Below are positions 1-64,000 of a stretch of DNA of 64,000 nt, in pieces; within the stretch, counting starts at the first letter, position 1, and each line of letters opens with the position of its first letter. A model generated the notes under the pieces. It did no database searches, was not told the origin of the DNA, and saw nothing but the letters and a program-made list of their open reading frames with translations. Source of the DNA: Trichormus variabilis 0441 (GTDB lineage: Bacteria; Cyanobacteriota; Cyanobacteriia; Cyanobacteriales; Nostocaceae). Location: contig NZ_CP047242.1 in assembly GCF_009856605.1 (NCBI RefSeq), positions 1,176,001-1,240,000 on the forward strand, read 5' to 3'. A program made the position numbers and the translations under genes.

Positions 1-209
1 TGTTCCTTAGGTTCACTGTCTGAATTTAATTCTCCTGGTGTCGATTGAGTTAATAATTCAGCATTGGTCGTGGGTAACTCAATTTCACTCAAATACGGAA
101 TATCAGAATTATCTACTGTTTGAGTAATTTCCGTATCACTACCCAAAGCCGGAAATGCTAAAAATAAACTAGGAAAAGCAACGGGCAGCCAAAAAAAGCT
201 CTTTTTCAC
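1..209 (-). CDS. Secreted or outer-membrane protein, N-terminal fragment (TonB-receptor-like leader)
   Basis: The gene runs off the left edge; only about 69 N-terminal residues are visible. A GTG start at 209-207 opens a leader with KK followed by a hydrophobic stretch ending in FPALG, which reads as a signal peptide. The mature part contains IPYLSEIELPTTNAELL. From memory, a similar LSEIE..AT(N/S)A motif follows the signal peptide of many Nostoc TonB-dependent siderophore receptors, so an outer-membrane iron receptor is the best guess. No barrel or plug is in view. An AT-rich stretch of near-inverted TAATAACAAT/ATTATTGTTA sequence at about 223-253 could hold a Fur-type operator, but this is speculative. 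Confidence 0.4.
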   Translation of the reverse strand, partial: MKKSFFWLPVAFPSLFLAFPALGSDTEITQTVDNSDIPYLSEIELPTTNAELLTQSTPGELNSDSEPKE

Positions 210-402
210 TTCGTCTCACACCAAGTAATAACAATTACTAAGTATTATTGTTACTTTTTTTGTAAAATTGTGTCAAAAGACACGCTGTCGTATTTCCCCT
301 AGTTTATGATGCAAAGCTTTTCAGTTGTTAGTTGTTTTGCCACTGACTTTAGACTATTAGCTGAAAAGGAGCTTTCCTAATGCGCGAATTTTGAATTGGT
401 CA

Positions 403-510
403 GGGCTTACGCACCCAAGTTGTCTGTTGAGACTGGGTATAAAGGGGTAAGGGTTTTAAAAATTTACACCCTTACACCCTTGATGTTTGGTTGTTATGCG
501 TAAGTCTTAT
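403..510. repeat. MITE-like repeat, copy 1
   Basis: Near-inverted ends AGGGCTTACGCA (403-414) and TGCGTAAGTCTT (497-508) bracket a core with CTGTTGAGACTGGGT and GGGTAAGGGT/ACACCCTTACACCC. The same architecture recurs at 16045-16191 and 16601-16700. It fills most of the gap between the truncated left-edge gene and the DUF2330 gene. Confidence 0.75.
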
Positions 511-544
511 TAGCATAAATAAGTACAGTACAATAAACCTGTAC

Positions 545-1912
545 TTATATTCCTAGCCAGGAGAAGAAATTTTCCCACCAAGGAAGTGTGAGATTACTTA
601 CTGTCAATTTCATTTTTTGACGGATGTCTTTAATATTCCAGTTAGTTAGCCTAGCTAGAGTTTGGGCTTCTTGTTCAAAACGTTTTGGCAAAGAGCGCTT
701 ATATTCTCTACCAGCCTGACACTTTGCTTCTCCTGTGAATGGATGTTGCAATACATATCTTCCTTGAAAAGATTCACGGTTAGATGTTTCCTGAAACATC
801 AAATCTTCGGGGAACTTGTCGCGGGTATAGCGGACGTGTAGGCGAGAGATAAAGACGTTACTTACAGGAAATCGGCGAAAGCTAGGAGAACCTGGACTAG
901 AAGCATCTCTATCTAACCAAAACACACCAGCCTGTTTTAATTCATCTGGAGTTAAAGGATCACCAGAACAGGGGTCACAACTACCCATGTCCCAGGCATA
1001 TTCTAGGAAAGCGACTTTCTTACCTTCTTTGGTGTATGCCGTTTGGAAAGTGGACTTGTAAAAGTCGCCAAATTCTGATTTCACAAATAAGGGGATGTTG
1101 GCGTTAGAGGGGATTTTTACTGTCCGATAATTGGTGATTTCCGCCTGACCTTGAGGTGAGAGGACATAGACAATTAAATCTTGCTCTGTAGTAGCGTTAA
1201 TCATGCCTAAACGAATAGGTAGCATGAACCTAGAGGACTTGTAAGCAATTTGCAGTGGGCGGAGAAATTGATAACCAGATTGTTCAAATCTATCTAAATT
1301 GACCTTGGCAACAAAGAACTTCATTGAGGAGCGAATATAAGGCTTAAGTAGCTGTTTTGCACCTCTAGGAATTTTGTAACCATTGCGGTTGAGCCAAGTT
1401 TCCAAGCCACCGGATTCTTTGGCGCTTAAAACCACAATGTCGTATTCTCCAACATTAAAGCGTGCCTCCACTGTCACACCCAAACTACGATCGCCCCTTC
1501 TTCTTGCAGCCCCAGATTCATTGAGGGCGGCGCTAGGTGCAGGTAGTGCCTCTAGTGCAAAATCCTCGACAGCGCAAGGATTAGAGTCGAAATATTCCAC
1601 CAAACGCGGCGCACTAAAAGCATCCAACCGCTCAATAATTTTGGGTTCAGCCACACGCACCTGCTCTTTTTTAATGACCGTCGGTACGGGTACAACCATC
1701 GCAAAATCTTTAACTTCGCCCTGGTAATCATTAGCCATAGTCAACACAGTGCGATCGCCATCCCGTGCCAACACCACCTGAGACGCTTTGTTATACAATT
1801 TGGCATCAGCCTTAGCCACATAAAATCCACAAAATGCCCAAGCCGCAGGTGCAAAGCACAGCACGGCCACTATTACCAACAACAATGGAACAAGTAATTT
1901 AAATCGCTTCAT
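545..1912 (-). CDS. DUF2330 exported protein
   Basis: About 455 residues. I start it at ATG 1912 (MKRFKLLVPLLL) because this gives a clean signal peptide ending APAAWA; the longer frame only overlaps the upstream gene. The mature protein begins FCGFYVAKADAKLYN and goes on to VVLARDGDRTVLTMANDYQG and FAMVVPVP, the hallmark start of DUF2330 proteins. A CDPCSGDPL motif lies in the middle and a short aromatic tail at the end. Molecular function of the family is unknown; exported location is inferred. Its ATG overlaps the stop of the RnfD-like gene (ATGA), so the two are very likely one operon with translational coupling. Confidence 0.85.
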   Translation of the reverse strand: MKRFKLLVPLLLVIVAVLCFAPAAWAFCGFYVAKADAKLYNKASQVVLARDGDRTVLTMANDYQGEVKDFAMVVPVPTVIKKEQVRVAEPKIIERLDAFSAPRLVEYFDSNPCAVEDFALEALPAPSAALNESGAARRRGDRSLGVTVEARFNVGEYDIVVLSAKESGGLETWLNRNGYKIPRGAKQLLKPYIRSSMKFFVAKVNLDRFEQSGYQFLRPLQIAYKSSRFMLPIRLGMINATTEQDLIVYVLSPQGQAEITNYRTVKIPSNANIPLFVKSEFGDFYKSTFQTAYTKEGKKVAFLEYAWDMGSCDPCSGDPLTPDELKQAGVFWLDRDASSPGSPSFRRFPVSNVFISRLHVRYTRDKFPEDLMFQETSNRESFQGRYVLQHPFTGEAKCQAGREYKRSLPKRFEQEAQTLARLTNWNIKDIRQKMKLTVSNLTLPWWENFFSWLGI

Positions 1913-2787
1913 ATTATTTTTGAATCTTGAATTGATAACTCCCTCATCCAAGAAAACCTTGGTGCAGACCACAGAAAATCTACCAAGATGGTCAAGGGTG
2001 CAAAGGCGAACAATACCCAAAAAACTGCGGTGGGAACAAAGAAATAGTTCCGCAAAATAAAAGTGAAAATGGCAATGCTGAATGCCCAAACTATTCGCCC
2101 AATTCGGGCATTAGGAATTGATCGGGGGTCTGTAATCATAAATAAGGCAAATAGCAGCAAAGACCCACTCATCAATCGATGCCAGTAAACATCCCAAGTC
2201 CAGCCCAACCAGAGATTACGCACGGCTTCTAGCAACGAGTAGCTTCCTAAAAAAGCAGCTGTTGTATCCCAGCGACCGATACGCCGTAAAATCATGCCAC
2301 CAGCACCAGCGAATAACAGCCCATACCACCACTCTTCACCCCACTGACCAGGAGAAACCCAAGCATCAGGAGTTAAAGCTAAGGCAGAGATGATGCCAAA
2401 ATTAGCCGGGTTGAAGAAATGTTTATTGTTGACTTGAAAGACAAATTTACTAGCGATCGCACTAGCTGCGGCTAACGCCATTGTTGTCCAATGATCAGCA
2501 CGCAACAATAAGCTTAGTCCCAAAGAAGTAATCAACGCACTGCGGAGATTTAGCTCAGGGAATGGGGAATAGGAAGTAGGGCTGGGAGACATTTTCTCTC
2601 CCTTGCTCCCAGGCCCCAGCCCCCAGCCTTGTTTCACCAGCGACAATAGCCATTGTGTTAATAGACAGGTGGCGATCGCTACTGCTATTAATTCCGGTTG
2701 CAATGTCCAGTCCCTTGTACTAATCCCTAGTATGAGAAACAAGCTCAGAAAAATAATTTGATAATCTCGTATATCTTTGAGCAACAT
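1909..2787 (-). CDS. RnfD/NqrB-like integral membrane protein
   Basis: 292 residues, strongly hydrophobic with about eight predicted membrane segments. The stretch SKFVFQVNNKHFFNPANFG followed by a glycine-rich segment is typical of the NqrB/RnfD/RnfE membrane subunit family, which binds flavin in ion-pumping redox complexes. No other Rnf or Nqr subunit is nearby, so it probably works with the coupled DUF2330 protein rather than in a classic complex. Residues about 55-75 (GLGPGSKGEKMSPSPTSYSP) are low complexity and encoded by GGGGAAT/CCCAGGCCCC repeats, apparently an in-frame repeat insertion in a loop. Confidence 0.75.
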   Translation of the reverse strand: MLLKDIRDYQIIFLSLFLILGISTRDWTLQPELIAVAIATCLLTQWLLSLVKQGWGLGPGSKGEKMSPSPTSYSPFPELNLRSALITSLGLSLLLRADHWTTMALAAASAIASKFVFQVNNKHFFNPANFGIISALALTPDAWVSPGQWGEEWWYGLLFAGAGGMILRRIGRWDTTAAFLGSYSLLEAVRNLWLGWTWDVYWHRLMSGSLLLFALFMITDPRSIPNARIGRIVWAFSIAIFTFILRNYFFVPTAVFWVLFAFAPLTILVDFLWSAPRFSWMRELSIQDSKII

Positions 2788-2940
2788 TAACCCTTTATTC
2801 AGGGATTTCCCCTAGATTTTCCCTTAATCTAAGCGAGTGCAACCCAAAATCACACTGCCGTTACAAATTTTGTTACAAGTCGAGGTTTGTTTGAGGAGTG
2901 ATGAATAAGGAGCCATTATTTCTTAATTTTGAATTTTGTT

Positions 2941-3031
2941 GGCGTAGCCTACTCTTCTCCTTCGGAGACGCTAACGCGTAGCTTGCTTCCCCATAGGGGT
3001 ACGAGAACGCTACGCGAACCCGCAGGGTATT
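2941..3031. repeat. Palindromic interspersed repeat (GCGTAGC / GCTACGC type)
   Basis: This lies in the 480-base gap between the RnfD-like gene and the phosphoribosyltransferase gene. It has nested inverted pieces such as GGCGTAGCC, CTTCTCCTTCGGAGACGC, GCGTAGCTTGCTTCCCC and GAACGCTACGCGAA. Related pieces occur at 3484-3511 and 56685-56745. It is flanked by TTTTGAATTTTGAATT, a common cyanobacterial intergenic filler. Confidence 0.75.
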
Positions 3032-3271
3032 TTGAATTTTGAATTGGTATCACTCACCCATTAGGTAGAGAGCTAGAATGTAGAGTCGCTTCGTTAGTCA
3101 GAGGATATTTAATTTCAGGCTTTTTACAATTAGATCAGGTTAATCAGCAGTAAAATGTTTGAGGCAGAAAGTCAAGGAAAGATGCGACTTAATACTTAAA
3201 CAGTGAATTTATTACTCATTACTCCTTACTTTAAACCCAGTTGTTCGCTAAACTACCGGGAGTGTGAAACC

Positions 3272-3961
3272 ATGCTATTTAAAGACCGGACAGTAGCAGG
3301 TCAAGTTTTGGCTAAAAAATTAGCAGATTATGCTAATCGCTCCAATGTGTTGGTGTTAGCCTTACCTAGAGGTGGTGTACCTGTTGGTTTTGAAGTGGCT
3401 AGGGCTTTAAATGCTCCCTTAGATGTGCTGGTAGTGCGTAAGCTGGGTGTACCGGACAATGAAGAATTAGCAATGGGGGCGTTAGCGAAGCTCCCCGGAA
3501 CGGGGTTCGCTTCTGGTGGTGTACGGATACTAAATCAAAGTATTGTCAATGATATTCAAATCTCTGATGAAGTAATTGCCAGAGTTGCAGTCCAAGAAGA
3601 AAGGGAACTCGAAAGAAGGGAAAGTATGTATCGAGGCGATCGCCCTTTTCCCAATTTGCAAGGACAAACCGTGATTTTAGTAGATGATGGTTTAGCCACT
3701 GGTGCAACTATGTGGGCTGCCATAATTGCTGTCCGACAACAACAACCCAAAGAAATTGTGATTGCTGTGCCGGTTGCTGCACCTGAAACCTGTGATGAGA
3801 TGCAAAACAAGGTGGAAAAAATCGTCTGCGCCAATACACCTAGTCCATTTTATAGCGTAGGTATGTGGTATGAGAAGTTTCCACAAACTACGGATGATGA
3901 AGTTAGAGAGTTATTAAACAAAGCTAACAATAACCATGAGCCATTATTGTCTGGGAATTAG
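3272..3961 (+). CDS. Phosphoribosyltransferase domain protein
   Basis: About 229 residues from ATG 3272, which follows CCGGGAGTG; the frame could open earlier but without support. Begins MLFKDRTVAGQVLAKKL. The PRPP-binding loop VILVDDGLATGAT lies at about residues 134-146. ALPRGGVPVGFEVA near the N-terminus is the usual pyrophosphate loop of this stand-alone family. Substrate unknown; these proteins are often assigned to purine-like salvage without proof. The usual AMGA-IASGGVR segment is interrupted here by extra residues LAKLPGTGF, encoded by a palindromic repeat (3484-3511). The reading frame is kept, so the gene is probably still functional. A small gene follows 24 bases later, probably cotranscribed. 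Confidence 0.85.
   Translation: MLFKDRTVAGQVLAKKLADYANRSNVLVLALPRGGVPVGFEVARALNAPLDVLVVRKLGVPDNEELAMGALAKLPGTGFASGGVRILNQSIVNDIQISDEVIARVAVQEERELERRESMYRGDRPFPNLQGQTVILVDDGLATGATMWAAIIAVRQQQPKEIVIAVPVAAPETCDEMQNKVEKIVCANTPSPFYSVGMWYEKFPQTTDDEVRELLNKANNNHEPLLSGN
3484..3511. repeat. Palindromic repeat inserted in frame in a coding gene
   Basis: AGCGAAGCTCCCC and GGGGTTCGCT form an imperfect hairpin. It adds about nine residues between AMGA and ASGGVR of the phosphoribosyltransferase. The same GCGAAGC/GCTTCGC vocabulary occurs in intergenic repeats of this window. Confidence 0.75.
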
Positions 3962-3985
3962 AAACGCTGTTTCTTAATAATCAAC

Positions 3986-4195
3986 ATGAATAATGAATTA
4001 AGGCAAACTGCATCCCAACTGCTAGCAGCAATGCTATCCAATCCCCACATTTACACCCAAATTAGTGAAGAGGGTGGCTATGGACAAATGGAACAGGAAT
4101 TAATTATAACGGCTGTAGAGATGGCAGAAAGTTTAATTCAGCACATTGACAATGCTCATCCTCAAACTGAGTCTAAACTACAGCAAAGAAATTGA
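3986..4195 (+). CDS. Small hypothetical protein
   Basis: 69 residues, MNNELRQTASQLLAAMLSNPHIY..., probably all helical, no cysteines and no membrane segment. It starts 24 bases after the phosphoribosyltransferase and is followed by a strong terminator, so the two likely share a transcript. I do not recognise the family. Confidence 0.65.
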   Translation: MNNELRQTASQLLAAMLSNPHIYTQISEEGGYGQMEQELIITAVEMAESLIQHIDNAHPQTESKLQQRN

Positions 4196-4228
4196 CCACT
4201 ATATTCTCCTTGAAAATACTGCTTGATT

Positions 4229-4255
4229 CCCTATCCTCTTGTGGATAGGGTTTTT
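4229..4255 (+). terminator. Rho-independent terminator
   Basis: CCCTATCC, loop TCTTGT, GGATAGGG, then TTTTT. An 8-bp perfect stem and U-tract ends the phosphoribosyltransferase/small-protein transcript. Confidence 0.9.
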
Positions 4256-4488
4256 AATATTAATGCGGACAAATTAATATTATAGTTTTACAAAATTCAT
4301 AATGTTTTAGCTGAAACAGCAAGAAGCCTCACGTCTCACCCGGAGGGGAGCATGAGATGAATTGCGCGTGAGTTGACGACAGTCCTCTGACTGATATTGA
4401 GCGTCAGCGAAATTAAGGAAGAGGGTATGGAGGAAACGAGCAAAATATTGTTTTATAATAATTTATAGTGAATTGATTTTAGTCTAAA

Positions 4489-5697
4489 ATGCTCAAGGTC
4501 GTCAAAATCAGGTTATATCCACATGCCCAACAGCAGCAGTCATTGGCTCAAGCTTTTGGCAGTTGTCGTTGGCTTTGGAATTACTGTCTGAATTTGATAA
4601 ACCAAGCATACAAAGAGACAGGCAAGGGGTTGTCTGGATATCAAGTTAAAAAGATAATCCCTCAGTTAAAGAAAGAACATGAATGGCTGACAGCAACCTA
4701 TTCGCAATGTTTACAGCAGGTGTGCTTGAATCTTGGCGTGGCTTTCAATAACTTCTTTGAAAAAAGAGCTAAATATCCTAGATTCAAATCAAAGCATGGT
4801 AAGCAGTCAATACAATACCCTCAAAATGTTAAAGTTGCTGATAATTATTTAAGTCTGCCCAAAATAGGCGACGTATCAGCAACAATTCATAGACCCATTG
4901 AGGGAAAAGTTAAAACTGTAACCATATCTAAAAACTGTTCCAATCAATACTTTGCGGCTATTCTGTTTGATGATGGCAAAGACAAACCTTCTGCAAATAC
5001 AGACGGCAAGGCAATAGGCATTGATTTGGGATTAACTCACTTTGCTATTACTAGTCAGGGGTCTAAGTTTGACAATCCTAGAATACTTGACAAGCATGAG
5101 AAGAATCTAAAGCTCAAACAGCAACAGCTATCTAGAAAACAGAAAGGCTCTAACAACCGTATTAAAGCTAGAAACAAAGTTGCTAGAGTTCACAGAAAAA
5201 TAACTAACTGCCGTGAGGATTTTCTACACAAGCTATCGCGTAGGATAGTTAACGAAAACCAAGTTATTGTGGTTGAAAATCTCAATGTTAAAGGCATGAT
5301 GCGAAATCATTGTTTGGCTAAATCCATCCATCAAGTAGGATGGGGTATGTTTTGCACAATGCTGAAATATAAGGCAGATATGGAAGGGAAAATTTATCAG
5401 GAAGTCGATAGATTCTTCCCTAGTTCAAAAACCTGTCATGTGTGTCTAAATCAAGTTGGCAGTTTACCGCTAGATGTAAGATTCTGGACTTGCGAGAACT
5501 GCCATACAAAACATGATCGGGATGTGAACGCAGCTATTAACCTCAGAGATGAGGGACTACGGATTTTGACCTCTGGAACGGGGGATAAAGCCTGCCGCCC
5601 AGATGTAAGTCGCAGTAATAGAGGACGTAAGAAATCTACTACTACGCTTTCTGCTGGACAGGAAGCCTACACTGTACCGCAAGGTCAGTGTAGGTAG
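4489..5697 (+). CDS. tnpB: TnpB, RNA-guided nuclease of IS200/IS605 family
   Basis: 402 residues, usual full length. N-terminal helix-turn-helix-like OrfB domain (residues 1-45), central OrfB_IS605 domain and C-terminal zinc ribbon. RuvC-type acidic residues are all present: D179 in GIDLGL, E263 in VVENLN, and the aspartates of HDRDVNAAINL near 343-345. Zinc ligands are C316, C319, C335 and C338. The family cuts DNA beside the element using an RNA made from the right end. The last codons form the right-end hairpin, so the coding sequence and guide-RNA scaffold overlap. No frameshift, so the nuclease is probably active. Confidence 0.92.
   Translation: MLKVVKIRLYPHAQQQQSLAQAFGSCRWLWNYCLNLINQAYKETGKGLSGYQVKKIIPQLKKEHEWLTATYSQCLQQVCLNLGVAFNNFFEKRAKYPRFKSKHGKQSIQYPQNVKVADNYLSLPKIGDVSATIHRPIEGKVKTVTISKNCSNQYFAAILFDDGKDKPSANTDGKAIGIDLGLTHFAITSQGSKFDNPRILDKHEKNLKLKQQQLSRKQKGSNNRIKARNKVARVHRKITNCREDFLHKLSRRIVNENQVIVVENLNVKGMMRNHCLAKSIHQVGWGMFCTMLKYKADMEGKIYQEVDRFFPSSKTCHVCLNQVGSLPLDVRFWTCENCHTKHDRDVNAAINLRDEGLRILTSGTGDKACRPDVSRSNRGRKKSTTTLSAGQEAYTVPQGQCR
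5666..5694 (+). other. Right-end hairpin, putative omega-RNA 3' scaffold
   Basis: CCTACACTG (5666-5674) pairs with CAGTGTAGG (5686-5694), a perfect 9-bp stem. In TnpB systems the guide portion of the RNA is copied from DNA just outside the right end, which here would begin at about 5703. Inferred by analogy. Confidence 0.55.
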
Positions 5698-5702
5698 TTC
5701 AC

Positions 5703-6209
5703 TGAAAGCTTCATTAAATAAGTGCAGAGATAAAATTCTTTATAGGATGGCTAGAGCAATATAGCGCTTCTCGTTTGTATGCAATACATTTTGATCTTTC
5801 TCCTATAAGAAGAAAGGCTTTGAGTCCTACTCCCCTTCTCTACAAGGGAAGGGACTGGTGATTAGGTCTGTATTTAACTCAATTGCAAACCGCGATAGTG
5901 CCACCAATCATCTTGTCAATGCTGGTTTACGTACTCCAGCCAAACTACATGAAAATTTTATATTTAAATTTGTCTATCTACTTAATCATCGACCCTTATC
6001 ATAATCATTTCTGTCAAAAGTTAATACTGATAAATCAGTATTAATACGTTAAATAAATCTTTTTTTGAATTTTTCATTGAGACTTAAATAAAAGTCCCAA
6101 CTATGAAAAATATTTTGTTAGAAGTAAACATACACACCAACAATCGTTGTCTAACTCTCAAATTAACAAACCTGATTCTAGTAGAACATTAAACATATTT
6201 ATTCTGCAC
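5703..6209. other. Gap without a recognised gene
   Basis: About 500 bases, AT-rich toward the right. It contains a GGGAAGGG-type low-complexity stretch around 5835-5865 and scattered short palindromes. I see no convincing reading frame or RNA; the right half probably holds the promoter of the PEP-CTERM gene. Confidence 0.5.
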
Positions 6210-7040
6210 ATGAAAGCTAACTTACTAACCGCTTTAGTTACTACCGCCGCCACCATTGCAGGCTTGTGCTACAAAATTGATACTGCATCTGCATCTGGTT
6301 TTACATGGAATAATTCTTGGACTCAACCCACTGTTGAAAGTAAGTCTGTCACTGGTTTTAATGACACACCTTTTCAACAATTCGTACAAGCAGAAGGTAT
6401 TGCGCTACCAAACAGTGGACAGTTTATATTAGACCCCACAAAGCTGAAGCTAAAATATGACCATGACGTTTCGGTTTACTTCATCAACGAAGGTGCAGGT
6501 TACAGAAACCAATTAGCTTTTGAGGCCACAGGAAGTACTAACAGTTCAGGATTAGTTTTTAATGACATTGCCTGTGAAGGTACAGGGTGTGTTGGTGCTT
6601 GGGGTGGTAATACTTTACAATTGGGAGATGGAGTTAAGCTGGGCAATTTTACCGCAGGTACTCAACTCGATTTATGGTTGCGTGCTGATGGTTTAAGCCG
6701 TGGTGACTCAGCAAATATCTTCGGAACTAAAACCTCATCTAACGCTGATGGACTACAACACGTAGTTGCTTATAGTTTTAACAATTATATTTTGTTGGGC
6801 TTTGAGGATTTGTATGGAGCTTTGGGTGCTTCCGGACAAGATGTAAATACTGGTAGGTGGAATGAAAATTCTGATCGCGATTTCAATGATGTGATCGTTG
6901 TTCTTGATATCGGTGAGAGAAATGTACAAGCGTTAGTGAGTGCTACCACCCCTGAGCCGTCTGTTACTTTGTCGATGCTACTTATCGGATCTGTCAGTGT
7001 ATTAGGGTTACGCCGTCGCCACAAGCCCACTGCTCAATAA
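6210..7040 (+). CDS. PEP-CTERM sorted exported protein with DUF4114 domain
   Basis: I start at ATG 6210 (MKANLLTALVTTAATIAG), giving a signal peptide ending near SASG; a TTG frame 63 bases upstream is less likely. The middle is a secreted beta-rich domain. FNNYILLGFEDLYG and NSDRDFNDVIVVLDIG (acidic, probably calcium-binding) identify DUF4114. The tail is TTPEPSVTLSMLLIGSVSVLGLRRRHK: a PEP motif, one membrane segment and basic residues, the sorting tag removed by exosortase. Surface or extracellular matrix placement is inferred. No exosortase gene is in the window. Confidence 0.88.
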   Translation: MKANLLTALVTTAATIAGLCYKIDTASASGFTWNNSWTQPTVESKSVTGFNDTPFQQFVQAEGIALPNSGQFILDPTKLKLKYDHDVSVYFINEGAGYRNQLAFEATGSTNSSGLVFNDIACEGTGCVGAWGGNTLQLGDGVKLGNFTAGTQLDLWLRADGLSRGDSANIFGTKTSSNADGLQHVVAYSFNNYILLGFEDLYGALGASGQDVNTGRWNENSDRDFNDVIVVLDIGERNVQALVSATTPEPSVTLSMLLIGSVSVLGLRRRHKPTAQ

Positions 7041-7256
7041 ATTAATCTAGAGTCTGTTCTGCGTTCCTATCACATCACACTGCTGGAAACAGCAACTATC
7101 AGTGCAGTCATCCACCAAAGACACTAAAAATGGTAAATGCGTTTTCACCCATATTTATGATATGGGTGAATTTATGTTTAAAATTACGTTATTAGGGTGT
7201 ACTCTGCAAATTCAAAGTCAAAATATCTGTTTTTTATTGCAAATTGCGAATTGCTT

Positions 7257-8525
7257 TTATCTGCCACGATCGCGTTCTAAATCATCAATCACTTTCTGCA
7301 TATACCATTCTTCCGACATCCCTGGTTGGTAATCTTTTTGCTGCTGAATTAATCTTTGAGCAATTTCCCAATACCCACCAACCAACCGCAGGAGTTTTTG
7401 ACGCAGCACATTCGACTTTTGTTGTTTATATTCGGGAATAGATGTCTGAATTTGTTTGAGGCTATCTTGGGTTAGTTGGTAATTTTCCCAGTCTTGTTGT
7501 TCACAAAAGATACTGGCTGCACGTTGATAGTCTTCAACGGCGTTTTGCATTTCTTCGAGAAAAGTGTAAGCTATGCCGCGATTGTAGTAAGCTTGGGCAT
7601 CATGGGGGTTAATCTGCAACGCTTTGCCATAGTCTTGAATAGCACCCAGATAATTACCCATTGCACGATAGGTATTTCCTCTGGCAACATAACCTAAGGT
7701 GTCTTCTGGCTGTATTTGAATGGCTTGATTAAAATCGGCGATCGCACCTCGATGATCACCTAATAGAGAACGTGCTTTACCTCGGTTACGGTAAACGACT
7801 GCATCTTGAAAGTTTAATTGTAATGCTTGGTTAAAATCGGCGATCGCTTCTCGATAATTTCCCATTTTGCACCGTACCACTCCCCGACAGCAATAGGCTT
7901 GAGCATCTTGAGGATCGGCTTGTAATATCCAGTTTAAATCGGCTATGGCTTCTCTGGTGTCTCCCTGTTCGGCTTTGTCTAATAGCTGGGTAAAATATTC
8001 GTTCACAGATGTGATGGGTGCAATGGGAGACTTTGTTGGCTGTATGGTGGATTGTTTCGGTGGCTGTAACTGTTTAATTTTCTCTAGACACAGACGACAA
8101 TTTTCCTGGTCTTTCTGCTGTAGGTATAATTCCGCAGCTTGTTTAAAACTAGCGATCGCATCTTGAATGTATCCCTGTTTGCGCCGCACTGTCCCCCGTA
8201 AGTGATGAGCCGCAGCATAATTAATATTTAGCCGAATCGCCTGTTCTACATCTTCCAGCGCCCCTGGTAAATTTTTCAGAGCTAGCCGTGCTAATGATCG
8301 ACAGTAATATGCTTCCACACTTTCAGGGTTTATCCTGATAACTTCAGTGTAATCTGACACAGCCAAAAGGATTGCTCCTGAGTCATAATATGCTAAACCC
8401 CTTTGTAAATAAGCTTCCGCAAAATAAGGAGTAAGTTTTAAAGCACGGCTAAATTCCTCAATGGCTCCAGCGTAGTCTCTTTGTTTAGCTTTTTCCAGTC
8501 CCTGGTTATAAAACTCGTTATTCAT
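7257..8525 (-). CDS. TPR-repeat protein
   Basis: 422 residues with two blocks of tetratricopeptide repeats. The first covers residues 1-140 (for example YDSGAILLAVSDYTEVIRINPESVEAYY). The second covers about 175-345 with the recurring pattern GDHRGAIADFNQAIQIQPED. A linker with many Q and P lies between, and a coiled C-terminal tail ends DLERDRGR. No signal peptide, so probably cytoplasmic. TPR proteins are scaffolds; no partner is indicated by its neighbours. Confidence 0.85.
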   Translation of the reverse strand: MNNEFYNQGLEKAKQRDYAGAIEEFSRALKLTPYFAEAYLQRGLAYYDSGAILLAVSDYTEVIRINPESVEAYYCRSLARLALKNLPGALEDVEQAIRLNINYAAAHHLRGTVRRKQGYIQDAIASFKQAAELYLQQKDQENCRLCLEKIKQLQPPKQSTIQPTKSPIAPITSVNEYFTQLLDKAEQGDTREAIADLNWILQADPQDAQAYCCRGVVRCKMGNYREAIADFNQALQLNFQDAVVYRNRGKARSLLGDHRGAIADFNQAIQIQPEDTLGYVARGNTYRAMGNYLGAIQDYGKALQINPHDAQAYYNRGIAYTFLEEMQNAVEDYQRAASIFCEQQDWENYQLTQDSLKQIQTSIPEYKQQKSNVLRQKLLRLVGGYWEIAQRLIQQQKDYQPGMSEEWYMQKVIDDLERDRGR

Positions 8526-8840
8526 AGCATTTATCTATGTCTTACCTTGCCCATGACAGAACTATGAAAATCAGAACTATCAATACTGGTATATCACTTG
8601 ATTAGCCAAAAGGAACAGCCAAGACCCATAATGTATTTTCAAAAATGGCTTGTTTGCAGTTCACTACAGCTAAGTATTCTTTTCGTACACAAAGAAATTC
8701 ATCAATAGTTTTTATTCAGTTTGCAAATCAGATGCCTATAGTAAAAATAATTCTTAACTAATTCTCAGCTTTAACTCATTTTTTTGCTGACAAGAAGCTA
8801 TATATTATCCTTAAATTGCCAATTTAAGGAAATTTAACCT
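8526..8840. other. Divergent intergenic region
   Basis: About 315 AT-rich bases between the divergent TPR and DM13 genes. It must contain both promoters, but I could not assign clear boxes or a hairpin. Confidence 0.4.
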
Positions 8841-9275
8841 ATGAGATATAAATATTTAATCATTATTGGGTTAATTAGTATTTTAAGTGTTGGTTGTACA
8901 AATCAGACTGTTACTGAAACACCAACAGCAACAACTGTAGCTACTGCTGACGTGAAGCCAGGTAATTTCCAAGCTGGAGAACATCCAACTCAAGGACAAG
9001 TTTCCGTAGTGAAAGAAGCAGGGAAGAACTACCTGGAGTTTGATCAAAATTTCAAAACCGATCAAGGCCCAGACTTATATGTAATTCTGTATCGTTTTGA
9101 AAAACCACCAATATCCGGAATTAAAGAAAAAGATTATGTGAGTCTTGCTCGTTTACAAAAAACAACTGGCAATCAACGTTATGCTTTACCAAATAATGTT
9201 AATTTGCAACAATTTAAATCTATAGCTATATGGTGTCGAAAATTTAATGCTACTTTCGGTTATGCCATTTTATAA
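8841..9275 (+). CDS. DM13-domain lipoprotein
   Basis: 144 residues. The leader MRYKYLIIIGLISILSVGC has a lipobox with the acylated cysteine at residue 19, followed by a T-rich linker. The rest fits a DM13 domain: GNFQAGEHPTQGQVSVVKEAGKNYLEFDQNF, then DLYVILYR and a closing SIAIWCRKFNATFGYAIL. DM13 is proposed to be an electron-transfer or redox domain. A DUF4079 membrane gene follows after 75 bases, probably in one operon. Confidence 0.85.
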   Translation: MRYKYLIIIGLISILSVGCTNQTVTETPTATTVATADVKPGNFQAGEHPTQGQVSVVKEAGKNYLEFDQNFKTDQGPDLYVILYRFEKPPISGIKEKDYVSLARLQKTTGNQRYALPNNVNLQQFKSIAIWCRKFNATFGYAIL

Positions 9276-9350
9276 ATTTGCAGAAGTACTGTGAATCAAA
9301 CAAGAAGTTAAAGACGATTCAGTACTCAGAAATCATCACTCAAAAAATAT

Positions 9351-10070
9351 ATGGAAATAGCCGATTTTTTAGGTCTGATACATCCAGCGATCGCCGTCAT
9401 TTTTGTATTTCCTTTAATTGGCATTGTCAGTAACTTTGCCTGGCAAACACGCCAACGTCGTTTTCAGACATTAGCGGGAGGTAAAAGCAAGATTCCTCCT
9501 ATAGTGGGAACAGAACATAGGCGCATAGGCGAATGGTTAAGTAGTGCAGTTGTAGGTATATCTTTAGTTGGCTTAGGGTATGCGATTGGTAAAAATATTA
9601 TTAAAAATCAACTATGGAATAAGAATTTAACCCAAGTTATTTTTATTCTTATCATGTTTGTTTTAACTATAGCTTCCTTAGTCTTTCTCTATCAGGCAAA
9701 ACAAAAGCTCTGGCGTGGTATATTTGCCACTTTAACTGGTGTTGGCTTAGTAGTTATTGGTTGTCAAGATGGAGTATTTCGCCGAACAAATGAATGGTAT
9801 TGGTCGCATTACTATATAGGTATAGCTGCATCACTGCTAATGATTTTTTCTGTAGCTATTGTGCAGGATATTTATCAAGATAAAACCCATCGCTGGCGGA
9901 TTATTCACACTATTCTCAATACCATTGCTTTATTATTATTTATTGGACAAGGTTTTACAGGTACACGAGATTTATTAGAAATTCCTTTAAGTTGGCAAGA
10001 ACCATACGTTTACCAGTGCAATTTTGCTCAGAAAACTTGCCCAAATCCCCCATCCCAAGAATCAAAATAA
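9351..10070 (+). CDS. DUF4079 integral membrane protein
   Basis: 239 residues with five or so membrane segments. HPAIAVIFVFPLIGIVSNFAWQTRQRR at the start and the His-bearing segments (WSHYYIG, IIHTILNTIALLLFIGQGFTG) match cyanobacterial DUF4079, a cytochrome-b561-like family of unknown function. It sits just after the DM13 lipoprotein gene, suggesting a shared membrane or periplasmic redox role; that link is inferred. Confidence 0.8.
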   Translation: MEIADFLGLIHPAIAVIFVFPLIGIVSNFAWQTRQRRFQTLAGGKSKIPPIVGTEHRRIGEWLSSAVVGISLVGLGYAIGKNIIKNQLWNKNLTQVIFILIMFVLTIASLVFLYQAKQKLWRGIFATLTGVGLVVIGCQDGVFRRTNEWYWSHYYIGIAASLLMIFSVAIVQDIYQDKTHRWRIIHTILNTIALLLFIGQGFTGTRDLLEIPLSWQEPYVYQCNFAQKTCPNPPSQESK

Positions 10071-10084
10071 AGTCGGCGATCGCA

Positions 10085-10252
10085 CAGAGTTTAATTCTAT
10101 ATCAGAATCTCGAATTACCCTGGTTACGCTGGTGGGATAATCAGGGTAATTTACTCATGACAGGGTGAGAGCAGTCACAGTTTGCACAAGCAATAGCGGA
10201 ACGTCTTGCAGTAAAGTTAAAAGAATTAGGTGTCAATCCAGACGATTTATAG
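10085..10252 (+). pseudogene. Decayed 3' end of a Uma2-type nuclease gene
   Basis: One frame reads LELPWLRWWDNQGNLLMTG, a TGA stop at 10166, then EQSQFAQAIAERLAVKLKEL and GVNPDDL before TAG at 10250. This matches the typical C-terminus of Uma2 (DUF820) restriction-endonuclease-like proteins, which end in an arm such as AERLAEKLRELGIDPD. No upstream catalytic domain exists. It is a relic. Confidence 0.7.
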
Positions 10253-10383
10253 CAAGTCATAAATTATACAAATTAAAACTGGTATTACGAATTATTTGCT
10301 CAAATTGCCCCCAATCGGATGATTCTACAGAACAAAGCGAGTAACTAACACATATTGTAGTATCATTGTAACTCGTGCTTCTC

Positions 10384-11571
10384 ATGGTAGAACCAATGAC
10401 ACCTAGATTTAAATACACCAAGGCTAGTCAAGAGAATATTCAACAGCTGGGGAATATTCTTGAACAGTGCTTTGTCATGTCCTTTGGTGACAGTGAAATT
10501 TATGTCAAAGGTATTGGCTTAGAAAACTTTCGCGTTATTTACCGTGAACAGAAAGTTGCAGGTGGACTGGCAATTTTACCGATGGGTCAGTGGTGGGGGG
10601 GTCAGCGTGTACCAATGGCGGGGATTGCGGCTGTGGGTATTGCTCCAGAATATCGTGGTGATGGAGCTGCGATCGCGCTCATTCAGCATACCCTCCAAGA
10701 AATCTCTGAGCAAGACATCCCTATCTCGGTTCTCTATCCAGCTACACAACGCCTTTATCGAAAAGCAGGGTATGAACAAGCTGGTAGTTCTTGCGTGTGG
10801 GAAATTCCCACCGATAGTATTCAAATTCAACACGCCTCTTTACCCTTAGAACCCGTAGTTCTCAAAAATAATCCCATCTTTCATGAGTTGTATCAACAAC
10901 AGGCGCAACTGACGCACGGATACTTAGATCGACATCCTGCCATTTGGCAAGGATTAAATCGCACACTTGATACAGAAACTCTCTATAGTTATTTAATTGG
11001 TGACAAAGACAAACCACAAGGTTACATCATCTTTACTCAAGAACGAACCAGAGATGGCTCAATCCTCAGAATTAGAGATTGGGTAACGCTTTCAAATCCT
11101 GCTGTCCAAAGTTTTTGGACATTTATTGCCAATCATCGCTCCCAAATTGACAAAGTAACGTGGAAAAGTTCTGTCATCGATGCGTTGACATTGCTGCTAC
11201 CAGAACAAAGTGCCACAATCAGGAGTCAAGACCGTTGGATGTTGCGAATCGTCAATGTTTGCAAAGCACTGGAGGCGCGGGGTTATCCACTAGGAGTAGA
11301 AGCGGAGTTACATTTAGAAGTACAAGATGACCTTTTAGCTACCAACCAAGGTAAATTTATCTTATCTGTTGCTAATGGCAAAAGCGAAGTAACAAAAGGT
11401 GGCAAAGGTGAATTGCAGCTAGATATTAAAGGATTAGCATCCTTGTACACCAGTCTATTTACACCCCGTCAGTTGCAGCTCACAGGAAAACTCCAAGCGA
11501 CAGAAACCGCACTCCTCAAAGCTACGCAAATCTTTGCAGGTGAATCCCCTTGGATGATTGATTTCTTTTAA
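10384..11571 (+). CDS. GNAT acetyltransferase with SCP2-like C-terminal domain (Eis-type)
   Basis: About 395 residues. The start is uncertain: GTG 10375, ATG 10384 and ATG 10396 are all possible and none has a good ribosome site. Residues 1-140 are a GNAT fold with the acetyl-CoA loop VGIAPEYRGDGAAIALI and the later YPATQRLYRKAGYE. A second degenerate GNAT domain follows, and residues about 290-395 form a sterol-carrier-like domain. This three-part layout is that of the Eis family, which acetylates amines. Substrate unknown. Confidence 0.85.
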   Translation: MVEPMTPRFKYTKASQENIQQLGNILEQCFVMSFGDSEIYVKGIGLENFRVIYREQKVAGGLAILPMGQWWGGQRVPMAGIAAVGIAPEYRGDGAAIALIQHTLQEISEQDIPISVLYPATQRLYRKAGYEQAGSSCVWEIPTDSIQIQHASLPLEPVVLKNNPIFHELYQQQAQLTHGYLDRHPAIWQGLNRTLDTETLYSYLIGDKDKPQGYIIFTQERTRDGSILRIRDWVTLSNPAVQSFWTFIANHRSQIDKVTWKSSVIDALTLLLPEQSATIRSQDRWMLRIVNVCKALEARGYPLGVEAELHLEVQDDLLATNQGKFILSVANGKSEVTKGGKGELQLDIKGLASLYTSLFTPRQLQLTGKLQATETALLKATQIFAGESPWMIDFF

Positions 11572-11643
11572 GTAGGAGCATAGGGGATGAGCTTTTCCTA
11601 TTTCACCTAGATACTTTACTAGATTTTTGAATTACGAATTATT

Positions 11644-12561
11644 ATGCACCACAGTTCTGGTCGCTGGCGCTTAGGCCTGGCTTTATCTCTGCTAACTGTT
11701 TTTTTGTGGGGAATTCTACCACTAGCGCTAAAGGTGGTACTGCAAGCACTTGATGTATATACAGTTATTTGGTTTCGCTTTTTGGTATCATTTGCCTTGC
11801 TGGCTGTGTATTTAGGGATGCGTGGTAACTTGCCAAAGCTAAAACAGTTACAAGCTAATTCTTGGAAGTTATTAGCGATCGCCACACTCATGTTAGCCTC
11901 TAATTACTTTCTGTTTATGCAAGGTCTAGCCTTAACATCACCTGCAAATGCCGAAGTAATTATTCAATTAGCTACTCTCTTGTTAGGTTTTGGTGGCTTA
12001 ATTTTTTTTCAAGAAAGATACAATTTCTTTCAATGGCTTGGTGTTGGTATATTAACTTTAGGTTACGTTTTATTCTTTCGTTCTCAACTGACTAACGTTA
12101 TTACATCCCATGATACCTATGTTTACGGCAGTGCCTTAGTAGTTTTAGGCGCAGTAGTTTGGGCTATTTATGCTTTAGCACAAAAGCAATTATTACAGTC
12201 CCTATCTTCTGCCCAAATCATGCTAGTTATTTATGGAGGATGTACATTACTCTTCACTCCTTTCACTAAGTTTGATGCAATTAATCAACTCAGTAATCTT
12301 CATTTATTCACATTACTTTTTTGCGCTTTAAACACAGTAATTGCCTATGGTGCTTTTGCTGAATCTCTAGAACATTGGGAAGCCTCACGGGTAAGTGCAG
12401 TTTTAGCTCTAGCACCGATTTTGACTTTACTCGCAGTGGAGTTGATATCACTCATTGCACCTGATTTAATTCCCCCAGAACCTCTGACAACTACAGGAAT
12501 TGTGGGAGCGTGTTTAGTGGTAAGTGGTTCAGTGGCGATCGCCTTAAAAAAAGCCTCATAG
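11644..12561 (+). CDS. EamA/DMT-family transporter
   Basis: 305 residues, ten membrane segments arranged as two EamA repeats (residues about 10-140 and 155-300). Typical pieces are FLWGILPLALKVVL and, in the second repeat, YGAFAESLEHWEASRVSAVLALAPILTLL. Family members export amino acids or other small metabolites through the inner membrane; substrate unknown. A cupin gene follows after 41 bases on the same strand, likely cotranscribed. Confidence 0.9.
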   Translation: MHHSSGRWRLGLALSLLTVFLWGILPLALKVVLQALDVYTVIWFRFLVSFALLAVYLGMRGNLPKLKQLQANSWKLLAIATLMLASNYFLFMQGLALTSPANAEVIIQLATLLLGFGGLIFFQERYNFFQWLGVGILTLGYVLFFRSQLTNVITSHDTYVYGSALVVLGAVVWAIYALAQKQLLQSLSSAQIMLVIYGGCTLLFTPFTKFDAINQLSNLHLFTLLFCALNTVIAYGAFAESLEHWEASRVSAVLALAPILTLLAVELISLIAPDLIPPEPLTTTGIVGACLVVSGSVAIALKKAS

Positions 12562-12602
12562 TCTAAAATCTACAACAAACTTGTTTACTAGTTAATAATC
12601 TT

Positions 12603-13070
12603 ATGATTATCGACCCTAACAATGTGCCTATGGAAAGAGGCACAAATTACCCCGATGCTTTCAAAGCGATGGTTGCAGGACGGATACGACAAAGGTTGGG
12701 CAACTTTGCTGGGTTGAAGAATTTTGGAGTCAACTTAGTGCAGTTAGAGCCAGGGAGTTTTTCTGCTTTAAGACACTGGCATTCTCATCAAGACGAGTTC
12801 ATTTATATATTGGCAGGTGAACTGACTTTAATTACAGATGCTGGAGAAGAAATTCTGACACCAGGAATGGCGGCTGGATTTCCCGCAGGTGAAGCCAATG
12901 GACATCATTTAGTCAATCGCTCTGCGGTGGTTGGGGTGTATTTAGAAGTAGGCGATCGCACCCCCAATGACCAAGGTTTTTATCCCGATGTACCAGATTT
13001 GATGACACCACCTAGTCCTGATGGCAAATCCAGACAATTTATTCACCAAGATGGAACGCTATATGAATAG
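12603..13070 (+). CDS. Cupin-domain protein
   Basis: 155 residues, single cupin barrel. Motif 1, LRHWHSHQDEFIYILAGE, supplies the metal-binding His-x-His-x4-Glu set; motif 2, PAGEANGHHLVNRS, supplies the last His. Such small cupins are cytoplasmic metal-dependent enzymes or sugar-nucleotide binding proteins. It directly follows the EamA transporter gene. The reaction cannot be told from sequence. Confidence 0.88.
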   Translation: MIIDPNNVPMERGTNYPDAFKAMVAGRIRQRLGNFAGLKNFGVNLVQLEPGSFSALRHWHSHQDEFIYILAGELTLITDAGEEILTPGMAAGFPAGEANGHHLVNRSAVVGVYLEVGDRTPNDQGFYPDVPDLMTPPSPDGKSRQFIHQDGTLYE

Positions 13071-13165
13071 GGTAATGGGAGATGAAAAAATTCTTCCGTA
13101 AATAGCCCAATCAATCATGTAGTTTTCCTATGTAATAAATCACCTACATACAAAGGAAATTTTTC

Positions 13166-13552
13166 ATGACTAACACTAATGCTCAAGAAGCCTCTAAAGT
13201 TGCGGAACCTCTACTCCGCCAAGGTGACTCTGGTGCGGCTGTGACTGAATTACAACGGTTGCTGAATGCCAAGGGTGTAAAGGTATCAGTTGATGGGATC
13301 TTTGGTGCAGGAACCCAAGCCGCAGTGGTCAAATTTCAGCGCGCCAACGGTCTGACTGCTGACGGAATTGTTGGCTCAAAAACTTGGGTAGCTTTACGAA
13401 AGGTTCCTACTCCCACAATTCGTTTAGTAGATGTTGCTCTCAACTACGACCCAACCCAATTTCCCCATCAAGTATCTGCTTTGGAATGGCTGCAAAGTCA
13501 AATTCCCGCAGCTACACTCAATGAATTTGCTCGTCGTTGGCGGAATCAGTAG
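13166..13552 (+). CDS. Peptidoglycan-binding-domain protein
   Basis: 128 residues. Residues 14-75 are a PG_binding_1 domain: LRQGDSGAAVTELQRLL, VDGIFGAGTQAAVVKFQ and ADGIVGSKTWVALRK. A tail of about 50 residues (LEWLQSQIPAATLNEFARRWRNQ) is helical. There is no signal peptide despite the wall-binding domain, so location is unclear. An AAGGAAA ribosome site precedes the ATG. Confidence 0.85.
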   Translation: MTNTNAQEASKVAEPLLRQGDSGAAVTELQRLLNAKGVKVSVDGIFGAGTQAAVVKFQRANGLTADGIVGSKTWVALRKVPTPTIRLVDVALNYDPTQFPHQVSALEWLQSQIPAATLNEFARRWRNQ

Positions 13553-13556
13553 GTTG

Positions 13557-13727
13557 AAAAGTAAGAGTTTGATAGACGCTAGAGGACACCAAAAAATAAA
13601 TGATCCGAAATTGATAGTTTGGTAGGGTGCGTCAGTATGAATAATATTTGAGTATAGTTAGGTTCTATCTCACTGACGCACCCTACATTGTGGATAATTT
13701 TTGATAGCCTATCAAACTCCTACTTTT
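13557..13727. repeat. Long inverted repeat with inner IR between convergent genes
   Basis: Outer arms AAAAGTAAGAGTTTGATAG (13557-13575) and its near-complement at 13706-13727 enclose an inner perfect pair, GTAGGGTGCGTCAGT (13622-13636) and ACTGACGCACCCTAC (13672-13686). The right outer arm encodes the last codons (KVGV stop) of the peroxiredoxin. It probably acts as a bidirectional terminator that took up a MITE. Confidence 0.7.
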
Positions 13728-14467
13728 TCCTGTTTGATTGCACTCAGATATTCTGCTAAGGCTTCTGAGCCACCAATTAATACACCATCAATAAATACTT
13801 GCGGAACAGTTGTTGCACCTGTGACAGCACGCAGAGAACGAGTTGTAATTCCTTTACCCAAGGTAATTTCTTCGTACTCTATACCATTTTCTTGTAGCGC
13901 GGCTTTGGCACGAGCGCAGAAAGGACAACCAACTTTAGTAAACAAGGAAACTAATTTTGGCTTGGCTGCTTGAGGATTAATGTATTTGAGCATTGTTTGA
14001 GCATCAGACACCTCAAATGGATCACCTGGTACATCTGGCTCAATGAACATCTTTTCAATTACGCCATCTTTCACCAGCATGGAATAGCGCCATGAACGTT
14101 TGCCAAACCCCAAATCCGCCTTATCTACTAACATTCCCATCCCTTCGGTAAATTCCCCATTACCATCAGGAATCAGAGTGATATTTTCTGCTTCTTGGGT
14201 TTTTGCCCATTCGTTCATCACAAAAGCATCATTTACTGAAATACAAACGATTTCATCAACACCATTCTCTTTAAACACTTTAGCCAACTCGTTGTAACCG
14301 GGTAGGTGAGTAGATGAACAAGTAGGCGTGAATGCACCAGGTAAAGAGAAGACGGCGACTGTTTTACCTGCGAATAAATCATCAGTTGTTACATTCACCC
14401 ATTCGTTATTTTGACGAGTCCGAAAGGTGACTTGAGGAACTCTTTGACCTTCTCGATTGGAAAACAT
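13712..14467 (-). CDS. Peroxiredoxin-glutaredoxin fusion (Prx5/PrxII-Grx)
   Basis: 251 residues. I choose ATG 14467 (MFSNREGQ) because AGGGG lies eight bases upstream; an in-frame TTG 21 bases earlier has no such site. The N-terminal Prx5-type domain carries [16 protein letters not shown] with peroxidatic C50, and C75 may be the resolving cysteine. The C-terminal glutaredoxin domain has CPFC (C181, C184) and TVPQVFIDG for glutathione binding. The fusion lets the Grx part reduce the Prx part with glutathione, removing peroxides in the cytoplasm. The gene is monocistronic and ends inside an inverted repeat. Confidence 0.95.
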
Positions 14468-14670
14468 ATATTTAACCCCTGCTGACAAAATTTTACTTTT
14501 GATTGTCTCCTCTCTTAAGCGTAGTCATTATGACTATATTTGTCAACAAGGAAAATTTTTGTAGTTACACCATGATATTTATAGTTATTGGTGTAACGCA
14601 CACCTGCAAACCTCTTCCTGATGGGAGCAACGAGTCTATAATATCCACAAACTAAGACTTTTACAGAGTT

Positions 14671-15042
14671 TCAACTAGCCTTGCGCTCTTTCAAAACCTG
14701 ATCTAGTAATTGCCTAGCGGGTTGTGCTTTAGTCAAAGCTGCTTGGTGGTCACTATAAGCGCGCACCAAGCGAGCTAGACCACTTACACCAGTCTTAAGC
14801 TGCTCCAGTTCTTCACCGGACACCAGTTCGCCATCAAGCATCCGCCCGATCAAAGGTTTAATATCTCCCACTTCCTGACGAACTTTTTGCAGCTTTTCTA
14901 CAGAACTCAGTAGGGATTTTAAGGAGTTCAAAATATTATCAATATCTTGGGGATCATCCACAGCTTCAGGCAAATTTTCCACCTCTGACACTGTCGTTAA
15001 TTCCTCTACAGCTTCACTTTTAACCCCATTTGGCTTTATCAT
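14671..15042 (-). CDS. Conserved hypothetical coiled-coil protein
   Basis: 123 residues, highly charged and helical: DIDNILNSLKSLLSSVEKLQKVRQEV and a C-terminal half ending QLLDQVLKERKAS. No cysteine, membrane segment or known motif. It lies alone, divergent from truB. I do not recognise its function. Confidence 0.7.
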   Translation of the reverse strand: MIKPNGVKSEAVEELTTVSEVENLPEAVDDPQDIDNILNSLKSLLSSVEKLQKVRQEVGDIKPLIGRMLDGELVSGEELEQLKTGVSGLARLVRAYSDHQAALTKAQPARQLLDQVLKERKAS

Positions 15043-15163
15043 TAACGCTTCCTCAATAATTTGTTTTAGTCTAGCTTGAAAGTGCTATGCAGGGGGTGGA
15101 GAACAAAAACACTAACCCCTAGTCTCTGGTTTATTTTTTATTTTTGAATTTTGAATTGTTACT

Positions 15164-16045
15164 ATGCAAGGTTTTATTAATTTAGACAAACCATTTGGGT
15201 GGACTTCCCACGACTGTGTAGCACGGTTAAGAAAAATGTTACGCCTCAAACGAGTGGGACACGCAGGAACATTAGATCCAGCAGCTACTGGGGTGTTACC
15301 TATCGCAGTTGGCAAAGCTACAAGGTTATTACAATATCTGCCCAGTGACAAAGCTTATAAAGCTACAGTCCGTTTTGGTGTGCAGACGACAACAGACGAT
15401 TTGCAAGGTGAAATTATTAGTTCTCAACCTTGTGGGGGATTGAGTTTATCTGAAGTAAAAACTTCGCTTTCCCAATTTATCGGTAAGATTGAACAAATAC
15501 CACCCATTTACAGTGCAATTCAAGTAGAAGGGAAACGCTTATATGATTTGGCGCGTAAAGGTGAAACAATAGAAGTGCCAGCGCGGACTGTAGAAGTTTT
15601 TAGTATAGACGTTTTGGATTGGCGGGAAGGAGATTTTCCCGAATTGGATGTGGCGATCGCCTGTGGTAGTGGTACATATATTAGAGCGATCGCTCGTGAT
15701 TTAGGTGCAATTTTCCACACAGGTGGAACTCTCGCCGCTTTGATCCGCACTCACAGCAGTGGCTTTAATTTAACAGATAGTCTCACCTTGACGGACTTAG
15801 AAACTCAACTGCAAGCTGGGACTTTTGAACCAACCCCCGCCGATGCAGCTTTGCAATATTTACCGTCAGTTACCCTACCTAGCATCTCTGCACAAAAATG
15901 GTGTCAGGGACAGCGAATTGAATTAAATTTAGAAACTGTTGGTAAAGTGCGCGTTTATCAAGCAGAAACCAATATTTTCTTGGGTATTGGAGAATTACAA
16001 ACTGGTGTGTTAATTCCTCAAATGGTGTTTGAACCGATTTCTTAA
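15164..16045 (+). CDS. truB: tRNA pseudouridine(55) synthase
   Basis: 293 residues, normal length. [17 protein letters not shown] opens the TruB domain and [15 protein letters not shown] holds the catalytic aspartate D38. [18 protein letters not shown] is the usual later motif. The enzyme makes pseudouridine 55 in the T-loop of tRNAs. It is not next to rbfA or infB here. The stop codon abuts the terminal repeat of a MITE (16045), which must therefore form the 3' end of the transcript. Confidence 0.96.
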
Positions 16046-16191
16046 ATAGGACTTACGCATGAAAACGAAAGATCAAGGGTTTGGAGAAGGGTTTAGGGGT
16101 TTAGGGGTTTAGGGGTAAATCTTTCTTTTCCTCACACCCTTACACCCTTACACCCCGTCTCAACAGAAAATCTAGGTGCATAAGTCCTATT
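16045..16191. repeat. MITE, copy 2 (complete), with TTTAGGGG tandem repeats
   Basis: Terminal inverted repeats AATAGGACTTACGCA (16045-16059) and TGCATAAGTCCTATT (16177-16191) match at 14 of 15 positions. The core has three TTTAGGGG units, ACACCCTTACACCC and CGTCTCAACAGAAAA. No coding capacity. It is inverted relative to the copy at 16601-16700. Confidence 0.88.
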
Positions 16192-16223
16192 AAAGTGAGA
16201 ATGGTGTATTTCAGGAGGTCACT

Positions 16224-16592
16224 GTGGCTCTTAAACGCTTGATTATCGAAATGGGGATGGGAGTAGATCAGCATGGACAGGAACCGACGGTAGCCGCAGC
16301 TAGGGCTGTCCGGAATGCGATCGCTCACAACGCCTTACCGGGTGTGTGGGAAGTCGCTGGTTTAAGTCATCCCAATGAAATGATTGTGGAAGTCCAGGTA
16401 GCAGTACCTTATCCAGAAAAAGTTAGAGAAGAAGAAGTGTTAGCGGTTTTACCCTTCGGACGCAAAAGCTTGAAAGTAGAATTTGGGGGTATGGTAGTTC
16501 AGGGACGCGCTATTGCTGAACTCAACGACAAAAATGACGAAATGTTAGTAGCGATCGCATCAGTAACAGTTTTGGTAGAAACTAATCAATAG
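16224..16592 (+). CDS. Lin0512 family protein
   Basis: 122 residues with a GTG start at 16224 chosen because TCAGGAGGT lies just upstream. MALKRLIIEMGMGVDQHGQEPTVAAARAVRNAI and the later VAVPYPEKV are typical of the Lin0512 family, which is small, cytoplasmic and of unknown function. The gene is bracketed by two oppositely oriented copies of one MITE. Confidence 0.85.
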   Translation: MALKRLIIEMGMGVDQHGQEPTVAAARAVRNAIAHNALPGVWEVAGLSHPNEMIVEVQVAVPYPEKVREEEVLAVLPFGRKSLKVEFGGMVVQGRAIAELNDKNDEMLVAIASVTVLVETNQ

Positions 16593-16600
16593 TTTAGAAA

Positions 16601-16700
16601 TTACGCACCCATATTTTCTGTTGAGACCGGGTGTGAGAGTGTAAAGGTGTAAGGGTTTCAAACATTTATACCCCTAAACCCCTAAACCCCTAAACCCTTC
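16601..16700. repeat. MITE, copy 3 (inverted, one end degenerate)
   Basis: It begins TTACGCACCCATATTTTCTG, then TTGAGACCGGGTGTGAG, GGTGTAAGGGT and three CCCCTAAA units. This is the reverse complement of the 16045-16191 element. The right terminal repeat is not recognisable. Confidence 0.75.
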
Positions 16701-16734
16701 TCCTGTTAATAGTTAATATTTATTCCTTACTCCC

Positions 16735-17118
16735 ATGTCACAAGAAGCGATCGAACAAGTTGTTACTGCTTACTTTGCCAATATCACAAGTATGAATCCA
16801 GAAGGCTGGATAGATAATTTTGCCGAAGATGCTATTAGTCATGATCCGGTCGGTGAACCACCGGCAAAAGTTCATGAGGGATATCGTCAATTCATCGGAC
16901 AGTTACAGGCGGTATTTGAAAAACTAGAAGCAACAATCGAGCATATCTTCATTGCTGCTAATGAAGCAGCTGTTAAATGGACGATGGCCGGAATCAGCAA
17001 AAGTGGTAAGCCTGTGAAGTTTGCAGGAATTACCATCTTTGAGGTTAACGCTGAAGGAAAGATTCAAACAACCCGTGCTTATTGGAATCCTGCGCAGATG
17101 ATTGCACAGTTACGCTAA
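16735..17118 (+). CDS. NTF2-like / SnoaL-type protein
   Basis: 127 residues: AYFANITSMNPEGWIDNFAEDAISHDPVG, then VKFAGITIFEVNAEGKIQTTRAYWNPAQMIAQL. This is the cone-shaped NTF2-like fold of SnoaL-type isomerases and ring hydroxylase small subunits. A ketosteroid-isomerase-like role is possible but unproven. Monocistronic, followed by a terminator hairpin. Confidence 0.85.
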   Translation: MSQEAIEQVVTAYFANITSMNPEGWIDNFAEDAISHDPVGEPPAKVHEGYRQFIGQLQAVFEKLEATIEHIFIAANEAAVKWTMAGISKSGKPVKFAGITIFEVNAEGKIQTTRAYWNPAQMIAQLR

Positions 17119-17238
17119 AACAACTAATCACGCGCAGGAATTCAATTACTACCAAATGTGAGCAGGATCAGGAAGGAAAATAATAATTAATCTTTTCTTT
17201 ATCTTCTCTCCATTCCCCATTAGCAATTACCAATTCGC

Positions 17239-17282
17239 AAAAAAGCCTCTGGTGATTGTATTAATTTACCAAAGGCTTTTTC
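17239..17282. terminator. Bidirectional terminator
   Basis: AAAAAGCCTCTGGT pairs with ACCAAAGGCTTTTT (13 of 14), flanked by A and T tracts. It separates the SnoaL-type gene from the small convergent gene at 17295-17399. Confidence 0.85.
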
Positions 17283-17294
17283 TGCAATAGTTCA

Positions 17295-17399
17295 TCATGA
17301 CGACTCTTGCTCTTCTTCGTAAAACCAAATTTCTGCCAACAGACTCAAGCCCAGCAACCAAATAAAGCAGACAACTGTAATCCAGAGTAGTACTAACAT
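17295..17399 (-). CDS. Small single-span membrane protein
   Basis: 34 residues: MLVLLWITVVCFIWLLGL, then SLLAEIWFYEEEQESS. One membrane segment (residues 2-23) is followed by an acidic tail. A strong GGAGG site at 17406-17410 sits seven bases before the ATG, and a terminator lies immediately downstream. Both support a real gene. Small one-span proteins of this kind are common in cyanobacterial photosynthetic and respiratory complexes, but I do not recognise this one. Confidence 0.65.
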   Translation of the reverse strand: MLVLLWITVVCFIWLLGLSLLAEIWFYEEEQESS

Positions 17400-17852
17400 A
17401 GCGATCGCCTCCAAACAACAATTTTTTTACCCGCTACTCCTCAGCATTCCAAATTACATTCAGTCCGACTAACTACATACTACACGCTTGGTATCATTGG
17501 TAAAGGGTGTAATTGGTTGAGTTTTTTTAATTATTGCTACCTTAATGTTAAATAAATCCCTGAAGAGTTATTTTCACAAATCCTGTTATCTTGAATGTAT
17601 CACCTTAGATTATTCACATAAGTATAAGTTTTCATTTACTTTACTTACAAATTTATACATCGTAGAGTAAATATAGTTTGGATTATTGGGACTTATATCA
17701 AATTTATTTTGATGTTTGTTTATTTAGCTTCCTAAATAAGCAACTTCAGTTAATATTAATCAGGTTTTATTCTTTAGTTGCTCATCCTGACCTAGTAGAT
17801 CATCTGGTATTAATTACATCTCATTCAATAGCTTTTAGCCCTCATTGCTCCC
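17400..17852. other. AT-rich intergenic region
   Basis: About 450 bases with promoters for the small membrane gene (leftward) and the 17853 gene (rightward). A short open frame at 17678-17902 looks random. No repeat or RNA recognised. Confidence 0.4.
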
Positions 17853-18365
17853 ATGCTGACCCATCACCGCAAGCCCGTGTGCTTATCACTTATATCAACT
17901 GACCTACCATTCTGGTCTGTTGTAGAAACTGCTGGAACACTATATCAAAAAGACCTTGATAGGTTCCATTTATTACTGACTACACCGCCGCTTATCACCT
18001 GTGAATTAGCAAGTCCTGATACTCAAGAAGAACAACTTGCTTCACGTACTAGTAAAGCTTATGCCCCTGCTAGCCCTAGAGTTTTGTGGTTAGAAATTTC
18101 TCCCTATCGAGTAATTATGACCATGCAAGGTAACGATCAAGTGAGTTATCGTCACTTCTGGGAACAGGGCGTTTATGGCGTAAGTCGTTATTGGTTGCCA
18201 ACCGAGTCGTTACAACCCAGTGATCCCATCCGCTTACGGAACTATACCAATAGCTTGACTCTCAGTGGAAACGAACTACCAGAGCATTTGCGTGTGGAAT
18301 ATGAATTGTGGGCTGAAAAAGTCCAATTAGGGCGCTATATTCTCAATCTAGAAATTCAACATTAA
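17853..18365 (+). CDS. Cyanobacterial conserved hypothetical protein
   Basis: 170 residues. It contains LDRFHLLLTTPPLITCELASPD, APASPRVLWLEISPYRVIMTMQG and VSRYWLPTESLQPSDPIRLRNYT. No signal peptide, membrane segment or catalytic motif. The initial ATG is assumed. It converges with an ABC ATPase gene. Function unknown. Confidence 0.65.
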   Translation: MLTHHRKPVCLSLISTDLPFWSVVETAGTLYQKDLDRFHLLLTTPPLITCELASPDTQEEQLASRTSKAYAPASPRVLWLEISPYRVIMTMQGNDQVSYRHFWEQGVYGVSRYWLPTESLQPSDPIRLRNYTNSLTLSGNELPEHLRVEYELWAEKVQLGRYILNLEIQH

Positions 18366-18433
18366 TCACACAATACTGAATGATGAGTGCGACTCAACCG
18401 AAAGAGCGCCACTCATCACGTCAAATCATGGAC

Positions 18434-19108
18434 TCACGCCATAGGCTGGGGTTCTTTAACTTTCGCTTCTAATGTCGCTGGCTCTACTGATATTAATTCA
18501 CCGTGGTTTAATGTCCAGCAGTAGTCAGCGATCGCCAACAAATCACCAGCATCATGTGTTACTACTAATAATGTCCAATCTTGTTTAAGTTTGGCTAATA
18601 AGTTCACTAGTTGCCGACGCATTGACCAATCTAATCCGGCTGTCGGCTCATCTAGTAATAATAAGTTGGGTTGGCGAATTAATTGTACCGCCAAGGCTAA
18701 CCGCCGTTGTTGACCCCCACTTAAAGCATAGGGTGCAGCCGAAAGCGATAAATGCTCTAGTCCCACTTCACCTAATGCTTGTCTAACTCGCTCTGTCCCT
18801 AATTCAGGATGCCCTATGCGTAATTCTTCTAAAATCGTACCACCGCAAAAGTGCCGTTCGGGAAACTGAAACACCAAACCTGCTAATTGTTGTAGCTGTT
18901 CGGCTATGAGTTCTTGTTCTCGCCAGAAAACTCCACCAGATGTTGGTTCGGCTAGTCCAGATAAAATCTCTAATAAAGTACTTTTACCAGAACCGCTTGG
19001 GCCAATAATCAAACCCAGCTTTTGGGGTGGTAATTCTAGATTGACAGACTTGAGGATAGCTGTTGGGCAAGCGGTGGGATAGTAAACCAGATTTCGGAGA
19101 TAGAGCAT
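18434..19108 (-). CDS. ABC ATPase, ECF/CbiO-type (plant ABCI11-like)
   Basis: 224 residues: Walker A GPSGSGKST, Q-loop VFQFPERHF, signature LSGGQQRR, Walker B LLLLDEP and switch VTHD. The FQFPE Q-loop is typical of ATPases that drive energy-coupling-factor vitamin and metal importers. No S- or T-component gene lies nearby. Solo genes of this form also resemble chloroplast ABCI11, so the partner is encoded elsewhere. Substrate unknown. Confidence 0.88.
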   Translation of the reverse strand: MLYLRNLVYYPTACPTAILKSVNLELPPQKLGLIIGPSGSGKSTLLEILSGLAEPTSGGVFWREQELIAEQLQQLAGLVFQFPERHFCGGTILEELRIGHPELGTERVRQALGEVGLEHLSLSAAPYALSGGQQRRLALAVQLIRQPNLLLLDEPTAGLDWSMRRQLVNLLAKLKQDWTLLVVTHDAGDLLAIADYCWTLNHGELISVEPATLEAKVKEPQPMA

Positions 19109-19428
19109 TTGTTAAGATTACCAAACGTTGGCAAAGAACTCACTAACTAAGATTAACTACAACTAGAAAGGCTGGAAACTTCGCTCAGGATTTATAGATT
19201 GTTACTCAATTAAAACCTCAATTTACCAGCAAAGATCATCCTGATGGTTCCATTGTGACAGATTCCCCAAAAGCGGTGATTACAGTAATTTTGGGAACTT
19301 GACATGATGACTCAAGTCTAAGTGTGAGGAGTATATTATCTGCTATACACGCAAATCATAACTAAATAATTCAGTATTTTAAGTAACATAGACAACTTTT
19401 TCAACCGCAATTATTCTGAGGCTGATTC
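19109..19428. other. Divergent intergenic region with a possible relic
   Basis: About 320 bases between the ABC ATPase and TPR genes. The frame at 19201-19302 reads VTQLKPQFTSKDHPDGSIVT through ILGT and a stop but has no start, so it may be a gene relic. The rest is AT-rich promoter DNA. Confidence 0.35.
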
Positions 19429-20367
19429 ATGCTCAAAAATTTTCCCTCTCCTCACTCAATAATATTTTCTCAAGTAAATAAGCTAGCTCAGGCAAGTTTT
19501 GGGGTGGCGATCGCCTTAACTTTGGCAAGCAATCCATCATGGGCTGGCGATCCCTTCCGCGCAGAGAAACCGCGTAACATTGGCGACAATACAGAACAAG
19601 CTTTTAAAGCAGTTTTTCAACGGGGTGATTATCCCACCGCAGAACGTCACCTTAATCAAGCAATCTCCAGTGAAGCCAATGAGCCTCTAGCTTACGCTAT
19701 GAAAGCATCTTTAGCATACATTAATGGAGATTTGGCAGGGCTGAGTAATTACGGCAAGAAAACCCTGGAAACAGGACAGAAATTAGTTGCAACTGACGAA
19801 TTACGGGGCAATATTTACACAGCTGTAGGGCATTTTTTAGAAGGAGGGGCAATTATTAGCCGTGAAGGTACACTCAGAGGCGCACCTCAAGCTTTGGGAC
19901 GGCTAAGACAAGTATATGAACATCTGGATAAAGCAGAAGCGATTTCTCCGCAAGATCCAGAATTGAATTTACTCAAGGGTTATATGGACTTGATGCTGTC
20001 TGTGAGTTTACCCTTCGCCAATCCAGATGAGGCGATTAATCGGCTACAAAGAAATGCTGCGCCTCAGTATTTAACTAATCGAGGTATTGCGATCGCCTAT
20101 CGTGATTTAAAACAGTATCCTCAAGCTCTAGATTATGCTAACCGCGCCATCAAAGAAGCTTCAGATAACCCTGAGTTGTATTATCTCAAAGCGCAAATTC
20201 TCCAAGGACAAGGTAGCCAAGAAAAAAGCCAGCAATTAATTCGAGAAGCAATCGCTAATTTTGACAAAGCCTTAACTAAAAGGTCTCAGCTTCCCATTTC
20301 ATTGGTAAAGCAAATTGAAAGCGAACGCAATAATGCTGTTAATAACCTTAATAGTGCGAGGCGGTAA
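19429..20367 (+). CDS. Exported TPR protein (Sll0314-like)
   Basis: 312 residues. A longish leader (to NPSWAGDPF, about residue 40) looks like a signal peptide, placing the protein in the periplasm or thylakoid lumen. TPR-like pairs follow, such as FQRGDYPTAERHLNQAISSEANEPLAYAM and KQYPQALDYANRAIKEASDNPELYYLK. It resembles cyanobacterial Sll0314-type proteins of unknown function. Convergent with the RSH gene across an STRR repeat. Confidence 0.75.
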   Translation: MLKNFPSPHSIIFSQVNKLAQASFGVAIALTLASNPSWAGDPFRAEKPRNIGDNTEQAFKAVFQRGDYPTAERHLNQAISSEANEPLAYAMKASLAYINGDLAGLSNYGKKTLETGQKLVATDELRGNIYTAVGHFLEGGAIISREGTLRGAPQALGRLRQVYEHLDKAEAISPQDPELNLLKGYMDLMLSVSLPFANPDEAINRLQRNAAPQYLTNRGIAIAYRDLKQYPQALDYANRAIKEASDNPELYYLKAQILQGQGSQEKSQQLIREAIANFDKALTKRSQLPISLVKQIESERNNAVNNLNSARR

Positions 20368-20370
20368 TTG

Positions 20371-20416
20371 GTAATTGGGGACTGGGGATTGGGGACTGGG
20401 GACTGGGGATTGGGGA
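20371..20416. repeat. STRR-type tandem repeat (GGGGACTGGGGATT units)
   Basis: Tandem GGGGACTGGGGATT / GGGGACT units, with complementary CCCAGTCCCC and ACCAATTACC sequence at about 20440-20468, between convergent genes. The array could fold into a hairpin and act as a terminator. The same unit appears inside the ABC gene at 25298-25330. Confidence 0.85.
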
Positions 20417-20470
20417 CAAATAAAAGTCTGTTTCATCACCAATTACCGATTACCCATTACCCAGTCCCCA

Positions 20471-22726
20471 TCACTCATCAATTTGTCCTACACGGCGAAT
20501 ATTGAGAATATCGCTCATTTTTTTGATTTGGATGAACACTTGTTCTAGTTGTGGGCGATCGCGTATATCTATACCTAAGTCTATTAATGCTGGTTGATTA
20601 ACTGCTGTTTTTACCTGGGCGTAACGTACGTTGATCCCTTGGTCACTCAGTCGAGACAAGATATCTTTTAATACTCCCACCCGGTCTAGGGCTTCTATTT
20701 GAACATTGACTGGGTAAGTTTGGGGACGACCTCTATTTTCTGCGACTGGGTTCCAACTAACGGGGACTAGGCGATCGCATTCCACTGTCTCTAAATTATG
20801 ACAGCCTTGGCGATGGATGGAAATTCCCCTACCCCGTGTTACTGCGCCAATAATTGGTTCACCGGGGATTGGTGTACAACAACCAGCGAGGTGATATACC
20901 AATCCTTCTACACCCACAATTGGTGAATCTGTTGCACGGGTGATGGGTGTGGGTGCTTTGGCGGTAGATGGTTCTTTGGGCAATAATATGGGCGTATCTA
21001 CTACCGGCTGTTGGGATTTAACCACTTCTCGCCAGCGATTTAACACCAAGTTGAGTGTGACTTCGCCGTAACCCATACCTGCGAGTAAATCTTCAGCACT
21101 GTGATAATTACATTTTTCGGAAACAGTCCGCATTGCATCCGACTTTAAAAGACTATCTAAGCCAGTTTTCCCCAATTCTTTTTCTAATAATTCTCGACCA
21201 CGAGCCACATTTTCTTCCCGGCGCGATCGCTTGTACCATTGTTTAATTCGATACTTGGCGGCGGAAGTTCTCACAAAGTTGAGCCAATCTAAGCTGGGAT
21301 GGCTATTCTTTTGAGTAATAATTTCTACAATATCGCCATTGCTTAGTCTAGTTGATAAAGGAACCATGCGTCCGTTAACTCGCGCCCCGGCACAGTGATT
21401 ACCAACTTCTGTATGAATATGATAGGCAAAATCTATAGTTGTAGCCCCAGGACTTAAAGGAATTACATCGCCTTTGGGCGTGAAGACATAAACATCATCT
21501 TCAAATAAGTTATCTTTAACGCTATCGAGATATTCTTGTGCGTCTTTGAGGTCACTTTGCCATTCCAACAATTGACGCAACCAAGTAAACTTTTCATCTG
21601 ATGTTGTTATCAGGCTGTTAGAACCACCAGTTTCTTTATACTTCCAATGGGCGGCGATCCCGTATTCGGCGATGCGGTGCATTTCCATTGTCCGAATCTG
21701 CACTTCCAAAGGACGACCAGTTAAACCGATAACCCCTGTGTGCAGAGATTGATAACGGTTGGGTTTGGGTAAGCCGATATAATCTTTAAATCTGCCGGGG
21801 ATCGGGCGAAAAGCGTCATGTACTACAGCTAAAGCCCGGTAACATTCCTCATTGGTTTCGACAATAATCCGCAGTGCTGCTAGATCATAAATTTCATTAA
21901 ATTCTTTTTGCTGTCGGTGCATCTTTTGGTAAATACTGTAAAGATGCTTAGGGCGACCACTGATATCTAGACAGCGAATTCCTGCTTGCTGGAGGCGATC
22001 GCGTAAAATTGCTGTAGCTTTGGCTAATTTCTCTTCCCGTGCGTCCCGCTTTTCGGAAACATACTTTTGCATTTGCCGAAAAGCTTCCGGCTCTAAATTC
22101 TTAAAGGCTAAATCTTCTAATTCCCACTTAATTCGCCAGATCCCCAAGCGATTGGCTAAAGGTGCAAAGATATCTCGTGTTTCTTGGGCTGAACGTCGAC
22201 GGCTATCTTCTGACATATATTGCAGAGTTCGCATATTATGCAAACGGTCTGCTAACTTCACCACAATTACCCGAATATCTTGCGCCATCGCCAAAAACAT
22301 CCGCCGGAAGTTTTCCGCTTGACTTTCGGTTTTGCTTTTAAAATTGATTTTAGAAAGCTTGGTGACACCTTCCACCAACTGCTTGACTTCCGGGCCGAAA
22401 CGCTCTTCTATTTCCTCAATTGTGACATCTGTATCTTCGACTACATCATGAAGAAATCCAGCTGCTATCATAGCAGGACTACCCCCTAAGTCCCGCAGCA
22501 GCCCGGCTACAGCGATGGGGTGACTAATATATAGTTCTCCAGATTTGCGATATTGTCCGTGATGCAGTTGGTAAGCAAAATCAAATGCCCGACAGATTAA
22601 CGTGTTATCACTACACATTCGGTCATTTTCTGCCTTGCTGCCATATGTTGATGAATCCCGCAAACATTGCTTCAGCCATTCTGGAAGGCTAAGGTCGGTT
22701 GGGGAACTAATAGCGATGCTGCTCAT
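20471..22726 (-). CDS. spoT: Bifunctional (p)ppGpp synthetase/hydrolase, RSH family
   Basis: 751 residues from ATG 22726 (MSSIAISSPTDLSLPEW); a longer frame from a GTG is not supported. In order: HD hydrolase domain (GFLHDVVEDTDV at about 100), synthetase domain with RLHNMRTLQYM and YQSLHTGVIGLTGRPLEVQIRT, TGS domain (VYVFTPKGDVIPL), a conserved Cys region (GCCTPIPGEPI) and a C-terminal ACT domain (VNVQIEALDRVGVLKDIL). Both HD and synthetase motifs are intact, so it should make and degrade the stringent alarmone. Confidence 0.95.
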   Translation of the reverse strand: MSSIAISSPTDLSLPEWLKQCLRDSSTYGSKAENDRMCSDNTLICRAFDFAYQLHHGQYRKSGELYISHPIAVAGLLRDLGGSPAMIAAGFLHDVVEDTDVTIEEIEERFGPEVKQLVEGVTKLSKINFKSKTESQAENFRRMFLAMAQDIRVIVVKLADRLHNMRTLQYMSEDSRRRSAQETRDIFAPLANRLGIWRIKWELEDLAFKNLEPEAFRQMQKYVSEKRDAREEKLAKATAILRDRLQQAGIRCLDISGRPKHLYSIYQKMHRQQKEFNEIYDLAALRIIVETNEECYRALAVVHDAFRPIPGRFKDYIGLPKPNRYQSLHTGVIGLTGRPLEVQIRTMEMHRIAEYGIAAHWKYKETGGSNSLITTSDEKFTWLRQLLEWQSDLKDAQEYLDSVKDNLFEDDVYVFTPKGDVIPLSPGATTIDFAYHIHTEVGNHCAGARVNGRMVPLSTRLSNGDIVEIITQKNSHPSLDWLNFVRTSAAKYRIKQWYKRSRREENVARGRELLEKELGKTGLDSLLKSDAMRTVSEKCNYHSAEDLLAGMGYGEVTLNLVLNRWREVVKSQQPVVDTPILLPKEPSTAKAPTPITRATDSPIVGVEGLVYHLAGCCTPIPGEPIIGAVTRGRGISIHRQGCHNLETVECDRLVPVSWNPVAENRGRPQTYPVNVQIEALDRVGVLKDILSRLSDQGINVRYAQVKTAVNQPALIDLGIDIRDRPQLEQVFIQIKKMSDILNIRRVGQIDE

Positions 22727-23011
22727 ACAATAGAAGAGGTGATCGGTGGATAGTTGAGAGGTTGACGCAATTAACAGCACTTTTGTTGGTCATGCTGTTA
22801 CCCTGGTGAGGGCAGTAAACGCTGTGTGAGATACCCTATGAGACTATAGTAATGGTCTATTTCGGGTTGGAAAAAACATAAATGGGAAAAAATATATATT
22901 GCAAACGCAGCCTCAATACAATACTTGAGGCTGGTGATGCTGATAATAGCCTGATTAGATTTATTGTATAAATAATTTTCTTGACATTAATACTATCGTA
23001 AATAGCACTAG

Positions 23012-23371
23012 ATGTCTTTAAATCTTGAAAAATATCAGAGCCTAGTAACATTACTACTGGAGTTCCGTCAGGGAATCAACACGAATCAAATCGTCGTCAC
23101 AGAAGCACGCCAACGCCTAGCTGGTTTAAAGCAACTCTTTGGGGAGGAAATCGCACCTTTAGCTGAGGAGGATGCACGTATACAGCCCTACAAGACAGAA
23201 ATTAGCAAACAACTGCGTCTATTAGAGGTAGATGTGATGTTTTTACAAGGAGCGCGACAACCATCTACAGCCAAAACAAGATTAGAGACGATAAGCGATC
23301 GCCTCCATACTCTAATTCAATATTGCCACGCCATACTGCAACAAACGCCACCAAACGAAAAAGAGTTATAA
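23012..23371 (+). CDS. PatD-like protein (heterocyst frequency control family)
   Basis: 119 residues, helical: MSLNLEKYQSLVTLLLEFRQG, then EISKQLRLLEVDVMFLQGARQPSTAKTRLETI. The KQLRLLEVDVMFLQGARQ core resembles what I recall of cyanobacterial PatD proteins, which tune heterocyst frequency. I saw no clear NtcA box (GTA-N8-TAC) upstream. Assignment from memory, moderate. The gene stands alone downstream of and divergent from RSH. Confidence 0.55.
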   Translation: MSLNLEKYQSLVTLLLEFRQGINTNQIVVTEARQRLAGLKQLFGEEIAPLAEEDARIQPYKTEISKQLRLLEVDVMFLQGARQPSTAKTRLETISDRLHTLIQYCHAILQQTPPNEKEL

Positions 23372-23622
23372 GTTACACATATTTGGGGTTTGAGAATACT
23401 GAGACTAAGGGTAACTTACGCAGGTCTGGTTAACGTTGCAAAAGGTGAGAATCCTAAACAGTTATAAGCTTACCAGAATAAATTATATTCATTATCTCGG
23501 CTTGGCAAGTTTAGAATATATAGTGTCATACACAAGAAACCAATGACCTAAACTCTTAACTTGCCACCAAAATTAGAACAGTATCCCGTACAGCAAGCCC
23601 AAGCCTAAAATAATCTCCAATT

Positions 23623-23895
23623 ATGGCACTTATGGCACAATTACAGCTTCAAGAAATACTTAATCAAATTAATCAGATGGATGTAGAGGAGCTACAGCAG
23701 TTAAATCAAGCTATTCAGAAATGTTTGGTTATAAAAAAAGAAACCACTAATCAAACAGCATTTCATCAAGCATTATTAAATTCTGGCTTAGTGAAACAAA
23801 TCAAACGTCATTCGTGTTTTACGCCAACTCAACAGCAACTGATTCAGGTAGAGGGAAAACCTATTTCTGAAACAATTGTTGAGGAACGCCGCTAG
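23623..23895 (+). CDS. Antitoxin-like protein of a VapBC-type pair
   Basis: 90 residues, MALMAQLQLQEILNQINQMDVEELQQLNQAIQKCLV, with a polar tail GKPISETIVEERR. The second methionine (23632) may be the true start. Its stop codon TAG is followed directly by the ATG of the PIN-domain gene. This tight pairing with a toxin, not homology, is the main reason for the call. Confidence 0.7.
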   Translation: MALMAQLQLQEILNQINQMDVEELQQLNQAIQKCLVIKKETTNQTAFHQALLNSGLVKQIKRHSCFTPTQQQLIQVEGKPISETIVEERR

Positions 23896-24360
23896 ATGGC
23901 GATTTATTTTATAGACAGTAGTGCATTAGTCAAGCGTTACGTTAATGAGATTGGTTCATCATGGGTATTAGGTTTGTTTGAACCTGCTTTGAGTAACGAA
24001 GTTTTTATTGCAGCAATCACAGGTGTCGAGATTGTCGCCGCAGTTACAAGACGATCTCGTGGCGGAAGCATAAGTTTTGTAGATGCAAAATTAGTATGTA
24101 ATCAGTTTCGCAAAGATTTGCAAACCGAGTATCAAGTTGTCGAAATTACTGAAAATGTAATTATTTCTGCTATGTCCTTGGCTGAAACCTATGGTTTACG
24201 TGGTTATGATGCTACTCAGCTCGCAACTGGACTGGCCGTGAATGCACTAGGAATTGCTAACGGTTTGTCTTCTGTCACTTTTATCTCAGCAGATAATGAG
24301 TTGAATCTAGCAGCCTCTAGTGAAGGATTAGTTATTGAAAATCCCAACACTCATCTTTAA
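23896..24360 (+). CDS. PIN-domain ribonuclease (VapC-like toxin)
   Basis: 154 residues with the PIN acidic tetrad: D7 in FIDSSALVKRY, E45 in TGVEIVAAV, D105 in LRGYDATQLA and D133 in FISADNELN. Such proteins cut RNA when free of their antitoxin. It starts immediately after the stop of the 23623 gene, giving a two-gene toxin-antitoxin unit. Full length, no damage. Confidence 0.88.
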   Translation: MAIYFIDSSALVKRYVNEIGSSWVLGLFEPALSNEVFIAAITGVEIVAAVTRRSRGGSISFVDAKLVCNQFRKDLQTEYQVVEITENVIISAMSLAETYGLRGYDATQLATGLAVNALGIANGLSSVTFISADNELNLAASSEGLVIENPNTHL

Positions 24361-24478
24361 GGTGAAGTCACCTAGATTTAGAATTTTGATTGCCTCGAAC
24401 AGCTATTTAAAGAATTTGATACACTAGCTTAAATTTGAAATTATAGAAGCTGGTAGCCCTGGGCTGATAACTAAATTT

Positions 24479-26131
24479 ATGAATAAAGAATTATTTTGTA
24501 TAGAAAATCTGCGTGTCGCCTATCCACAGCGTAGTGGAGAAGAACTACAGTGGGCGATTGATGATGTATCTTTTACCTTGCAACCAGGGGAAAGAATGGG
24601 GTTGGTAGGTGAATCTGGTTGTGGTAAATCGACCTTGGGAAGGGCGGCGATGCGTTTGTTACCACCTTCTAGTCTGGTGGAAGGGCGGGTGACTTTTCAA
24701 GGAAAGTCGGTATTTGATTTAACACCCAATGAATTGCGGAAATTTCGGGGGGAAGCTGTAGCTTTAATTTTCCAAGACCCGATGACGCGCCTTGATCCTT
24801 TGATGACGATTGGGAATCACTGTATCGAAACTTTGCAAGCCCACGCACCGGAATTATCAGCCAAAGAAGCAAAGGAAAAGGCGCTGGCGACTTTGGAAAA
24901 GGTGAAGATTCCGGCTAGTCGTTGGGGACAGTACCCCCATGAGTTTAGCGGAGGAATGCGCCAAAGGGTAGCGATCGCTCTCGCCCTCCTCCTCAACCCC
25001 AAGTTAATTGTCGCTGATGAACCCACGACTAGCTTAGATGTCACTGTCTCGGCTCAGATATTACAAGAGTTAACCCGCCTATGCAGTGAAGAAAACATGG
25101 CGCTGTTACTGATTTCTCACGATTTAGCAATGGTAGCTGAGTATTGTAGCCGCATCGGTGTAATGTATAACGGCAAAATGGTGGAAATGGGTACAACTGA
25201 ATCTGTATTTAAAAACCCCCAACATGAATATACGCGATCGCTCCTCAAAGCCGCTCTGCATATTCAAGCAGTAGATGAAGGTAGTAGCGAAGCCTCCCAG
25301 TCCCCAATCCCTAGTCCCCAATCGCCAATCCTACGAATTACAGAACTAAAGCAGTATTACACGATAGAGCCTAACTTTGTAGAACGACTATTTAAGGCGG
25401 AAAGCCAAACTATTAAAGCTGTAGATGGGATTAACTTGGAATTATATCCAGGGGAAATTTTAGGGTTAGTGGGTGAGTCTGGATGCGGTAAGAGTACGCT
25501 TTCGCGGACGATATTACAGTTAATTCGTCCCACCTCAGGCAAAGTAGAGTTTTTAGGCCAAGATTTAACCAAGTTATCGCGTCAAGAAATCCGCGCTTGT
25601 CGGCGACAAATTCAAATGGTGTTTCAAGACCCCCATGCTTGTCTGAATCCAGCCATGACGGTGGGAGAAAGTATTGCTGACCCTTTATTAATCCATCACC
25701 TAGCTGATGCGGCTAAGGCGAAAGAACAAGTGTTGTGGATGTTGCAAAAAGTCGGCTTAACGCCACCAGAAGTTTATTATCAGCGCTACCCCTCCGATTT
25801 ATCTGGGGGACAACAGCAACGGGTGGCGATCGCTCGTGCGTTGATTACTCGTCCTAAAATGTTAATCTGCGATGAACCTGTGAGTATGTTAGATGCTAGT
25901 GTGCAATCGCAAGTGCTGGATTTGATGTTGCAACTCAAGGAAGAATTTGAGTTAACTTATTTGTTTATCACCCATGACTTGTGGTTAGCAAGATTTTTGT
26001 GCGATCGCATTGCTGTCATGCACGGCGGTAAAATTGTCGAACTTGGGGAAACAAAGCAGATTTTTGCTCATCCCCAGCATCCATACACCCAAACTCTCTT
26101 AGCGGCTGCACCCTTACTTGCAAGAGCGTAG
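24479..26131 (+). CDS. Fused double ATPase of a peptide/nickel-type ABC transporter
   Basis: 550 residues: two complete nucleotide-binding domains. Each has Walker A GESGCGKST and a Walker B (LIVADEP, LICDEP); signature motifs are FSGGMRQR and LSGGQQQR. This is the DppD-DppF or YejF layout. The linker at about residues 270-285 (EGSSEASQSPIPSPQSPIL) is encoded by STRR repeats (25298-25330). No permease or binding protein is adjacent, so membrane partners are elsewhere. Substrate probably peptides, uncertain. Confidence 0.9.
   Translation: MNKELFCIENLRVAYPQRSGEELQWAIDDVSFTLQPGERMGLVGESGCGKSTLGRAAMRLLPPSSLVEGRVTFQGKSVFDLTPNELRKFRGEAVALIFQDPMTRLDPLMTIGNHCIETLQAHAPELSAKEAKEKALATLEKVKIPASRWGQYPHEFSGGMRQRVAIALALLLNPKLIVADEPTTSLDVTVSAQILQELTRLCSEENMALLLISHDLAMVAEYCSRIGVMYNGKMVEMGTTESVFKNPQHEYTRSLLKAALHIQAVDEGSSEASQSPIPSPQSPILRITELKQYYTIEPNFVERLFKAESQTIKAVDGINLELYPGEILGLVGESGCGKSTLSRTILQLIRPTSGKVEFLGQDLTKLSRQEIRACRRQIQMVFQDPHACLNPAMTVGESIADPLLIHHLADAAKAKEQVLWMLQKVGLTPPEVYYQRYPSDLSGGQQQRVAIARALITRPKMLICDEPVSMLDASVQSQVLDLMLQLKEEFELTYLFITHDLWLARFLCDRIAVMHGGKIVELGETKQIFAHPQHPYTQTLLAAAPLLARA
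25298..25330. repeat. STRR repeat inside the ABC linker
   Basis: CAGTCCCCAATCCCTAG then TCCCCAATCGCCAATC, two units of the complement of GGGGATTGGGGACT, placed exactly between the two ATPase domains. The frame is preserved and the residues are Ser/Pro-rich. Confidence 0.8.
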
Positions 26132-26171
26132 TCATACCGTTTCTTCATGAAGATGTGCTTTATTCTGGACT

Positions 26172-26213
26172 GTAGAGACGCGACTCATCGCGTCTTCACT
26201 AATGATGTGTTGC
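26172..26213. repeat. Interspersed palindrome, copy A
   Basis: GTAGAGACGCGACTCATCGC then GTCTTCAC and AATGATGTGTTGC. The same unit recurs at 38248-38289. It lies between convergent genes and may serve as a terminator. Confidence 0.8.
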
Positions 26214-26244
26214 TGGGAAATCAGTTAGCCATAGATAGTCACAG

Positions 26245-27564
26245 CTATTGTTGATTCACCGTTTTTGGTTCTACAAAAGCTTCTCGACCTGTAATCAATC
26301 TGGAGCGACGATTACGAGTGATATAATTCCACGCCCACTGAAATACTACTAGTAGTTTAGTGTCAAACTCGATTAAGAAGTAGATGTGAATTAATAGCCA
26401 GAATACCCAAGCAATAAAACCTTGCAGCTTAATTAAGCCCAAATCTACGACAGCTAGGTTTTGCCCAATCATTGCCAAACTGCCCACATCATTATAACGA
26501 AATTCTGGCAAAGTTTGACCTTTTAGGCGTTTTTTAATGAGTTTGGCTACATACTCTCCTTGTTGTGTAGCTACGGGTGCAACACCGGGTAAGGGTTTAC
26601 CATTTTGATGGGAGAAGTTGCCTAAATCTCCCACAACAAAAATGTTTTTGTAACCTCTAACAGTTAAGTCTGGTTCTACAATTACACGTCCGGCGTGGTC
26701 ACATTCTACACCTGTGCGTTCTGCTAGGACTTCTCCCATTGGGGAAGCTTTTACACCTGCTGCCCATAATATAGTTTTTGAGGGAATTTCTTTAACTTCA
26801 TCGCCATTTTTGAAAGTAACGATGTCATTTTCAATATTGGTCACCCGCGTTTTAGTTTGGATAATTGCACCCAACTTTTGCAAAGATTCTGCTGCTACTT
26901 GGGATAACTCTGGCGCAATGTGGGGAAGGATGCGATCGCCCCCTTGCAGTAGTAAAATTTTTGTTTCTGAGGTGTCGATGCTGCGAAAATCTTCTTTGAG
27001 GGTTTTGTATGCTAATTCGGCGATCGCACCCGCTAATTCTACACCAGTCGGGCCGCCCCCTACAATCACGAAAGTCAGCCAAGCACGGCGCTTTTCGGGG
27101 TCTGTTTCTTTTTCTGCTGCTTCAAATGCGCCAAATATCCGGCGACGCATTTCTATCGCGTCTTCCACGGTTTTCAAACCGGGTGCAAGGTCTTTCCAGT
27201 GGTCTTTCCCAAAATAAGAATGGTTAGCACCTGTGGCGACGATCAATGTATCATATGGTACTACTTTATCATCCAAGATAACGTGTTGTGCTTTGGGATT
27301 AATATCCTTTACTTCTCCCAGCAACACTTGTGTATTCTTACTTTTACTGAATACAGCTCGTAATGGTGAGGAAATGTCGCCAGGTGATAGGGTACCTGTA
27401 GCAACTTGATATAAAAGTGGCTGAAATAAGTGAAAGTTACGTTTATCGATAAGAGTAACACTTACATTTGCTTTCGCAAGAGTCTTTGCTGTATAAAGTC
27501 CACCAAAGCCACCACCAACAATTACAACCTGATGTGGTGCCTTTTTTTCATGTAAATCTACCAT
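26245..27564 (-). CDS. Type II NADH dehydrogenase (NDH-2)
   Basis: 439 residues. Two Rossmann folds: FAD-binding VVIVGGGFGGLYTAK near residue 13 and NADH-binding FVIVGGGPTGVELAG near 167. FHLFQPLLYQVATGTL and VFVVGDLGNF are NDH-2 hallmarks. A C-terminal hydrophobic segment (FIAWVFWLLIHIYFLIEF) anchors it to the membrane. It passes electrons from NADH to quinone without pumping protons. Monocistronic. Confidence 0.93.
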   Translation of the reverse strand: MVDLHEKKAPHQVVIVGGGFGGLYTAKTLAKANVSVTLIDKRNFHLFQPLLYQVATGTLSPGDISSPLRAVFSKSKNTQVLLGEVKDINPKAQHVILDDKVVPYDTLIVATGANHSYFGKDHWKDLAPGLKTVEDAIEMRRRIFGAFEAAEKETDPEKRRAWLTFVIVGGGPTGVELAGAIAELAYKTLKEDFRSIDTSETKILLLQGGDRILPHIAPELSQVAAESLQKLGAIIQTKTRVTNIENDIVTFKNGDEVKEIPSKTILWAAGVKASPMGEVLAERTGVECDHAGRVIVEPDLTVRGYKNIFVVGDLGNFSHQNGKPLPGVAPVATQQGEYVAKLIKKRLKGQTLPEFRYNDVGSLAMIGQNLAVVDLGLIKLQGFIAWVFWLLIHIYFLIEFDTKLLVVFQWAWNYITRNRRSRLITGREAFVEPKTVNQQ

Positions 27565-27785
27565 AAAACATAATCCTGTGTTAAGAGCGTTGTAACTTTT
27601 CTTAACAAAGATGTAGCAGAATTATGCTTAAGGTTGCCGTTTATTCAGAACAATTGAAAAAATCATGAAAGTAGCGAAAGTTATCTTTAGAACTTACCCA
27701 TGAAAACGAAAAATCAAGAACTTGAACAAACCCTAAATCCTGTCTTTCTCCCCCAAATGGGTGATTTAATTCTCTAAACCATTGA

Positions 27786-27797
27786 CTACATTTGTAG
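27786..27797. promoter_or_regulatory. Possible BlaI/CopY-type operator
   Basis: CTACA-TT-TGTAG is a perfect inverted repeat of the TACAnnTGTA form bound by BlaI/CopY/MecI repressors. A half-site AATGTAGTA follows eight bases on. It lies 58 bases before the ABC exporter start. No such regulator is in the window. Confidence 0.4.
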
Positions 27798-27854
27798 CAC
27801 TAATGTAGTATAGATTCTCCAAGCTAACGCTCGCGCTCTTGGACAGTGTGCATC

Positions 27855-29672
27855 ATGGCTAAATTTAAAGATATTGTCAATTACTTTCGTGACGACTGGA
27901 AACTGAGTGCCTTCACTATTGCAGCGTCTAGTGTGTACGAAATTGTGGATTTACTTGTTCCTTATGCAATTGGGCAAATTTTGAATGTTTTGTCCAATCA
28001 ACCTTTGGATAAACCCTTAGAAGGTGCGATCGCCACTCTATCACAATTAACTAATTACCCAGTTAGCAAACCTCTATCTTTGGGCGTATTAATGGGTTTA
28101 ATTTTTCTGGTTACCGTAGTGAGAGCGCCGACTCAACCTTGGTTAACCAGTTGGTTTCACTGGGATATAGCCTTAAGGTCACGTCGGAATAAAACTCAAT
28201 CAGCGATTGAGAAAATTCTCACACTTCCCTTAGAATTTTATGATGTCAATAATCCCGGACGCATTGCCGGAAGAGTAGCTAGAGGTATTTCTAATCACAC
28301 TTGGACATATCCAGAAATAGCTGGACAGTTAATTCCCAAACTGTTTCGTGTCTTAGGAATTTTTGTATTTATCATATTGATTGAATGGCGAATTGCCATT
28401 TTATATCTGATTTCCTTCGTCATTATTCTCGGCTTTAGTTTGAAACAGTTACAGAGAATAATTTGGCACGAAAGTCTTCTAGATAAATACGCAGAAAACA
28501 CAGAAAGCCGCACATCTGAACTAATCACCAATATCAAAACGGTGAAAGCTTTTGCTACAGAATCGAAAGAACTAAAACGACAAAAACAGCGTTTAGATCG
28601 TGAGTTAAAAGTAGTAGATTATCGTATCCACAAAGGCTATGTTAACCTGCTGACTTGGCAAAAAACCGTGATTCAGTTTTGTGTATTTAGCATCTTGGGT
28701 TTAACATTAGCCGCAACAGTAAGTGGTAGGGTTTCCCTTGGTCATTTCGTCATGACTTTAACCCTATCTAGTATGGCGTATTCTGAGTTAGAACCGATTA
28801 GCACATTAGCAGAAGTGTTTGCTCGTCGCTATTCCTCCATGCTGCGGTTTCACGAGTTTCTGCAAGAGCCGACTGGATACGATGCAGCTAGTCTTTTGGA
28901 AAAAGACGACACATCCTCACCCTACAAATTCACTGGCAAAGTTGAATTCTCTCGTATCAGTTTTGGTTATGATGCTAGCCGGAAAGTGTTACAAGATATC
29001 AACTTATTAATTGAACCATACCAAACAGTGGCATTAGTGGGGCGCTCCGGTTCTGGTAAGTCTACCTTGGTGAAACTACTTTTGCGCTATTTTGAACCCC
29101 AGGATGGGCAAATTTTGATTGATGGTCAAGATATTCGCACCTTGAATGTTGGTAAGTATAGACGCAGACTGGCGATCGTTCACCAAGAAGTAGACGTTTT
29201 CAACGGTACTGTTTTAGATAACCTCACCTACGGTAGACCTGAGGCTACTTTTGAGCAGGTGAAAGAAGCTTGTAGAATTGCCAGAGTTGACGAAGTAATG
29301 CAGCAATTACCCCAAGGTTATTACACTGTTGTCGGGGAACGTGGGGTGAGGTTATCTGGTGGACAAAGACAACGTTTGGGGATTGCTAGAGCCTTGCTAG
29401 TAGAACCCGATGTGCTGATTTTTGACGAAGCCACCTCTAGCCTAGATTATGAGTCTGAACGTGCAATTCAATTGGCGATGCGATCGATTCAGGGTACTTG
29501 CACTACAATCGTCATTGCTCACCGTCTCAGTACAGTCCGCGAAGCAGATAAGATAGTAGTTCTAGACCAAGGAAAGATTGTCGAAGTTGGTAACCACGAT
29601 GAACTTTTGCGTCAAGAAGGGATTTACCGCCGCTTGCACTCCCTCCAAGAAACTGGGGAACTCCTAGATTAG
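27855..29672 (+). CDS. ABC exporter, membrane domain fused to ATPase
   Basis: About 605 residues from ATG 27855 (MAKFKDIVNYF); an in-frame GTG nine bases earlier is possible. The N-terminal half has the six membrane segments of a type-I exporter. The ATPase has Walker A GRSGSGKST, signature LSGGQRQR, Walker B VLIFDEA and switch IAHR. Half-transporters like this dimerise to export lipids, peptides or drugs. Substrate unknown. The promoter region contains a possible BlaI/CopY operator and part of a MITE (about 27690-27720). Confidence 0.93.
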   Translation: MAKFKDIVNYFRDDWKLSAFTIAASSVYEIVDLLVPYAIGQILNVLSNQPLDKPLEGAIATLSQLTNYPVSKPLSLGVLMGLIFLVTVVRAPTQPWLTSWFHWDIALRSRRNKTQSAIEKILTLPLEFYDVNNPGRIAGRVARGISNHTWTYPEIAGQLIPKLFRVLGIFVFIILIEWRIAILYLISFVIILGFSLKQLQRIIWHESLLDKYAENTESRTSELITNIKTVKAFATESKELKRQKQRLDRELKVVDYRIHKGYVNLLTWQKTVIQFCVFSILGLTLAATVSGRVSLGHFVMTLTLSSMAYSELEPISTLAEVFARRYSSMLRFHEFLQEPTGYDAASLLEKDDTSSPYKFTGKVEFSRISFGYDASRKVLQDINLLIEPYQTVALVGRSGSGKSTLVKLLLRYFEPQDGQILIDGQDIRTLNVGKYRRRLAIVHQEVDVFNGTVLDNLTYGRPEATFEQVKEACRIARVDEVMQQLPQGYYTVVGERGVRLSGGQRQRLGIARALLVEPDVLIFDEATSSLDYESERAIQLAMRSIQGTCTTIVIAHRLSTVREADKIVVLDQGKIVEVGNHDELLRQEGIYRRLHSLQETGELLD

Positions 29673-29898
29673 ATGGGTACCGGTTTGTAGTGTTAAGCTA
29701 TTACGCCTTTAAATTACTTAGTCGTTCTTGCTGGGGCGAAGTACAAGCTTCGTCCCAAGTTTTCTCCCTTGCCCCCTGCTCCCTGCCCCTTTTCCTCTTT
29801 TGACCACAAACCCTTATTTCTTCTATTCCAAAAAAATTTTGCTTACCCACTTGCCATTTCTAAAATACGCTGCTATTATTGTAAATCGTGGGACATAC

Positions 29899-29981
29899 GG
29901 GTCGGTGTCCGAGTGGTTAATGGAGACGGACTGTAAATCCGTTGGTTTACACCTACGCTGGTTCAAATCCAGCCCGGCCCA
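29899..29981 (+). tRNA. tRNA-Tyr (GUA)
   Basis: 83 bases. The acceptor stem pairs GGGTCGG (29899-29905) with CCGGCCC (29974-29980), one G-U pair. Anticodon loop CTGTAAATC gives GUA. A long variable arm, as expected for bacterial tRNA-Tyr; TTCAAATC T-loop. The CCA end is not encoded. Confidence 0.96.
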
Positions 29982-30041
29982 CCTTCAATTTTAGATTTTG
30001 AATTATAACCTAGTTCAAAATCTAAGATTTAAATAACTTCC

Positions 30042-30113
30042 GCCCGTGTGGCTCAGTGGTAGAGCACACCCTTGGTAAGGGTGAGGTCACGAGTTCAATC
30101 CTCGTCACGGGCT
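30042..30113 (+). tRNA. tRNA-Thr (GGU)
   Basis: 72 bases. Acceptor GCCCGTG pairs with CACGGGC. Anticodon stem CACCC/GGGTG encloses TTGGTAA, giving GGU. T-loop TTCAATC. It lies 60 bases after tRNA-Tyr, the usual bacterial Tyr-Thr pairing, likely one transcript. CCA not encoded. Confidence 0.96.
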
Positions 30114-30244
30114 TTCAAGAAATGTTGTAGATTAACTCAGTATTACTTGGCATAGTTTGGTTGAACTTATATAAGGTCTTATTTCTGTTCGGTTTTGGCT
30201 TGAATCTCGCTTTGACCTTGTTCCCCCATATCGATCGCCACAAT

Positions 30245-30418
30245 TTATTTAGCTAGTAATCTGTCTACATACTGTCCTAACTGTGATTCCCCACACTGAT
30301 TTGGTGCAGCGAGGGTTTGAGAGATTTGGCGTTTGTGGGTTAATAAATGTTTTTGTTGTCGCTGTTGGTTTAAAAGTCTGTAATTATTGTTGACAGTTGA
30401 CTGGGATAAAATCTCCCT
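30245..30418 (-). pseudogene. C-terminal gene relic, unidentified
   Basis: A frame reading NYRLLNQQRQQKHLLTHKRQ, ISQTLAAPNQCGESQLGQYV then DRLLAK and a stop, with no start codon and a stop just upstream. The composition looks protein-like but I cannot name the parent. A MITE follows at its 5' side. Confidence 0.35.
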
Positions 30419-30424
30419 TACCTA

Positions 30425-30561
30425 GCAATACGGTTCAGTTAAGAGAATAGTAGGTTGGGTGGAGCGATAGCGGAACCCAACAAAGTCTTGAGAATGTTGG
30501 GTTCCGTTCCTCCACTCAACCTACACCAGTCTAAGTTGTTGCTTTAACTGAACTGTATTGC
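30425..30561. mobile_element. MITE of 137 bp
   Basis: Terminal repeats GCAATACGGTTCAGTTAA (30425-30442) and TTAACTGAACTGTATTGC (30544-30561) match at 17 of 18. Inner inverted arms GTAGGTTGGGTGGAG... and ...CTCCACTCAACCTAC surround TGTTGGGTTCCG. No coding sequence. It is unrelated to the ACTTACGCA family. Confidence 0.88.
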
Positions 30562-30674
30562 CTTATCTAGGGGAGAAGAGAAGTTGCTAAGAAGGTTCCT
30601 CTCCAAGCAAACTTCGGGGAAGAGAAGAATTCCGAAAATAATCCTCCTTCCTCCCCTACTTCCCCCGCCTTCTT

Positions 30675-31718
30675 CTACGCCCAATCTCTAGGCTGGAGAA
30701 AAACTTCTGTTAGTTCCGCTTCTGGGCTTCCAGCTTTCGGTTCGTAGCAATATTCCCAACGTGCTAAGGGTGGTAAAGACATGAGAATCGATTCTGTCCG
30801 TCCCTTAGTTTGCAAGCCAAACACAGTTCCCCGGTCGTAAACTAAATTAAATTCAACATAACGACCACGGCGGTATAGTTGGAAATTACGTTGGCGATCG
30901 CCGTACTCAGTTGCTTGCCTGCGTTCTACAATAGGCAAGTAAGCAGGTAAGAAAGCCTGACCGCAAGACTGGACAAACGCAAAAATATCCTCCCAATTCC
31001 GCGTCACATTTCCCACTTTCTGGCTGTAAATTGCGGCTGGACTATCTGCTTGAGTGCCAATGTAAAGCTTACCGCTAGCATCTTGATAGTCGAAGAAAAT
31101 ACCGCCAATACCTCGCTGTTCTTGGCGATGTCGTAAATAGAAGTATTCATCACACCAGCGTTTAAATGCTGGATAATACTCTGGATTATGGACATCACAA
31201 GCATTTTTTAGCGTCTGATGAAAGTGAACCGCATCCTCTTCAAAGGCGTAGTATGGGGTTAAATCCGCCCCACCACCAAACCACCAAATAGGGCCAGCTT
31301 CAAAGTAGCGATAGTTGAGATGTACTGTTGGTACATAAGGATTGCGAGGATGCAACACCATTGAAGTTCCTGTGGCAAAAAACTCATGTCCGGCTGCTTC
31401 TGGACGTTGCGCCAAAATTGAAGCAGGTAGGCTATTTCCCCACACTGCGGAAAAGTTCACGCCACCTTGTTCAAACACCCGTCCTTCTCGAATCACGCGG
31501 GTACGTCCTTCTCCCCCTTCTGCTCGCTCCCAATAGTCTTGGTGAAAGCTTGCTTTCCCGTCAATTTGCTCTAACGCTGTGCAAATCTCATCCTGTAAGT
31601 TCTGCATGAATTGCTGCGATCGCTGCCGTGAATCCTTGGGTATTGTATTGGTAGGTGATATCAGCAATTCTGTGTGATTTGGAGATTCTTGCAGAGAATT
31701 ATCGGAATGACGACCCAT
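30675..31718 (-). CDS. hemF: Oxygen-dependent coproporphyrinogen III oxidase
   Basis: 347 residues, full length. [54 protein letters not shown] and [11 protein letters not shown] are the HemF signature blocks. The enzyme oxidatively decarboxylates coproporphyrinogen III to protoporphyrinogen IX for heme and chlorophyll. Monocistronic. The long N-terminus before [13 protein letters not shown] is typical of cyanobacterial forms. Confidence 0.97.
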
Positions 31719-32168
31719 GTTAAAACCTCTGAAACTTTGAGTAGGGGTAATTACTATTGCTTAATAACTATAGAGTTATTAAGTTAGAATAAAGCAGAGA
31801 ATTTTCAAAACTTAATAAATTCACTCAACCCAACTCCTCAAAGCTTTTCCGCTTTTACTTTGTATGAGGCATTTCCAACTTTGTTGAAGAAATATGAAGA
31901 GTGTTAGCCAAAGAATCACGCTGATCATAACTTGATGGCGATGATTTTATAGTAGAGGAAATTGGCAGCACTAATATATAAAGTTGAACAAATGACTCCC
32001 ACCCAAGTACAGCAATTGCTAGCAGAGTAAATAACTTTGTTGTGTCATCTTATTCTCTATTTTTAAAAGTTGGTGACGACCATGCGCTTATATGTTTAAT
32101 TGCTAAAAGTTTCGGATTTTTTTACTTAAAGTTTGACAGTGATCTGTTTCAACCTCAACTTGAATATA
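31719..32168. other. Gap between hemF and cadD-like gene
   Basis: About 450 AT-rich bases. A 12-codon frame at 31990-32028 (MTPTQVQQLLAE) may be a relic of a gene start. The hemF promoter lies at the left side. No RNA or repeat recognised. Confidence 0.4.
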
Positions 32169-32843
32169 TTATTGGAAAAACATTGCCAAATTAGGTACAA
32201 GTTGATAAGTTCCGCTTTTAACGATGATAGATAACCCCAAATATATTAAGATAAACGGAAACACCTTCCGACCATAGCGAATTAGCACCGAAGCCATGAA
32301 AGGGTTGCGAGTGAGGTTGTAGGAGAGAAAACACCACATTCCAATTGCTAAATAGCAAATACATACAATTACTGCCAAACTAGGAACATTGCTGCTAGCA
32401 AATAAAGGGACATAAATACCAATATTATTTCCACCATTAGCAACGGTAACGGCAGATACACGGTAGGTTTGAGGATCTTTGAGGGTTGCGAATAATGTTT
32501 TTTTATGGCGTTGGGATTTGACTGAATAATCAAAATTGACTGATACAGCTTGTAAACTATCTTCTTCCTCTTCCTGATTCATCAGATGGCTGATACCAAT
32601 TATTATTGGCAGAATCCCTAGTAATCCAACCCATGCTTCTGGAAGGACTAGACCACCGAAAAAACCAGGGAGACTAGCTGTTACCAATATAGTAAATCCC
32701 ACAAATTCACCAATAATAATATGTTTTGGACGAAAGGCATGATTTACCTTGCCAAAAAAAGCTGTCAAATATAAATTATCATCAAATGTTGTTGCAAAAG
32801 CCACAGATATTGCAATCAATGATGTACCAATTAGCCAATCCAT
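32169..32843 (-). CDS. CadD-family cadmium resistance transporter, paralogue 1
   Basis: 224 residues with about five or six membrane segments. FATTFDDNLYLTAFF and VANGGNNIGIYVPLF are the paired family motifs, with Asp/Asn in the membrane likely for ion handling. Members are linked to cadmium and other cation or small-ion export. A paralogue lies at 62013-62765, at the far end of the sulfur island. Upstream (32918-32944) ACAGTTAAGC and GCTTATAAACT resemble, with a wider spacer, the 24-bp palindrome of this island. Confidence 0.88.
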   Translation of the reverse strand: MDWLIGTSLIAISVAFATTFDDNLYLTAFFGKVNHAFRPKHIIIGEFVGFTILVTASLPGFFGGLVLPEAWVGLLGILPIIIGISHLMNQEEEEDSLQAVSVNFDYSVKSQRHKKTLFATLKDPQTYRVSAVTVANGGNNIGIYVPLFASSNVPSLAVIVCICYLAIGMWCFLSYNLTRNPFMASVLIRYGRKVFPFILIYLGLSIIVKSGTYQLVPNLAMFFQ

Positions 32844-33489
32844 AGTCTTTTACCAGAATGGTTGAGGGGAATTATTTCCGTAAATAATTTGAAGTACAAA
32901 TGTAATTGTGGTCTTCGACAGTTAAGCTTATTAGCTTATAAACTTAATATTATGTTTTGGCTTAGATAAGAGCAAATACTCTTTTTTCTTAAAACGATAA
33001 ATTGAATTTATTGAATAAAAAACCAGGTAATTCTCATACCTGGTTTTGATCTAAGGAAGATATTAATGTTTATGAAAAAGAGTCAGAAGACAGAATACCC
33101 TTTCAGGGAAGCAAGCTACAGAATTCAGAATTCCCCATACCTGAAGTCAGGGGTTTCAGTAAGGACAAGAGTTTTTTCTTCTCCACGATTAAAAACGTTC
33201 TGCTTTAAACCTTGATTCTCCATCCAGTCGCACAGAATCCATGCTGAATTCTGGCTCCTGAATTCTTCTTCGGTAATACTTAAATATCCAACTTTTTAAA
33301 AAAGCCGAGTGTCCTGTTATTGACGGAAGAATGGGAGAAACGCTACCAAGCGATCGCCTACCATAACCACATGGGGAGGAGAAAGATTTTCTGTGAGTAA
33401 AATGTGATGCAAAGCAGAACTGCAATAAAACAGATGAAACTCCTGCTAGGACTGAGTTTAATTAGATTTTGGCTAATTGGTCATGTGTC
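32844..33489. other. Gap with repeat-derived sequence
   Basis: It holds a terminator (33019-33047). Around 33110-33430 are repeat-like pieces (GAATTCAGAATTC, CTGAAGTCAGGGGTTTCAG, GATTCTCCATCCAGTCG) that produce a spurious leftward frame. I see no real gene. Confidence 0.45.
33019..33047. terminator. Stem-loop terminator
   Basis: AAAACCAGGTA, loop ATTCTCA, TACCTGGTTTT: a perfect 11-bp stem with A and T tails. Confidence 0.75.
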
Positions 33490-34161
33490 CTATTTTTGCC
33501 CTGCACCAATAGCAACAGGTTCACCAATAATTTTGGCAAATCTTTGTAAATAGAAGTCCACAGGATTTGCTACCGCTTGAATCGAGGAGCGATCGCGCAC
33601 CAGATCCCACCATGTCTGCAAATGAGTTGTTTCTGCTGGTAGTGTGAACTTGCGGAAATGTTCTAAGAGTGGTAAACGTTCAAACCAGGGATAGAAGCTG
33701 ATGTCAACTAGGCTGAACTGATTTCCTAAGAAGTAATCACCTTTACTTAATCCTTCTTGTTCAAGATATAGCAGCGCCTCAGTAAACTCTTTTCGTCCTT
33801 GTTCTTGTTCCTGATGATCTTTACCACGGAGAAATTTGTTAAAAGCCGGGACAAGCCGAGTATTGGCGTAGTCTATCCAGATACGAGCGATCGCTTTATT
33901 TGCAGGGTCATGGGGTAACAATGGTGGTTCAGGGAAAGCTTCTTCTAAATATTCATTAATAATCGCAGATTCATAGATAATTACATCCCCGTGTTGGATA
34001 GCTGGAACTTTGCCATAGCGGGAAATTTGTATGTACCCATCTGGTTTGTTTTGTAGGTCAATTTCTATAGGGGTGAAATCAATACCTTTTTCCAGTAAGG
34101 CTACACGGGTACGTTGCGAGAAGGTAGAAGCTTTAGCGAAGTACAGTTGTATGTTGCTCAT
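33490..34161 (-). CDS. Glutathione S-transferase family protein (Ser type)
   Basis: 223 residues. Thioredoxin-like N-domain ([42 protein letters not shown]) and all-helical C-domain ([18 protein letters not shown]). The residue at the usual catalytic position is S12, where the paralogue at 49326 has C12. It probably conjugates or removes glutathione from an electrophile. Divergent from the racemase-like gene across a 24-bp palindrome, so probably part of the island regulon. Confidence 0.9.
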
Positions 34162-34308
34162 AAAATCCTTTCCTGGTAATTACCGTGAATGCAGACTATG
34201 TAAAATTGCACAACTCAAAGCAGAGCAGTAAAACAGAAGCTAGATGTGTTGATTAGTGCAGTTAAATAATTTGACTCACAGGTATCTACGTCTATTAATT
34301 GATATATT

Positions 34309-34332
34309 ACACTTTATCGGTCGATTTAACGT
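34309..34332. promoter_or_regulatory. 24-bp palindrome, site 1
   Basis: ACACTTTATC-GGTC-GATTTAACGT. Located 148 bases before the GST start and 103 before the racemase-like start. One of ten aligned sites in the island. Confidence 0.65.
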
Positions 34333-34434
34333 AATTTAAATATTATACGGTCTTTCAAAAAATATGTATACCTAATTATTAGTGTACCTAAATAAATGTT
34401 TAGACATAATCAGGCTGATCAAGAAAGAGGTATC

Positions 34435-35187
34435 ATGATGTACTCGAAAGCTGACTCTAATAGGCAGATCCGTCTTGGCTTGCTAGTCCCAGCAGGTAAC
34501 ACCACATTTGAGCCTGACTTTCACGCTGCTTTTTCCAGTCAAGTCAGCATTCATAGCCATCGTGTGATTGCTAAACACCTGCATGCCTATGAGAGCTATG
34601 AATCAATGGATGACATTAATGAAGAGGCTGTCAAAGAAGTAAGTAAACTAGCTAAAGCCAGAGTGCATTTTGGAGCATACGGTTTCACAACAGCAACATT
34701 TTACCGAGGGCGAGTTTTTGCTGAACAATTACGACAACGTTTGACACAGGCGCTAGGAGTACCCGTTGTTATTCCGGCTCTAGCTCTATTAGAAGCATTG
34801 CTACATCTCCAGGTGAAGAAAATTTCTGTAGTCACTCCTTATCCAGACTGGAACAACCAAACGCTAAAAACATTTTTAAATGAAGCACCTTTGGAAATAA
34901 TTACGTTTAAAGGTGATGAACGCCCAAAAGAAGTAGCAAAAACTAATTACCTTTGGCATCAGTCGCCGGATGAAGCCGCAGCTTTTATCAAAGAAGTATC
35001 TCACCAAGGTGCAGACGCTATTGTGTTGCCCTGTACAGCATGGAGAACATTTGAAGTAATAGAAGAATTAGAAGCAGATTTAAATATCCCCGTAGTTACG
35101 GCAAACCAAGCCACAATATGGAGTTTGGCAAGACGAGCTGCTATTGAATCTTCACTTTGCCCCAGGGGAACACTGTTTAATATTTAG
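34435..35187 (+). CDS. Asp/Glu-racemase / maleate isomerase / AMDase-like protein
   Basis: About 250 residues from ATG 34435, which follows GAAAGAGG; an earlier ATG at 34396 lacks a ribosome site. LGLLVPAGNTTFEPDF and VVTPYPDWNNQTLK fit the maleate cis-trans isomerase/arylmalonate decarboxylase branch. The second catalytic cysteine is present (C200 in IVLPCTAWRT), but the first is replaced by F84 in GAYGFTTATF. Arylmalonate decarboxylases also keep only the second cysteine, so a racemase reaction is unlikely. The true substrate is unknown. Confidence 0.8.
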   Translation: MMYSKADSNRQIRLGLLVPAGNTTFEPDFHAAFSSQVSIHSHRVIAKHLHAYESYESMDDINEEAVKEVSKLAKARVHFGAYGFTTATFYRGRVFAEQLRQRLTQALGVPVVIPALALLEALLHLQVKKISVVTPYPDWNNQTLKTFLNEAPLEIITFKGDERPKEVAKTNYLWHQSPDEAAAFIKEVSHQGADAIVLPCTAWRTFEVIEELEADLNIPVVTANQATIWSLARRAAIESSLCPRGTLFNI

Positions 35188-35360
35188 TCACAGATAAACA
35201 ACGAATTGATGTCAACCATAGTCGATCCTGTCATCGACAAAGCTTGTCCAGCAAAGTAGAGGCGATAATTACGCGACCTCAAAACAGGTAGCTCAAGATT
35301 CAACTTGAATCCAAATTTAGATAATAATTTCATGAACTTAAGTACAAAATTTCACAAGTA

Positions 35361-35475
35361 AAGACTCTGCGCCCCTCCGCGCTGACTTTGTGTACCTCTG
35401 CGTTTAAAACTTGTTGCAACGCAAAGAAACACAGAGATTAGCGCAAAAGTACGCAGAGGGTTTCTCAAGATAATT
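35361..35475. repeat. Inverted repeat of CTCTGCG/CGCAGAG type
   Basis: AGACTCTGCGCCCCTCCGCG, TACCTCTGCGTTTAAAAC, then AACGCAAAGAAACACAGAG and GTACGCAGAGGGTTTCTC. Related fragments occur at about 44800-44825, 53945-53960 and 56745-56760. It lies between convergent genes. Confidence 0.7.
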
Positions 35476-35492
35476 GGCTATTGCCGCAAAAA

Positions 35493-37100
35493 TTACACTG
35501 TTACTAATTCCTGGGTTGCAACTAATGACTCAGGTTTTACCCAAATCTTATCCAACCCACCACTAAGGAGCCGATATTGCTGGTTGGGATCTTGTTGCGG
35601 GTAATCCATGCGTTTGTGCATTCCTCTAGTTTCTTGACGTTGCAAGCCACTGTTGTACATCCAACGAGCAGTAGCTACCATTGCCGCAGCTTCCCGCGAT
35701 CGCACAATTTGCTGATCATCTGGTGTATGACTGTTGCGGATTTCTTGCCAGAGGTCATCTAGCCTTTCTAGGGATGCGCTTAAACTGGTAGCAGTGCGGA
35801 AAAGGTTGCGATCGTAGGGGAAAACTTCAGCTTGAGTTGAGGCGATCGCTTCATCTGGTGAAAATGTACCATTACCTTCACCATGTAATCCCGCTTCCCC
35901 CACACCCTGTACACTGCGTTGACTAGCGTATTCACCCAAACTCAACGCATAATTAGCAGCAGATTGTCCAGACCAATAGCCAGAAGACATTGCCCAAGCT
36001 GCATTATGACTACCTCCACCCGTAAAGCCACCACAAATTAATTCTCTAGTAGCCGCATCTCCTGCCGCATAAAGTCCATTCACTGAGGTAGCACAGGTAT
36101 AATCTGCAATCCTAATTCCACCAGTACCGCGCACAGTTCCTTCCAAACGCAGAGTTACAGGGAATCTTTGCGTAAAGGGGTCAATCCCAGCGCGATCAAA
36201 AGGAACAAAGAAGTTAGGCTGAGATGCGCGCATCCAGGCTTTTGTTTGCTCATCCATGTTTTGATCCAGACACGCATAAACTGGCTGAGTCAGCAATGTT
36301 TTGGCAATCACAGAACGACCATGCTTAGAACCTGCACCCTCAATTACCGTCCCATCTTCGTATGTGAAAGAAGCCCAATCATAATAACGAGTCTTCGTTA
36401 CAGAAGAAAAAGCCGGGGAAATTGCATAGGCATTAGAAAATTCCATACCAGAGAAATCAGCACCCGCCTCAGCCGCCATCAATAAACCGTCCCCTGTCAG
36501 AACATTGCAACCAAGTGCCTTACTCAAGAAAGCACAGCCACCTGTAGCAATCACAACCGCCTTGGATCGGACTGTCCAACGTTCCCCAGATTGACGATTG
36601 ATACCCTTAGCCCCAGCCACAGAGCCTTCTATATCTACCAACAACTCTAAAGCCGGACTGTGGTCTAAAATTTTTACACCTGCTTGTTTAATTTTTCTCC
36701 GCATAAACCGCATATAATCCGGCCCTTGCAAGGAGCGACGGATCACCTTTCCATCAGCATCCACACTGAAAGGATAACCCTCATCTGCCAGAGAGTTAAT
36801 GTTGTCATAGGTGCGATCTAAGACCCTAGTCATCCAATGACGATCCGCCAGAAAGCCTCCCATCGCTTCCCGACTCGCCATTGCAGCTTCTCGCTGTTCT
36901 GGATCTGGTGGAACATACCATACACCATTTCCAGAGGCGGCGGCTGCACCACTTGTACCGCAGTAACCCTTGTCTACTAAAACAACTTTTGCCCCACTGG
37001 TTGCAGCACTCCAAGCAGCCCAAGTACCAGCCGGTCCACCACCAATGATTAATACATCGGTAATTAAATCTATATGAGAAACATCTTGACGGATATTCAT
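35493..37100 (-). CDS. AprA-like FAD flavoprotein, module 1
   Basis: 535 residues. DVLIIGGGPAGTWAAWSAA binds FAD; GTSGAAAASGNGVW, GGCAFLSKALGCNVLTGDGLLMA, EGTVRGTGGIRIADYTCATSVNGLYAAGDAA and the terminal segment RQETRGMHKRMDYP follow the layout of the fumarate reductase/APS reductase alpha family. It lies 34 bases after a ferredoxin gene of AprB type. A second copy of the module, in reversed order, is at 44832-46877. A dissimilatory sulfate role is unlikely in a cyanobacterium; oxidation or reduction of an organic sulfur compound is inferred from context. Confidence 0.85.
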   Translation of the reverse strand: MNIRQDVSHIDLITDVLIIGGGPAGTWAAWSAATSGAKVVLVDKGYCGTSGAAAASGNGVWYVPPDPEQREAAMASREAMGGFLADRHWMTRVLDRTYDNINSLADEGYPFSVDADGKVIRRSLQGPDYMRFMRRKIKQAGVKILDHSPALELLVDIEGSVAGAKGINRQSGERWTVRSKAVVIATGGCAFLSKALGCNVLTGDGLLMAAEAGADFSGMEFSNAYAISPAFSSVTKTRYYDWASFTYEDGTVIEGAGSKHGRSVIAKTLLTQPVYACLDQNMDEQTKAWMRASQPNFFVPFDRAGIDPFTQRFPVTLRLEGTVRGTGGIRIADYTCATSVNGLYAAGDAATRELICGGFTGGGSHNAAWAMSSGYWSGQSAANYALSLGEYASQRSVQGVGEAGLHGEGNGTFSPDEAIASTQAEVFPYDRNLFRTATSLSASLERLDDLWQEIRNSHTPDDQQIVRSREAAAMVATARWMYNSGLQRQETRGMHKRMDYPQQDPNQQYRLLSGGLDKIWVKPESLVATQELVTV

Positions 37101-37134
37101 GAAATTTACTCCTTAGATATAGTAAGCAGATTTG

Positions 37135-37431
37135 TCATTTTTTAGTAGCCGATGTGCGCTCTTTACCCCAGCCGACATTTTTTCGATAACTGCCAAGTAA
37201 CCCAGATGCGATCAAAGCTTCTTCATCCACTGGTACTGATTCCTCAGCGTTAGGATCAACATACAGTGCATCTACAGGACAGTACAGTTCGCACATATAA
37301 CAGGTTTGACAATCGCTCTGGCGAGAAATTTTCGGCGCACTCCCTGGTACTGCATCGAACACATTGGTAGGACAAGCAGTAACGCAAAGATTACATTTAA
37401 TACACCGTGATTCACTGACTAATTCAATCAC
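37135..37431 (-). CDS. 2[4Fe-4S] ferredoxin, module 1
   Basis: 98 residues with a GTG start. Two full clusters: C10-C13-C16-C20P and C41-C44-C47-C51P. The layout and tail (VDEEALIASGLLGSYRKNVGWGKER) equal those of the ferredoxin at 46536. GAGGGAG lies upstream. It should feed electrons to the flavoprotein encoded next. Confidence 0.9.
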   Translation of the reverse strand: MIELVSESRCIKCNLCVTACPTNVFDAVPGSAPKISRQSDCQTCYMCELYCPVDALYVDPNAEESVPVDEEALIASGLLGSYRKNVGWGKERTSATKK

Positions 37432-37623
37432 ATTGCTACTAACTCCCTCTTGACAACACCTTTAGCAAGTCATTGCTCTGACACTCACAAGCTCTCACTC
37501 CTGAATTTATAAAGAGGAGTATTGTTAAGTCCGCCAGACATAACTAGCCCAATTCATCCGTGCATAAGTTTTAGAAGACCTGAAAGGCTTATTTATCAGG
37601 TAATACAAAGACCGCATACAAAT

Positions 37624-37647
37624 ACTAATCACCGACCGATTTATCGG
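37624..37647. promoter_or_regulatory. 24-bp palindrome, site 2
   Basis: ACTAATCACC-GACC-GATTTATCGG; on the other strand its centre matches the AAATCGGTCGG of site 5. About 190 bases upstream of the ferredoxin gene. The left arm is degenerate. Confidence 0.5.
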
Positions 37648-37960
37648 AGATTGACTTAGCAGTATTGCACGGTGCTAGAGAAAATTCAAGTCTTTCGCCA
37701 TTAAAATATATGATTAACTAAATTTATTAAATGCTAACAGTTAGTAAAGCTAAGCTTAATTTGATACTTCGTACTTGATTTGGATGCGTAGGCCGTCGTA
37801 GACATCGCTCAAACCTACCTTAACATTCTCCGTCAACCCCCCAGTGCTTGGACATAGGAAATAGAATTGCGTCCTTGGGGAGAAAAATCTTGAACAAGAA
37901 TTAGTATCATTCCTACTTGATTTTTATAGTTGTTTGTGAGAAAGTCTATTTTAATAAAAT

Positions 37961-37984
37961 ACAGTAAATCGATAGATTTATTGT
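37961..37984. promoter_or_regulatory. 24-bp palindrome, site 3
   Basis: ACAGTAAATC-GATA-GATTTATTGT, with arms matching at nine of ten positions. It lies 530 bases before the 38515 gene and the same distance from the ferredoxin gene. Confidence 0.65.
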
Positions 37985-38247
37985 AGTTAATATTTATTGG
38001 CAGACAGGTAATCATAGAATAAGTGTTGTTTAACACTTATTTGTCACTGGATATGCCTTAAAAATAGAAAACAGGGAAAGAATATTTTTATACGTTCCTT
38101 GTGAATTCTATTTATGAACTAAGAGTGCAAAAGTCTTCCTTTGGGACTTTGGGTGAAACTCTTAAATAACATTGTCAGCAACACCAAATTATTTATGCAA
38201 TAAGTCTATTAATGATACCAATTTGAAAAGAGAATGCGACAAATAAA

Positions 38248-38289
38248 GTAGAGACGCGATTCACGCGTCTTCACCCAATGATGTGTTGC
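38248..38289. repeat. Interspersed palindrome, copy B
   Basis: GTAGAGACGCGATTCACGCG then TCTTCACCC and AATGATGTGTTGC, a near-copy of 26172-26213. Confidence 0.8.
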
Positions 38290-38514
38290 AATCATTAATT
38301 GAATTGGTATGAGTAGCGTCAACTGATGCTGTTGTGACTACCAAAGTTAGCATCTGTAAAATCACAGAATTGATATCAAATTCATTTGCTCACCTATTTT
38401 TTATTGATAGGTGTAGTAACTTATTTTGTTCAGATGTATAAACTTGGTTTTACCAGGAAAATTGTCATGTCTCAAGCCAAATTAAGACCAACAAATAACT
38501 AATAGGAATTTACC

Positions 38515-39558
38515 ATGCACCAACCATTTGAACCACAAAGACGAAAAGTTTTACAAGGATTATTAACATATTCAGCCTTAGGATTATCTGGTTTTGCTGC
38601 CCCGATAATTGGAGACATATTACAAGCCAATGCTCAGACAAAACGGTCAGGAGTTAATACTAAAACAGTTCGAGTGGGTTATCAAACTTCTGGAGATTTA
38701 GTCAAAATCAAAAAAGTTTTAGAACCACGACTCAAATCTATCGGTGTGGATATAGAATGGACACCATTTCCGGCGGGACCCCAACTGTTAGAAGCTATGA
38801 ATGTAGGTAGGGTTGATATTGGTTCAGTGGGAGAAACACCACCAATATTTGCTCAAGCAGCAGGTGCGCCACTGGTGTATATCGCTGGACGCAAACCTAG
38901 CAAGGGTGAAGGTAGTGCGATCATTGTCAGAAAAAACTCACCTATTAAGAGAGTTGCAGACCTCAAAGGTCAGAAAGTAGTTTTTCAAAAAGGATCAGCA
39001 TCACACTATCTACTTGTCAGTGCTTTAAAAGAAGCAGGTTTGAAATTTAAGGATATTCAAGCCATCAGTTTAGCACCTGCGGAAGCTCGTGATGCCTTCC
39101 TGCAAGAAAAAATAGATGCGTGGGTAACATGGGACCCCTTCTATGCTTTTGTGCAGAAAAATGCTGGCGCTCGCACTTTAAGAAATGCGGCTGGAATTGC
39201 TACTCAAGGTGGGTTTTATCTATCACGGCGCGAATTTGCTGTCCAAAATCCTGAAGTGGTGAAGGTAATTTTAGATGAGATAGACAAACTAGGACGATGG
39301 GCAGAAAGTAACCCTAAAGAAGTAGTGAAAATTCTGGCTCCTGAACTGAAGCTGGAACCGTCACTTTTAGAAACTGTGGTGCGCCGACGCACTTATGGAT
39401 TAAGAAGACTTACTCCTTCTCTAGTTGCTGAACAACAGCGCATTGCAGATTTATTTTACGCAGAGAAGATTATACCGAAGAAAATTGATATTAGACAGGC
39501 ATTACTTACTTCTCAACAATATGCAGCGATCACGCCTCAGCGTATTAGTGGCCGATAG
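38515..39558 (+). CDS. SsuA-type ABC substrate-binding protein 1 (Tat leader)
   Basis: 347 residues. The leader QRRKVLQGLLTYSALGLSGF carries a twin-arginine motif, then AQTKRSG. The mature domain has VRVGYQTSGDLVKIKKVLEPRL, FPAGPQLLEAMNVGRVDIGSVGETPPIFAQAAG and DAWVTWDPF, the pattern of aliphatic sulfonate/taurine binding proteins. Tat export suggests folding before secretion. A tandem paralogue follows 71 bases later. No permease or ATPase gene is in the window. Confidence 0.88.
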   Translation: MHQPFEPQRRKVLQGLLTYSALGLSGFAAPIIGDILQANAQTKRSGVNTKTVRVGYQTSGDLVKIKKVLEPRLKSIGVDIEWTPFPAGPQLLEAMNVGRVDIGSVGETPPIFAQAAGAPLVYIAGRKPSKGEGSAIIVRKNSPIKRVADLKGQKVVFQKGSASHYLLVSALKEAGLKFKDIQAISLAPAEARDAFLQEKIDAWVTWDPFYAFVQKNAGARTLRNAAGIATQGGFYLSRREFAVQNPEVVKVILDEIDKLGRWAESNPKEVVKILAPELKLEPSLLETVVRRRTYGLRRLTPSLVAEQQRIADLFYAEKIIPKKIDIRQALLTSQQYAAITPQRISGR

Positions 39559-39629
39559 AAAAATTTTGGCATTTTGTAGTTTCTATCCCCTAGCGATCGC
39601 CCTTTACTTCAAAGATATATACCATAGCA

Positions 39630-40673
39630 ATGAAAATACCATTTCTTGATCAACGGCGTAAATTCTTTAAACAGCTTGTACAATATTCAGCATTAGGATT
39701 ATTTACTTTCTCAACACCCCTAGTAGGTAGCTTATTACAGAGTACTCAAGCCCAAACCCAACGAGGATTTGTTGCCAAAGAAATCAACTTAGCTTATCAA
39801 ACTTCTGGTGATATTGTTAAAGTCCGAAAAGTTGTAGAGCCACGGTTTAAAGCTTTGGGTATCAAAGTGAATTGGGTAGGGCCATTCCCAGCCGGGCCGC
39901 AATTGATAGAAGCAATGAACGCAGGTAGAGTTGATATTGGTACTGTGGGAGAAACACCGCCAATATTTTCCCAAGCCGCAGGCATCACAGAAGTTATCTA
40001 CATTGCTGGACGCACTCCTAGTCGGGGTCAAAACCAAGGTGTTGTAGTCAGAGCTGATTCTCCGATTAAAAAATTAGCTGATATTAAAGGGAAAAAAGTT
40101 GCTTTTCAGAGGGGATCAAATGCACATTATTTACTAGCAAAAGCTTTACAAGAAGTGGGCTTAAAAATTAGTGATGTGCAAATTGTTGGTTTAACTCCAT
40201 CAGAAGCTCGTGATGCTTTCATTCAAAACAAAGTGGATGTTTGGGTAGCTAGTGACCCATTCTTAGCTCTGGTGGAAAAAATTATTCCGATTCGCAATTT
40301 GAGGAATGCAGCCAAAATTAACACATTGGGTGGATTTTACCTGGGTAGACGTAGATTTGTCACTCAAAATCCTGAATTGGTAAGGGTGTTTTTAGAAGAA
40401 GCAGACAAGGTAGGCGAATGGGCAGAAAAAAATCCCACTGAAGTTGCTAAGGCTTTTGCACCGGAACTGAAATTGGAAGTATCAGTTTTAGAAAAGGTAG
40501 CACGCCGACGTACTTATCGCTTAAGAAGACTCTCACCTGCGATTATTGCTGAACAACAACGGGTAGCTGATTTTTACTTTCAAGAAAAAATAATTCCCCG
40601 CAAAATAAACATTCAGGATGCACTACTACCGCCACAATTATCGGCAGCAATTACACCCAAGCGTCTGAAATGA
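39630..40673 (+). CDS. SsuA-type ABC substrate-binding protein 2 (Tat leader)
   Basis: 347 residues, clearly a tandem duplicate of the preceding gene: same length, DQRRKFFKQLVQYSALGL leader, FPAGPQLIEAMNAGRVDIGTVGETPPIFSQAAG, ending RRTYRLRRLSPAIIAEQQRVADFY. The ligand pocket probably differs, because the segments between conserved blocks diverge. Cotranscription with gene 1 is likely. Sulfonate binding is inferred from family and neighbours. Confidence 0.88.
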   Translation: MKIPFLDQRRKFFKQLVQYSALGLFTFSTPLVGSLLQSTQAQTQRGFVAKEINLAYQTSGDIVKVRKVVEPRFKALGIKVNWVGPFPAGPQLIEAMNAGRVDIGTVGETPPIFSQAAGITEVIYIAGRTPSRGQNQGVVVRADSPIKKLADIKGKKVAFQRGSNAHYLLAKALQEVGLKISDVQIVGLTPSEARDAFIQNKVDVWVASDPFLALVEKIIPIRNLRNAAKINTLGGFYLGRRRFVTQNPELVRVFLEEADKVGEWAEKNPTEVAKAFAPELKLEVSVLEKVARRRTYRLRRLSPAIIAEQQRVADFYFQEKIIPRKINIQDALLPPQLSAAITPKRLK

Positions 40674-40872
40674 TTGCGATCGCATCCCTAATCTAATGAA
40701 TTGATTGAGTGATTGGTGCAAAATTTATTTTCACGAACAAATTGTCAGCATTTTTCTCAACCGTCGTCTTGCCAGGTTCCTGCTAACAGTACTTTTTACT
40801 GTTCATGCTAATGGATCAGTGAAGCAAAATCTCATCCGAAAATTTTATTTCCTCACAATAGAGATTCATCCT

Positions 40873-42693
40873 ATGCAACCCGATCACGATTTTGATCAAG
40901 CTTCTCAAGAGCAGAATGAAACAACAAATCCTCAATCTCGTAGTAGTGGAAAAAGACGTGGTAGACTTTTTGGGCGAGACGGTGTTAGTAGACGTTTATT
41001 TCTTGGTCACGCTGGTTTGTTTACTGCTACTAGCGTTGTGACTGGGATGATCGGTTCGTCTTTCTCAGGTTCCAAACAGGGAGATATTGCACAAGCTAGA
41101 GAAATTGCTCAGGGTAGATATCGTGTTCGAGATTTTAACTATATAAAATTTCGTCAGCAAGCCTTTCAAGTCCGTCTCCAAGCAGCGCAAAATAATCGGC
41201 AAATTGATATCCCACCCCATCCTACCAATGGCGATGAGGAACGCTATGCCAACAAAATTGCTACAGACACGAGGGGATTACCACACGATCAAAGAGGCGA
41301 AGTTGATCTGCAAGCTTATGATTCTTTGATTAGGGCATTAACAACACAGAACCCAGATGATTACGAAAGGATTATTTTGGGTGGTACAAGGAAGTTAGTG
41401 AATCCTCAAGGGCCGTTGGCAATTAGTTTAGAAGGCATCAATGCTTCTCAGATAGCAGTTCCACCGCCACCAACCCTAAATAGTGCAGAACAAGCGGCAG
41501 AGGCGATTGAACTCTACTGGCAGGCTTTATTAAGGGATGTGCCTTTCAGTCGATTTGCTCAAGATCCGAATGTCGCCGCAGCGATCGCCGAACTTAATAG
41601 CCTACCGGAGTTCCGGGGGCCAAAACAGAACGGTTTTGTCACTCCGCAAACTTTATTTCGTGGTAGCGTTATCTATGTTGATCAGCGCGATCGCTCAGGT
41701 AGGACAACAAAATACGTTACTCCTCCAGGAGTGCTAGATGGCCCCCACATTTCCCAATTTCTGTTACGGGAAATTCCTTACAATACTCAATTCATTTCAC
41801 CCTTGATTCGTACTGCTCTAGCTGGTAAGGAGAATGATTTTCTCACTAATTACAATGAATGGCTAACTGTCCAGAATGGAGGTAGTTCTGGCAAGTCCAT
41901 TAAGTTCGATCCCACACGCCGTTTTGTTTTTACTGTTCGTGATCTGAGCGAACTATCACGTATTGGTGGGGCTTTGTTCTTTGGAGCTTTGTTAATTCTC
42001 AATAGCATTAGCGCACCGTTAAATCCAGGAAATCCCTATATCAACTCCAAAACTCAAGTTGGTTCTGCTGCTACCTTTGCATCGGCACATTTTCAAGCCT
42101 TACTCAACTTAGCTCCCTCGCGGGCAATCAGAGCTTCTTATTGGCAAAAGTTTTACGTACATCGACGTTTACGACCAGAAGCTTATGGTGGATTGGTTTA
42201 TAACAACATTGTCAATGGAACTAGTTATCCGATTAATTCCCAAGTCTTCAATTCCACAGCCTTAGCTCGCACCTTCAGCACTTTTGGTACTTATTTGTTA
42301 CCCCATGCGTACCCAGAAGGCGCACCATTCCACTCTTCTTACACTGGTGGTGCTGCTTCGATTGCGGGTGTGCAAGCTACGTTGTTGAAAGCCTTTTTTA
42401 ATGAGAATTTTGTGATTCCCAATCCTGTAGAACCTGATCCCAATGACCCCACCAAACTAATTCCCTACAGTGGCCCAGCTTTGACAGTCGGTGGTGAGTT
42501 GAATAAACTGGCGACGAACTATTACATCGGTCGTGGTCATGGCGGTATTCATTGGCGTTCCGATGGTGCAGCTGGCTTAGCGTTAGGTGAGGAAGTTGCT
42601 ATCAGTATTCTTAGAGATGAAAGACTGGGATACAACGAACGGTTTAATGGTTTTACCTTCACCAAATTTGACGGTACAAGAGTGACTGTCTAA
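40873..42693 (+). CDS. Vanadium-haloperoxidase-like protein with altered PSGH loop
   Basis: 606 residues from ATG 40873 (MQPDHDFDQASQ); the longer frame is not credible. A Tat motif SRRLFLGHAG near residue 40 means export. Vanadate-pocket residues: K426 and R434P (YWQKFYVHRRLRP), R554 and H560 in GRGHGGIHWRSD (R-x5-H-x3-D, intact). In characterised bromoperoxidases the loop reads THPSYPSGHA. Here it is FHSSYTGGAA, so the first His is kept (H487) but Ser-Gly-His becomes Gly-Gly-Ala (G492-A494). The acid-base His is missing. It may use another substrate, or be a phosphatase or inactive relative. Confidence 0.85.
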   Translation: MQPDHDFDQASQEQNETTNPQSRSSGKRRGRLFGRDGVSRRLFLGHAGLFTATSVVTGMIGSSFSGSKQGDIAQAREIAQGRYRVRDFNYIKFRQQAFQVRLQAAQNNRQIDIPPHPTNGDEERYANKIATDTRGLPHDQRGEVDLQAYDSLIRALTTQNPDDYERIILGGTRKLVNPQGPLAISLEGINASQIAVPPPPTLNSAEQAAEAIELYWQALLRDVPFSRFAQDPNVAAAIAELNSLPEFRGPKQNGFVTPQTLFRGSVIYVDQRDRSGRTTKYVTPPGVLDGPHISQFLLREIPYNTQFISPLIRTALAGKENDFLTNYNEWLTVQNGGSSGKSIKFDPTRRFVFTVRDLSELSRIGGALFFGALLILNSISAPLNPGNPYINSKTQVGSAATFASAHFQALLNLAPSRAIRASYWQKFYVHRRLRPEAYGGLVYNNIVNGTSYPINSQVFNSTALARTFSTFGTYLLPHAYPEGAPFHSSYTGGAASIAGVQATLLKAFFNENFVIPNPVEPDPNDPTKLIPYSGPALTVGGELNKLATNYYIGRGHGGIHWRSDGAAGLALGEEVAISILRDERLGYNERFNGFTFTKFDGTRVTV

Positions 42694-42818
42694 ATCCAAG
42701 GGACTTTTTCTCACGGTCGTCGCTGTTCTCCATACTCCAATTAGCAACAAAAACCAGTTAAGGGATGAGACTTGATTTTATCTAAATACTTGTGATACTC
42801 TGCCTTCATCCATAAATC

Positions 42819-42842
42819 ACAGTTACTTGATAGATTAACCGT
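42819..42842. promoter_or_regulatory. 24-bp palindrome, site 4
   Basis: ACAGTTACTT-GATA-GATTAACCGT, 43 bases before the methyltransferase start, in the promoter of a four-gene operon. Confidence 0.65.
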
Positions 42843-42885
42843 AGTTTTTGAATACACAGTGTGCATCAAATGGGAATTAGCCCTT

Positions 42886-43542
42886 ATGCCGAAAGATTGG
42901 TATGAATGGCACGACCTCTACAACACTGAGCCAAAATTGCAGCAGCGTCTAGAAATCGTGCGGGAATATATTGCTTATAGCTTAAATGCCTTACCAGATG
43001 GGGCTATTCGGATAGTGAGTGTCTGTGCGGGTGATGGGCGAGATTTACTAGGAACTTTAAAAAACCACCCCCGGATAAATGACGTATACGCACGACTTGT
43101 TGAACTCAACCCCCAGTTAGTTGAACGTGGACGAGCAACTATAGAATCATTGGGTTTAGCCAAGCAAATTGAGTTGATCAACGGTGATGCAACTCTCGCT
43201 ACTAACTATGTAGGAGCAGTACCCGCAGATATTGTGATTGTGTGCGGTGTCTTTGGCAATCTGGCTGAGGAAGCAGAACTCAATCGCTTACTAGATAACC
43301 TGAGTTTTCTGAGTAAACCAGGTGCTTTTGTGATCTGGACTCGTGGACACTCTAATGGTATTCCCTACTCTGACAATGTGCGGAAAATTTTAAGTGCATC
43401 TGGATTTGAGGAAATTAGCTTTAACCTAACAGCCACGGGAGATATGGGCGTAGGTCTTCATCGATACATCGGTGAAAATTTACCTGAACCCAAAGAGCAA
43501 CAGTTATTTGTGTTTTCGGGCGTTCCTAGAGCAGCGAGGTAA
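42886..43542 (+). CDS. Class I SAM-dependent methyltransferase
   Basis: About 219 residues from ATG 42886 (MPKDWYEWHDLYNT); a longer frame starts 27 bases earlier. IRIVSVCAGDGRDLLG is motif I of the SAM fold, and ELNPQLVERG and DIVIVCGVFGNL follow. These WYEWHDLY proteins resemble a bacterial family near putative rRNA or small-molecule methyltransferases. It ends two bases before the GST-like gene and heads an operon with the second flavoprotein/ferredoxin module. Substrate unknown. Confidence 0.8.
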   Translation: MPKDWYEWHDLYNTEPKLQQRLEIVREYIAYSLNALPDGAIRIVSVCAGDGRDLLGTLKNHPRINDVYARLVELNPQLVERGRATIESLGLAKQIELINGDATLATNYVGAVPADIVIVCGVFGNLAEEAELNRLLDNLSFLSKPGAFVIWTRGHSNGIPYSDNVRKILSASGFEEISFNLTATGDMGVGLHRYIGENLPEPKEQQLFVFSGVPRAAR

Positions 43543-43544
43543 AA

Positions 43545-44768
43545 ATGTCTATTCAAAACACGGTATCAGGTTGGGAAGAACTTTTAGCAACTGCTAGAAA
43601 CCATACTTCTGCGCGTCGGGTCAAAAGGCCAGGGCAATCTCCTTCTACTGCACCCATCCCCAGTAGTTTACATAAACTCCCGCCAAATACAGAACCACCA
43701 GTCCTGCTTTACCGAGATACTAATTCCTGGTGTCCTTTCTGCGAGCGAGTTTGGTTCGCACTGGAAGAAAAAGAAATTCCCTTTGCTACAGAGTTTATTG
43801 ATTTAAGTAACAAACCCAAATGGTATACCGATTTAGTTCCGACAACGCTTGTCCCAGGGGCAAAAATTGAGGGGAAATTAGTATATGAATCCAAAGATAT
43901 TCTCTTGGCTTTAGAAGAAAAGTTTCCTCATCCTGCCTTATTACCAGAAAATCCAGAGGAAAACGCTGTTGCTAGACAGTTGGTTGAGGAGGCGGATACT
44001 AATGGTTTTAGGAGTATTGCTTTCAAATTCCTGAGAGAAGCGCCTGTAGATGTTGATGAGTTGGCAAAGTTACAGGCAGAGTTTGAAGCTCAGTTAGATG
44101 AACTTGAGCAAACTTTGGCGAAGTATCCCGGCCCTTACTTTGTTAGTACGTTTAGCTTGGTAGATATTATGTATAGCCCCCATCTGGATAGATTGGCGGC
44201 TAATTTACCTGTGTATCGGGGGTATCACATCAAAGGAAATCCGCGTTTTCCTCGGATTAATGCTTGGTTTAACGCACTGAATCAGCGTCCGGCTTATCAC
44301 AGGGTGAAGTCGGATAATATTACCAATAATTTACTGTTGCGTCGCCGATGGGGAGTGGAACCCATTGGTAATCCTTTACCTCTGGATGTGGCCGATAGTG
44401 AGAAAATTCAATATAGAGCCGAAGCGGCTGAGAGATTGAGCGATAATCGGGAAGTGGCGATCGCAGATATTATCAAAAACTCTGGAGTCCAAGCTTTAGC
44501 CGCAGATGGTGACTTTACCACAGTTAAAGAGGCAGTTGATTTTCATTTGCGACAACTGGCTGATTATTTACTTCATGGTAATGGTGAAACTTTAGCCGGT
44601 GGTCGGACAGGTGGTAAAAATAGCACTGTTGATCCTATTTTCGCTGCTGTGGGAGCGATCGCTTTTGCATATTTGAGAAATCGCATTTGCGCTCCTCGTG
44701 ATATGAGTGCTGGTGCAGCAACGGCGTTTCGAGCGGCAATTGATAAATTGTTGGCTTCTGTTTATTAA
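43545..44768 (+). CDS. Two-domain GST/glutaredoxin-like protein, CPFC active site
   Basis: 407 residues, far longer than a normal GST. Residues about 52-130 are a thioredoxin-type GST domain with SWCPFCERVW (C63, C66), as in Omega-class GSTs and plant dehydroascorbate reductase. Residues about 130-270 are the helical GST C-domain. The last 125 residues (DSEKIQYRAEAAERLSDNRE to DKLLASVY) are an extra helical domain I do not recognise. Thiol-disulfide exchange or deglutathionylation is likely. Second gene of the operon. Confidence 0.8.
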   Translation: MSIQNTVSGWEELLATARNHTSARRVKRPGQSPSTAPIPSSLHKLPPNTEPPVLLYRDTNSWCPFCERVWFALEEKEIPFATEFIDLSNKPKWYTDLVPTTLVPGAKIEGKLVYESKDILLALEEKFPHPALLPENPEENAVARQLVEEADTNGFRSIAFKFLREAPVDVDELAKLQAEFEAQLDELEQTLAKYPGPYFVSTFSLVDIMYSPHLDRLAANLPVYRGYHIKGNPRFPRINAWFNALNQRPAYHRVKSDNITNNLLLRRRWGVEPIGNPLPLDVADSEKIQYRAEAAERLSDNREVAIADIIKNSGVQALAADGDFTTVKEAVDFHLRQLADYLLHGNGETLAGGRTGGKNSTVDPIFAAVGAIAFAYLRNRICAPRDMSAGAATAFRAAIDKLLASVY

Positions 44769-44831
44769 TTTTGTGGGCGTTGCTGATGATCAAATTACCT
44801 CGCGCAGAGGCGCAGAGAGTAAGAGAGTTTC

Positions 44832-46523
44832 ATGCTCGAATTTAGCAAAGCTCAAATTTATCAGGAGGGAAGGAAATTGCTAACAGCCTATAGGGAAGAT
44901 GAACTACAACTGAGCGCTGATGTATTGGTAATTGGCGGAGGCCCTGCCGCAGCATGGGCAGCCTGGTCAGCCGCATCCCAAGGAGCCAAAGTCATCATTG
45001 TTGATAAAGGTTTTCTGGGTACGAGTGGTGCGGCGGCGGCCAGTGGTAACGGCATCATGGCTCCTTCTCCAGAGAATTGGGAGAAAGTTGGAGCCGAGCG
45101 TTATCGCATCGGGAAAAACCTCGCTAACTTACGTTGGATTGAACGGGTTATCGAAAAAACTTGGCTGAGTTTGCCTCTGGTGGAAAGTTGGGGCTATCGT
45201 TTCCCTAAAGAAGATGGGGAATCTGTGCGTCAGAGTTATTATGGCCCTGAATATATGCGGGTGCTTCGCAAAAACCTCTTGCGTGTTGGTGTGCAGATTC
45301 TTGATCAAAGTCCTGCCTTAGAGCTTTTATTAGCTGATGACGGCTCGGTGGCAGGTGCAAAAGGTGTACAGAGACAACATCATCGTAGTTATACCGTTCG
45401 TGCTGGTGCAGTAGTCTTGGCTAATGGCGGTTGTGCATTCTTGAGCAAGGCGTTAGGTTGCAATACTAATACAGGTGATGGACTGCTGATGGCAGTAGAA
45501 GCTGGTGGTGAACTCTCTAGTATGGAAGCTTCTAATCACTATGCCATCTCGACGGCTTTTAATGCGACGGTAACTAGAGGTGTTCCCTTTGGTTGGGCTA
45601 GTTATAGCGATGAAGCAGGTAATGATCTCGGTGGTTATGCCAATGGTCGTCGTGATCCTTCTTTCCTACCTAATGCCCTGCTCAAAGGCTCCGTTTATGC
45701 TCGTTTAGATCGAGCTACGCCTGAAGTTAAGGCAGTGATTGAAAAATCTCATTTCATCGCTTTTCTACCTTATAAAAAAGCTGGTATTGACCCCTATACA
45801 GAACGAGTGCCTGTGACACTGGTTCTGGAAGGGACAGTCCGTGGGACAGGTGGAATCAGGATTGTGGATGATACTTGTGCTACAAAGGTTCCTGGCTTAT
45901 ATGCGGCGGGTGATGCAGCATCGCGGGAGTTTTTAGCCGGTTTAGCTTCTGGGGGTGGCGGCCCCAATGCTGCCTGGGCAATCTCGACAGGGCAATGGGC
46001 AGGAGCAGGGGCAGCTGCTTTTGCCAAGAGTTTGGGCGCTCATCCTCATGAACGGGTGGCGCGTCCGGCTGGTCAAGTGGGATTGCGCTCATCTTCTCCT
46101 ACTTCCGCAACATTCGATAACGAGGCGATTGTGCATGGTGTACAAGCCCAGATGTTTCCGTTGGAGAAGAATTACTTGCGGTCTGAGCAAGGACTTTTAG
46201 ATTCCCTTGCTAAATTAGAAACGCTGTGGCAGCAAGTAAAAGGAAACCCCAAACAAGATACAGTCCGTGATGTAGAATTTTCTCGTCGAGCAGCAGCTCT
46301 GACGGCTGTAGCACGATGGGCATATTTTAGCGCGTTAAACCGCGAGGAAACACGCAGCGAACATATTCGCATAGATTATCCCGAAACCGATCCAAATCAG
46401 CGTTATTACCAAGCTACAGGCGGTTTAGATAAGCTTTGGGTGAGGCGTGATTGGATTACGGATGCTCCTACTAAACAACCAGTAATCACTACTCCCACCA
46501 CATCATCTGTATCAAAGTTATAG
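44832..46523 (+). CDS. AprA-like FAD flavoprotein, module 2
   Basis: 563 residues, paralogue of 35493-37100. DVLVIGGGPAAAWAAWSAASQ, GTSGAAAASGNG, GGCAFLSKALGCNTNTGDGLLMAV, EGTVRGTGGIRIVDDTCATK and AGDAASREFLAG match the APS-reductase/fumarate-reductase flavoprotein family. It has an N-terminal extension of about 20 residues relative to module 1. Third gene of a probable operon; the ferredoxin gene follows after 12 bases. The role in sulfur-compound redox is inferred. Confidence 0.87.
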   Translation: MLEFSKAQIYQEGRKLLTAYREDELQLSADVLVIGGGPAAAWAAWSAASQGAKVIIVDKGFLGTSGAAAASGNGIMAPSPENWEKVGAERYRIGKNLANLRWIERVIEKTWLSLPLVESWGYRFPKEDGESVRQSYYGPEYMRVLRKNLLRVGVQILDQSPALELLLADDGSVAGAKGVQRQHHRSYTVRAGAVVLANGGCAFLSKALGCNTNTGDGLLMAVEAGGELSSMEASNHYAISTAFNATVTRGVPFGWASYSDEAGNDLGGYANGRRDPSFLPNALLKGSVYARLDRATPEVKAVIEKSHFIAFLPYKKAGIDPYTERVPVTLVLEGTVRGTGGIRIVDDTCATKVPGLYAAGDAASREFLAGLASGGGGPNAAWAISTGQWAGAGAAAFAKSLGAHPHERVARPAGQVGLRSSSPTSATFDNEAIVHGVQAQMFPLEKNYLRSEQGLLDSLAKLETLWQQVKGNPKQDTVRDVEFSRRAAALTAVARWAYFSALNREETRSEHIRIDYPETDPNQRYYQATGGLDKLWVRRDWITDAPTKQPVITTPTTSSVSKL

Positions 46524-46535
46524 CAGGAGCAGGTC

Positions 46536-46877
46536 ATGATTGAGCTTGTCAGCCATAAACTCTGTATCAATTGCAATTTGTGCGTCCAAGTTTGTCCTAC
46601 TAATGTCTTTGACTCTGTACCTGACCAACCACCCATAATCGCCCGCAAGGAAGACTGTCAAACTTGTTTTATGTGTGAGGCATATTGTCCTGCGGATGCG
46701 CTCTATGTTGCACCCCAATCTCATACAGATATGGAAATCAATGAGGATGATTTAATTGAAAGTGGCATCATGGGTGAATATCGTCGCCTCTTAGGCTGGG
46801 GATATGGTAGAAAAAGCAATAGTGAATTGGATACAGCTCATAAACTGCGCCAATTACCCCGTCCTTATCAAAGTTAA
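46536..46877 (+). CDS. 2[4Fe-4S] ferredoxin, module 2
   Basis: 113 residues, MIELVSHKLCINCNLCVQVC. Two clusters: C10, C13, C16, C20 and C41, C44, C47, C51. The tail is longer than in the 37135 paralogue. The start is 12 bases after the flavoprotein stop, preceded by AGGAGCAGG. Electron partner of that flavoprotein. Confidence 0.92.
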   Translation: MIELVSHKLCINCNLCVQVCPTNVFDSVPDQPPIIARKEDCQTCFMCEAYCPADALYVAPQSHTDMEINEDDLIESGIMGEYRRLLGWGYGRKSNSELDTAHKLRQLPRPYQS

Positions 46878-46913
46878 TTTGGGTATCTAGGGACTAGATT
46901 TTAACTCATCACT

Positions 46914-47906
46914 CTAAAGCACTTTTTGACGTAGTTCTGGAAAGACTTTAGATACTTTTTTCAAGAGATAATCGCCATAAGTCCCACGAAATTCGTGAAC
47001 ACTAGCTTTATCCCAGCGATCGCTTTGATCATCTTTTACTACTACATCCTTCAGATCAATGGGTTTGACTTCAACGTTAAAGTTAGGATCAAAGAAGAAC
47101 GGGAACGAAAGGCGATTACTTGTTGATAGGTTGCGAACGCGGTGGGGTGTGGAGCGATATAGTCCTCTTGTCATGCGATCGAGCATATCCCCAATGTTAC
47201 ATACAAAGGAGCCAGGAATAGGAGGAGCATCTATCCAACCAGACTTGGATTTGACTTGCAATCCGCCGATGTTATCTTGCTTGAGAATAGTTAATACTCC
47301 GTAATCTGTATGTTCGCCAACGCCCCATTCAGATTGAGATCCTAAATTAGGAGGGTAATTAAAAATGCGAAATAATATCAATGGATCTTTCGTATAACGT
47401 TCTGCAAAGTAAGACTTGTCTAAATCTAGACTCAAAGCTATACCAGCCATGAGGATGTGTCCGAGTTTGGTCATTGAGTCTATATATTCAAGTACAGTTT
47501 CCCTAAATTGGGGAATATTAGATGGAAAGAGATTGCGACCGTGCATTGGTGTACCAGCTTTCACCAGTGGGTGATTGTCTTTTAGTTCGGAACCAAAATA
47601 AATACCTTCTTTTAAGTCTGGTCTACCTGATGTTAACTCGTTACCCACAGGGAAATATCCTCGCCACGCTCTACCACCAAGAGCCATAGAAATTTTCAGT
47701 TTAGTTTCTTGATCCTGGGCGAAGAACTCTTGACTGAGATGTTCTAACTGCGTTTGTAGTTGTTCATCTACTCCATGTCCAACAATATAAAAAAAACCGT
47801 AATCTTGGCACGCTTGTTTGATCTGCTGTGCAACGACATCAGAAGAGTTATTCCTTTGGCAAGTTAACCCACTAATATCAATGATAGGAAGTTGTAAGAC
47901 TGTCAT
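46914..47906 (-). CDS. 2-oxoglutarate/Fe(II) oxygenase, isopenicillin-N-synthase type
   Basis: 330 residues. Iron ligands H199 and D201 (GEHTDYGVLTIL) and H255 (YRSTPHRVRN); 2-oxoglutarate-binding R265-x-S267. The N-terminal DIOX_N region (LPIIDISGL) is intact. Substrates of this family are diverse; with sulfonate genes around it, C-S bond oxidation as in TauD is attractive but TauD is a different subfamily. Divergent from the aldo/keto reductase gene across palindrome site 5. Confidence 0.9.
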   Translation of the reverse strand: MTVLQLPIIDISGLTCQRNNSSDVVAQQIKQACQDYGFFYIVGHGVDEQLQTQLEHLSQEFFAQDQETKLKISMALGGRAWRGYFPVGNELTSGRPDLKEGIYFGSELKDNHPLVKAGTPMHGRNLFPSNIPQFRETVLEYIDSMTKLGHILMAGIALSLDLDKSYFAERYTKDPLILFRIFNYPPNLGSQSEWGVGEHTDYGVLTILKQDNIGGLQVKSKSGWIDAPPIPGSFVCNIGDMLDRMTRGLYRSTPHRVRNLSTSNRLSFPFFFDPNFNVEVKPIDLKDVVVKDDQSDRWDKASVHEFRGTYGDYLLKKVSKVFPELRQKVL

Positions 47907-48046
47907 ATTTTGTTTCTCCTTAGTGTGCGTACACGAATAACTAGAATTATATTGATACCAGAATTTTGAATATGGCGATCGCTAATCTTTTTAGAGGATC
48001 AAAGTAGGCGTTTGTCCACATTATCTTGTGAATTTTCTTGTAAATA

Positions 48047-48070
48047 CTGGTAATTTGATTGATTTACCGT
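48047..48070. promoter_or_regulatory. 24-bp palindrome, site 5
   Basis: CTGGTAATTT-GATT-GATTTACCGT, placed between the divergent oxygenase (start 47906) and aldo/keto reductase (start 48175) genes. Confidence 0.65.
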
Positions 48071-48174
48071 AGTATTGATTATATAATTCTCATTGATTCA
48101 CAAAAGAAAAATTATTGAGTAACACAAACTGAACAATAAAAGTTGTCAATTCAATAAATAAATCATCCCAAAAT

Positions 48175-49212
48175 ATGCAATATAACCAATTAGGCAATAG
48201 CGATCTACAAGTTTCTGATATTTGCCTTGGCACAATGACCTATGGGCAGCAAAATACTATAGAAGAAGCCCATCAACAGCTAGATTATGCAATTGCTCAA
48301 GGAGTTAATTTCATCGATGCGGCTGAGATGTATCCAGTACCGACCAGCGCTGAAACATACGGATTAACTGAGACTTATATTGGAGAATGGTTAAAAAATC
48401 AACAGCGAGAGCAACTAATAATTGCTACTAAAATCGCGGGGCCTGGTCGTGGCTTTAAATGGGTACGTGATGGAGCAAAAGCCATTGACCGTAATAATAT
48501 CAAACAAGCAGTGGATGATAGTCTGCAAAGATTGCAGACAGATTATATTGATTTATATCAAATTCATTGGCCTGATCGTTATGTACCCCGTTTTGGACAA
48601 ACAGTTTTCGATCCCACTCAGGTAGGGGAAACAATTCCCATCACTGAACAGCTGGAAGTTTTTGCTGATGTCATCAATGCCGGAAAGATTCGCTATATTG
48701 GCTTAAGTAATGAAACTCCTTGGGGTGTAGCACAATTTAGTCATGCGGCTAAACAATTGGGATTACCTAAAGTTGTCTCCATTCAGAATGCTTATAACTT
48801 GCTCAATCGAAATTTTGATGGCGCACTTGCAGAAACAGTTTATTACGAAAATATTCCTTTACTAGCTTATAGTCCTTTGGGATTCGGCTATTTAACTGGT
48901 AAGTATCTTAACGGTAAACCAGAGAAAGCAAGAGTTACTTTATTTGAAAACTTTGGTCAGAGATATTTAAAACCAAATGTTAGCAAAGCAGTAGCAGCTT
49001 ATGTAGATATTGCCAAACGCCATCAACTGAGTCCTGCACAACTAGCGATCGCATTCGTGCGGAGTCGTTGGTTTGTTGCTAGTACGATTATTGGTGCGAC
49101 TACACTAGAACAACTCAAAGAGAATATAGAAAGCATCAATGTAGTTCTTGATAAAGACATCTTGGCGCAATTGGATGCAGTTCACACTCAATATCCAAAT
49201 CCAGCACCATAA
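48175..49212 (+). CDS. Aldo/keto reductase
   Basis: 345 residues. LGTMTYGQQNTIEEAHQQLDYAIAQGVNFIDAAEMYPV contains the catalytic D and Y; IIATKIAGPGR holds the catalytic Lys, and YIDLYQIHWPD the His. IIGATTLEQLKENI is the C-terminal NADPH motif. Reduces aldehydes or ketones with NADPH in the cytoplasm. Probably member of the palindrome regulon. Confidence 0.93.
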   Translation: MQYNQLGNSDLQVSDICLGTMTYGQQNTIEEAHQQLDYAIAQGVNFIDAAEMYPVPTSAETYGLTETYIGEWLKNQQREQLIIATKIAGPGRGFKWVRDGAKAIDRNNIKQAVDDSLQRLQTDYIDLYQIHWPDRYVPRFGQTVFDPTQVGETIPITEQLEVFADVINAGKIRYIGLSNETPWGVAQFSHAAKQLGLPKVVSIQNAYNLLNRNFDGALAETVYYENIPLLAYSPLGFGYLTGKYLNGKPEKARVTLFENFGQRYLKPNVSKAVAAYVDIAKRHQLSPAQLAIAFVRSRWFVASTIIGATTLEQLKENIESINVVLDKDILAQLDAVHTQYPNPAP

Positions 49213-49216
49213 AACA

Positions 49217-49249
49217 AGATACCCAACTTCTCGAAGAAGTTGGGTATCT
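49217..49249 (+). terminator. Hairpin terminator or repeat
   Basis: AGATACCCAACTTCT, loop CGA, AGAAGTTGGGTATCT: a perfect 15-bp stem five bases after the aldo/keto reductase stop. There is no U-tract, and this hairpin is a known recurrent type in Nostoc, so it may be an interspersed repeat doing terminator duty. Confidence 0.7.
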
Positions 49250-49325
49250 CTGAATAAAGCAAAGGTGTAGAAAATTATGGCGATGCTAATAAACCAATCT
49301 TTCCTATTCATACAGGAATATCAAC

Positions 49326-49991
49326 ATGGCTGAAATTAAGATATACAGTGCGGTAGTTTGCCCTTATGCTCACCGTTCGCGTTTGGTACTTCAAGAAAAA
49401 GGCATTGACTTTGATTTGATAGAGATCAATTTGCAGAACAAGCCAGAGGGATTTACAGATATTTCTCCTTATGGAAAAGTACCAGCGCTAGCACATGGTA
49501 ATCACCGAGTTTGGGAATCAGCAGTAATTAACGAATATCTGAATGAGGTATTTCCTCAGCCGCCTCTTTTACCTAGTAGTCCTATTGCTAAAGCCCAGGC
49601 TCGTATCTGGATTGATTTTGCTAATACTAGATTCGTTCCGGCTTTTTCTGCTTTGTTGCGTAGTCCTGATATTCAACAGCAAGAAGCAGCTAAACAAGAA
49701 CTGTATAAACATTTAGAGTTTATCGAAAATGAAGGTCTAGGGAAGTTATCAGGAGACGGCCCCTACTGGTTTGGTGAATCAATTAGTCTGGTTGATTTCA
49801 CCTTTTATCCCTGGTTTGAGCGTTGGCCTGCACTGAAGCATTATCGAGGTTTGGCGCTACCAGAGGAATTTACTCGTCTACGTCGCTGGAAAAAAGCTGT
49901 AAAACAACGTGATTCAGTTGTGGCGATCGCTAATAGTAAGGAGTTCTACATTGAGCGATATGCTAGATTTGCTACTCCTGTCGCTGCATAG
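49326..49991 (+). CDS. Glutathione S-transferase family protein (Cys type)
   Basis: 221 residues. VCPYAHRSR with C12 at the catalytic position, YGKVPAL, ESAVINEYLNEVFPQPPLLP and the helical C-domain WFGESISLVDFTFYPWFERWP. It is the nearest paralogue of the GST at 33490, which has serine instead. Cys-type GSTs act as thiol transferases. It follows the aldo/keto reductase on the same strand beyond a hairpin. Confidence 0.9.
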   Translation: MAEIKIYSAVVCPYAHRSRLVLQEKGIDFDLIEINLQNKPEGFTDISPYGKVPALAHGNHRVWESAVINEYLNEVFPQPPLLPSSPIAKAQARIWIDFANTRFVPAFSALLRSPDIQQQEAAKQELYKHLEFIENEGLGKLSGDGPYWFGESISLVDFTFYPWFERWPALKHYRGLALPEEFTRLRRWKKAVKQRDSVVAIANSKEFYIERYARFATPVAA

Positions 49992-50156
49992 TCAACCCTG
50001 GAAGAAAGTCAAAGGTTAAAGACATTTTCGCTTTCCCTAAGTGTTCGCCACTCAAATATTCTGGGTGGCGAACAACTAAAAATAGTCAGGCGGGATATTG
50101 CTTTAATTAGGATAACTAGTCTGCTATAAATTGGGTAACTCAATCCTGGGGGGAGA

Positions 50157-50564
50157 TTAGCTAGACAGCAGAGCATCTTCTGTTACCAAGCTTGATCTGC
50201 GGAAATAGGAAGCGGAATTTAGTCCCATTTTATGGCAAGATTCTGCACACTTGCGGCAAATAGCAGCACAGAACATCATTGTGGCATCACCGCTCATCTG
50301 TTCGCAAGCGATAGCAGTGCGATCGCAAATTTGGGCGCACAAGCTACAGGTGTTTCCCATAAACTCAGAACCGTCATTAATCATGTTGACGCACATCATG
50401 CACATTTCTGCACAGTCCCGCATCATGGACATCATACTCATATCCATGTATCTACCATTCTGATTCTTGCAATACTTAATAGTATCAATGCAAGTCGTTT
50501 GACATTCTATGCAGTTTTGTTTACAAGCTTCCATATCAGCAAGTATAGATTCAGTTGTCATCAT
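50157..50564 (-). CDS. Four-helix copper-binding protein (DUF326/Csp type)
   Basis: 135 residues with many spaced cysteines along helices: CKQNCIECQTTC, CAEMCMMC, CSLCAQIC and CAAICRKCAESC. This is the four-helix bundle that stores copper(I) through thiolates. No leader, so cytoplasmic. AAGGAGA lies before the ATG. In a thiol and sulfur island it may protect against copper or serve as a sulfur-dependent metal store; that link is inferred. Confidence 0.9.
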   Translation of the reverse strand: MMTTESILADMEACKQNCIECQTTCIDTIKYCKNQNGRYMDMSMMSMMRDCAEMCMMCVNMINDGSEFMGNTCSLCAQICDRTAIACEQMSGDATMMFCAAICRKCAESCHKMGLNSASYFRRSSLVTEDALLSS

Positions 50565-51405
50565 AGAAATAGTCTCCTTGCTTTTGCAGTAGGTAATGTG
50601 GCTGACTTAATTAGCAAGGTAACCCTTTATTTTTGGGAAAGCAATAGTTTCTAAATTTCTAGTAATTTGAAGGCCGCTATATCTATGTACTTGACGTAAA
50701 TTACTCGGCTTGCCAATATTTCATGAGCTTACCATTGGCTACAATCCTCATTAATTAAGGACTTGGACTATTCTGTTAGTTACAACGCACTACTTTGTTG
50801 AAGTTCAGGTATCCCTTAATATGCAAAATTTCCCATCCGTTGATTTGATTTGTCATCTTCCTAAATCAAAAAAAGTTGACAAACAATATCTTTTTCATTT
50901 ACTAGCTGTTTCAGCCTGAAACCCTTATATAGTAAAGATTATAGCTATATAAATCATTGAGGTAAATGATTATTTGAAAAAAAGCTATAAGTACATTTTC
51001 CTATAGCTCCTTAATGTCATAGTTTCATGACTTTGAGGCGAAAGCTGAAAATAACTTCATATCTAAATTTCTTTACATAATAGACTTGCCTTTTATTGTT
51101 AACCATGCAACACTGCTATATTATCATTAAACTACTTAACTTCTACCGACTAACAGGAGTTAGTTCTAGGAAATCTTGTTACTACTAAAATAGTTATTTT
51201 GTAAAAGTGCTTACAGAGTAAGGTTTTAAGGTTAAGTAGACTCAACAAGAATTAAATAAAAGTAGCGTTGATTGATAAATCTTGCTTGTTTGTAACACTC
51301 ATAATCCCAAAGTTTTAGCCATAGTAATCCTCTCATCGGTTGCGTAAGGTGGTTTATCCACCTTATTTACTTAATTTTACATTTTGAAATATTTGGTTCT
51401 AAAAA
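50565..51405. other. Long gap with palindromes
   Basis: About 840 AT-rich bases. They contain AATCATT-GAGGTA-AATGATT near 50955, GTCAT-AGTTTC-ATGAC near 51020 and a weak relative of the 24-bp palindrome at 51264-51287 (about 15 of 24 consensus matches), upstream of the third SsuA-like gene. No gene visible. Confidence 0.4.
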
Positions 51406-52515
51406 ATGAGTCAATTAATAAAAGATTTTGCAAATATATCTCAAGCGTGGACAAGTAAACGCACTACTCGTCGTCACGCCTTATTTGCCTTTGGCTGTAG
51501 CCTAGTATTGTCTACCACACTATTTAGTTGCAGTCCTTCACAAAATAATAACCAGCAACAAGCATCTTCTTCCGCATCTAATGTAGCAAATACAAATGCT
51601 ACTAATAAAGTGGTGAGGATTGTCCGTTCCAAACAATTGACAGCTTTAGCGGTTCTAGAACAAAAACGTATTCTAGAAGAGCGACTAAAACCTTTAGGTT
51701 ACAAAGTAGAATGGCCTGAATTTGCTGCTGGCCCTCAGCAATTAGAAGCTTTGAATACAGGCGCACTGGATATTGCTTCAACTGCTGAATCACCTCCTAT
51801 CTTTTCCCAAGCAGCAGGGACACCTCTAGTTTATTTAGCTGCTAATTCTTCTGATGGTAAAGCAGTGTCGCTATTAGTTCCTGCTAACTCTAATGTTAAA
51901 AGTGTTAAAGACTTAAAAGGCAAGAAAATTGCTTCTCAAAAAGCATCTATCGGTCACTATCTTATAGTCAGAGCTGTAGAAAGAGAAGGTTTAAAACTGA
52001 GTGATATACAGCCAGTTTATCTACCACCTCCGGACGCAAATGTGGCATTTAGCCAAGGTAAAGTGGATGCTTGGTTTATTTGGGAACCATTTGTGACTAG
52101 AAATGTACAACAGAAGGTTGGCAGAGTTTTAACAGATGGTGGTAATGGTTTACGGGATACTAACAACTATGTCTCTACAACCCGTAAGTTTTATCAAGAA
52201 AATCCAGAGTTAATCAAAATATTTCTGGAAGAACTGCAAAAAGCCCAAAATTGGGCAAAAAATAACCCCAAAGAACTGGCTAACTTACTTGCTCAAACTA
52301 CTCAACTTGACCCGCCTACATTAGAAATTATGCACAGTAAGTATGATTTCACACTCATACCAATTACTGAACAAATTATTAACAAACAGCAGGAAGTTGC
52401 TGACAAATGGTACCGTTTAGGGCTGATACCAAGAAAGGTGAATGTCAGAGATGGCTTTTTAACTCCAGAACAATATGCGGAAATTACTCCCCAGGAAGTG
52501 CTGGCAAAAAAATAG
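51406..52515 (+). CDS. SsuA-type ABC substrate-binding lipoprotein (Tat leader)
   Basis: 369 residues. TRRHALFAFGCSLVLSTTLFSC combines a twin-arginine motif with a lipobox, then a Q/S/N-rich linker. The binding domain follows: VRIVRSKQLTALAVLEQKRI, FAAGPQQLEALNTGALDIASTAESPPIFSQAAG, DAWFIWEPF. It is clearly related to the two genes at 38515-40673 but more distant. A terminator (52626-52657) follows. Ligand probably a sulfonate. Confidence 0.88.
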   Translation: MSQLIKDFANISQAWTSKRTTRRHALFAFGCSLVLSTTLFSCSPSQNNNQQQASSSASNVANTNATNKVVRIVRSKQLTALAVLEQKRILEERLKPLGYKVEWPEFAAGPQQLEALNTGALDIASTAESPPIFSQAAGTPLVYLAANSSDGKAVSLLVPANSNVKSVKDLKGKKIASQKASIGHYLIVRAVEREGLKLSDIQPVYLPPPDANVAFSQGKVDAWFIWEPFVTRNVQQKVGRVLTDGGNGLRDTNNYVSTTRKFYQENPELIKIFLEELQKAQNWAKNNPKELANLLAQTTQLDPPTLEIMHSKYDFTLIPITEQIINKQQEVADKWYRLGLIPRKVNVRDGFLTPEQYAEITPQEVLAKK

Positions 52516-52625
52516 TATTGGGGAAGGTTTCATAGTTAATAGCGCTGCGTGTGTCAGTGGTTTTAAATCTAGTTTAATATCTGCTTTCTGGGCGGTCGTT
52601 AGCTGTTTTGCCACTAATTACTAAC

Positions 52626-52657
52626 AAAAACTCTATTCGCTTTTGGGTAGAGTTTTT
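52626..52657 (+). terminator. Rho-independent terminator
   Basis: AAAAACTCTA pairs with TAGAGTTTTT, 10-bp stem and T tail, about 110 bases after the SsuA-like lipoprotein. Confidence 0.85.
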
Positions 52658-52894
52658 TATTATGTCTAGTCTACACTTACGTTAAGCTAATGCGCGCCTT
52701 AATTGCATAACTACTAATCAGGCCTGTTAACTATCAACGGTCAACAGCTTTCACGATGGATTGTGCAACTTGCTAATTTAGGAACATTGTATTATTGTCA
52801 AGCATTTGACGAAATTAGACAATATGCCATACAATCTACAGTAAGCACATCAAGTTACTGTTGTTTACTCATTTGGTTGAAGGGAAAAATCGAA

Positions 52895-53137
52895 ATGGCA
52901 TTAGCCCAGCATATCAGTATTCAGGACGATACAAGAGTAAATCTTTCTTTTTCAAGTAAGATATCTCAAACAGTTATAACTTTGTATGGTCGGTTATGGT
53001 GGCATACGAAAGCGTATACTACTGTTTTTGGTATGATTTTTTTAGTATTAGCTAGTTTAGGATTTTTATCTATTTATTGGTTTGGGAAAAAGCTGACTCA
53101 AGGACTTCAGCCTGGAACTGTTGCCGAACAAAAATGA
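52895..53137 (+). CDS. Small membrane protein coupled to the PhnD-like gene
   Basis: 80 residues from ATG 52895 after AAGGGAA. A polar N-half is followed by one membrane segment (TTVFGMIFLVLASLGFLSIYWF) and a short tail. The stop overlaps the next start as ATGA, so the two are translated together. Family not recognised. Confidence 0.6.
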   Translation: MALAQHISIQDDTRVNLSFSSKISQTVITLYGRLWWHTKAYTTVFGMIFLVLASLGFLSIYWFGKKLTQGLQPGTVAEQK

Positions 53138-53934
53138 CTATAGATAAAAGGTTGTGTTTAGTATCTTATCTAGCTCCTAATTGGTGGCAGTTCTATCAAG
53201 CGATCGCCACTTATTTAGGTCGGGTTGTACAGATGGAAATCCAACTACAGCCAGGTGAATGTGATCCTCTAGAAGACCCCTTATTATTACAAGACCAACT
53301 AGACCTAGCTTTTATTTGTGGATTACCACTAATTCGCTATAGTCAAACAGTTACAACTCAATTGCAGACATTGGTTGCCCCTGTGATGGAATCATCGCGC
53401 TATGGTAACCATCCTGTTTACTTTGCAGATGTCATCGTCAATGCTCAAAGTAAGATTGCAAAGTTTGCAGATTTGTCAGGAAAAACATTTTGCTATAACG
53501 ACCTTGGTTCTAATAGTGGTTACAATTTACTCTGTCATCATTTAATTCAGCAAAGATATCCAGAAAACTTCTTTAGCAACACTCTACAATCAGGCTCACA
53601 TCAGCGTTCAATTCGCTGGGTAGTTGAGGGATTGGCAGACTGTGCAGCGATTGATAGTGTGGTATTAGAACAAGAATTCAAGGATTTTCCCGAATTATTA
53701 CGGCATTTGCGTGTAGTGGAAGTACTGGGGCCTGCTCCGATGCCGCCTTTAGTAGTAGCACAGCGTCTAGGTATATCTTTGATTGAGCAAATGCGGTTAG
53801 CACTACTCCAACCAGATGCAGATTTGCAAAGAGTGATGGAACGGTTTGGAGTTAGGCGTTTTGCAGCCGTGGAGTTAAAAGATTATCAGATATTAAATCA
53901 GATTTATAGCGATCGCCTCCACGTTACACTTTGA
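53134..53934 (+). CDS. PhnD-like phosphate/phosphonate-type binding protein without leader
   Basis: 266 residues from ATG 53134; the longer frame overlaps the preceding gene. CLVSYLAPNWWQFYQAIATYLG, DLAFICGLPLIRY, CYNDLGSNSGYN and VEGLADCAAIDSVVLE follow PhnD/SsuA-type class-2 binding folds. There is no signal peptide, so it may be a cytoplasmic or membrane-associated sensor, perhaps tethered through the coupled small protein. No transporter genes adjoin. Confidence 0.8.
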   Translation: MTIDKRLCLVSYLAPNWWQFYQAIATYLGRVVQMEIQLQPGECDPLEDPLLLQDQLDLAFICGLPLIRYSQTVTTQLQTLVAPVMESSRYGNHPVYFADVIVNAQSKIAKFADLSGKTFCYNDLGSNSGYNLLCHHLIQQRYPENFFSNTLQSGSHQRSIRWVVEGLADCAAIDSVVLEQEFKDFPELLRHLRVVEVLGPAPMPPLVVAQRLGISLIEQMRLALLQPDADLQRVMERFGVRRFAAVELKDYQILNQIYSDRLHVTL

Positions 53935-53972
53935 AAATGTAAAAGCTCACGCAGAGGCAAAAAGATTTCACA

Positions 53973-55223
53973 TCAGGCGGTAATACCATAAACCCAACTC
54001 TGCTGTTGAGACGACGACACAGCATCTTGATAAACTTGCCCAAATAATACTCGCTGTGCATGACTCCCGCCAATTTCATGCAGACGCGACAAAACAGGCT
54101 GGAGTTCTGCAACGGTTGTATGAAAATCTCCTTGGGCATGAGCTACCATACCCCTGGCGGCGGGTAGGGTTATTTCTAACCAACGCCGTCGTTGGAAAGG
54201 ATTAATACTCAAGGCGTGATACTGCATACTCAAAAGCATTTGCTTTACCCAATCATGGTGTCCCGCTTTGGCGAGTGCATAGACATAATGCAAGTCTTGA
54301 AATGGTAAAGCGTGTTCATCAATGCGACTGTAAAGATAAGGACTGATACCTTGCCAACGGTTGCCCACATCTACACCGTGTAATTCCAGCCGCAATAATA
54401 AGGAAATTGCTCCTACTTGGTCTTTGGGGGATTGTTTATTAGCACGTCTCCAAATGTGCGTATCATACAGGTTAAGAACTTCTCGATAGTTTTCTAACTG
54501 CAAATAATATAGGGCAATGTGCCACCAGTTATGAGTGTAGAGCATAGAGTTGCAGTTCTCCCAGGTATCTGCAAAACTCTCCATCCAAGCTATTCCCTCA
54601 TCAACTCTTTTCTGTGTTTCCATAACATGAGCGATCGCATGATGCGCCCAAGGATCATACCTATTTATGGCGATCGCTTGATAAGCCATGTTTTCTGCTG
54701 CTTCAAGTTGGTGACACTGTTCTAAACCAAAGGCCGCCATGCCATATAAATAATGATTTTCCGGATTGCTAGGTAAAACCTTTTGGGCAATTTGCCATAA
54801 TTTTTCTTTGTCACCCAAATAAAAATAGTGATATTGTCCCTGCTGCACAGAAATCAAATCACAGGGGGATTTATCGGTGATTTCTTCATGAATAGCAATT
54901 GCTACCTCAATCTCTTGATTTGCCCAGGCGGAAATTGCTTGTATATATAATTGTTCTCTGGCAGTAGCTTTGGCGAAATGCTGTTGTGCTGTTCGCAGAT
55001 ATGGTTGAGCTTGCTGCCAAGATTTACGGTTTTCTTGGGTGAGATAATAAGCAGCAGCATAAGCATGAGCTAATGCACAAGTGGGATCTGCTGCAATTGC
55101 TTGTAAAATTGCTGTCTCTGCATCACTACCATAACCCAACATCTGCTGGGTAAAACGGTTAATGGCTGCGATCGCTTTGGCTGAATCTGTGGTTACTACT
55201 AGCCCTTGTGCATCTTTAAGCAT
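53973..55223 (-). CDS. TPR protein, TTC38 family
   Basis: 416 residues, repeated helical pairs resembling TTC38: AINRFTQQMLGYGSDAETAILQAIAADPTCALAHAYAAAYYL, HHAIAHVMETQKRVDEGIAWMESF, THNWWHIALYYLQLENYREVLNLYD. Cytoplasmic by sequence, function unknown. Divergent from ssuD with two 24-bp palindromes between them, so likely in the same regulon. Confidence 0.85.
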   Translation of the reverse strand: MLKDAQGLVVTTDSAKAIAAINRFTQQMLGYGSDAETAILQAIAADPTCALAHAYAAAYYLTQENRKSWQQAQPYLRTAQQHFAKATAREQLYIQAISAWANQEIEVAIAIHEEITDKSPCDLISVQQGQYHYFYLGDKEKLWQIAQKVLPSNPENHYLYGMAAFGLEQCHQLEAAENMAYQAIAINRYDPWAHHAIAHVMETQKRVDEGIAWMESFADTWENCNSMLYTHNWWHIALYYLQLENYREVLNLYDTHIWRRANKQSPKDQVGAISLLLRLELHGVDVGNRWQGISPYLYSRIDEHALPFQDLHYVYALAKAGHHDWVKQMLLSMQYHALSINPFQRRRWLEITLPAARGMVAHAQGDFHTTVAELQPVLSRLHEIGGSHAQRVLFGQVYQDAVSSSQQQSWVYGITA

Positions 55224-55289
55224 AATTAATTCCTTGCACCAAAATTTGTAGAGGTGCTGATAACATCTCTAACTAAGTTTTTATAAAAT

Positions 55290-55313
55290 ACAGTAAATCG
55301 GTCGGATTAGCGT
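55290..55313. promoter_or_regulatory. 24-bp palindrome, site 6
   Basis: ACAGTAAATC-GGTC-GGATTAGCGT, 67 bases before the TPR gene. Confidence 0.65.
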
Positions 55314-55456
55314 TCTTATGACCAAGAGTATGCCACACTCACTACAAAACCGCAAGCATTAAACTACTTAAAGTTGATAGGATAACCGGACTTAATTCTA
55401 TCAAAGTCTTGATTTACCTCATGGGCTGTGCGATAGTCTGATAGTATTTTATTAAT

Positions 55457-55480
55457 ACGGTAGCTCGATAGATTTACCGT
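55457..55480. promoter_or_regulatory. 24-bp palindrome, site 7
   Basis: ACGGTAGCTC-GATA-GATTTACCGT, 39 bases before ssuD. A half-site ACAGTAAATC follows at 55490-55499. Confidence 0.7.
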
Positions 55481-55518
55481 ATTAAAGCAACAGTAAATCT
55501 TGCTCTGACATAGAAATC

Positions 55519-56664
55519 ATGCAGCTACATTGGTTTATTCCCACTCACGGTGAAGGACGCTATCTAGGTACTGCCATAGGCGGGCGCGTAGTCAACTTTG
55601 ATTACTGGCGGCAGATTGCTCAAGCTGTAGATCACTTAGGTTTTACAGGTGCATTATTACCTACAGGCCGTTCTTGTGAAGATGCTTGGATTTTGGCATC
55701 AACCTTGGTAACACACACCAAACAGATGAAATTTTTGGTGGCGATACGTCCGGGGTTGATGTCACCGGGAGTTGCAGCCAGAATGGCAGCAACTTTTGAT
55801 CGCATTTCTGGAGGACGTTTGCTAATTAACGTCGTTACAGGTGGTGATCCAGTGGAATTGGCAGGGGATGGATTGCATCTTACCCATGACGATCGCTACA
55901 GACTAACAGATGAATTTTTGGCAGTGTGGCGGGAGATTGCTGCCGGAGAAACCGCTAACTTCCAGGGCGATTATCTCAATATTCAAGACGGCAAGCTGTT
56001 ATTTCCCCCAGTCCAGAAACCTCATCCACCTCTGTGGTTTGGCGGTTCTTCCCCCATTGCTCAAGAAATCGCTGCCAAACACGTAGATGTATATTTAACT
56101 TGGGGCGAACCACCAGAACAAGTTGCCCAAAAGATTGCCTCTGTACGCCGACTAGCAGCAGCACAAGGAAGAACATTAAGTTTTGGGATTCGTCTCCATG
56201 TCATTGTCCGGGAGACTGAAAGCCAGGCTTGGGATGCAGCCAACAATTTAATTCGCTACGTAGATGATTCGGCGATCGCCCAAGCCCAACAAGCATACTC
56301 TCGCATGGATTCCGAAGGACAACGCCGGATGAAAGAATTACACAACGGCAGTCGAGAAGCTTTAGAAATTAGCCCGAATTTATGGGCGGGAATTGGTTTA
56401 GTGCGCGGCGGTGCGGGGACTGCCTTAGTTGGTGACCCCGATACAGTAGCTCAAAGAATGCTGGAATATCAAAAATTAGGTATCGATACCTTTATCTTCT
56501 CCGGTTATCCCCATCTAGAAGAAGCCTATCGAGTAGCAGAGTTACTCTTTCCACGGTTACCCCTACAGCATCAACCAACAGTAGCACCACAACTATTGAG
56601 TCCCTTTGGCGAAGTTGTAGCCAACCAAGACTTCCCTAAACAGCAAATCGCCACTGTAGATTAA
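55519..56664 (+). CDS. ssuD: FMNH2-dependent alkanesulfonate monooxygenase
   Basis: 381 residues, family-typical length. [64 protein letters not shown] and [17 protein letters not shown] are SsuD blocks of the luciferase-like fold. It cleaves the C-S bond of alkanesulfonates, releasing sulfite, with reduced flavin from a partner reductase. No ssuE-like reductase gene is nearby. Two palindromes and a half-site lie in its promoter, arguing for sulfur-dependent control. Confidence 0.93.
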
Positions 56665-56684
56665 AAACTCCGCGCCACCACCGT

Positions 56685-56745
56685 AAGCGTAGCGTCTTCG
56701 TGAGGAGAAGTTTAGAATCTCTTTCCTTGCGAGACGCTACTCTAA
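56685..56745. repeat. Palindromic repeat (GTAGCGTCTTC type)
   Basis: CGTAAGCGTAGCGTCTTCG, then GAGGAGAAGTTTAGAATCTC and TTGCGAGACGCTACTC. Related to the element at 2941-3031. Between convergent ssuD and cysE. Confidence 0.7.
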
Positions 56746-56781
56746 CTTCTCTGTGCGTTTAAAAACCCTCAAAGACAGCAT

Positions 56782-57501
56782 TTAAATTCCTGCACCATCC
56801 AAAAACTCTTCAATGACTAAATTACTCTCAGCTTTAGTCTCTTGGAGGTGTTGATTGTCCACCTGGTTGATGGATACATGAAAATTACCTCCTAACTGTT
56901 CTACCTGCTGTTCTAAATCCTTCACACGTTCAAAGAGGGCGCGGATAGCCTCTGCTTCCATATCACGGACTTTTCCATGGGCTAAAACATGAGCTTGATC
57001 AACCCGAATCAAACGCCCTGGAACGCCTACGACTGTCGTATTGCTGGGAACATCGCGCAAAACTACTGAACCTGCACCAATACGAACGTTGTTACCAATG
57101 TGAATATTACCTAATACTTTTGCACCCGCTCCTACAACTACATTCTCACCCAATGTAGGATGACGCTTACCGCTTTCCTTTCCTGTGCCGCCAAGGGTAA
57201 CACCTTGATAAATCAGTGCATAATCACCAACAATGGCGGTTTCACCAATAACTACACCCATACCGTGGTCAATAAATACGCCTTTACCAATCTTTGCACC
57301 AGGGTGAATTTCAATTCCTGTCAAAAATCGACTGATACTCGAAATCAATCGTGGAAATAAGGGAATTCCAATCTTATACAACCAATGGGTAAGGCGATGA
57401 AACATCAAGGCTTGAAGGCCAGGATAACAAAATAAAATTTCTAGCCAATTACGGGCTGCGGGATCGCGTTCATAAATTGTGCGTAAGTCAGTTAAAAGCA
57501 T
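56782..57501 (-). CDS. cysE: Serine O-acetyltransferase
   Basis: 239 residues. The helical N-domain is followed by a left-handed hexapeptide helix: [53 protein letters not shown]. It makes O-acetylserine, the carbon donor for cysteine. Shorter than E. coli CysE (273) at the N-terminus. The C-terminal extension includes a coiled stretch ([21 protein letters not shown]). Divergent from rrf2-cysK across two palindromes. Confidence 0.95.
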
Positions 57502-57636
57502 ATTTTTGCCCTGAGAAATGATGAGTTAGTTTGAGATTGTGGTGATATTTATTACATAAATGAATAAGTGATAACTAAGGAAATTAGGTTTTCATACACT
57601 GATTCAGGCTTAAATAAAAAGCTTTATGGACAAATA

Positions 57637-57660
57637 ACGGTAAGCTGATAGACTTATAGT
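57637..57660. promoter_or_regulatory. 24-bp palindrome, site 8
   Basis: ACGGTAAGCT-GATA-GACTTATAGT, between cysE and rrf2; 136 bases from cysE. Confidence 0.65.
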
Positions 57661-57728
57661 AATTTAATGAATCTTCGCAGAACTGTATCTCATAGAACAT
57701 TGTTTTTAGCAATTTTCTCGTTTAAAGT

Positions 57729-57752
57729 ACAATAAGTCTATCAATTAACAGT
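57729..57752. promoter_or_regulatory. 24-bp palindrome, site 9 (autoregulatory position)
   Basis: ACAATAAGTC-TATC-AATTAACAGT, the reverse complement of ACTGTTAATT-GATA-GACTTATTGT. It ends three bases before the rrf2 start, so bound protein would block its own expression. Confidence 0.65.
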
Positions 57753-57755
57753 GGT

Positions 57756-58226
57756 ATGATGACGCAGAGCTTAAAAAAACAAAACTATACCCTATTGGAT
57801 CTGTCTGCCAAAGTGGAATATGCACTATTGGCACTTTTAGAACTAGCTAACCAATATGTTCAAAAAACACCCACAACCATGAGTGACATCTCTGCTAAGC
57901 ATCCGATTCCAGAGCGCTATCTAGAGCAGATTCTTTCTAGTTTGCGGCGGGCTGGCGTGGTGCAGAGTCAACGCGGTTCTAGAGGTGGCTTTGTTTTGAC
58001 CCGTGAACCTCGGCAATTGACCTTGTTAGAGGTCGTAATTATGTTGGATGGAGAGCAAAAAGAAAAAGAATCCCCTTCTGAAGAAAATTTAGAAAAAAGC
58101 TTGGTGTGCGAGATTTGGCAACAAGCGGATGTAGCTGCACAAAATATTTTGAGCCAATATACTATCCAAGACTTGTGTGACCAACGAGAAGCACGTTTAC
58201 AGAAAGGTCAGATGTATTACATTTAG
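57756..58226 (+). CDS. Rrf2-family transcriptional regulator, CymR-like
   Basis: 156 residues; ATG 57756 or 57759. The winged helix reads LSAKVEYALLALLELANQY to LEQILSSLRRAGVVQSQRGSRGGFVLTREP. There are only two cysteines (C118, C141), not the three clustered ones of IscR, so an Fe-S cluster of IscR type is unlikely. This and cysK 18 bases downstream resemble Bacillus CymR, which represses sulfur genes in complex with CysK. Best candidate for binding the 24-bp palindrome, two copies of which lie upstream. Confidence 0.9.
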   Translation: MMTQSLKKQNYTLLDLSAKVEYALLALLELANQYVQKTPTTMSDISAKHPIPERYLEQILSSLRRAGVVQSQRGSRGGFVLTREPRQLTLLEVVIMLDGEQKEKESPSEENLEKSLVCEIWQQADVAAQNILSQYTIQDLCDQREARLQKGQMYYI

Positions 58227-58244
58227 CGATATAAGAATACTGTT

Positions 58245-59207
58245 ATGAAAATTGCCAGAAATATTACAGAGCTAGTTGGACGCACGCCATTGGTGCGGTT
58301 AAATAATATTCCTCAAGCAGAGGGATCTGTAGCCGATATAGTGGTGAAGTTAGAAAGCATGAACCCATCTGCGTCGGTGAAAGACAGAATTGGCGTAAGT
58401 ATGGTGGAAAGTGCAGAAGAGGCAGGTCTAATTCATCCAGGTAAGACAATATTAGTAGAACCAACTTCAGGAAATACGGGTATTGCTTTGGCAATGGTGG
58501 CTGCTGCTAAAGGCTATCATTTGATTCTGACCATGCCGGAGACGATGAGTACAGAAAGACGGTCGATGTTGCGAGCTTATGGCGCACAGTTGGAATTAAC
58601 TCCAGGTCTGGAAGGGATGCGGGGAGCGATCGCCAGAGCCGAGCAGATTGTAACAGAATTGCCTAATGCCTATATGTTGCAACAGTTCCGTAACCCAGCG
58701 AATCCCAAAGTACATCGTCAAACTACTGCTGAAGAAATTTGGTCAGATACCGATGGACAGGTAGATATTGTGGTGGGTGGAGTCGGGACTGGCGGAACAT
58801 TAACTGGAGTCGCTCAGGTACTTAAAGAACGTAAACCCAGTTTTCAAGCTATTGCTGTAGAACCAAGCAATAGCCAAGTGCTTTCCGGAGGAAAATCAGG
58901 AGCGCATAAAATTCAAGGTATCGGTGCAGGATTTATCCCGGCAATTTGTCGTCTGGAATTGATTGATCAGATAATTGCCGTTTCGGATGAGGATGCGATC
59001 GCCTATAGTCGCAGATTAGCAAGAGAAGAAGGTTTATTATCAGGTATCTCTACAGGTGCAGCGTTGTATGCAGCTATTCAGGTGGCAAAGCGTCCAGAAA
59101 ATAGCGGTAAGTTGATTGTTATGGTTCAACCTAGTTTTGGCGAACGCTATTTGAGTACCACGTTGTTCAAGGATTTATCAGAGTTGGAAATATCTGCACT
59201 CAATTAA
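58245..59207 (+). CDS. cysK: Cysteine synthase A (O-acetylserine thiol-lyase)
   Basis: 320 residues. PLP lysine in [12 protein letters not shown] (about residue 46), substrate loop [14 protein letters not shown] and PLP phosphate loop [28 protein letters not shown] is typical of CysK. Makes cysteine from O-acetylserine and sulfide. Cotranscribed with rrf2 and faces cysE, so substrate supply, synthesis and control are together. Confidence 0.95.
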
Positions 59208-59302
59208 TACTGAGTTGTCAGCAAAAATAGTAACTTAGGCCGGAAGTGGAGAGTGGAGATCCAGCATCTTCCATCCTAGTTTACTAATTTCTTTACACTC
59301 CA

Positions 59303-59728
59303 TTACTCCAGAATATAAGTATTCAGATAATCTAGAGGAACGGTAAACACATAGTACAGTACACCCCCTCCCAGGAGAATCACAGCCAGACTCGCCAGAA
59401 GTATCCAACGGTCTGGTGGTTGATAAGTATCCTCGTCAATATCTTTGCGAACAGCGAAATAATGCTGTGTTGAAAGTAACACGGTCAATACTCCGACTAA
59501 GGCAAATGCCAATCCCAACTTCCAACCATTACCAGGAGGCTGTGATGCTAATGGAGGTTGAAGAATCCGCAATCGCACAATCAACACACCAAAACCCATG
59601 AGTGCAATACCACTCCGCATCCATGCTAGATAGGTACGTTCATTAGCTAAATGATCTCGGATTCTATCGGATCTATATTTCTTTTTTACTGAATTTTTAC
59701 TTGGCAATTTTTCGGCTTCTATTGTCAT
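59303..59728 (-). CDS. DUF202 membrane protein
   Basis: 141 residues. DHLANERTYLAWMRSGIALMGFGVLIVRLR is the DUF202 signature, then two further membrane segments (GLAFALVGVLTVLLSTQHYF, ILLASLAVILLGGGVLYYV). Function unknown, plasma membrane. Converges with cysK. The following 300 bases (59729-60031) hold AT-rich promoter DNA and a short frame that is probably not coding. Confidence 0.88.
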   Translation of the reverse strand: MTIEAEKLPSKNSVKKKYRSDRIRDHLANERTYLAWMRSGIALMGFGVLIVRLRILQPPLASQPPGNGWKLGLAFALVGVLTVLLSTQHYFAVRKDIDEDTYQPPDRWILLASLAVILLGGGVLYYVFTVPLDYLNTYILE

Positions 59729-60031
59729 GAGATATATTTATTTATTTGCTTCTCAAGTAATTTTAATATTTCATCTATTTTACAAAATTAAGCTGACATT
59801 TTTTAGGAAATCAATAAAGATTTCTCTAACAAAAATAGTAATCAAATTAATTGATTAACTTAGAGATTTTAATAAATGGTTTCTATCAAAAATTGGGCAT
59901 TACTGAATATGAGGAGGAAAATTAATAACTCATCAAGTATGATTGTATTGCGATGCAGAGAGAAAACACCCGCAAAGATATGATGCGCGCGATTCATATT
60001 GTGATTCAGTAAAGCCAACTTTTTACTAGCA

Positions 60032-60832
60032 TTAGCGTTTAAAAATTATGTCGTACAGCGACAGGAGAATTTCCACCACAATCAAAATCACCACATACCA
60101 TTCTACTCGCTGGCTACTGCTATGCTGCATGAACTCCAGCACAGTTTGTGCAGTTTGAGAAATTAGCTCTAGTTTTCGTTCCAAAGCATTATGACGCTCA
60201 CGGATTTCATATTCATCTTCCAAACGCAGATATAAGTTTTCTAGTTGTGGTGATTCCCATAGCAATTCCGGCTTATCGATAATTTCTACTCGACCCACAA
60301 TTTTATGTTGAACTAACAGGGTAGCTCCAAGTTGACGCAATAATTCCCGACTTTTGCGTTGACTCCTATTGTCACCCTGGAGACTAGCCGCGAACGGTTC
60401 AATTTGATCAAATACAGTTGCTAGACTCGTTTCATAGTGAGATAGAACAACACTCTTAGCAAGAATATCAGCCACTATCTGTAAACGTTCTACGCTAAAT
60501 TCATGCAGGAAAATTTTCCCTTCTTTAACTCTTTCACTTTCCGCAATATTGCGGCGAACATCTACCTCTTCTGTTTCCGGTTCAGTAAAAGAATCACTAA
60601 CTAGAGAGGATAGTTTGCTCAAAAATGCTACCTTTTCCATAGGCTCAAGGTTGAACAAAACAACTGCACCATAACTCAGAAGCACAGCACAACCTTGTTC
60701 ACCTACGGTAACTATTAATGGCATAGTCGCCAAGCAATCATAATTCTCCAATCTTTGTAGGTTAATTTTCTTACCAAGGAATAGGGCTTGCGCTTTAAAG
60801 CTATCTTTGCCGTGAAAAAGGAGTTTTTGCAT
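60032..60832 (-). CDS. RMD1/DUF155 family protein
   Basis: 266 residues. The DUF155 core is seen in EQGCAVLLSYGAVVLFNLE, LPLIVTV-like start, FAASLQGDNRSQRKSRELLRQLG and LEDEYEIRERHNALERKLELISQTAQTVLEFMQ. A single membrane segment lies at the end (WYVVILIVVEILLSLYDI), making a tail-anchored protein. Eukaryotic relatives are mitochondrial RMD1. Role unknown. Confidence 0.88.
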   Translation of the reverse strand: MQKLLFHGKDSFKAQALFLGKKINLQRLENYDCLATMPLIVTVGEQGCAVLLSYGAVVLFNLEPMEKVAFLSKLSSLVSDSFTEPETEEVDVRRNIAESERVKEGKIFLHEFSVERLQIVADILAKSVVLSHYETSLATVFDQIEPFAASLQGDNRSQRKSRELLRQLGATLLVQHKIVGRVEIIDKPELLWESPQLENLYLRLEDEYEIRERHNALERKLELISQTAQTVLEFMQHSSSQRVEWYVVILIVVEILLSLYDIIFKR

Positions 60833-61281
60833 TGTCGCCTGACACTATATTTTTGTCCATCAAGGGAATACCAGGAAATAAATTATCCCATCTTGTGATG
60901 CGATTAAGATGCCTGCTACTCATCACAGACAAGTAGGATATCCATCCTAGAATAAATTTTGGGACTTTTTTATGGAGAATTCCCTCTATGGCTATAGATT
61001 TTCTAGTAGATTACTAGCCAGTTGTAGTGGAGCGATGACCGAGTACTGTAAATTGGTTGCTGCGTGACTTTACAGCATAGGGTCAACAACTGGCGATTTG
61101 TTGCGGCTGTTCCGCTCTCTTGATATCTCATTTAAACTGGAAAATATAGATAAGTTATGCCAAATTGCCAAAATCTTTGAAGTCCGTCATAAATTGACAA
61201 CAAAAGAGCCGGAAGAATTCCGACTCTTTATTTCTGTGCAATGTTTTAGCTGAACAGACCTATTCAATTCCTACCAGTCAC
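60833..61281. other. Gap with stem-loops
   Basis: It contains a wide inverted pair CCAGTTGT (61018-61025) and ACAACTGG (61086-61093), within which GTAAA/TTTAC could also pair, and the terminator at 61203-61229. This could be a small RNA, but nothing identifies it. Confidence 0.4.
61203..61229 (-). terminator. Terminator of the 61282-61905 gene
   Basis: On the minus strand AAAGAGTCGG, loop, CCGGCTCTTT, then TTGTTGTC. One mismatch in a 10-bp stem. Confidence 0.75.
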
Positions 61282-61905
61282 TTAATCTTCGATTTTCGCT
61301 GTGGTAACTCCTGCATCTAGTGCGGCTTGAGAATTTTCGGGAATAAACCAGTTAACTTCGCCAGATTGGAAAACCTTTGCAGGTGGAAGATTGAATTCAA
61401 TTTCACTAGTTTGGGGGTTGTTTGTAGCAACTAACCTAGTTCCATGAACAATCTTAACAACTTGAGCGGGAGTGGCTGCTTGTTCTGCTGTAGCAGCTTT
61501 TCCAGGAAGATAAACACCTTGACAGTCCCACTCATCATCAGTTTCTGCACCACTAGGAAGCAGATATAATTCATTGTCGTAGGTCGAGGTAGATTTTTTC
61601 GGTTTTTCACCGTATATCAATAGTGTTTTATCTGTTTCATTGCGACAAATTCCCACAGGTTCTTCACTATTTTCTATAATGTATTTTTGGTATTGCAAGT
61701 TAGAAATTCTTTGCTCAATTTCTGGTGTTCCCCCTTGGGTTTGTCTATCCTGTAAAGCAGAGTCTAGTGATTTGGTGATTTCTATATAGTCTGGGTCATT
61801 AGCTAATTTCTTTCCTGCCCAAGATGGTGAAGCAACCATCAAGTTGACCAAGAGTAATAAGCAAACTAGCGCGGTTTTGAGTAGAGTATTCTTGAAAATT
61901 TTCAT
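61282..61905 (-). CDS. Exported hypothetical protein
   Basis: 207 residues. The leader MKIFKNTLLKTALVCLLLLVNLMVASPSWAG is a signal peptide ending at AG. The mature part has ICRNETDKTLLIYGEKP, DDEWDCQGVYLPG and a closing FNLPPAKVFQSGEVNWFIPENSQAALDAG. Two cysteines may form a disulfide. Lumenal or periplasmic. No family recognised. It lies between DUF155 and cadD on the same strand. Confidence 0.75.
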   Translation of the reverse strand: MKIFKNTLLKTALVCLLLLVNLMVASPSWAGKKLANDPDYIEITKSLDSALQDRQTQGGTPEIEQRISNLQYQKYIIENSEEPVGICRNETDKTLLIYGEKPKKSTSTYDNELYLLPSGAETDDEWDCQGVYLPGKAATAEQAATPAQVVKIVHGTRLVATNNPQTSEIEFNLPPAKVFQSGEVNWFIPENSQAALDAGVTTAKIED

Positions 61906-62012
61906 GGTTTTCTCCTGAAAAATTAGTGGTTTCGGATGCTAACTACCTAATTGAAGGTATTAATTGAGAATTTTTACATCTATCTAATGATGCAAGTTAC
62001 TAAGATAAAAGC

Positions 62013-62765
62013 TCATTTTTGTTTAATTCCAGGTATAACTTCTGCTTCAGGTGCTTCCAAGGAGAATCTATAATTTACTCGCCAAATATTCTTGCTTAAA
62101 ATTAACAGGTAAGACCCAATGCTTACACAGATTATGAAAAGTAAAATGGGAGTTTCTATCGTTTGGCTTTCTATAAAAATGGAAACACCTAATCCTATTA
62201 AAAGAAAGGGAACTAAAGAATTACCATAGTGGGTAATTGCAGAAGCGATCGCCTTGATCTGAGTTAAGTGATAGGCTAGATAACACCACACACCTACCAT
62301 CACAAAGAAAACTAGCAAAATTACCAGTAAGTTATCCCATGTATTCGTAGCAAACATGGGCATATAGATACTAATGTTGTCACTACCATTCGCAATTGTG
62401 ACTGCTGCTACACCATAGGTTTGGGGTGAAAGAAAATTGTTCCACCAAGACGGCGAAGATTCAAGAGTATTTAAATCCTCTGTGTCGCTAGTCTCTTGAT
62501 TTAGTAAGCGATTGATGCCAATAATTATCGGCGCAATACCCAGTAGACCAATCCAAGACCCTGGGATGATGAATCTGCCAAAGAAGCTAGGCAAACTGGC
62601 AACTACTAAGGCACTAAAACCCAAATACTGACCGATAAATATATGGCGACGGCGAAAACAAGCATTTATTTGTGAGAAAAACAGTGACAGGACGACAATA
62701 TCGTCGAGATTAGTAGCCACAAAAGCCGTGAATCCTGTAGAAATAGCAGTCAGTAGTTCGCTCAT
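62013..62765 (-). CDS. CadD-family cadmium resistance transporter, paralogue 2
   Basis: 250 residues, five to six membrane segments. FVATNLDDIVVLSLFFSQIN and VTIANGSDNISIYMPMF are the two family repeats, matching the paralogue at 32169. It has a longer middle loop and C-tail. The gene is divergent from the LysR gene, with a 24-bp palindrome between them, which puts an ion transporter inside the putative sulfur regulon. Actual substrate uncertain. Confidence 0.88.
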   Translation of the reverse strand: MSELLTAISTGFTAFVATNLDDIVVLSLFFSQINACFRRRHIFIGQYLGFSALVVASLPSFFGRFIIPGSWIGLLGIAPIIIGINRLLNQETSDTEDLNTLESSPSWWNNFLSPQTYGVAAVTIANGSDNISIYMPMFATNTWDNLLVILLVFFVMVGVWCYLAYHLTQIKAIASAITHYGNSLVPFLLIGLGVSIFIESQTIETPILLFIICVSIGSYLLILSKNIWRVNYRFSLEAPEAEVIPGIKQK

Positions 62766-63016
62766 GGGTGCGTTGTGTCTCCTTAATGGTAGTGACCGTC
62801 AAGCATCTGTATGGGTGAAATGGAGGTTGTGAGTGTGGAAAATTGGTAAGTTCAGAAAATCATCAGTGTAGTTAGCACTTTGACTAGAGGTATAGTTTCA
62901 CTCTATGGTTACCTATCAATAAGAGCAAACAGTCTTTTTTGTTAAATCCATAGACTGAATTTATGGATGTGCAGATATGACTGCAACAGTGGAAGTAAAG
63001 ATCATTACAACAATCT

Positions 63017-63040
63017 ACAGTTAGTCGCTAAATTTACCGT
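63017..63040. promoter_or_regulatory. 24-bp palindrome, site 10
   Basis: ACAGTTAGTC-GCTA-AATTTACCGT, 95 bases before the LysR gene and 252 before cadD. Confidence 0.6.
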
Positions 63041-63134
63041 ATAATTCCTTTAATATCTTCAAAATAACTGCTACGCGATTTATCACAATTGCGGAGATAG
63101 TTAATTTTGAATTTTGAATTCGGAGCAGAGCGAC

Positions 63135-64000
63135 GTGACGCTAGAACAGTTACGCATTTTTTTAGCTGTGGCGGAAATGCTGCACTTTACCCGTGCAGCT
63201 GAAGCACTTTATATTACTCAACCAGCAGTTAGTGCTGCTATTCAAAGCTTAGAGACAGAATATGGTGTCAGATTATTTCATCGCATTGGTCGTCATATTG
63301 AAATCACAGATGCTGGTAAATTATTACAAGGTGAGGCGCAAAAGATTATTGACCATGTACAGTTAACAGAGCGCGGTTTGAAGGAATTAAATAATCTGCA
63401 ACGGGGAGAATTAAAGATAGGTGCAAGTCTCACCGTGGGTAACTATTGGTTACCCGAAAAAATTAGCCAGTTCAAGCAGTTATATCCTGGCATTTTTATC
63501 AATTGTCAGTTGGGAAATGCTGAGGAGATTTGTGATGGAACTGCTGTAGGTATGTATGATTTGGGTTTAGTGACAGGGGAGATTAAAGCATCATTACGAC
63601 AATCTTTAGAGCAAGACGAAGTAGGAAGCGATCGCCTACACATTGTTGTGGGTAAATCTCACCCTTGGTTTCAGTATAATGAGATTTATCTAGATGAATT
63701 ATTCCGTACAAGTTGGGTGATGCGTGAATCTGGTTCTGGCGCACAGCAGATGTTTGAGCAAGCCTTACAAAGTTGGGGAATTGAGCCTAGTCGCTTAAAT
63801 GTTGTACTTAATCTCAACACTAGTGAAATGGTAAAAGCAGTTGTAGAAAGTGGTGTTGGCGCATCTGCACTTCCAGAATCAATGGTCAAGAAAGAATTAC
63901 AACTAGGGACATTACGCGCTGTGCAAATTATCAACCCACAGAAACAATCCAAGACGGAATTAGAAATTATCCAGCCAATTTGGAAACTAAAACACCGTCA
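63135..64000 (+). CDS. LysR-family transcriptional regulator, truncated at window end
   Basis: 288 residues visible from GTG 63135 (the next base triplets give TLEQLRIFLAVAEMLHFTRAA). HTH residues 1-60 (ALYITQPAVSAAIQSLETEYGVRLFHRIGR) and effector domain (GELKIGASLTVGNYWLPEKI to GVGASALPESMV) are present; only a short C-tail is missing. Divergent from cadD, which it may control. It is the alternative candidate for palindrome recognition. Confidence 0.9.
   Translation, partial: MTLEQLRIFLAVAEMLHFTRAAEALYITQPAVSAAIQSLETEYGVRLFHRIGRHIEITDAGKLLQGEAQKIIDHVQLTERGLKELNNLQRGELKIGASLTVGNYWLPEKISQFKQLYPGIFINCQLGNAEEICDGTAVGMYDLGLVTGEIKASLRQSLEQDEVGSDRLHIVVGKSHPWFQYNEIYLDELFRTSWVMRESGSGAQQMFEQALQSWGIEPSRLNVVLNLNTSEMVKAVVESGVGASALPESMVKKELQLGTLRAVQIINPQKQSKTELEIIQPIWKLKHR

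Follow-up and report, generated by a model that had tools for sequence, protein, structure and literature searches.

A 24-base palindrome in a Trichormus variabilis sulfur gene island, probable operator of a regulon with an Rrf2 protein as candidate reader

In a stretch of 64,000 nucleotides of the Trichormus variabilis 0441 genome (hereafter the window), a 24-base palindrome recurs ten times in a gene island carrying sulfur genes, which raises the question of whether these sites belong to one regulon and which protein reads them. Sulfur sensing and the switch to sulfonates and sulfate esters in Nostoc-type cyanobacteria were little described among the matches listed from the open-licence PMC literature, and none of these dealt with a sulfur regulon under Rrf2 or CymR control in a cyanobacterium. 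An Rrf2 regulator required for psaAB expression in Synechocystis was reportedly described by Midorikawa in 2009. The analysis presented here defines a probable operator, proposes a regulator for it and lists its putative targets.

Shape and placement of the palindrome

The consensus was a palindrome of 24 bases, ACnGTAAATC-N4-GATTTACnGT. All ten 24-mers of the preliminary description were present at their coordinates and fitted one ungapped symmetric matrix, by which they ranked 1-9 and 11 among 63,977 window positions (2-13 when each site was excluded from its own matrix). The lowest-scoring site, at 37624, reached 15.8 bits, and 9.8 when left out. At a spacing of 4, nine sites had a half-site score of at least 16 bits, while every other spacing from 0 to 13 yielded 0 or 1, spacing 4 being exclusive. 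None of the ten sites overlapped a gene in the gene list of the window, and with intergenic DNA accounting for 21.5% of the 30.7-64 kb region, the chance of all ten being intergenic was 0.215^10 = 2e-7. As described earlier, most sites lay between divergent genes (nine of ten), the exception at 42819 being located between two plus-strand genes.

Along the window, the putative operators were found in the gap between a GST gene and an Asp/Glu racemase/decarboxylase-like gene (34309..34332, 22.0 bits), ahead of a ferredoxin/FAD oxidoreductase operon (the weak site, 37624..37647), between ferredoxin and SsuA-type genes at about 530 bp from each (the strongest, 37961..37984, 30.1 bits), 16 bp ahead of a methyltransferase-GST-FAD/ferredoxin operon (42819..42842, 26.5 bits), between 2OG-Fe(II) oxygenase and aldo/keto reductase genes (48047..48070, 20.8 bits), 66 bp ahead of a TPR-like gene (55290..55313, 25.9 bits) and 38 bp ahead of ssuD (55457..55480, 28.6 bits). 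Both ssuD, for alkanesulfonate monooxygenase (55519..56664, plus strand), and cysE, for serine O-acetyltransferase (56782..57501, minus strand), scored above their NCBIfam equivalog cut-offs. The gap between cysE and rrf2 held a distal operator (57637..57660, 24.1 bits) and a proximal one (57729..57752, 24.9 bits), which ends 3 bp ahead of rrf2 and whose position is conserved among relatives. The rrf2 gene (57756..58226, plus strand) is followed after 18 bp by the cysteine synthase gene cysK (58245..59207, plus strand). The last operator (63017..63040, 25.5 bits) lay between a Cad-family transporter gene facing it (62013..62765, minus strand) and a LysR-family regulator gene (63114..64000, plus strand) that continues past the window end to G000:C1:1240070. 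Several sites ended 3-16 bp ahead of start codons.

Two suggested extensions of the family did not hold. A wide-spacer variant at 32918 scored -14 bits at normal spacing and no more than 10.8 bits at any other (at spacing 13, where it ranked third in the window), and a weak extra site at 51264 scored 0.5 bits (rank 114). Better candidates beyond the ten were located 5' of a phosphonate-binding-domain gene (52838..52861, 16.3 bits) and between the 55290 and 55457 sites (55366..55389, 13.8 bits). Half-sites at spacing 1 scoring at least 16 were also seen at 32994, ahead of the first Cad gene, perhaps by chance.

Sites across the genome and in relatives

The palindrome had been reported only from the island; this held within the window but not genome-wide, since at least 13 further sites of at least 20 bits occurred elsewhere in the same genome. 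Eight of these 13 faced clear sulfur genes (SsuC, SsuA-like, SsuE, TauD, a monooxygenase, a sulfatase-maturing enzyme and a sulfate transporter ATPase). Counts from the sequence-model search are lower bounds, just 132-150 first-look candidates being scored per genome; the search overlooked known sites (e.g., C1:1242914), and both strands of a palindrome were counted. Upstream of sbpA in the same genome (one of three copies scored), the best site had just 8.8 bits. The site at C1:491712 (20.4 bits) had no clear facing gene, and misfit matches inside open reading frames were obtained at C3:96371 (17.3 bits), C1:815898 (17.2) and C1:2482861 (17.0).

A genome scan run in part did not find the motif common in unrelated DNA. 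A sample of 380 kb from this genome, in 19 stretches, held a single position of at least 14 bits, ahead of another SsuA-like gene, and 3 Mb of first-order Markov sequence contained 5 positions of at least 16 bits and none of at least 20. A loose pattern, GTAAATC-N4-GATTTAC tolerating up to 3 mismatches, proved too permissive and was discarded (733 forward matches vs 393 for the reversed control); a tighter 24-base pattern gave 67 matches vs 39, single 3-mismatch matches not being trusted.

Among relatives, a site of at least 10 bits was present within 160 bp upstream of rrf2 in 72 of 80 named loci (mean 0.26 for permuted matrices) and absent from the other 8, and one of at least 14 bits was present in 55 of the 80 (mean 0 for permuted matrices). 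Among the 31 orthologues sharing at least 58% identity, four lacked a site of at least 14 bits. When the matrix was built solely from sites next to rrf2 in relatives (35 distinct sites of 37 loci, picked from loci with a -27 site and leaving out weaker loci and the -38/-42 registers), the ten sites of the window again took ranks 1-9 and 11. Sites were likewise conserved ahead of orthologous genes in a check run in part, which covered 15 relatives' loci standing high in the hit list, from 14 clade-positive genomes, with rrf2-gene sites excluded. Rarity in the sampled background, sulfur genes facing sites genome-wide and conserved sites in relatives strongly support the earlier proposal of one shared operator for a sulfur regulon.

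An Rrf2 protein and its rivals as candidate readers

The protein encoded at 57756-58226 was assigned to the Rrf2 superfamily (Pfam Rrf2 110.5 bits, cut-off 30; NCBIfam rrf2_super 107.2, cut-off 73.3) and appeared CymR-like. Top Foldseek matches of the predicted fold (pLDDT 82.6) were Rrf2 proteins, B. subtilis CymR being nearest, followed by IscR-type proteins. Its C-terminal MYYI, found in 29 of 29 orthologues and in 84 of 85 proteins of a wider set, resembles the CysK-docking end of CymR, a role of the tail that is treated in PMC12895370 and PMC11487621. In only 20 of 31 orthologue loci (at least 58% identity) did cysK adjoin rrf2. An Fe-S-sensing Rrf2 was rejected: in the alignment of 29 orthologues, no cysteine that could serve as a ligand stood at an invariant or nearly invariant position.

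In the Rrf2 protein tree, two clades were separated (100/98): a strong upstream site was present in 34 of 41 members of one and in 1 of 45 members of the other, which mostly adjoins cysK. Motif hits per genome were more numerous where the first clade was present (median 14, 34 genomes) than where it was absent (median 4, 25 genomes; p=3e-8). The clade set comprised 32 genomes with an Rrf2 at least 58% identical, plus G009, G022 and G030 added on the tree, without which p=9e-7. In these Mann-Whitney tests the own genome was excluded, and p-values are optimistic, the genomes being related. Within Crp-positive genomes, the clade effect persisted (p=0.0009). Motif load tracked the Rrf2 clade more consistently than it did the LysR or Crp-family rivals.

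The rival that survives best, although unlikely, is that the operators are read by the second Rrf2 paralogue, located beside another cysK in the same genome (C1:4378305), or by both proteins, the island copy being an autoregulated relative with the same specificity. The two clades resemble each other in their recognition regions, and some clade-negative genomes hold strong sites, ahead of sbpA (28.0 bits in G053), a Cys/Met-enzyme fragment, cysE, a Crp gene and TauD. One such genome, G002, had neither the clade nor close LysR or Crp orthologues, yet near sulfur-type genes it displayed sites scoring 30.3, 25.7 and 24.8 bits. Since good sites occur in some genomes without the island-type Rrf2, the paralogue may share the operator. 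However, second-clade genes themselves hardly ever have a site upstream, the single one that does may owe it to a divergent TPR gene, and motif load was low where the first clade was absent.

Rrf2 and LysR proteins had both been offered as readers. That the LysR-family protein encoded from 63114 on is the reader, activating sulfur genes in the manner of Cbl or CysB in E. coli, now seems improbable. Its gene belongs to the island and is preceded by a site, its presence correlated with motif load (p=2e-7) and added hits within the clade (p=0.02), and G004, where LysR is present and the Rrf2 clade absent, carried a 23.7-bit site ahead of lysR. The clade effect was also not significant among LysR-positive genomes (28 vs 2 genomes, p=0.12), LysR without the clade being found in just two genomes, with 2 and 16 hits. 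Yet six clade-positive genomes without a close LysR exceeded 23 genomes with neither (median 9.5 vs 4, p=0.001), and sites nearly abutting start codons would be odd for an activator. The comparison favours the Rrf2 protein, with LysR, as well as the Crp-family regulator, as a likely target.

The Crp-family, CysR-like protein (C1:1881919) is very unlikely to be the reader. A site was found upstream of its gene in 14 of 20 loci, the best site in two of the 14 being 257-310 bp off and nearer another gene, and CysR is the known sulfur regulator in Synechococcus, controlling sulfate-transporter genes in S. elongatus according to PMC12016511. Where the clade was absent, however, Crp-positive genomes were no richer in hits than Crp-negative ones (median 2, 7 genomes, vs 4, 18 genomes; p=0.48). 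A Crp site of such length with conserved outer bases would moreover be unusual. Chance, or a dispersed repeat element without regulatory role, for which the AT-rich genome, the frequent loose-pattern matches, two model hits within genes and one 20-bit site without a clear facing gene might speak, was rejected as having next to no probability, given the strict spacing, the intergenic placement and the conserved distance to orthologous starts.

A predicted cysteine-responsive switch and known systems

The palindrome probably serves as operator for a sulfur-scavenging regulon that spans the genome and is read by the Rrf2 dimer of 57756-58226, mainly a repressor, its own gene included, and switched by CysK and O-acetylserine. 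The motif with its placement and conservation, the gene content and the co-occurrence with this Rrf2 clade are computational results; DNA binding and repression by this protein are predictions, and the switch is modelled on Bacillus CymR. Under sufficient cysteine, O-acetylserine would be low and CysK, the proposed co-regulator, would grip Rrf2 via the MYYI tail, the complex occupying operators, which for several genes reach almost to the start codon. Under sulfur shortage, O-acetylserine made by CysE would accumulate and draw CysK off, and the repressor would depart. Genes for uptake and cleavage of sulfonates and sulfate esters, cysE, rrf2-cysK, exporter-like genes and those of the LysR and Crp-family regulators would then be switched on.

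The CymR/CysK system of Bacillus subtilis and Staphylococcus aureus resembles this scheme in its Rrf2 fold (the nearest structural match), its C-terminal Ile tail, a regulon including cysK and ssu-type genes (here by motif only) and a cysE/cysK link. It differs by belonging to another phylum, the island protein scoring 96.2 bits against the cut-off of 195 of the curated CymR model NF047409, and by the autoregulation predicted here, with facing genes that include sulfatases, TauD and the LysR and Crp regulator genes. The B. subtilis cysK operator, the single CymR operator scored, did not match the matrix, obtaining -12.2 (its shuffles averaging -10.3). IscR, NsrR and RirA share the fold and HTH-wing region, and their operators are palindromic and of similar length; the island Rrf2 is set apart by its 29 orthologues without an invariant or nearly invariant cysteine and by sulfur assimilation target genes. 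CysR of Synechococcus elongatus also governs cyanobacterial sulfur assimilation but belongs to another protein family, its likely relative here being a motif-bearing target. Cbl and CysB of E. coli are LysR activators of ssu, tau and cys genes, a similar set serving sulfonate and taurine use when sulfate is limiting; they differ in family and activator logic, an Rrf2 repressor being favoured here.

A broader scheme is possible, though we hold it only tentatively: in filamentous cyanobacteria, two Rrf2 paralogues, both with CysK-docking tails, might share one non-Firmicute-like operator. The widespread cysK-side copy would serve core sulfate uptake and the autoregulated copy a genome-wide organosulfur regulon above LysR and the Crp/CysR-like regulator, CysK and O-acetylserine being the sensor atop the cascade. 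Confirmation of the Rrf2 repressor model would carry CymR/CysK-style sensing beyond Firmicutes into cyanobacteria, with a new operator and a tier above two further regulators. Sulfur roles are also predicted, from the matrix, for functionally uncharacterized genes coding for a TPR protein, a 142-aa protein, FAD/ferredoxin pairs and a DUF1932-type protein.

The operator in the window and across the genome

The ten 24-bp palindromes (ACnGTAAATC-N4-GATTTACnGT, hereafter the operator) reported in the preliminary description were all recovered at their exact positions, and their 4-base spacing proved exclusive. The symmetric matrix built from them held 19.8 bits of information and placed them at ranks 1-9 and 11 among 63,977 window positions (2-13 when each was left out in turn), 37624 being the weak member. 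All ten lay clear of genes, although intergenic DNA makes up 21.5% of this region; within 380 kb of the same genome outside the window a single position reached 14 bits, upstream of another SsuA-like gene. Two extra variants proposed earlier (32918 and 51264) both failed on scoring, 52838 and 55366 being better additional candidates.

The island extended beyond the window (C1:1176001-1240000) on the same contig, with sites upstream of a TauE-family gene (C1:1241817, 19.7 bits) and of a gene for a 142-aa protein (C1:1242914, 24.3 bits). At least 13 sites of 20 bits or more were found outside the window in this genome (7.1 Mb, five contigs), plus nine within. Clear sulfur genes were faced by eight of these 13: an SsuC-like permease (95994), an SsuA-like protein adjoining cystathionine enzymes (116576), a dehydrogenase with TauD and a luciferase-type gene behind it (358445), a luciferase-type monooxygenase (1435102), a sulfatase-maturing enzyme adjoining a sulfatase (C1:1443810), SsuE (2787401), a sulfate-transporter ATPase 28 bp away (3126545) and TauD (4353604). 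The five counted as not clearly sulfur faced an OprB-type porin and a methyltransferase-like gene (98610), a 2-hydroxyacid dehydrogenase adjoining a sulfatase pair (C1:251913), the 142-aa gene, an aldo/keto reductase (1436941) and no clear gene (C1:491712). Weaker sites (15-20 bits) preceded genes for an O-acetylhomoserine sulfhydrylase-type enzyme (1906), a rhodanese (4723), a sulfatase (254713), a Crp-family regulator (1881884) and a DUF1932-type protein (6377113); any one site scoring 16-20 bits may be a chance match, since Markov sequence yielded five per 3 Mb and three such matches fell inside reading frames. Two pairs of sulfatase and sulfatase-maturing-enzyme genes lay near operators (C1:251913-254859 and C1:1443810), which suggests scavenging of sulfate esters.

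Conservation of the operator in relatives

The rrf2 gene (57756-58226, forward strand) lies between cysE and cysK, and its closest named relatives were proteins of Nostoc species (94% identity). Among 80 named loci retrieved by Rrf2 similarity and scanned over 160 bp upstream, 72 carried a site before rrf2 that reached 10 bits and 55 one that reached 14 bits (permuted-matrix means 0.26 and 0, respectively); 52 carried two or more. In the usual layout, as in the window, the proximal site stood at -27, with the distal one some 90 bp farther upstream. Reciprocally, when the matrix was built without any window site, from 35 distinct proximal sites found in relatives, the ten sites of the window again took ranks 1-9 and 11. 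Sought upstream of orthologous genes, the motif was found before relatives of cysE, tauE, lysR, the 142-aa gene and the TPR gene, among others; a site preceded the Crp-family gene in 14 of 20 loci (permuted mean 0.02) and sbpA in 14 of 30 (0.08).

At 15 high-scoring sites selected by score in 14 other genomes, a homologue among the motif-facing genes of our genome existed for 16 of the 30 genes facing a site, versus 20 of 82 other genes of the same loci (p=0.004); 11 of the 15 loci had at least one such facing gene. Two DUF1932-type dehydrogenase-like proteins (loci L349:5143-6042 and L285:4114-5028), from our genome and a relative (G029), were 69% identical, with an operator upstream in both genomes.

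Candidate regulators

Three regulator genes had upstream sites: rrf2, lysR (from 63114) and crp (C1:1881919). The Rrf2 tree (86 proteins) split at support 100/98 into a first clade of 41, including the window protein, with 34 strong, five weak and two absent upstream sites, and a second clade of 45, with one strong site and 44 absent. Across 60 family genomes, our own left out, median model hits (lower bounds counting both strands of a palindrome) were 14 with the first clade (34 genomes) and 4 without (25; p=3e-8), these p-values and those below being optimistic because the genomes are related. This clade was rarer outside the family: matches with an E value no worse than 1e-40 occurred in 30 of 292 phylum genomes, of which 20 belong to the family, and strong upstream sites occurred at two of ten first-clade-type loci outside it.

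Strong sites also occurred in genomes lacking the first clade. One (G002), also lacking close LysR or Crp orthologues, had sites of 30.3, 25.7 and 24.8 bits adjoining monooxygenase and SsuA-like genes; a second (G004) had a 23.7-bit site upstream of lysR, and the 28.0-bit site before sbpA in a third (G053) was likewise counted against a first-clade reader. The simplest account would be an operator shared with the second-clade paralogue, whose recognition region is similar to that of the first clade; 33 of the 45 second-clade genes adjoined cysK. This second rrf2 gene (L214, C1:4370001-4386000; L236-L275 in relatives) was widespread in the family, its product also ending in MYYI, with no operator copy upstream; the region upstream of our copy scored only 4.1 bits.

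Motif load also correlated with LysR (p=2e-7) and with Crp (p=5e-6), since the regulators are mostly carried together. The first Rrf2 clade still mattered among LysR-absent genomes (6 vs 23, p=0.001); among LysR-present ones its effect was not significant (28 vs 2, p=0.12), the two genomes with LysR alone having 2 and 16 hits, and within first-clade genomes LysR added hits (p=0.02). As to Crp, the first clade still mattered where Crp was present (33 vs 7 genomes, p=0.0009), and Crp made no difference to model hits where the clade was absent. The Crp-family gene (C1:1881884-1882503, L302), possibly a Nostocales counterpart of Synechococcus CysR, had an operator 5-11 bp upstream and adjoined cysE in several relatives.

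A proposed CymR-like circuit and neighboring genes

Rrf2 would be CymR-like in its way of working, yet does not pass as CymR: it scored 96 bits on the CymR model (cut-off 195), and the single tested CymR operator did not match the window matrix. Its predicted structure (pLDDT 82.6) most resembled B. subtilis CymR, with T. potens IscR second, and sequence comparison ranked 4cic, 3lwf and CymR 2y75 first. Fe-S sensing by Rrf2 is unlikely, as its orthologues share no invariant or nearly invariant cysteine. The C-terminal MYYI was invariant in 29 of 29 orthologues (84 of 85 in a wider set). In Bacillus, CymR together with CysK represses cysK, ssu and mccAB at low O-acetylserine (PMC3828012), the CymR C-terminus has been modeled as an anchor within CysK (PMC11487621), and Ile-ended tails that bind CysK have been noted (PMC12895370). 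Here, rrf2 and cysK are 18 bp apart, with cysE on the other side of the shared operator region, an arrangement compatible with a CymR/CysK-type circuit, in which we infer that CysK and O-acetylserine would operate the Rrf2 switch. Counting against the proposal, only 20 of 31 rrf2 orthologues adjoined cysK, and four of the 31 lacked a site of at least 14 bits. The operators upstream of rrf2, crp, the 142-aa gene and the methyltransferase gene end 3, 5, 7 and 16 bp, respectively, short of these genes, which suggests repression. Searches of the open-access PMC literature turned up no account of a sulfur regulon under an Rrf2 protein in cyanobacteria.

The 142-aa protein (L007:6945-7373), without NCBIfam match, had its operator close upstream in several relatives as well. 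A TPR-like protein of 416 aa without Pfam match (53973-55223; L279:876-2126) was encoded divergently from ssuD here, with an operator upstream in relatives. Two pairs of FAD-oxidoreductase and dicluster-ferredoxin genes, which we take to resemble AprAB-type subunits, lay under candidate operators (35493-37431 and 44832-46877). A long open frame (40705-42693, 662 aa from TTG) had no Pfam match and may be haloperoxidase-like, judged by eye. The island held two Cad-family transporter genes (32169-32843 and 62013-62765), and a third similar one lay just beyond it (L007:4067-4753), next to lysR and a TauE-family gene; the products of these transporter genes are perhaps exporters of sulfur compounds rather than cadmium pumps.
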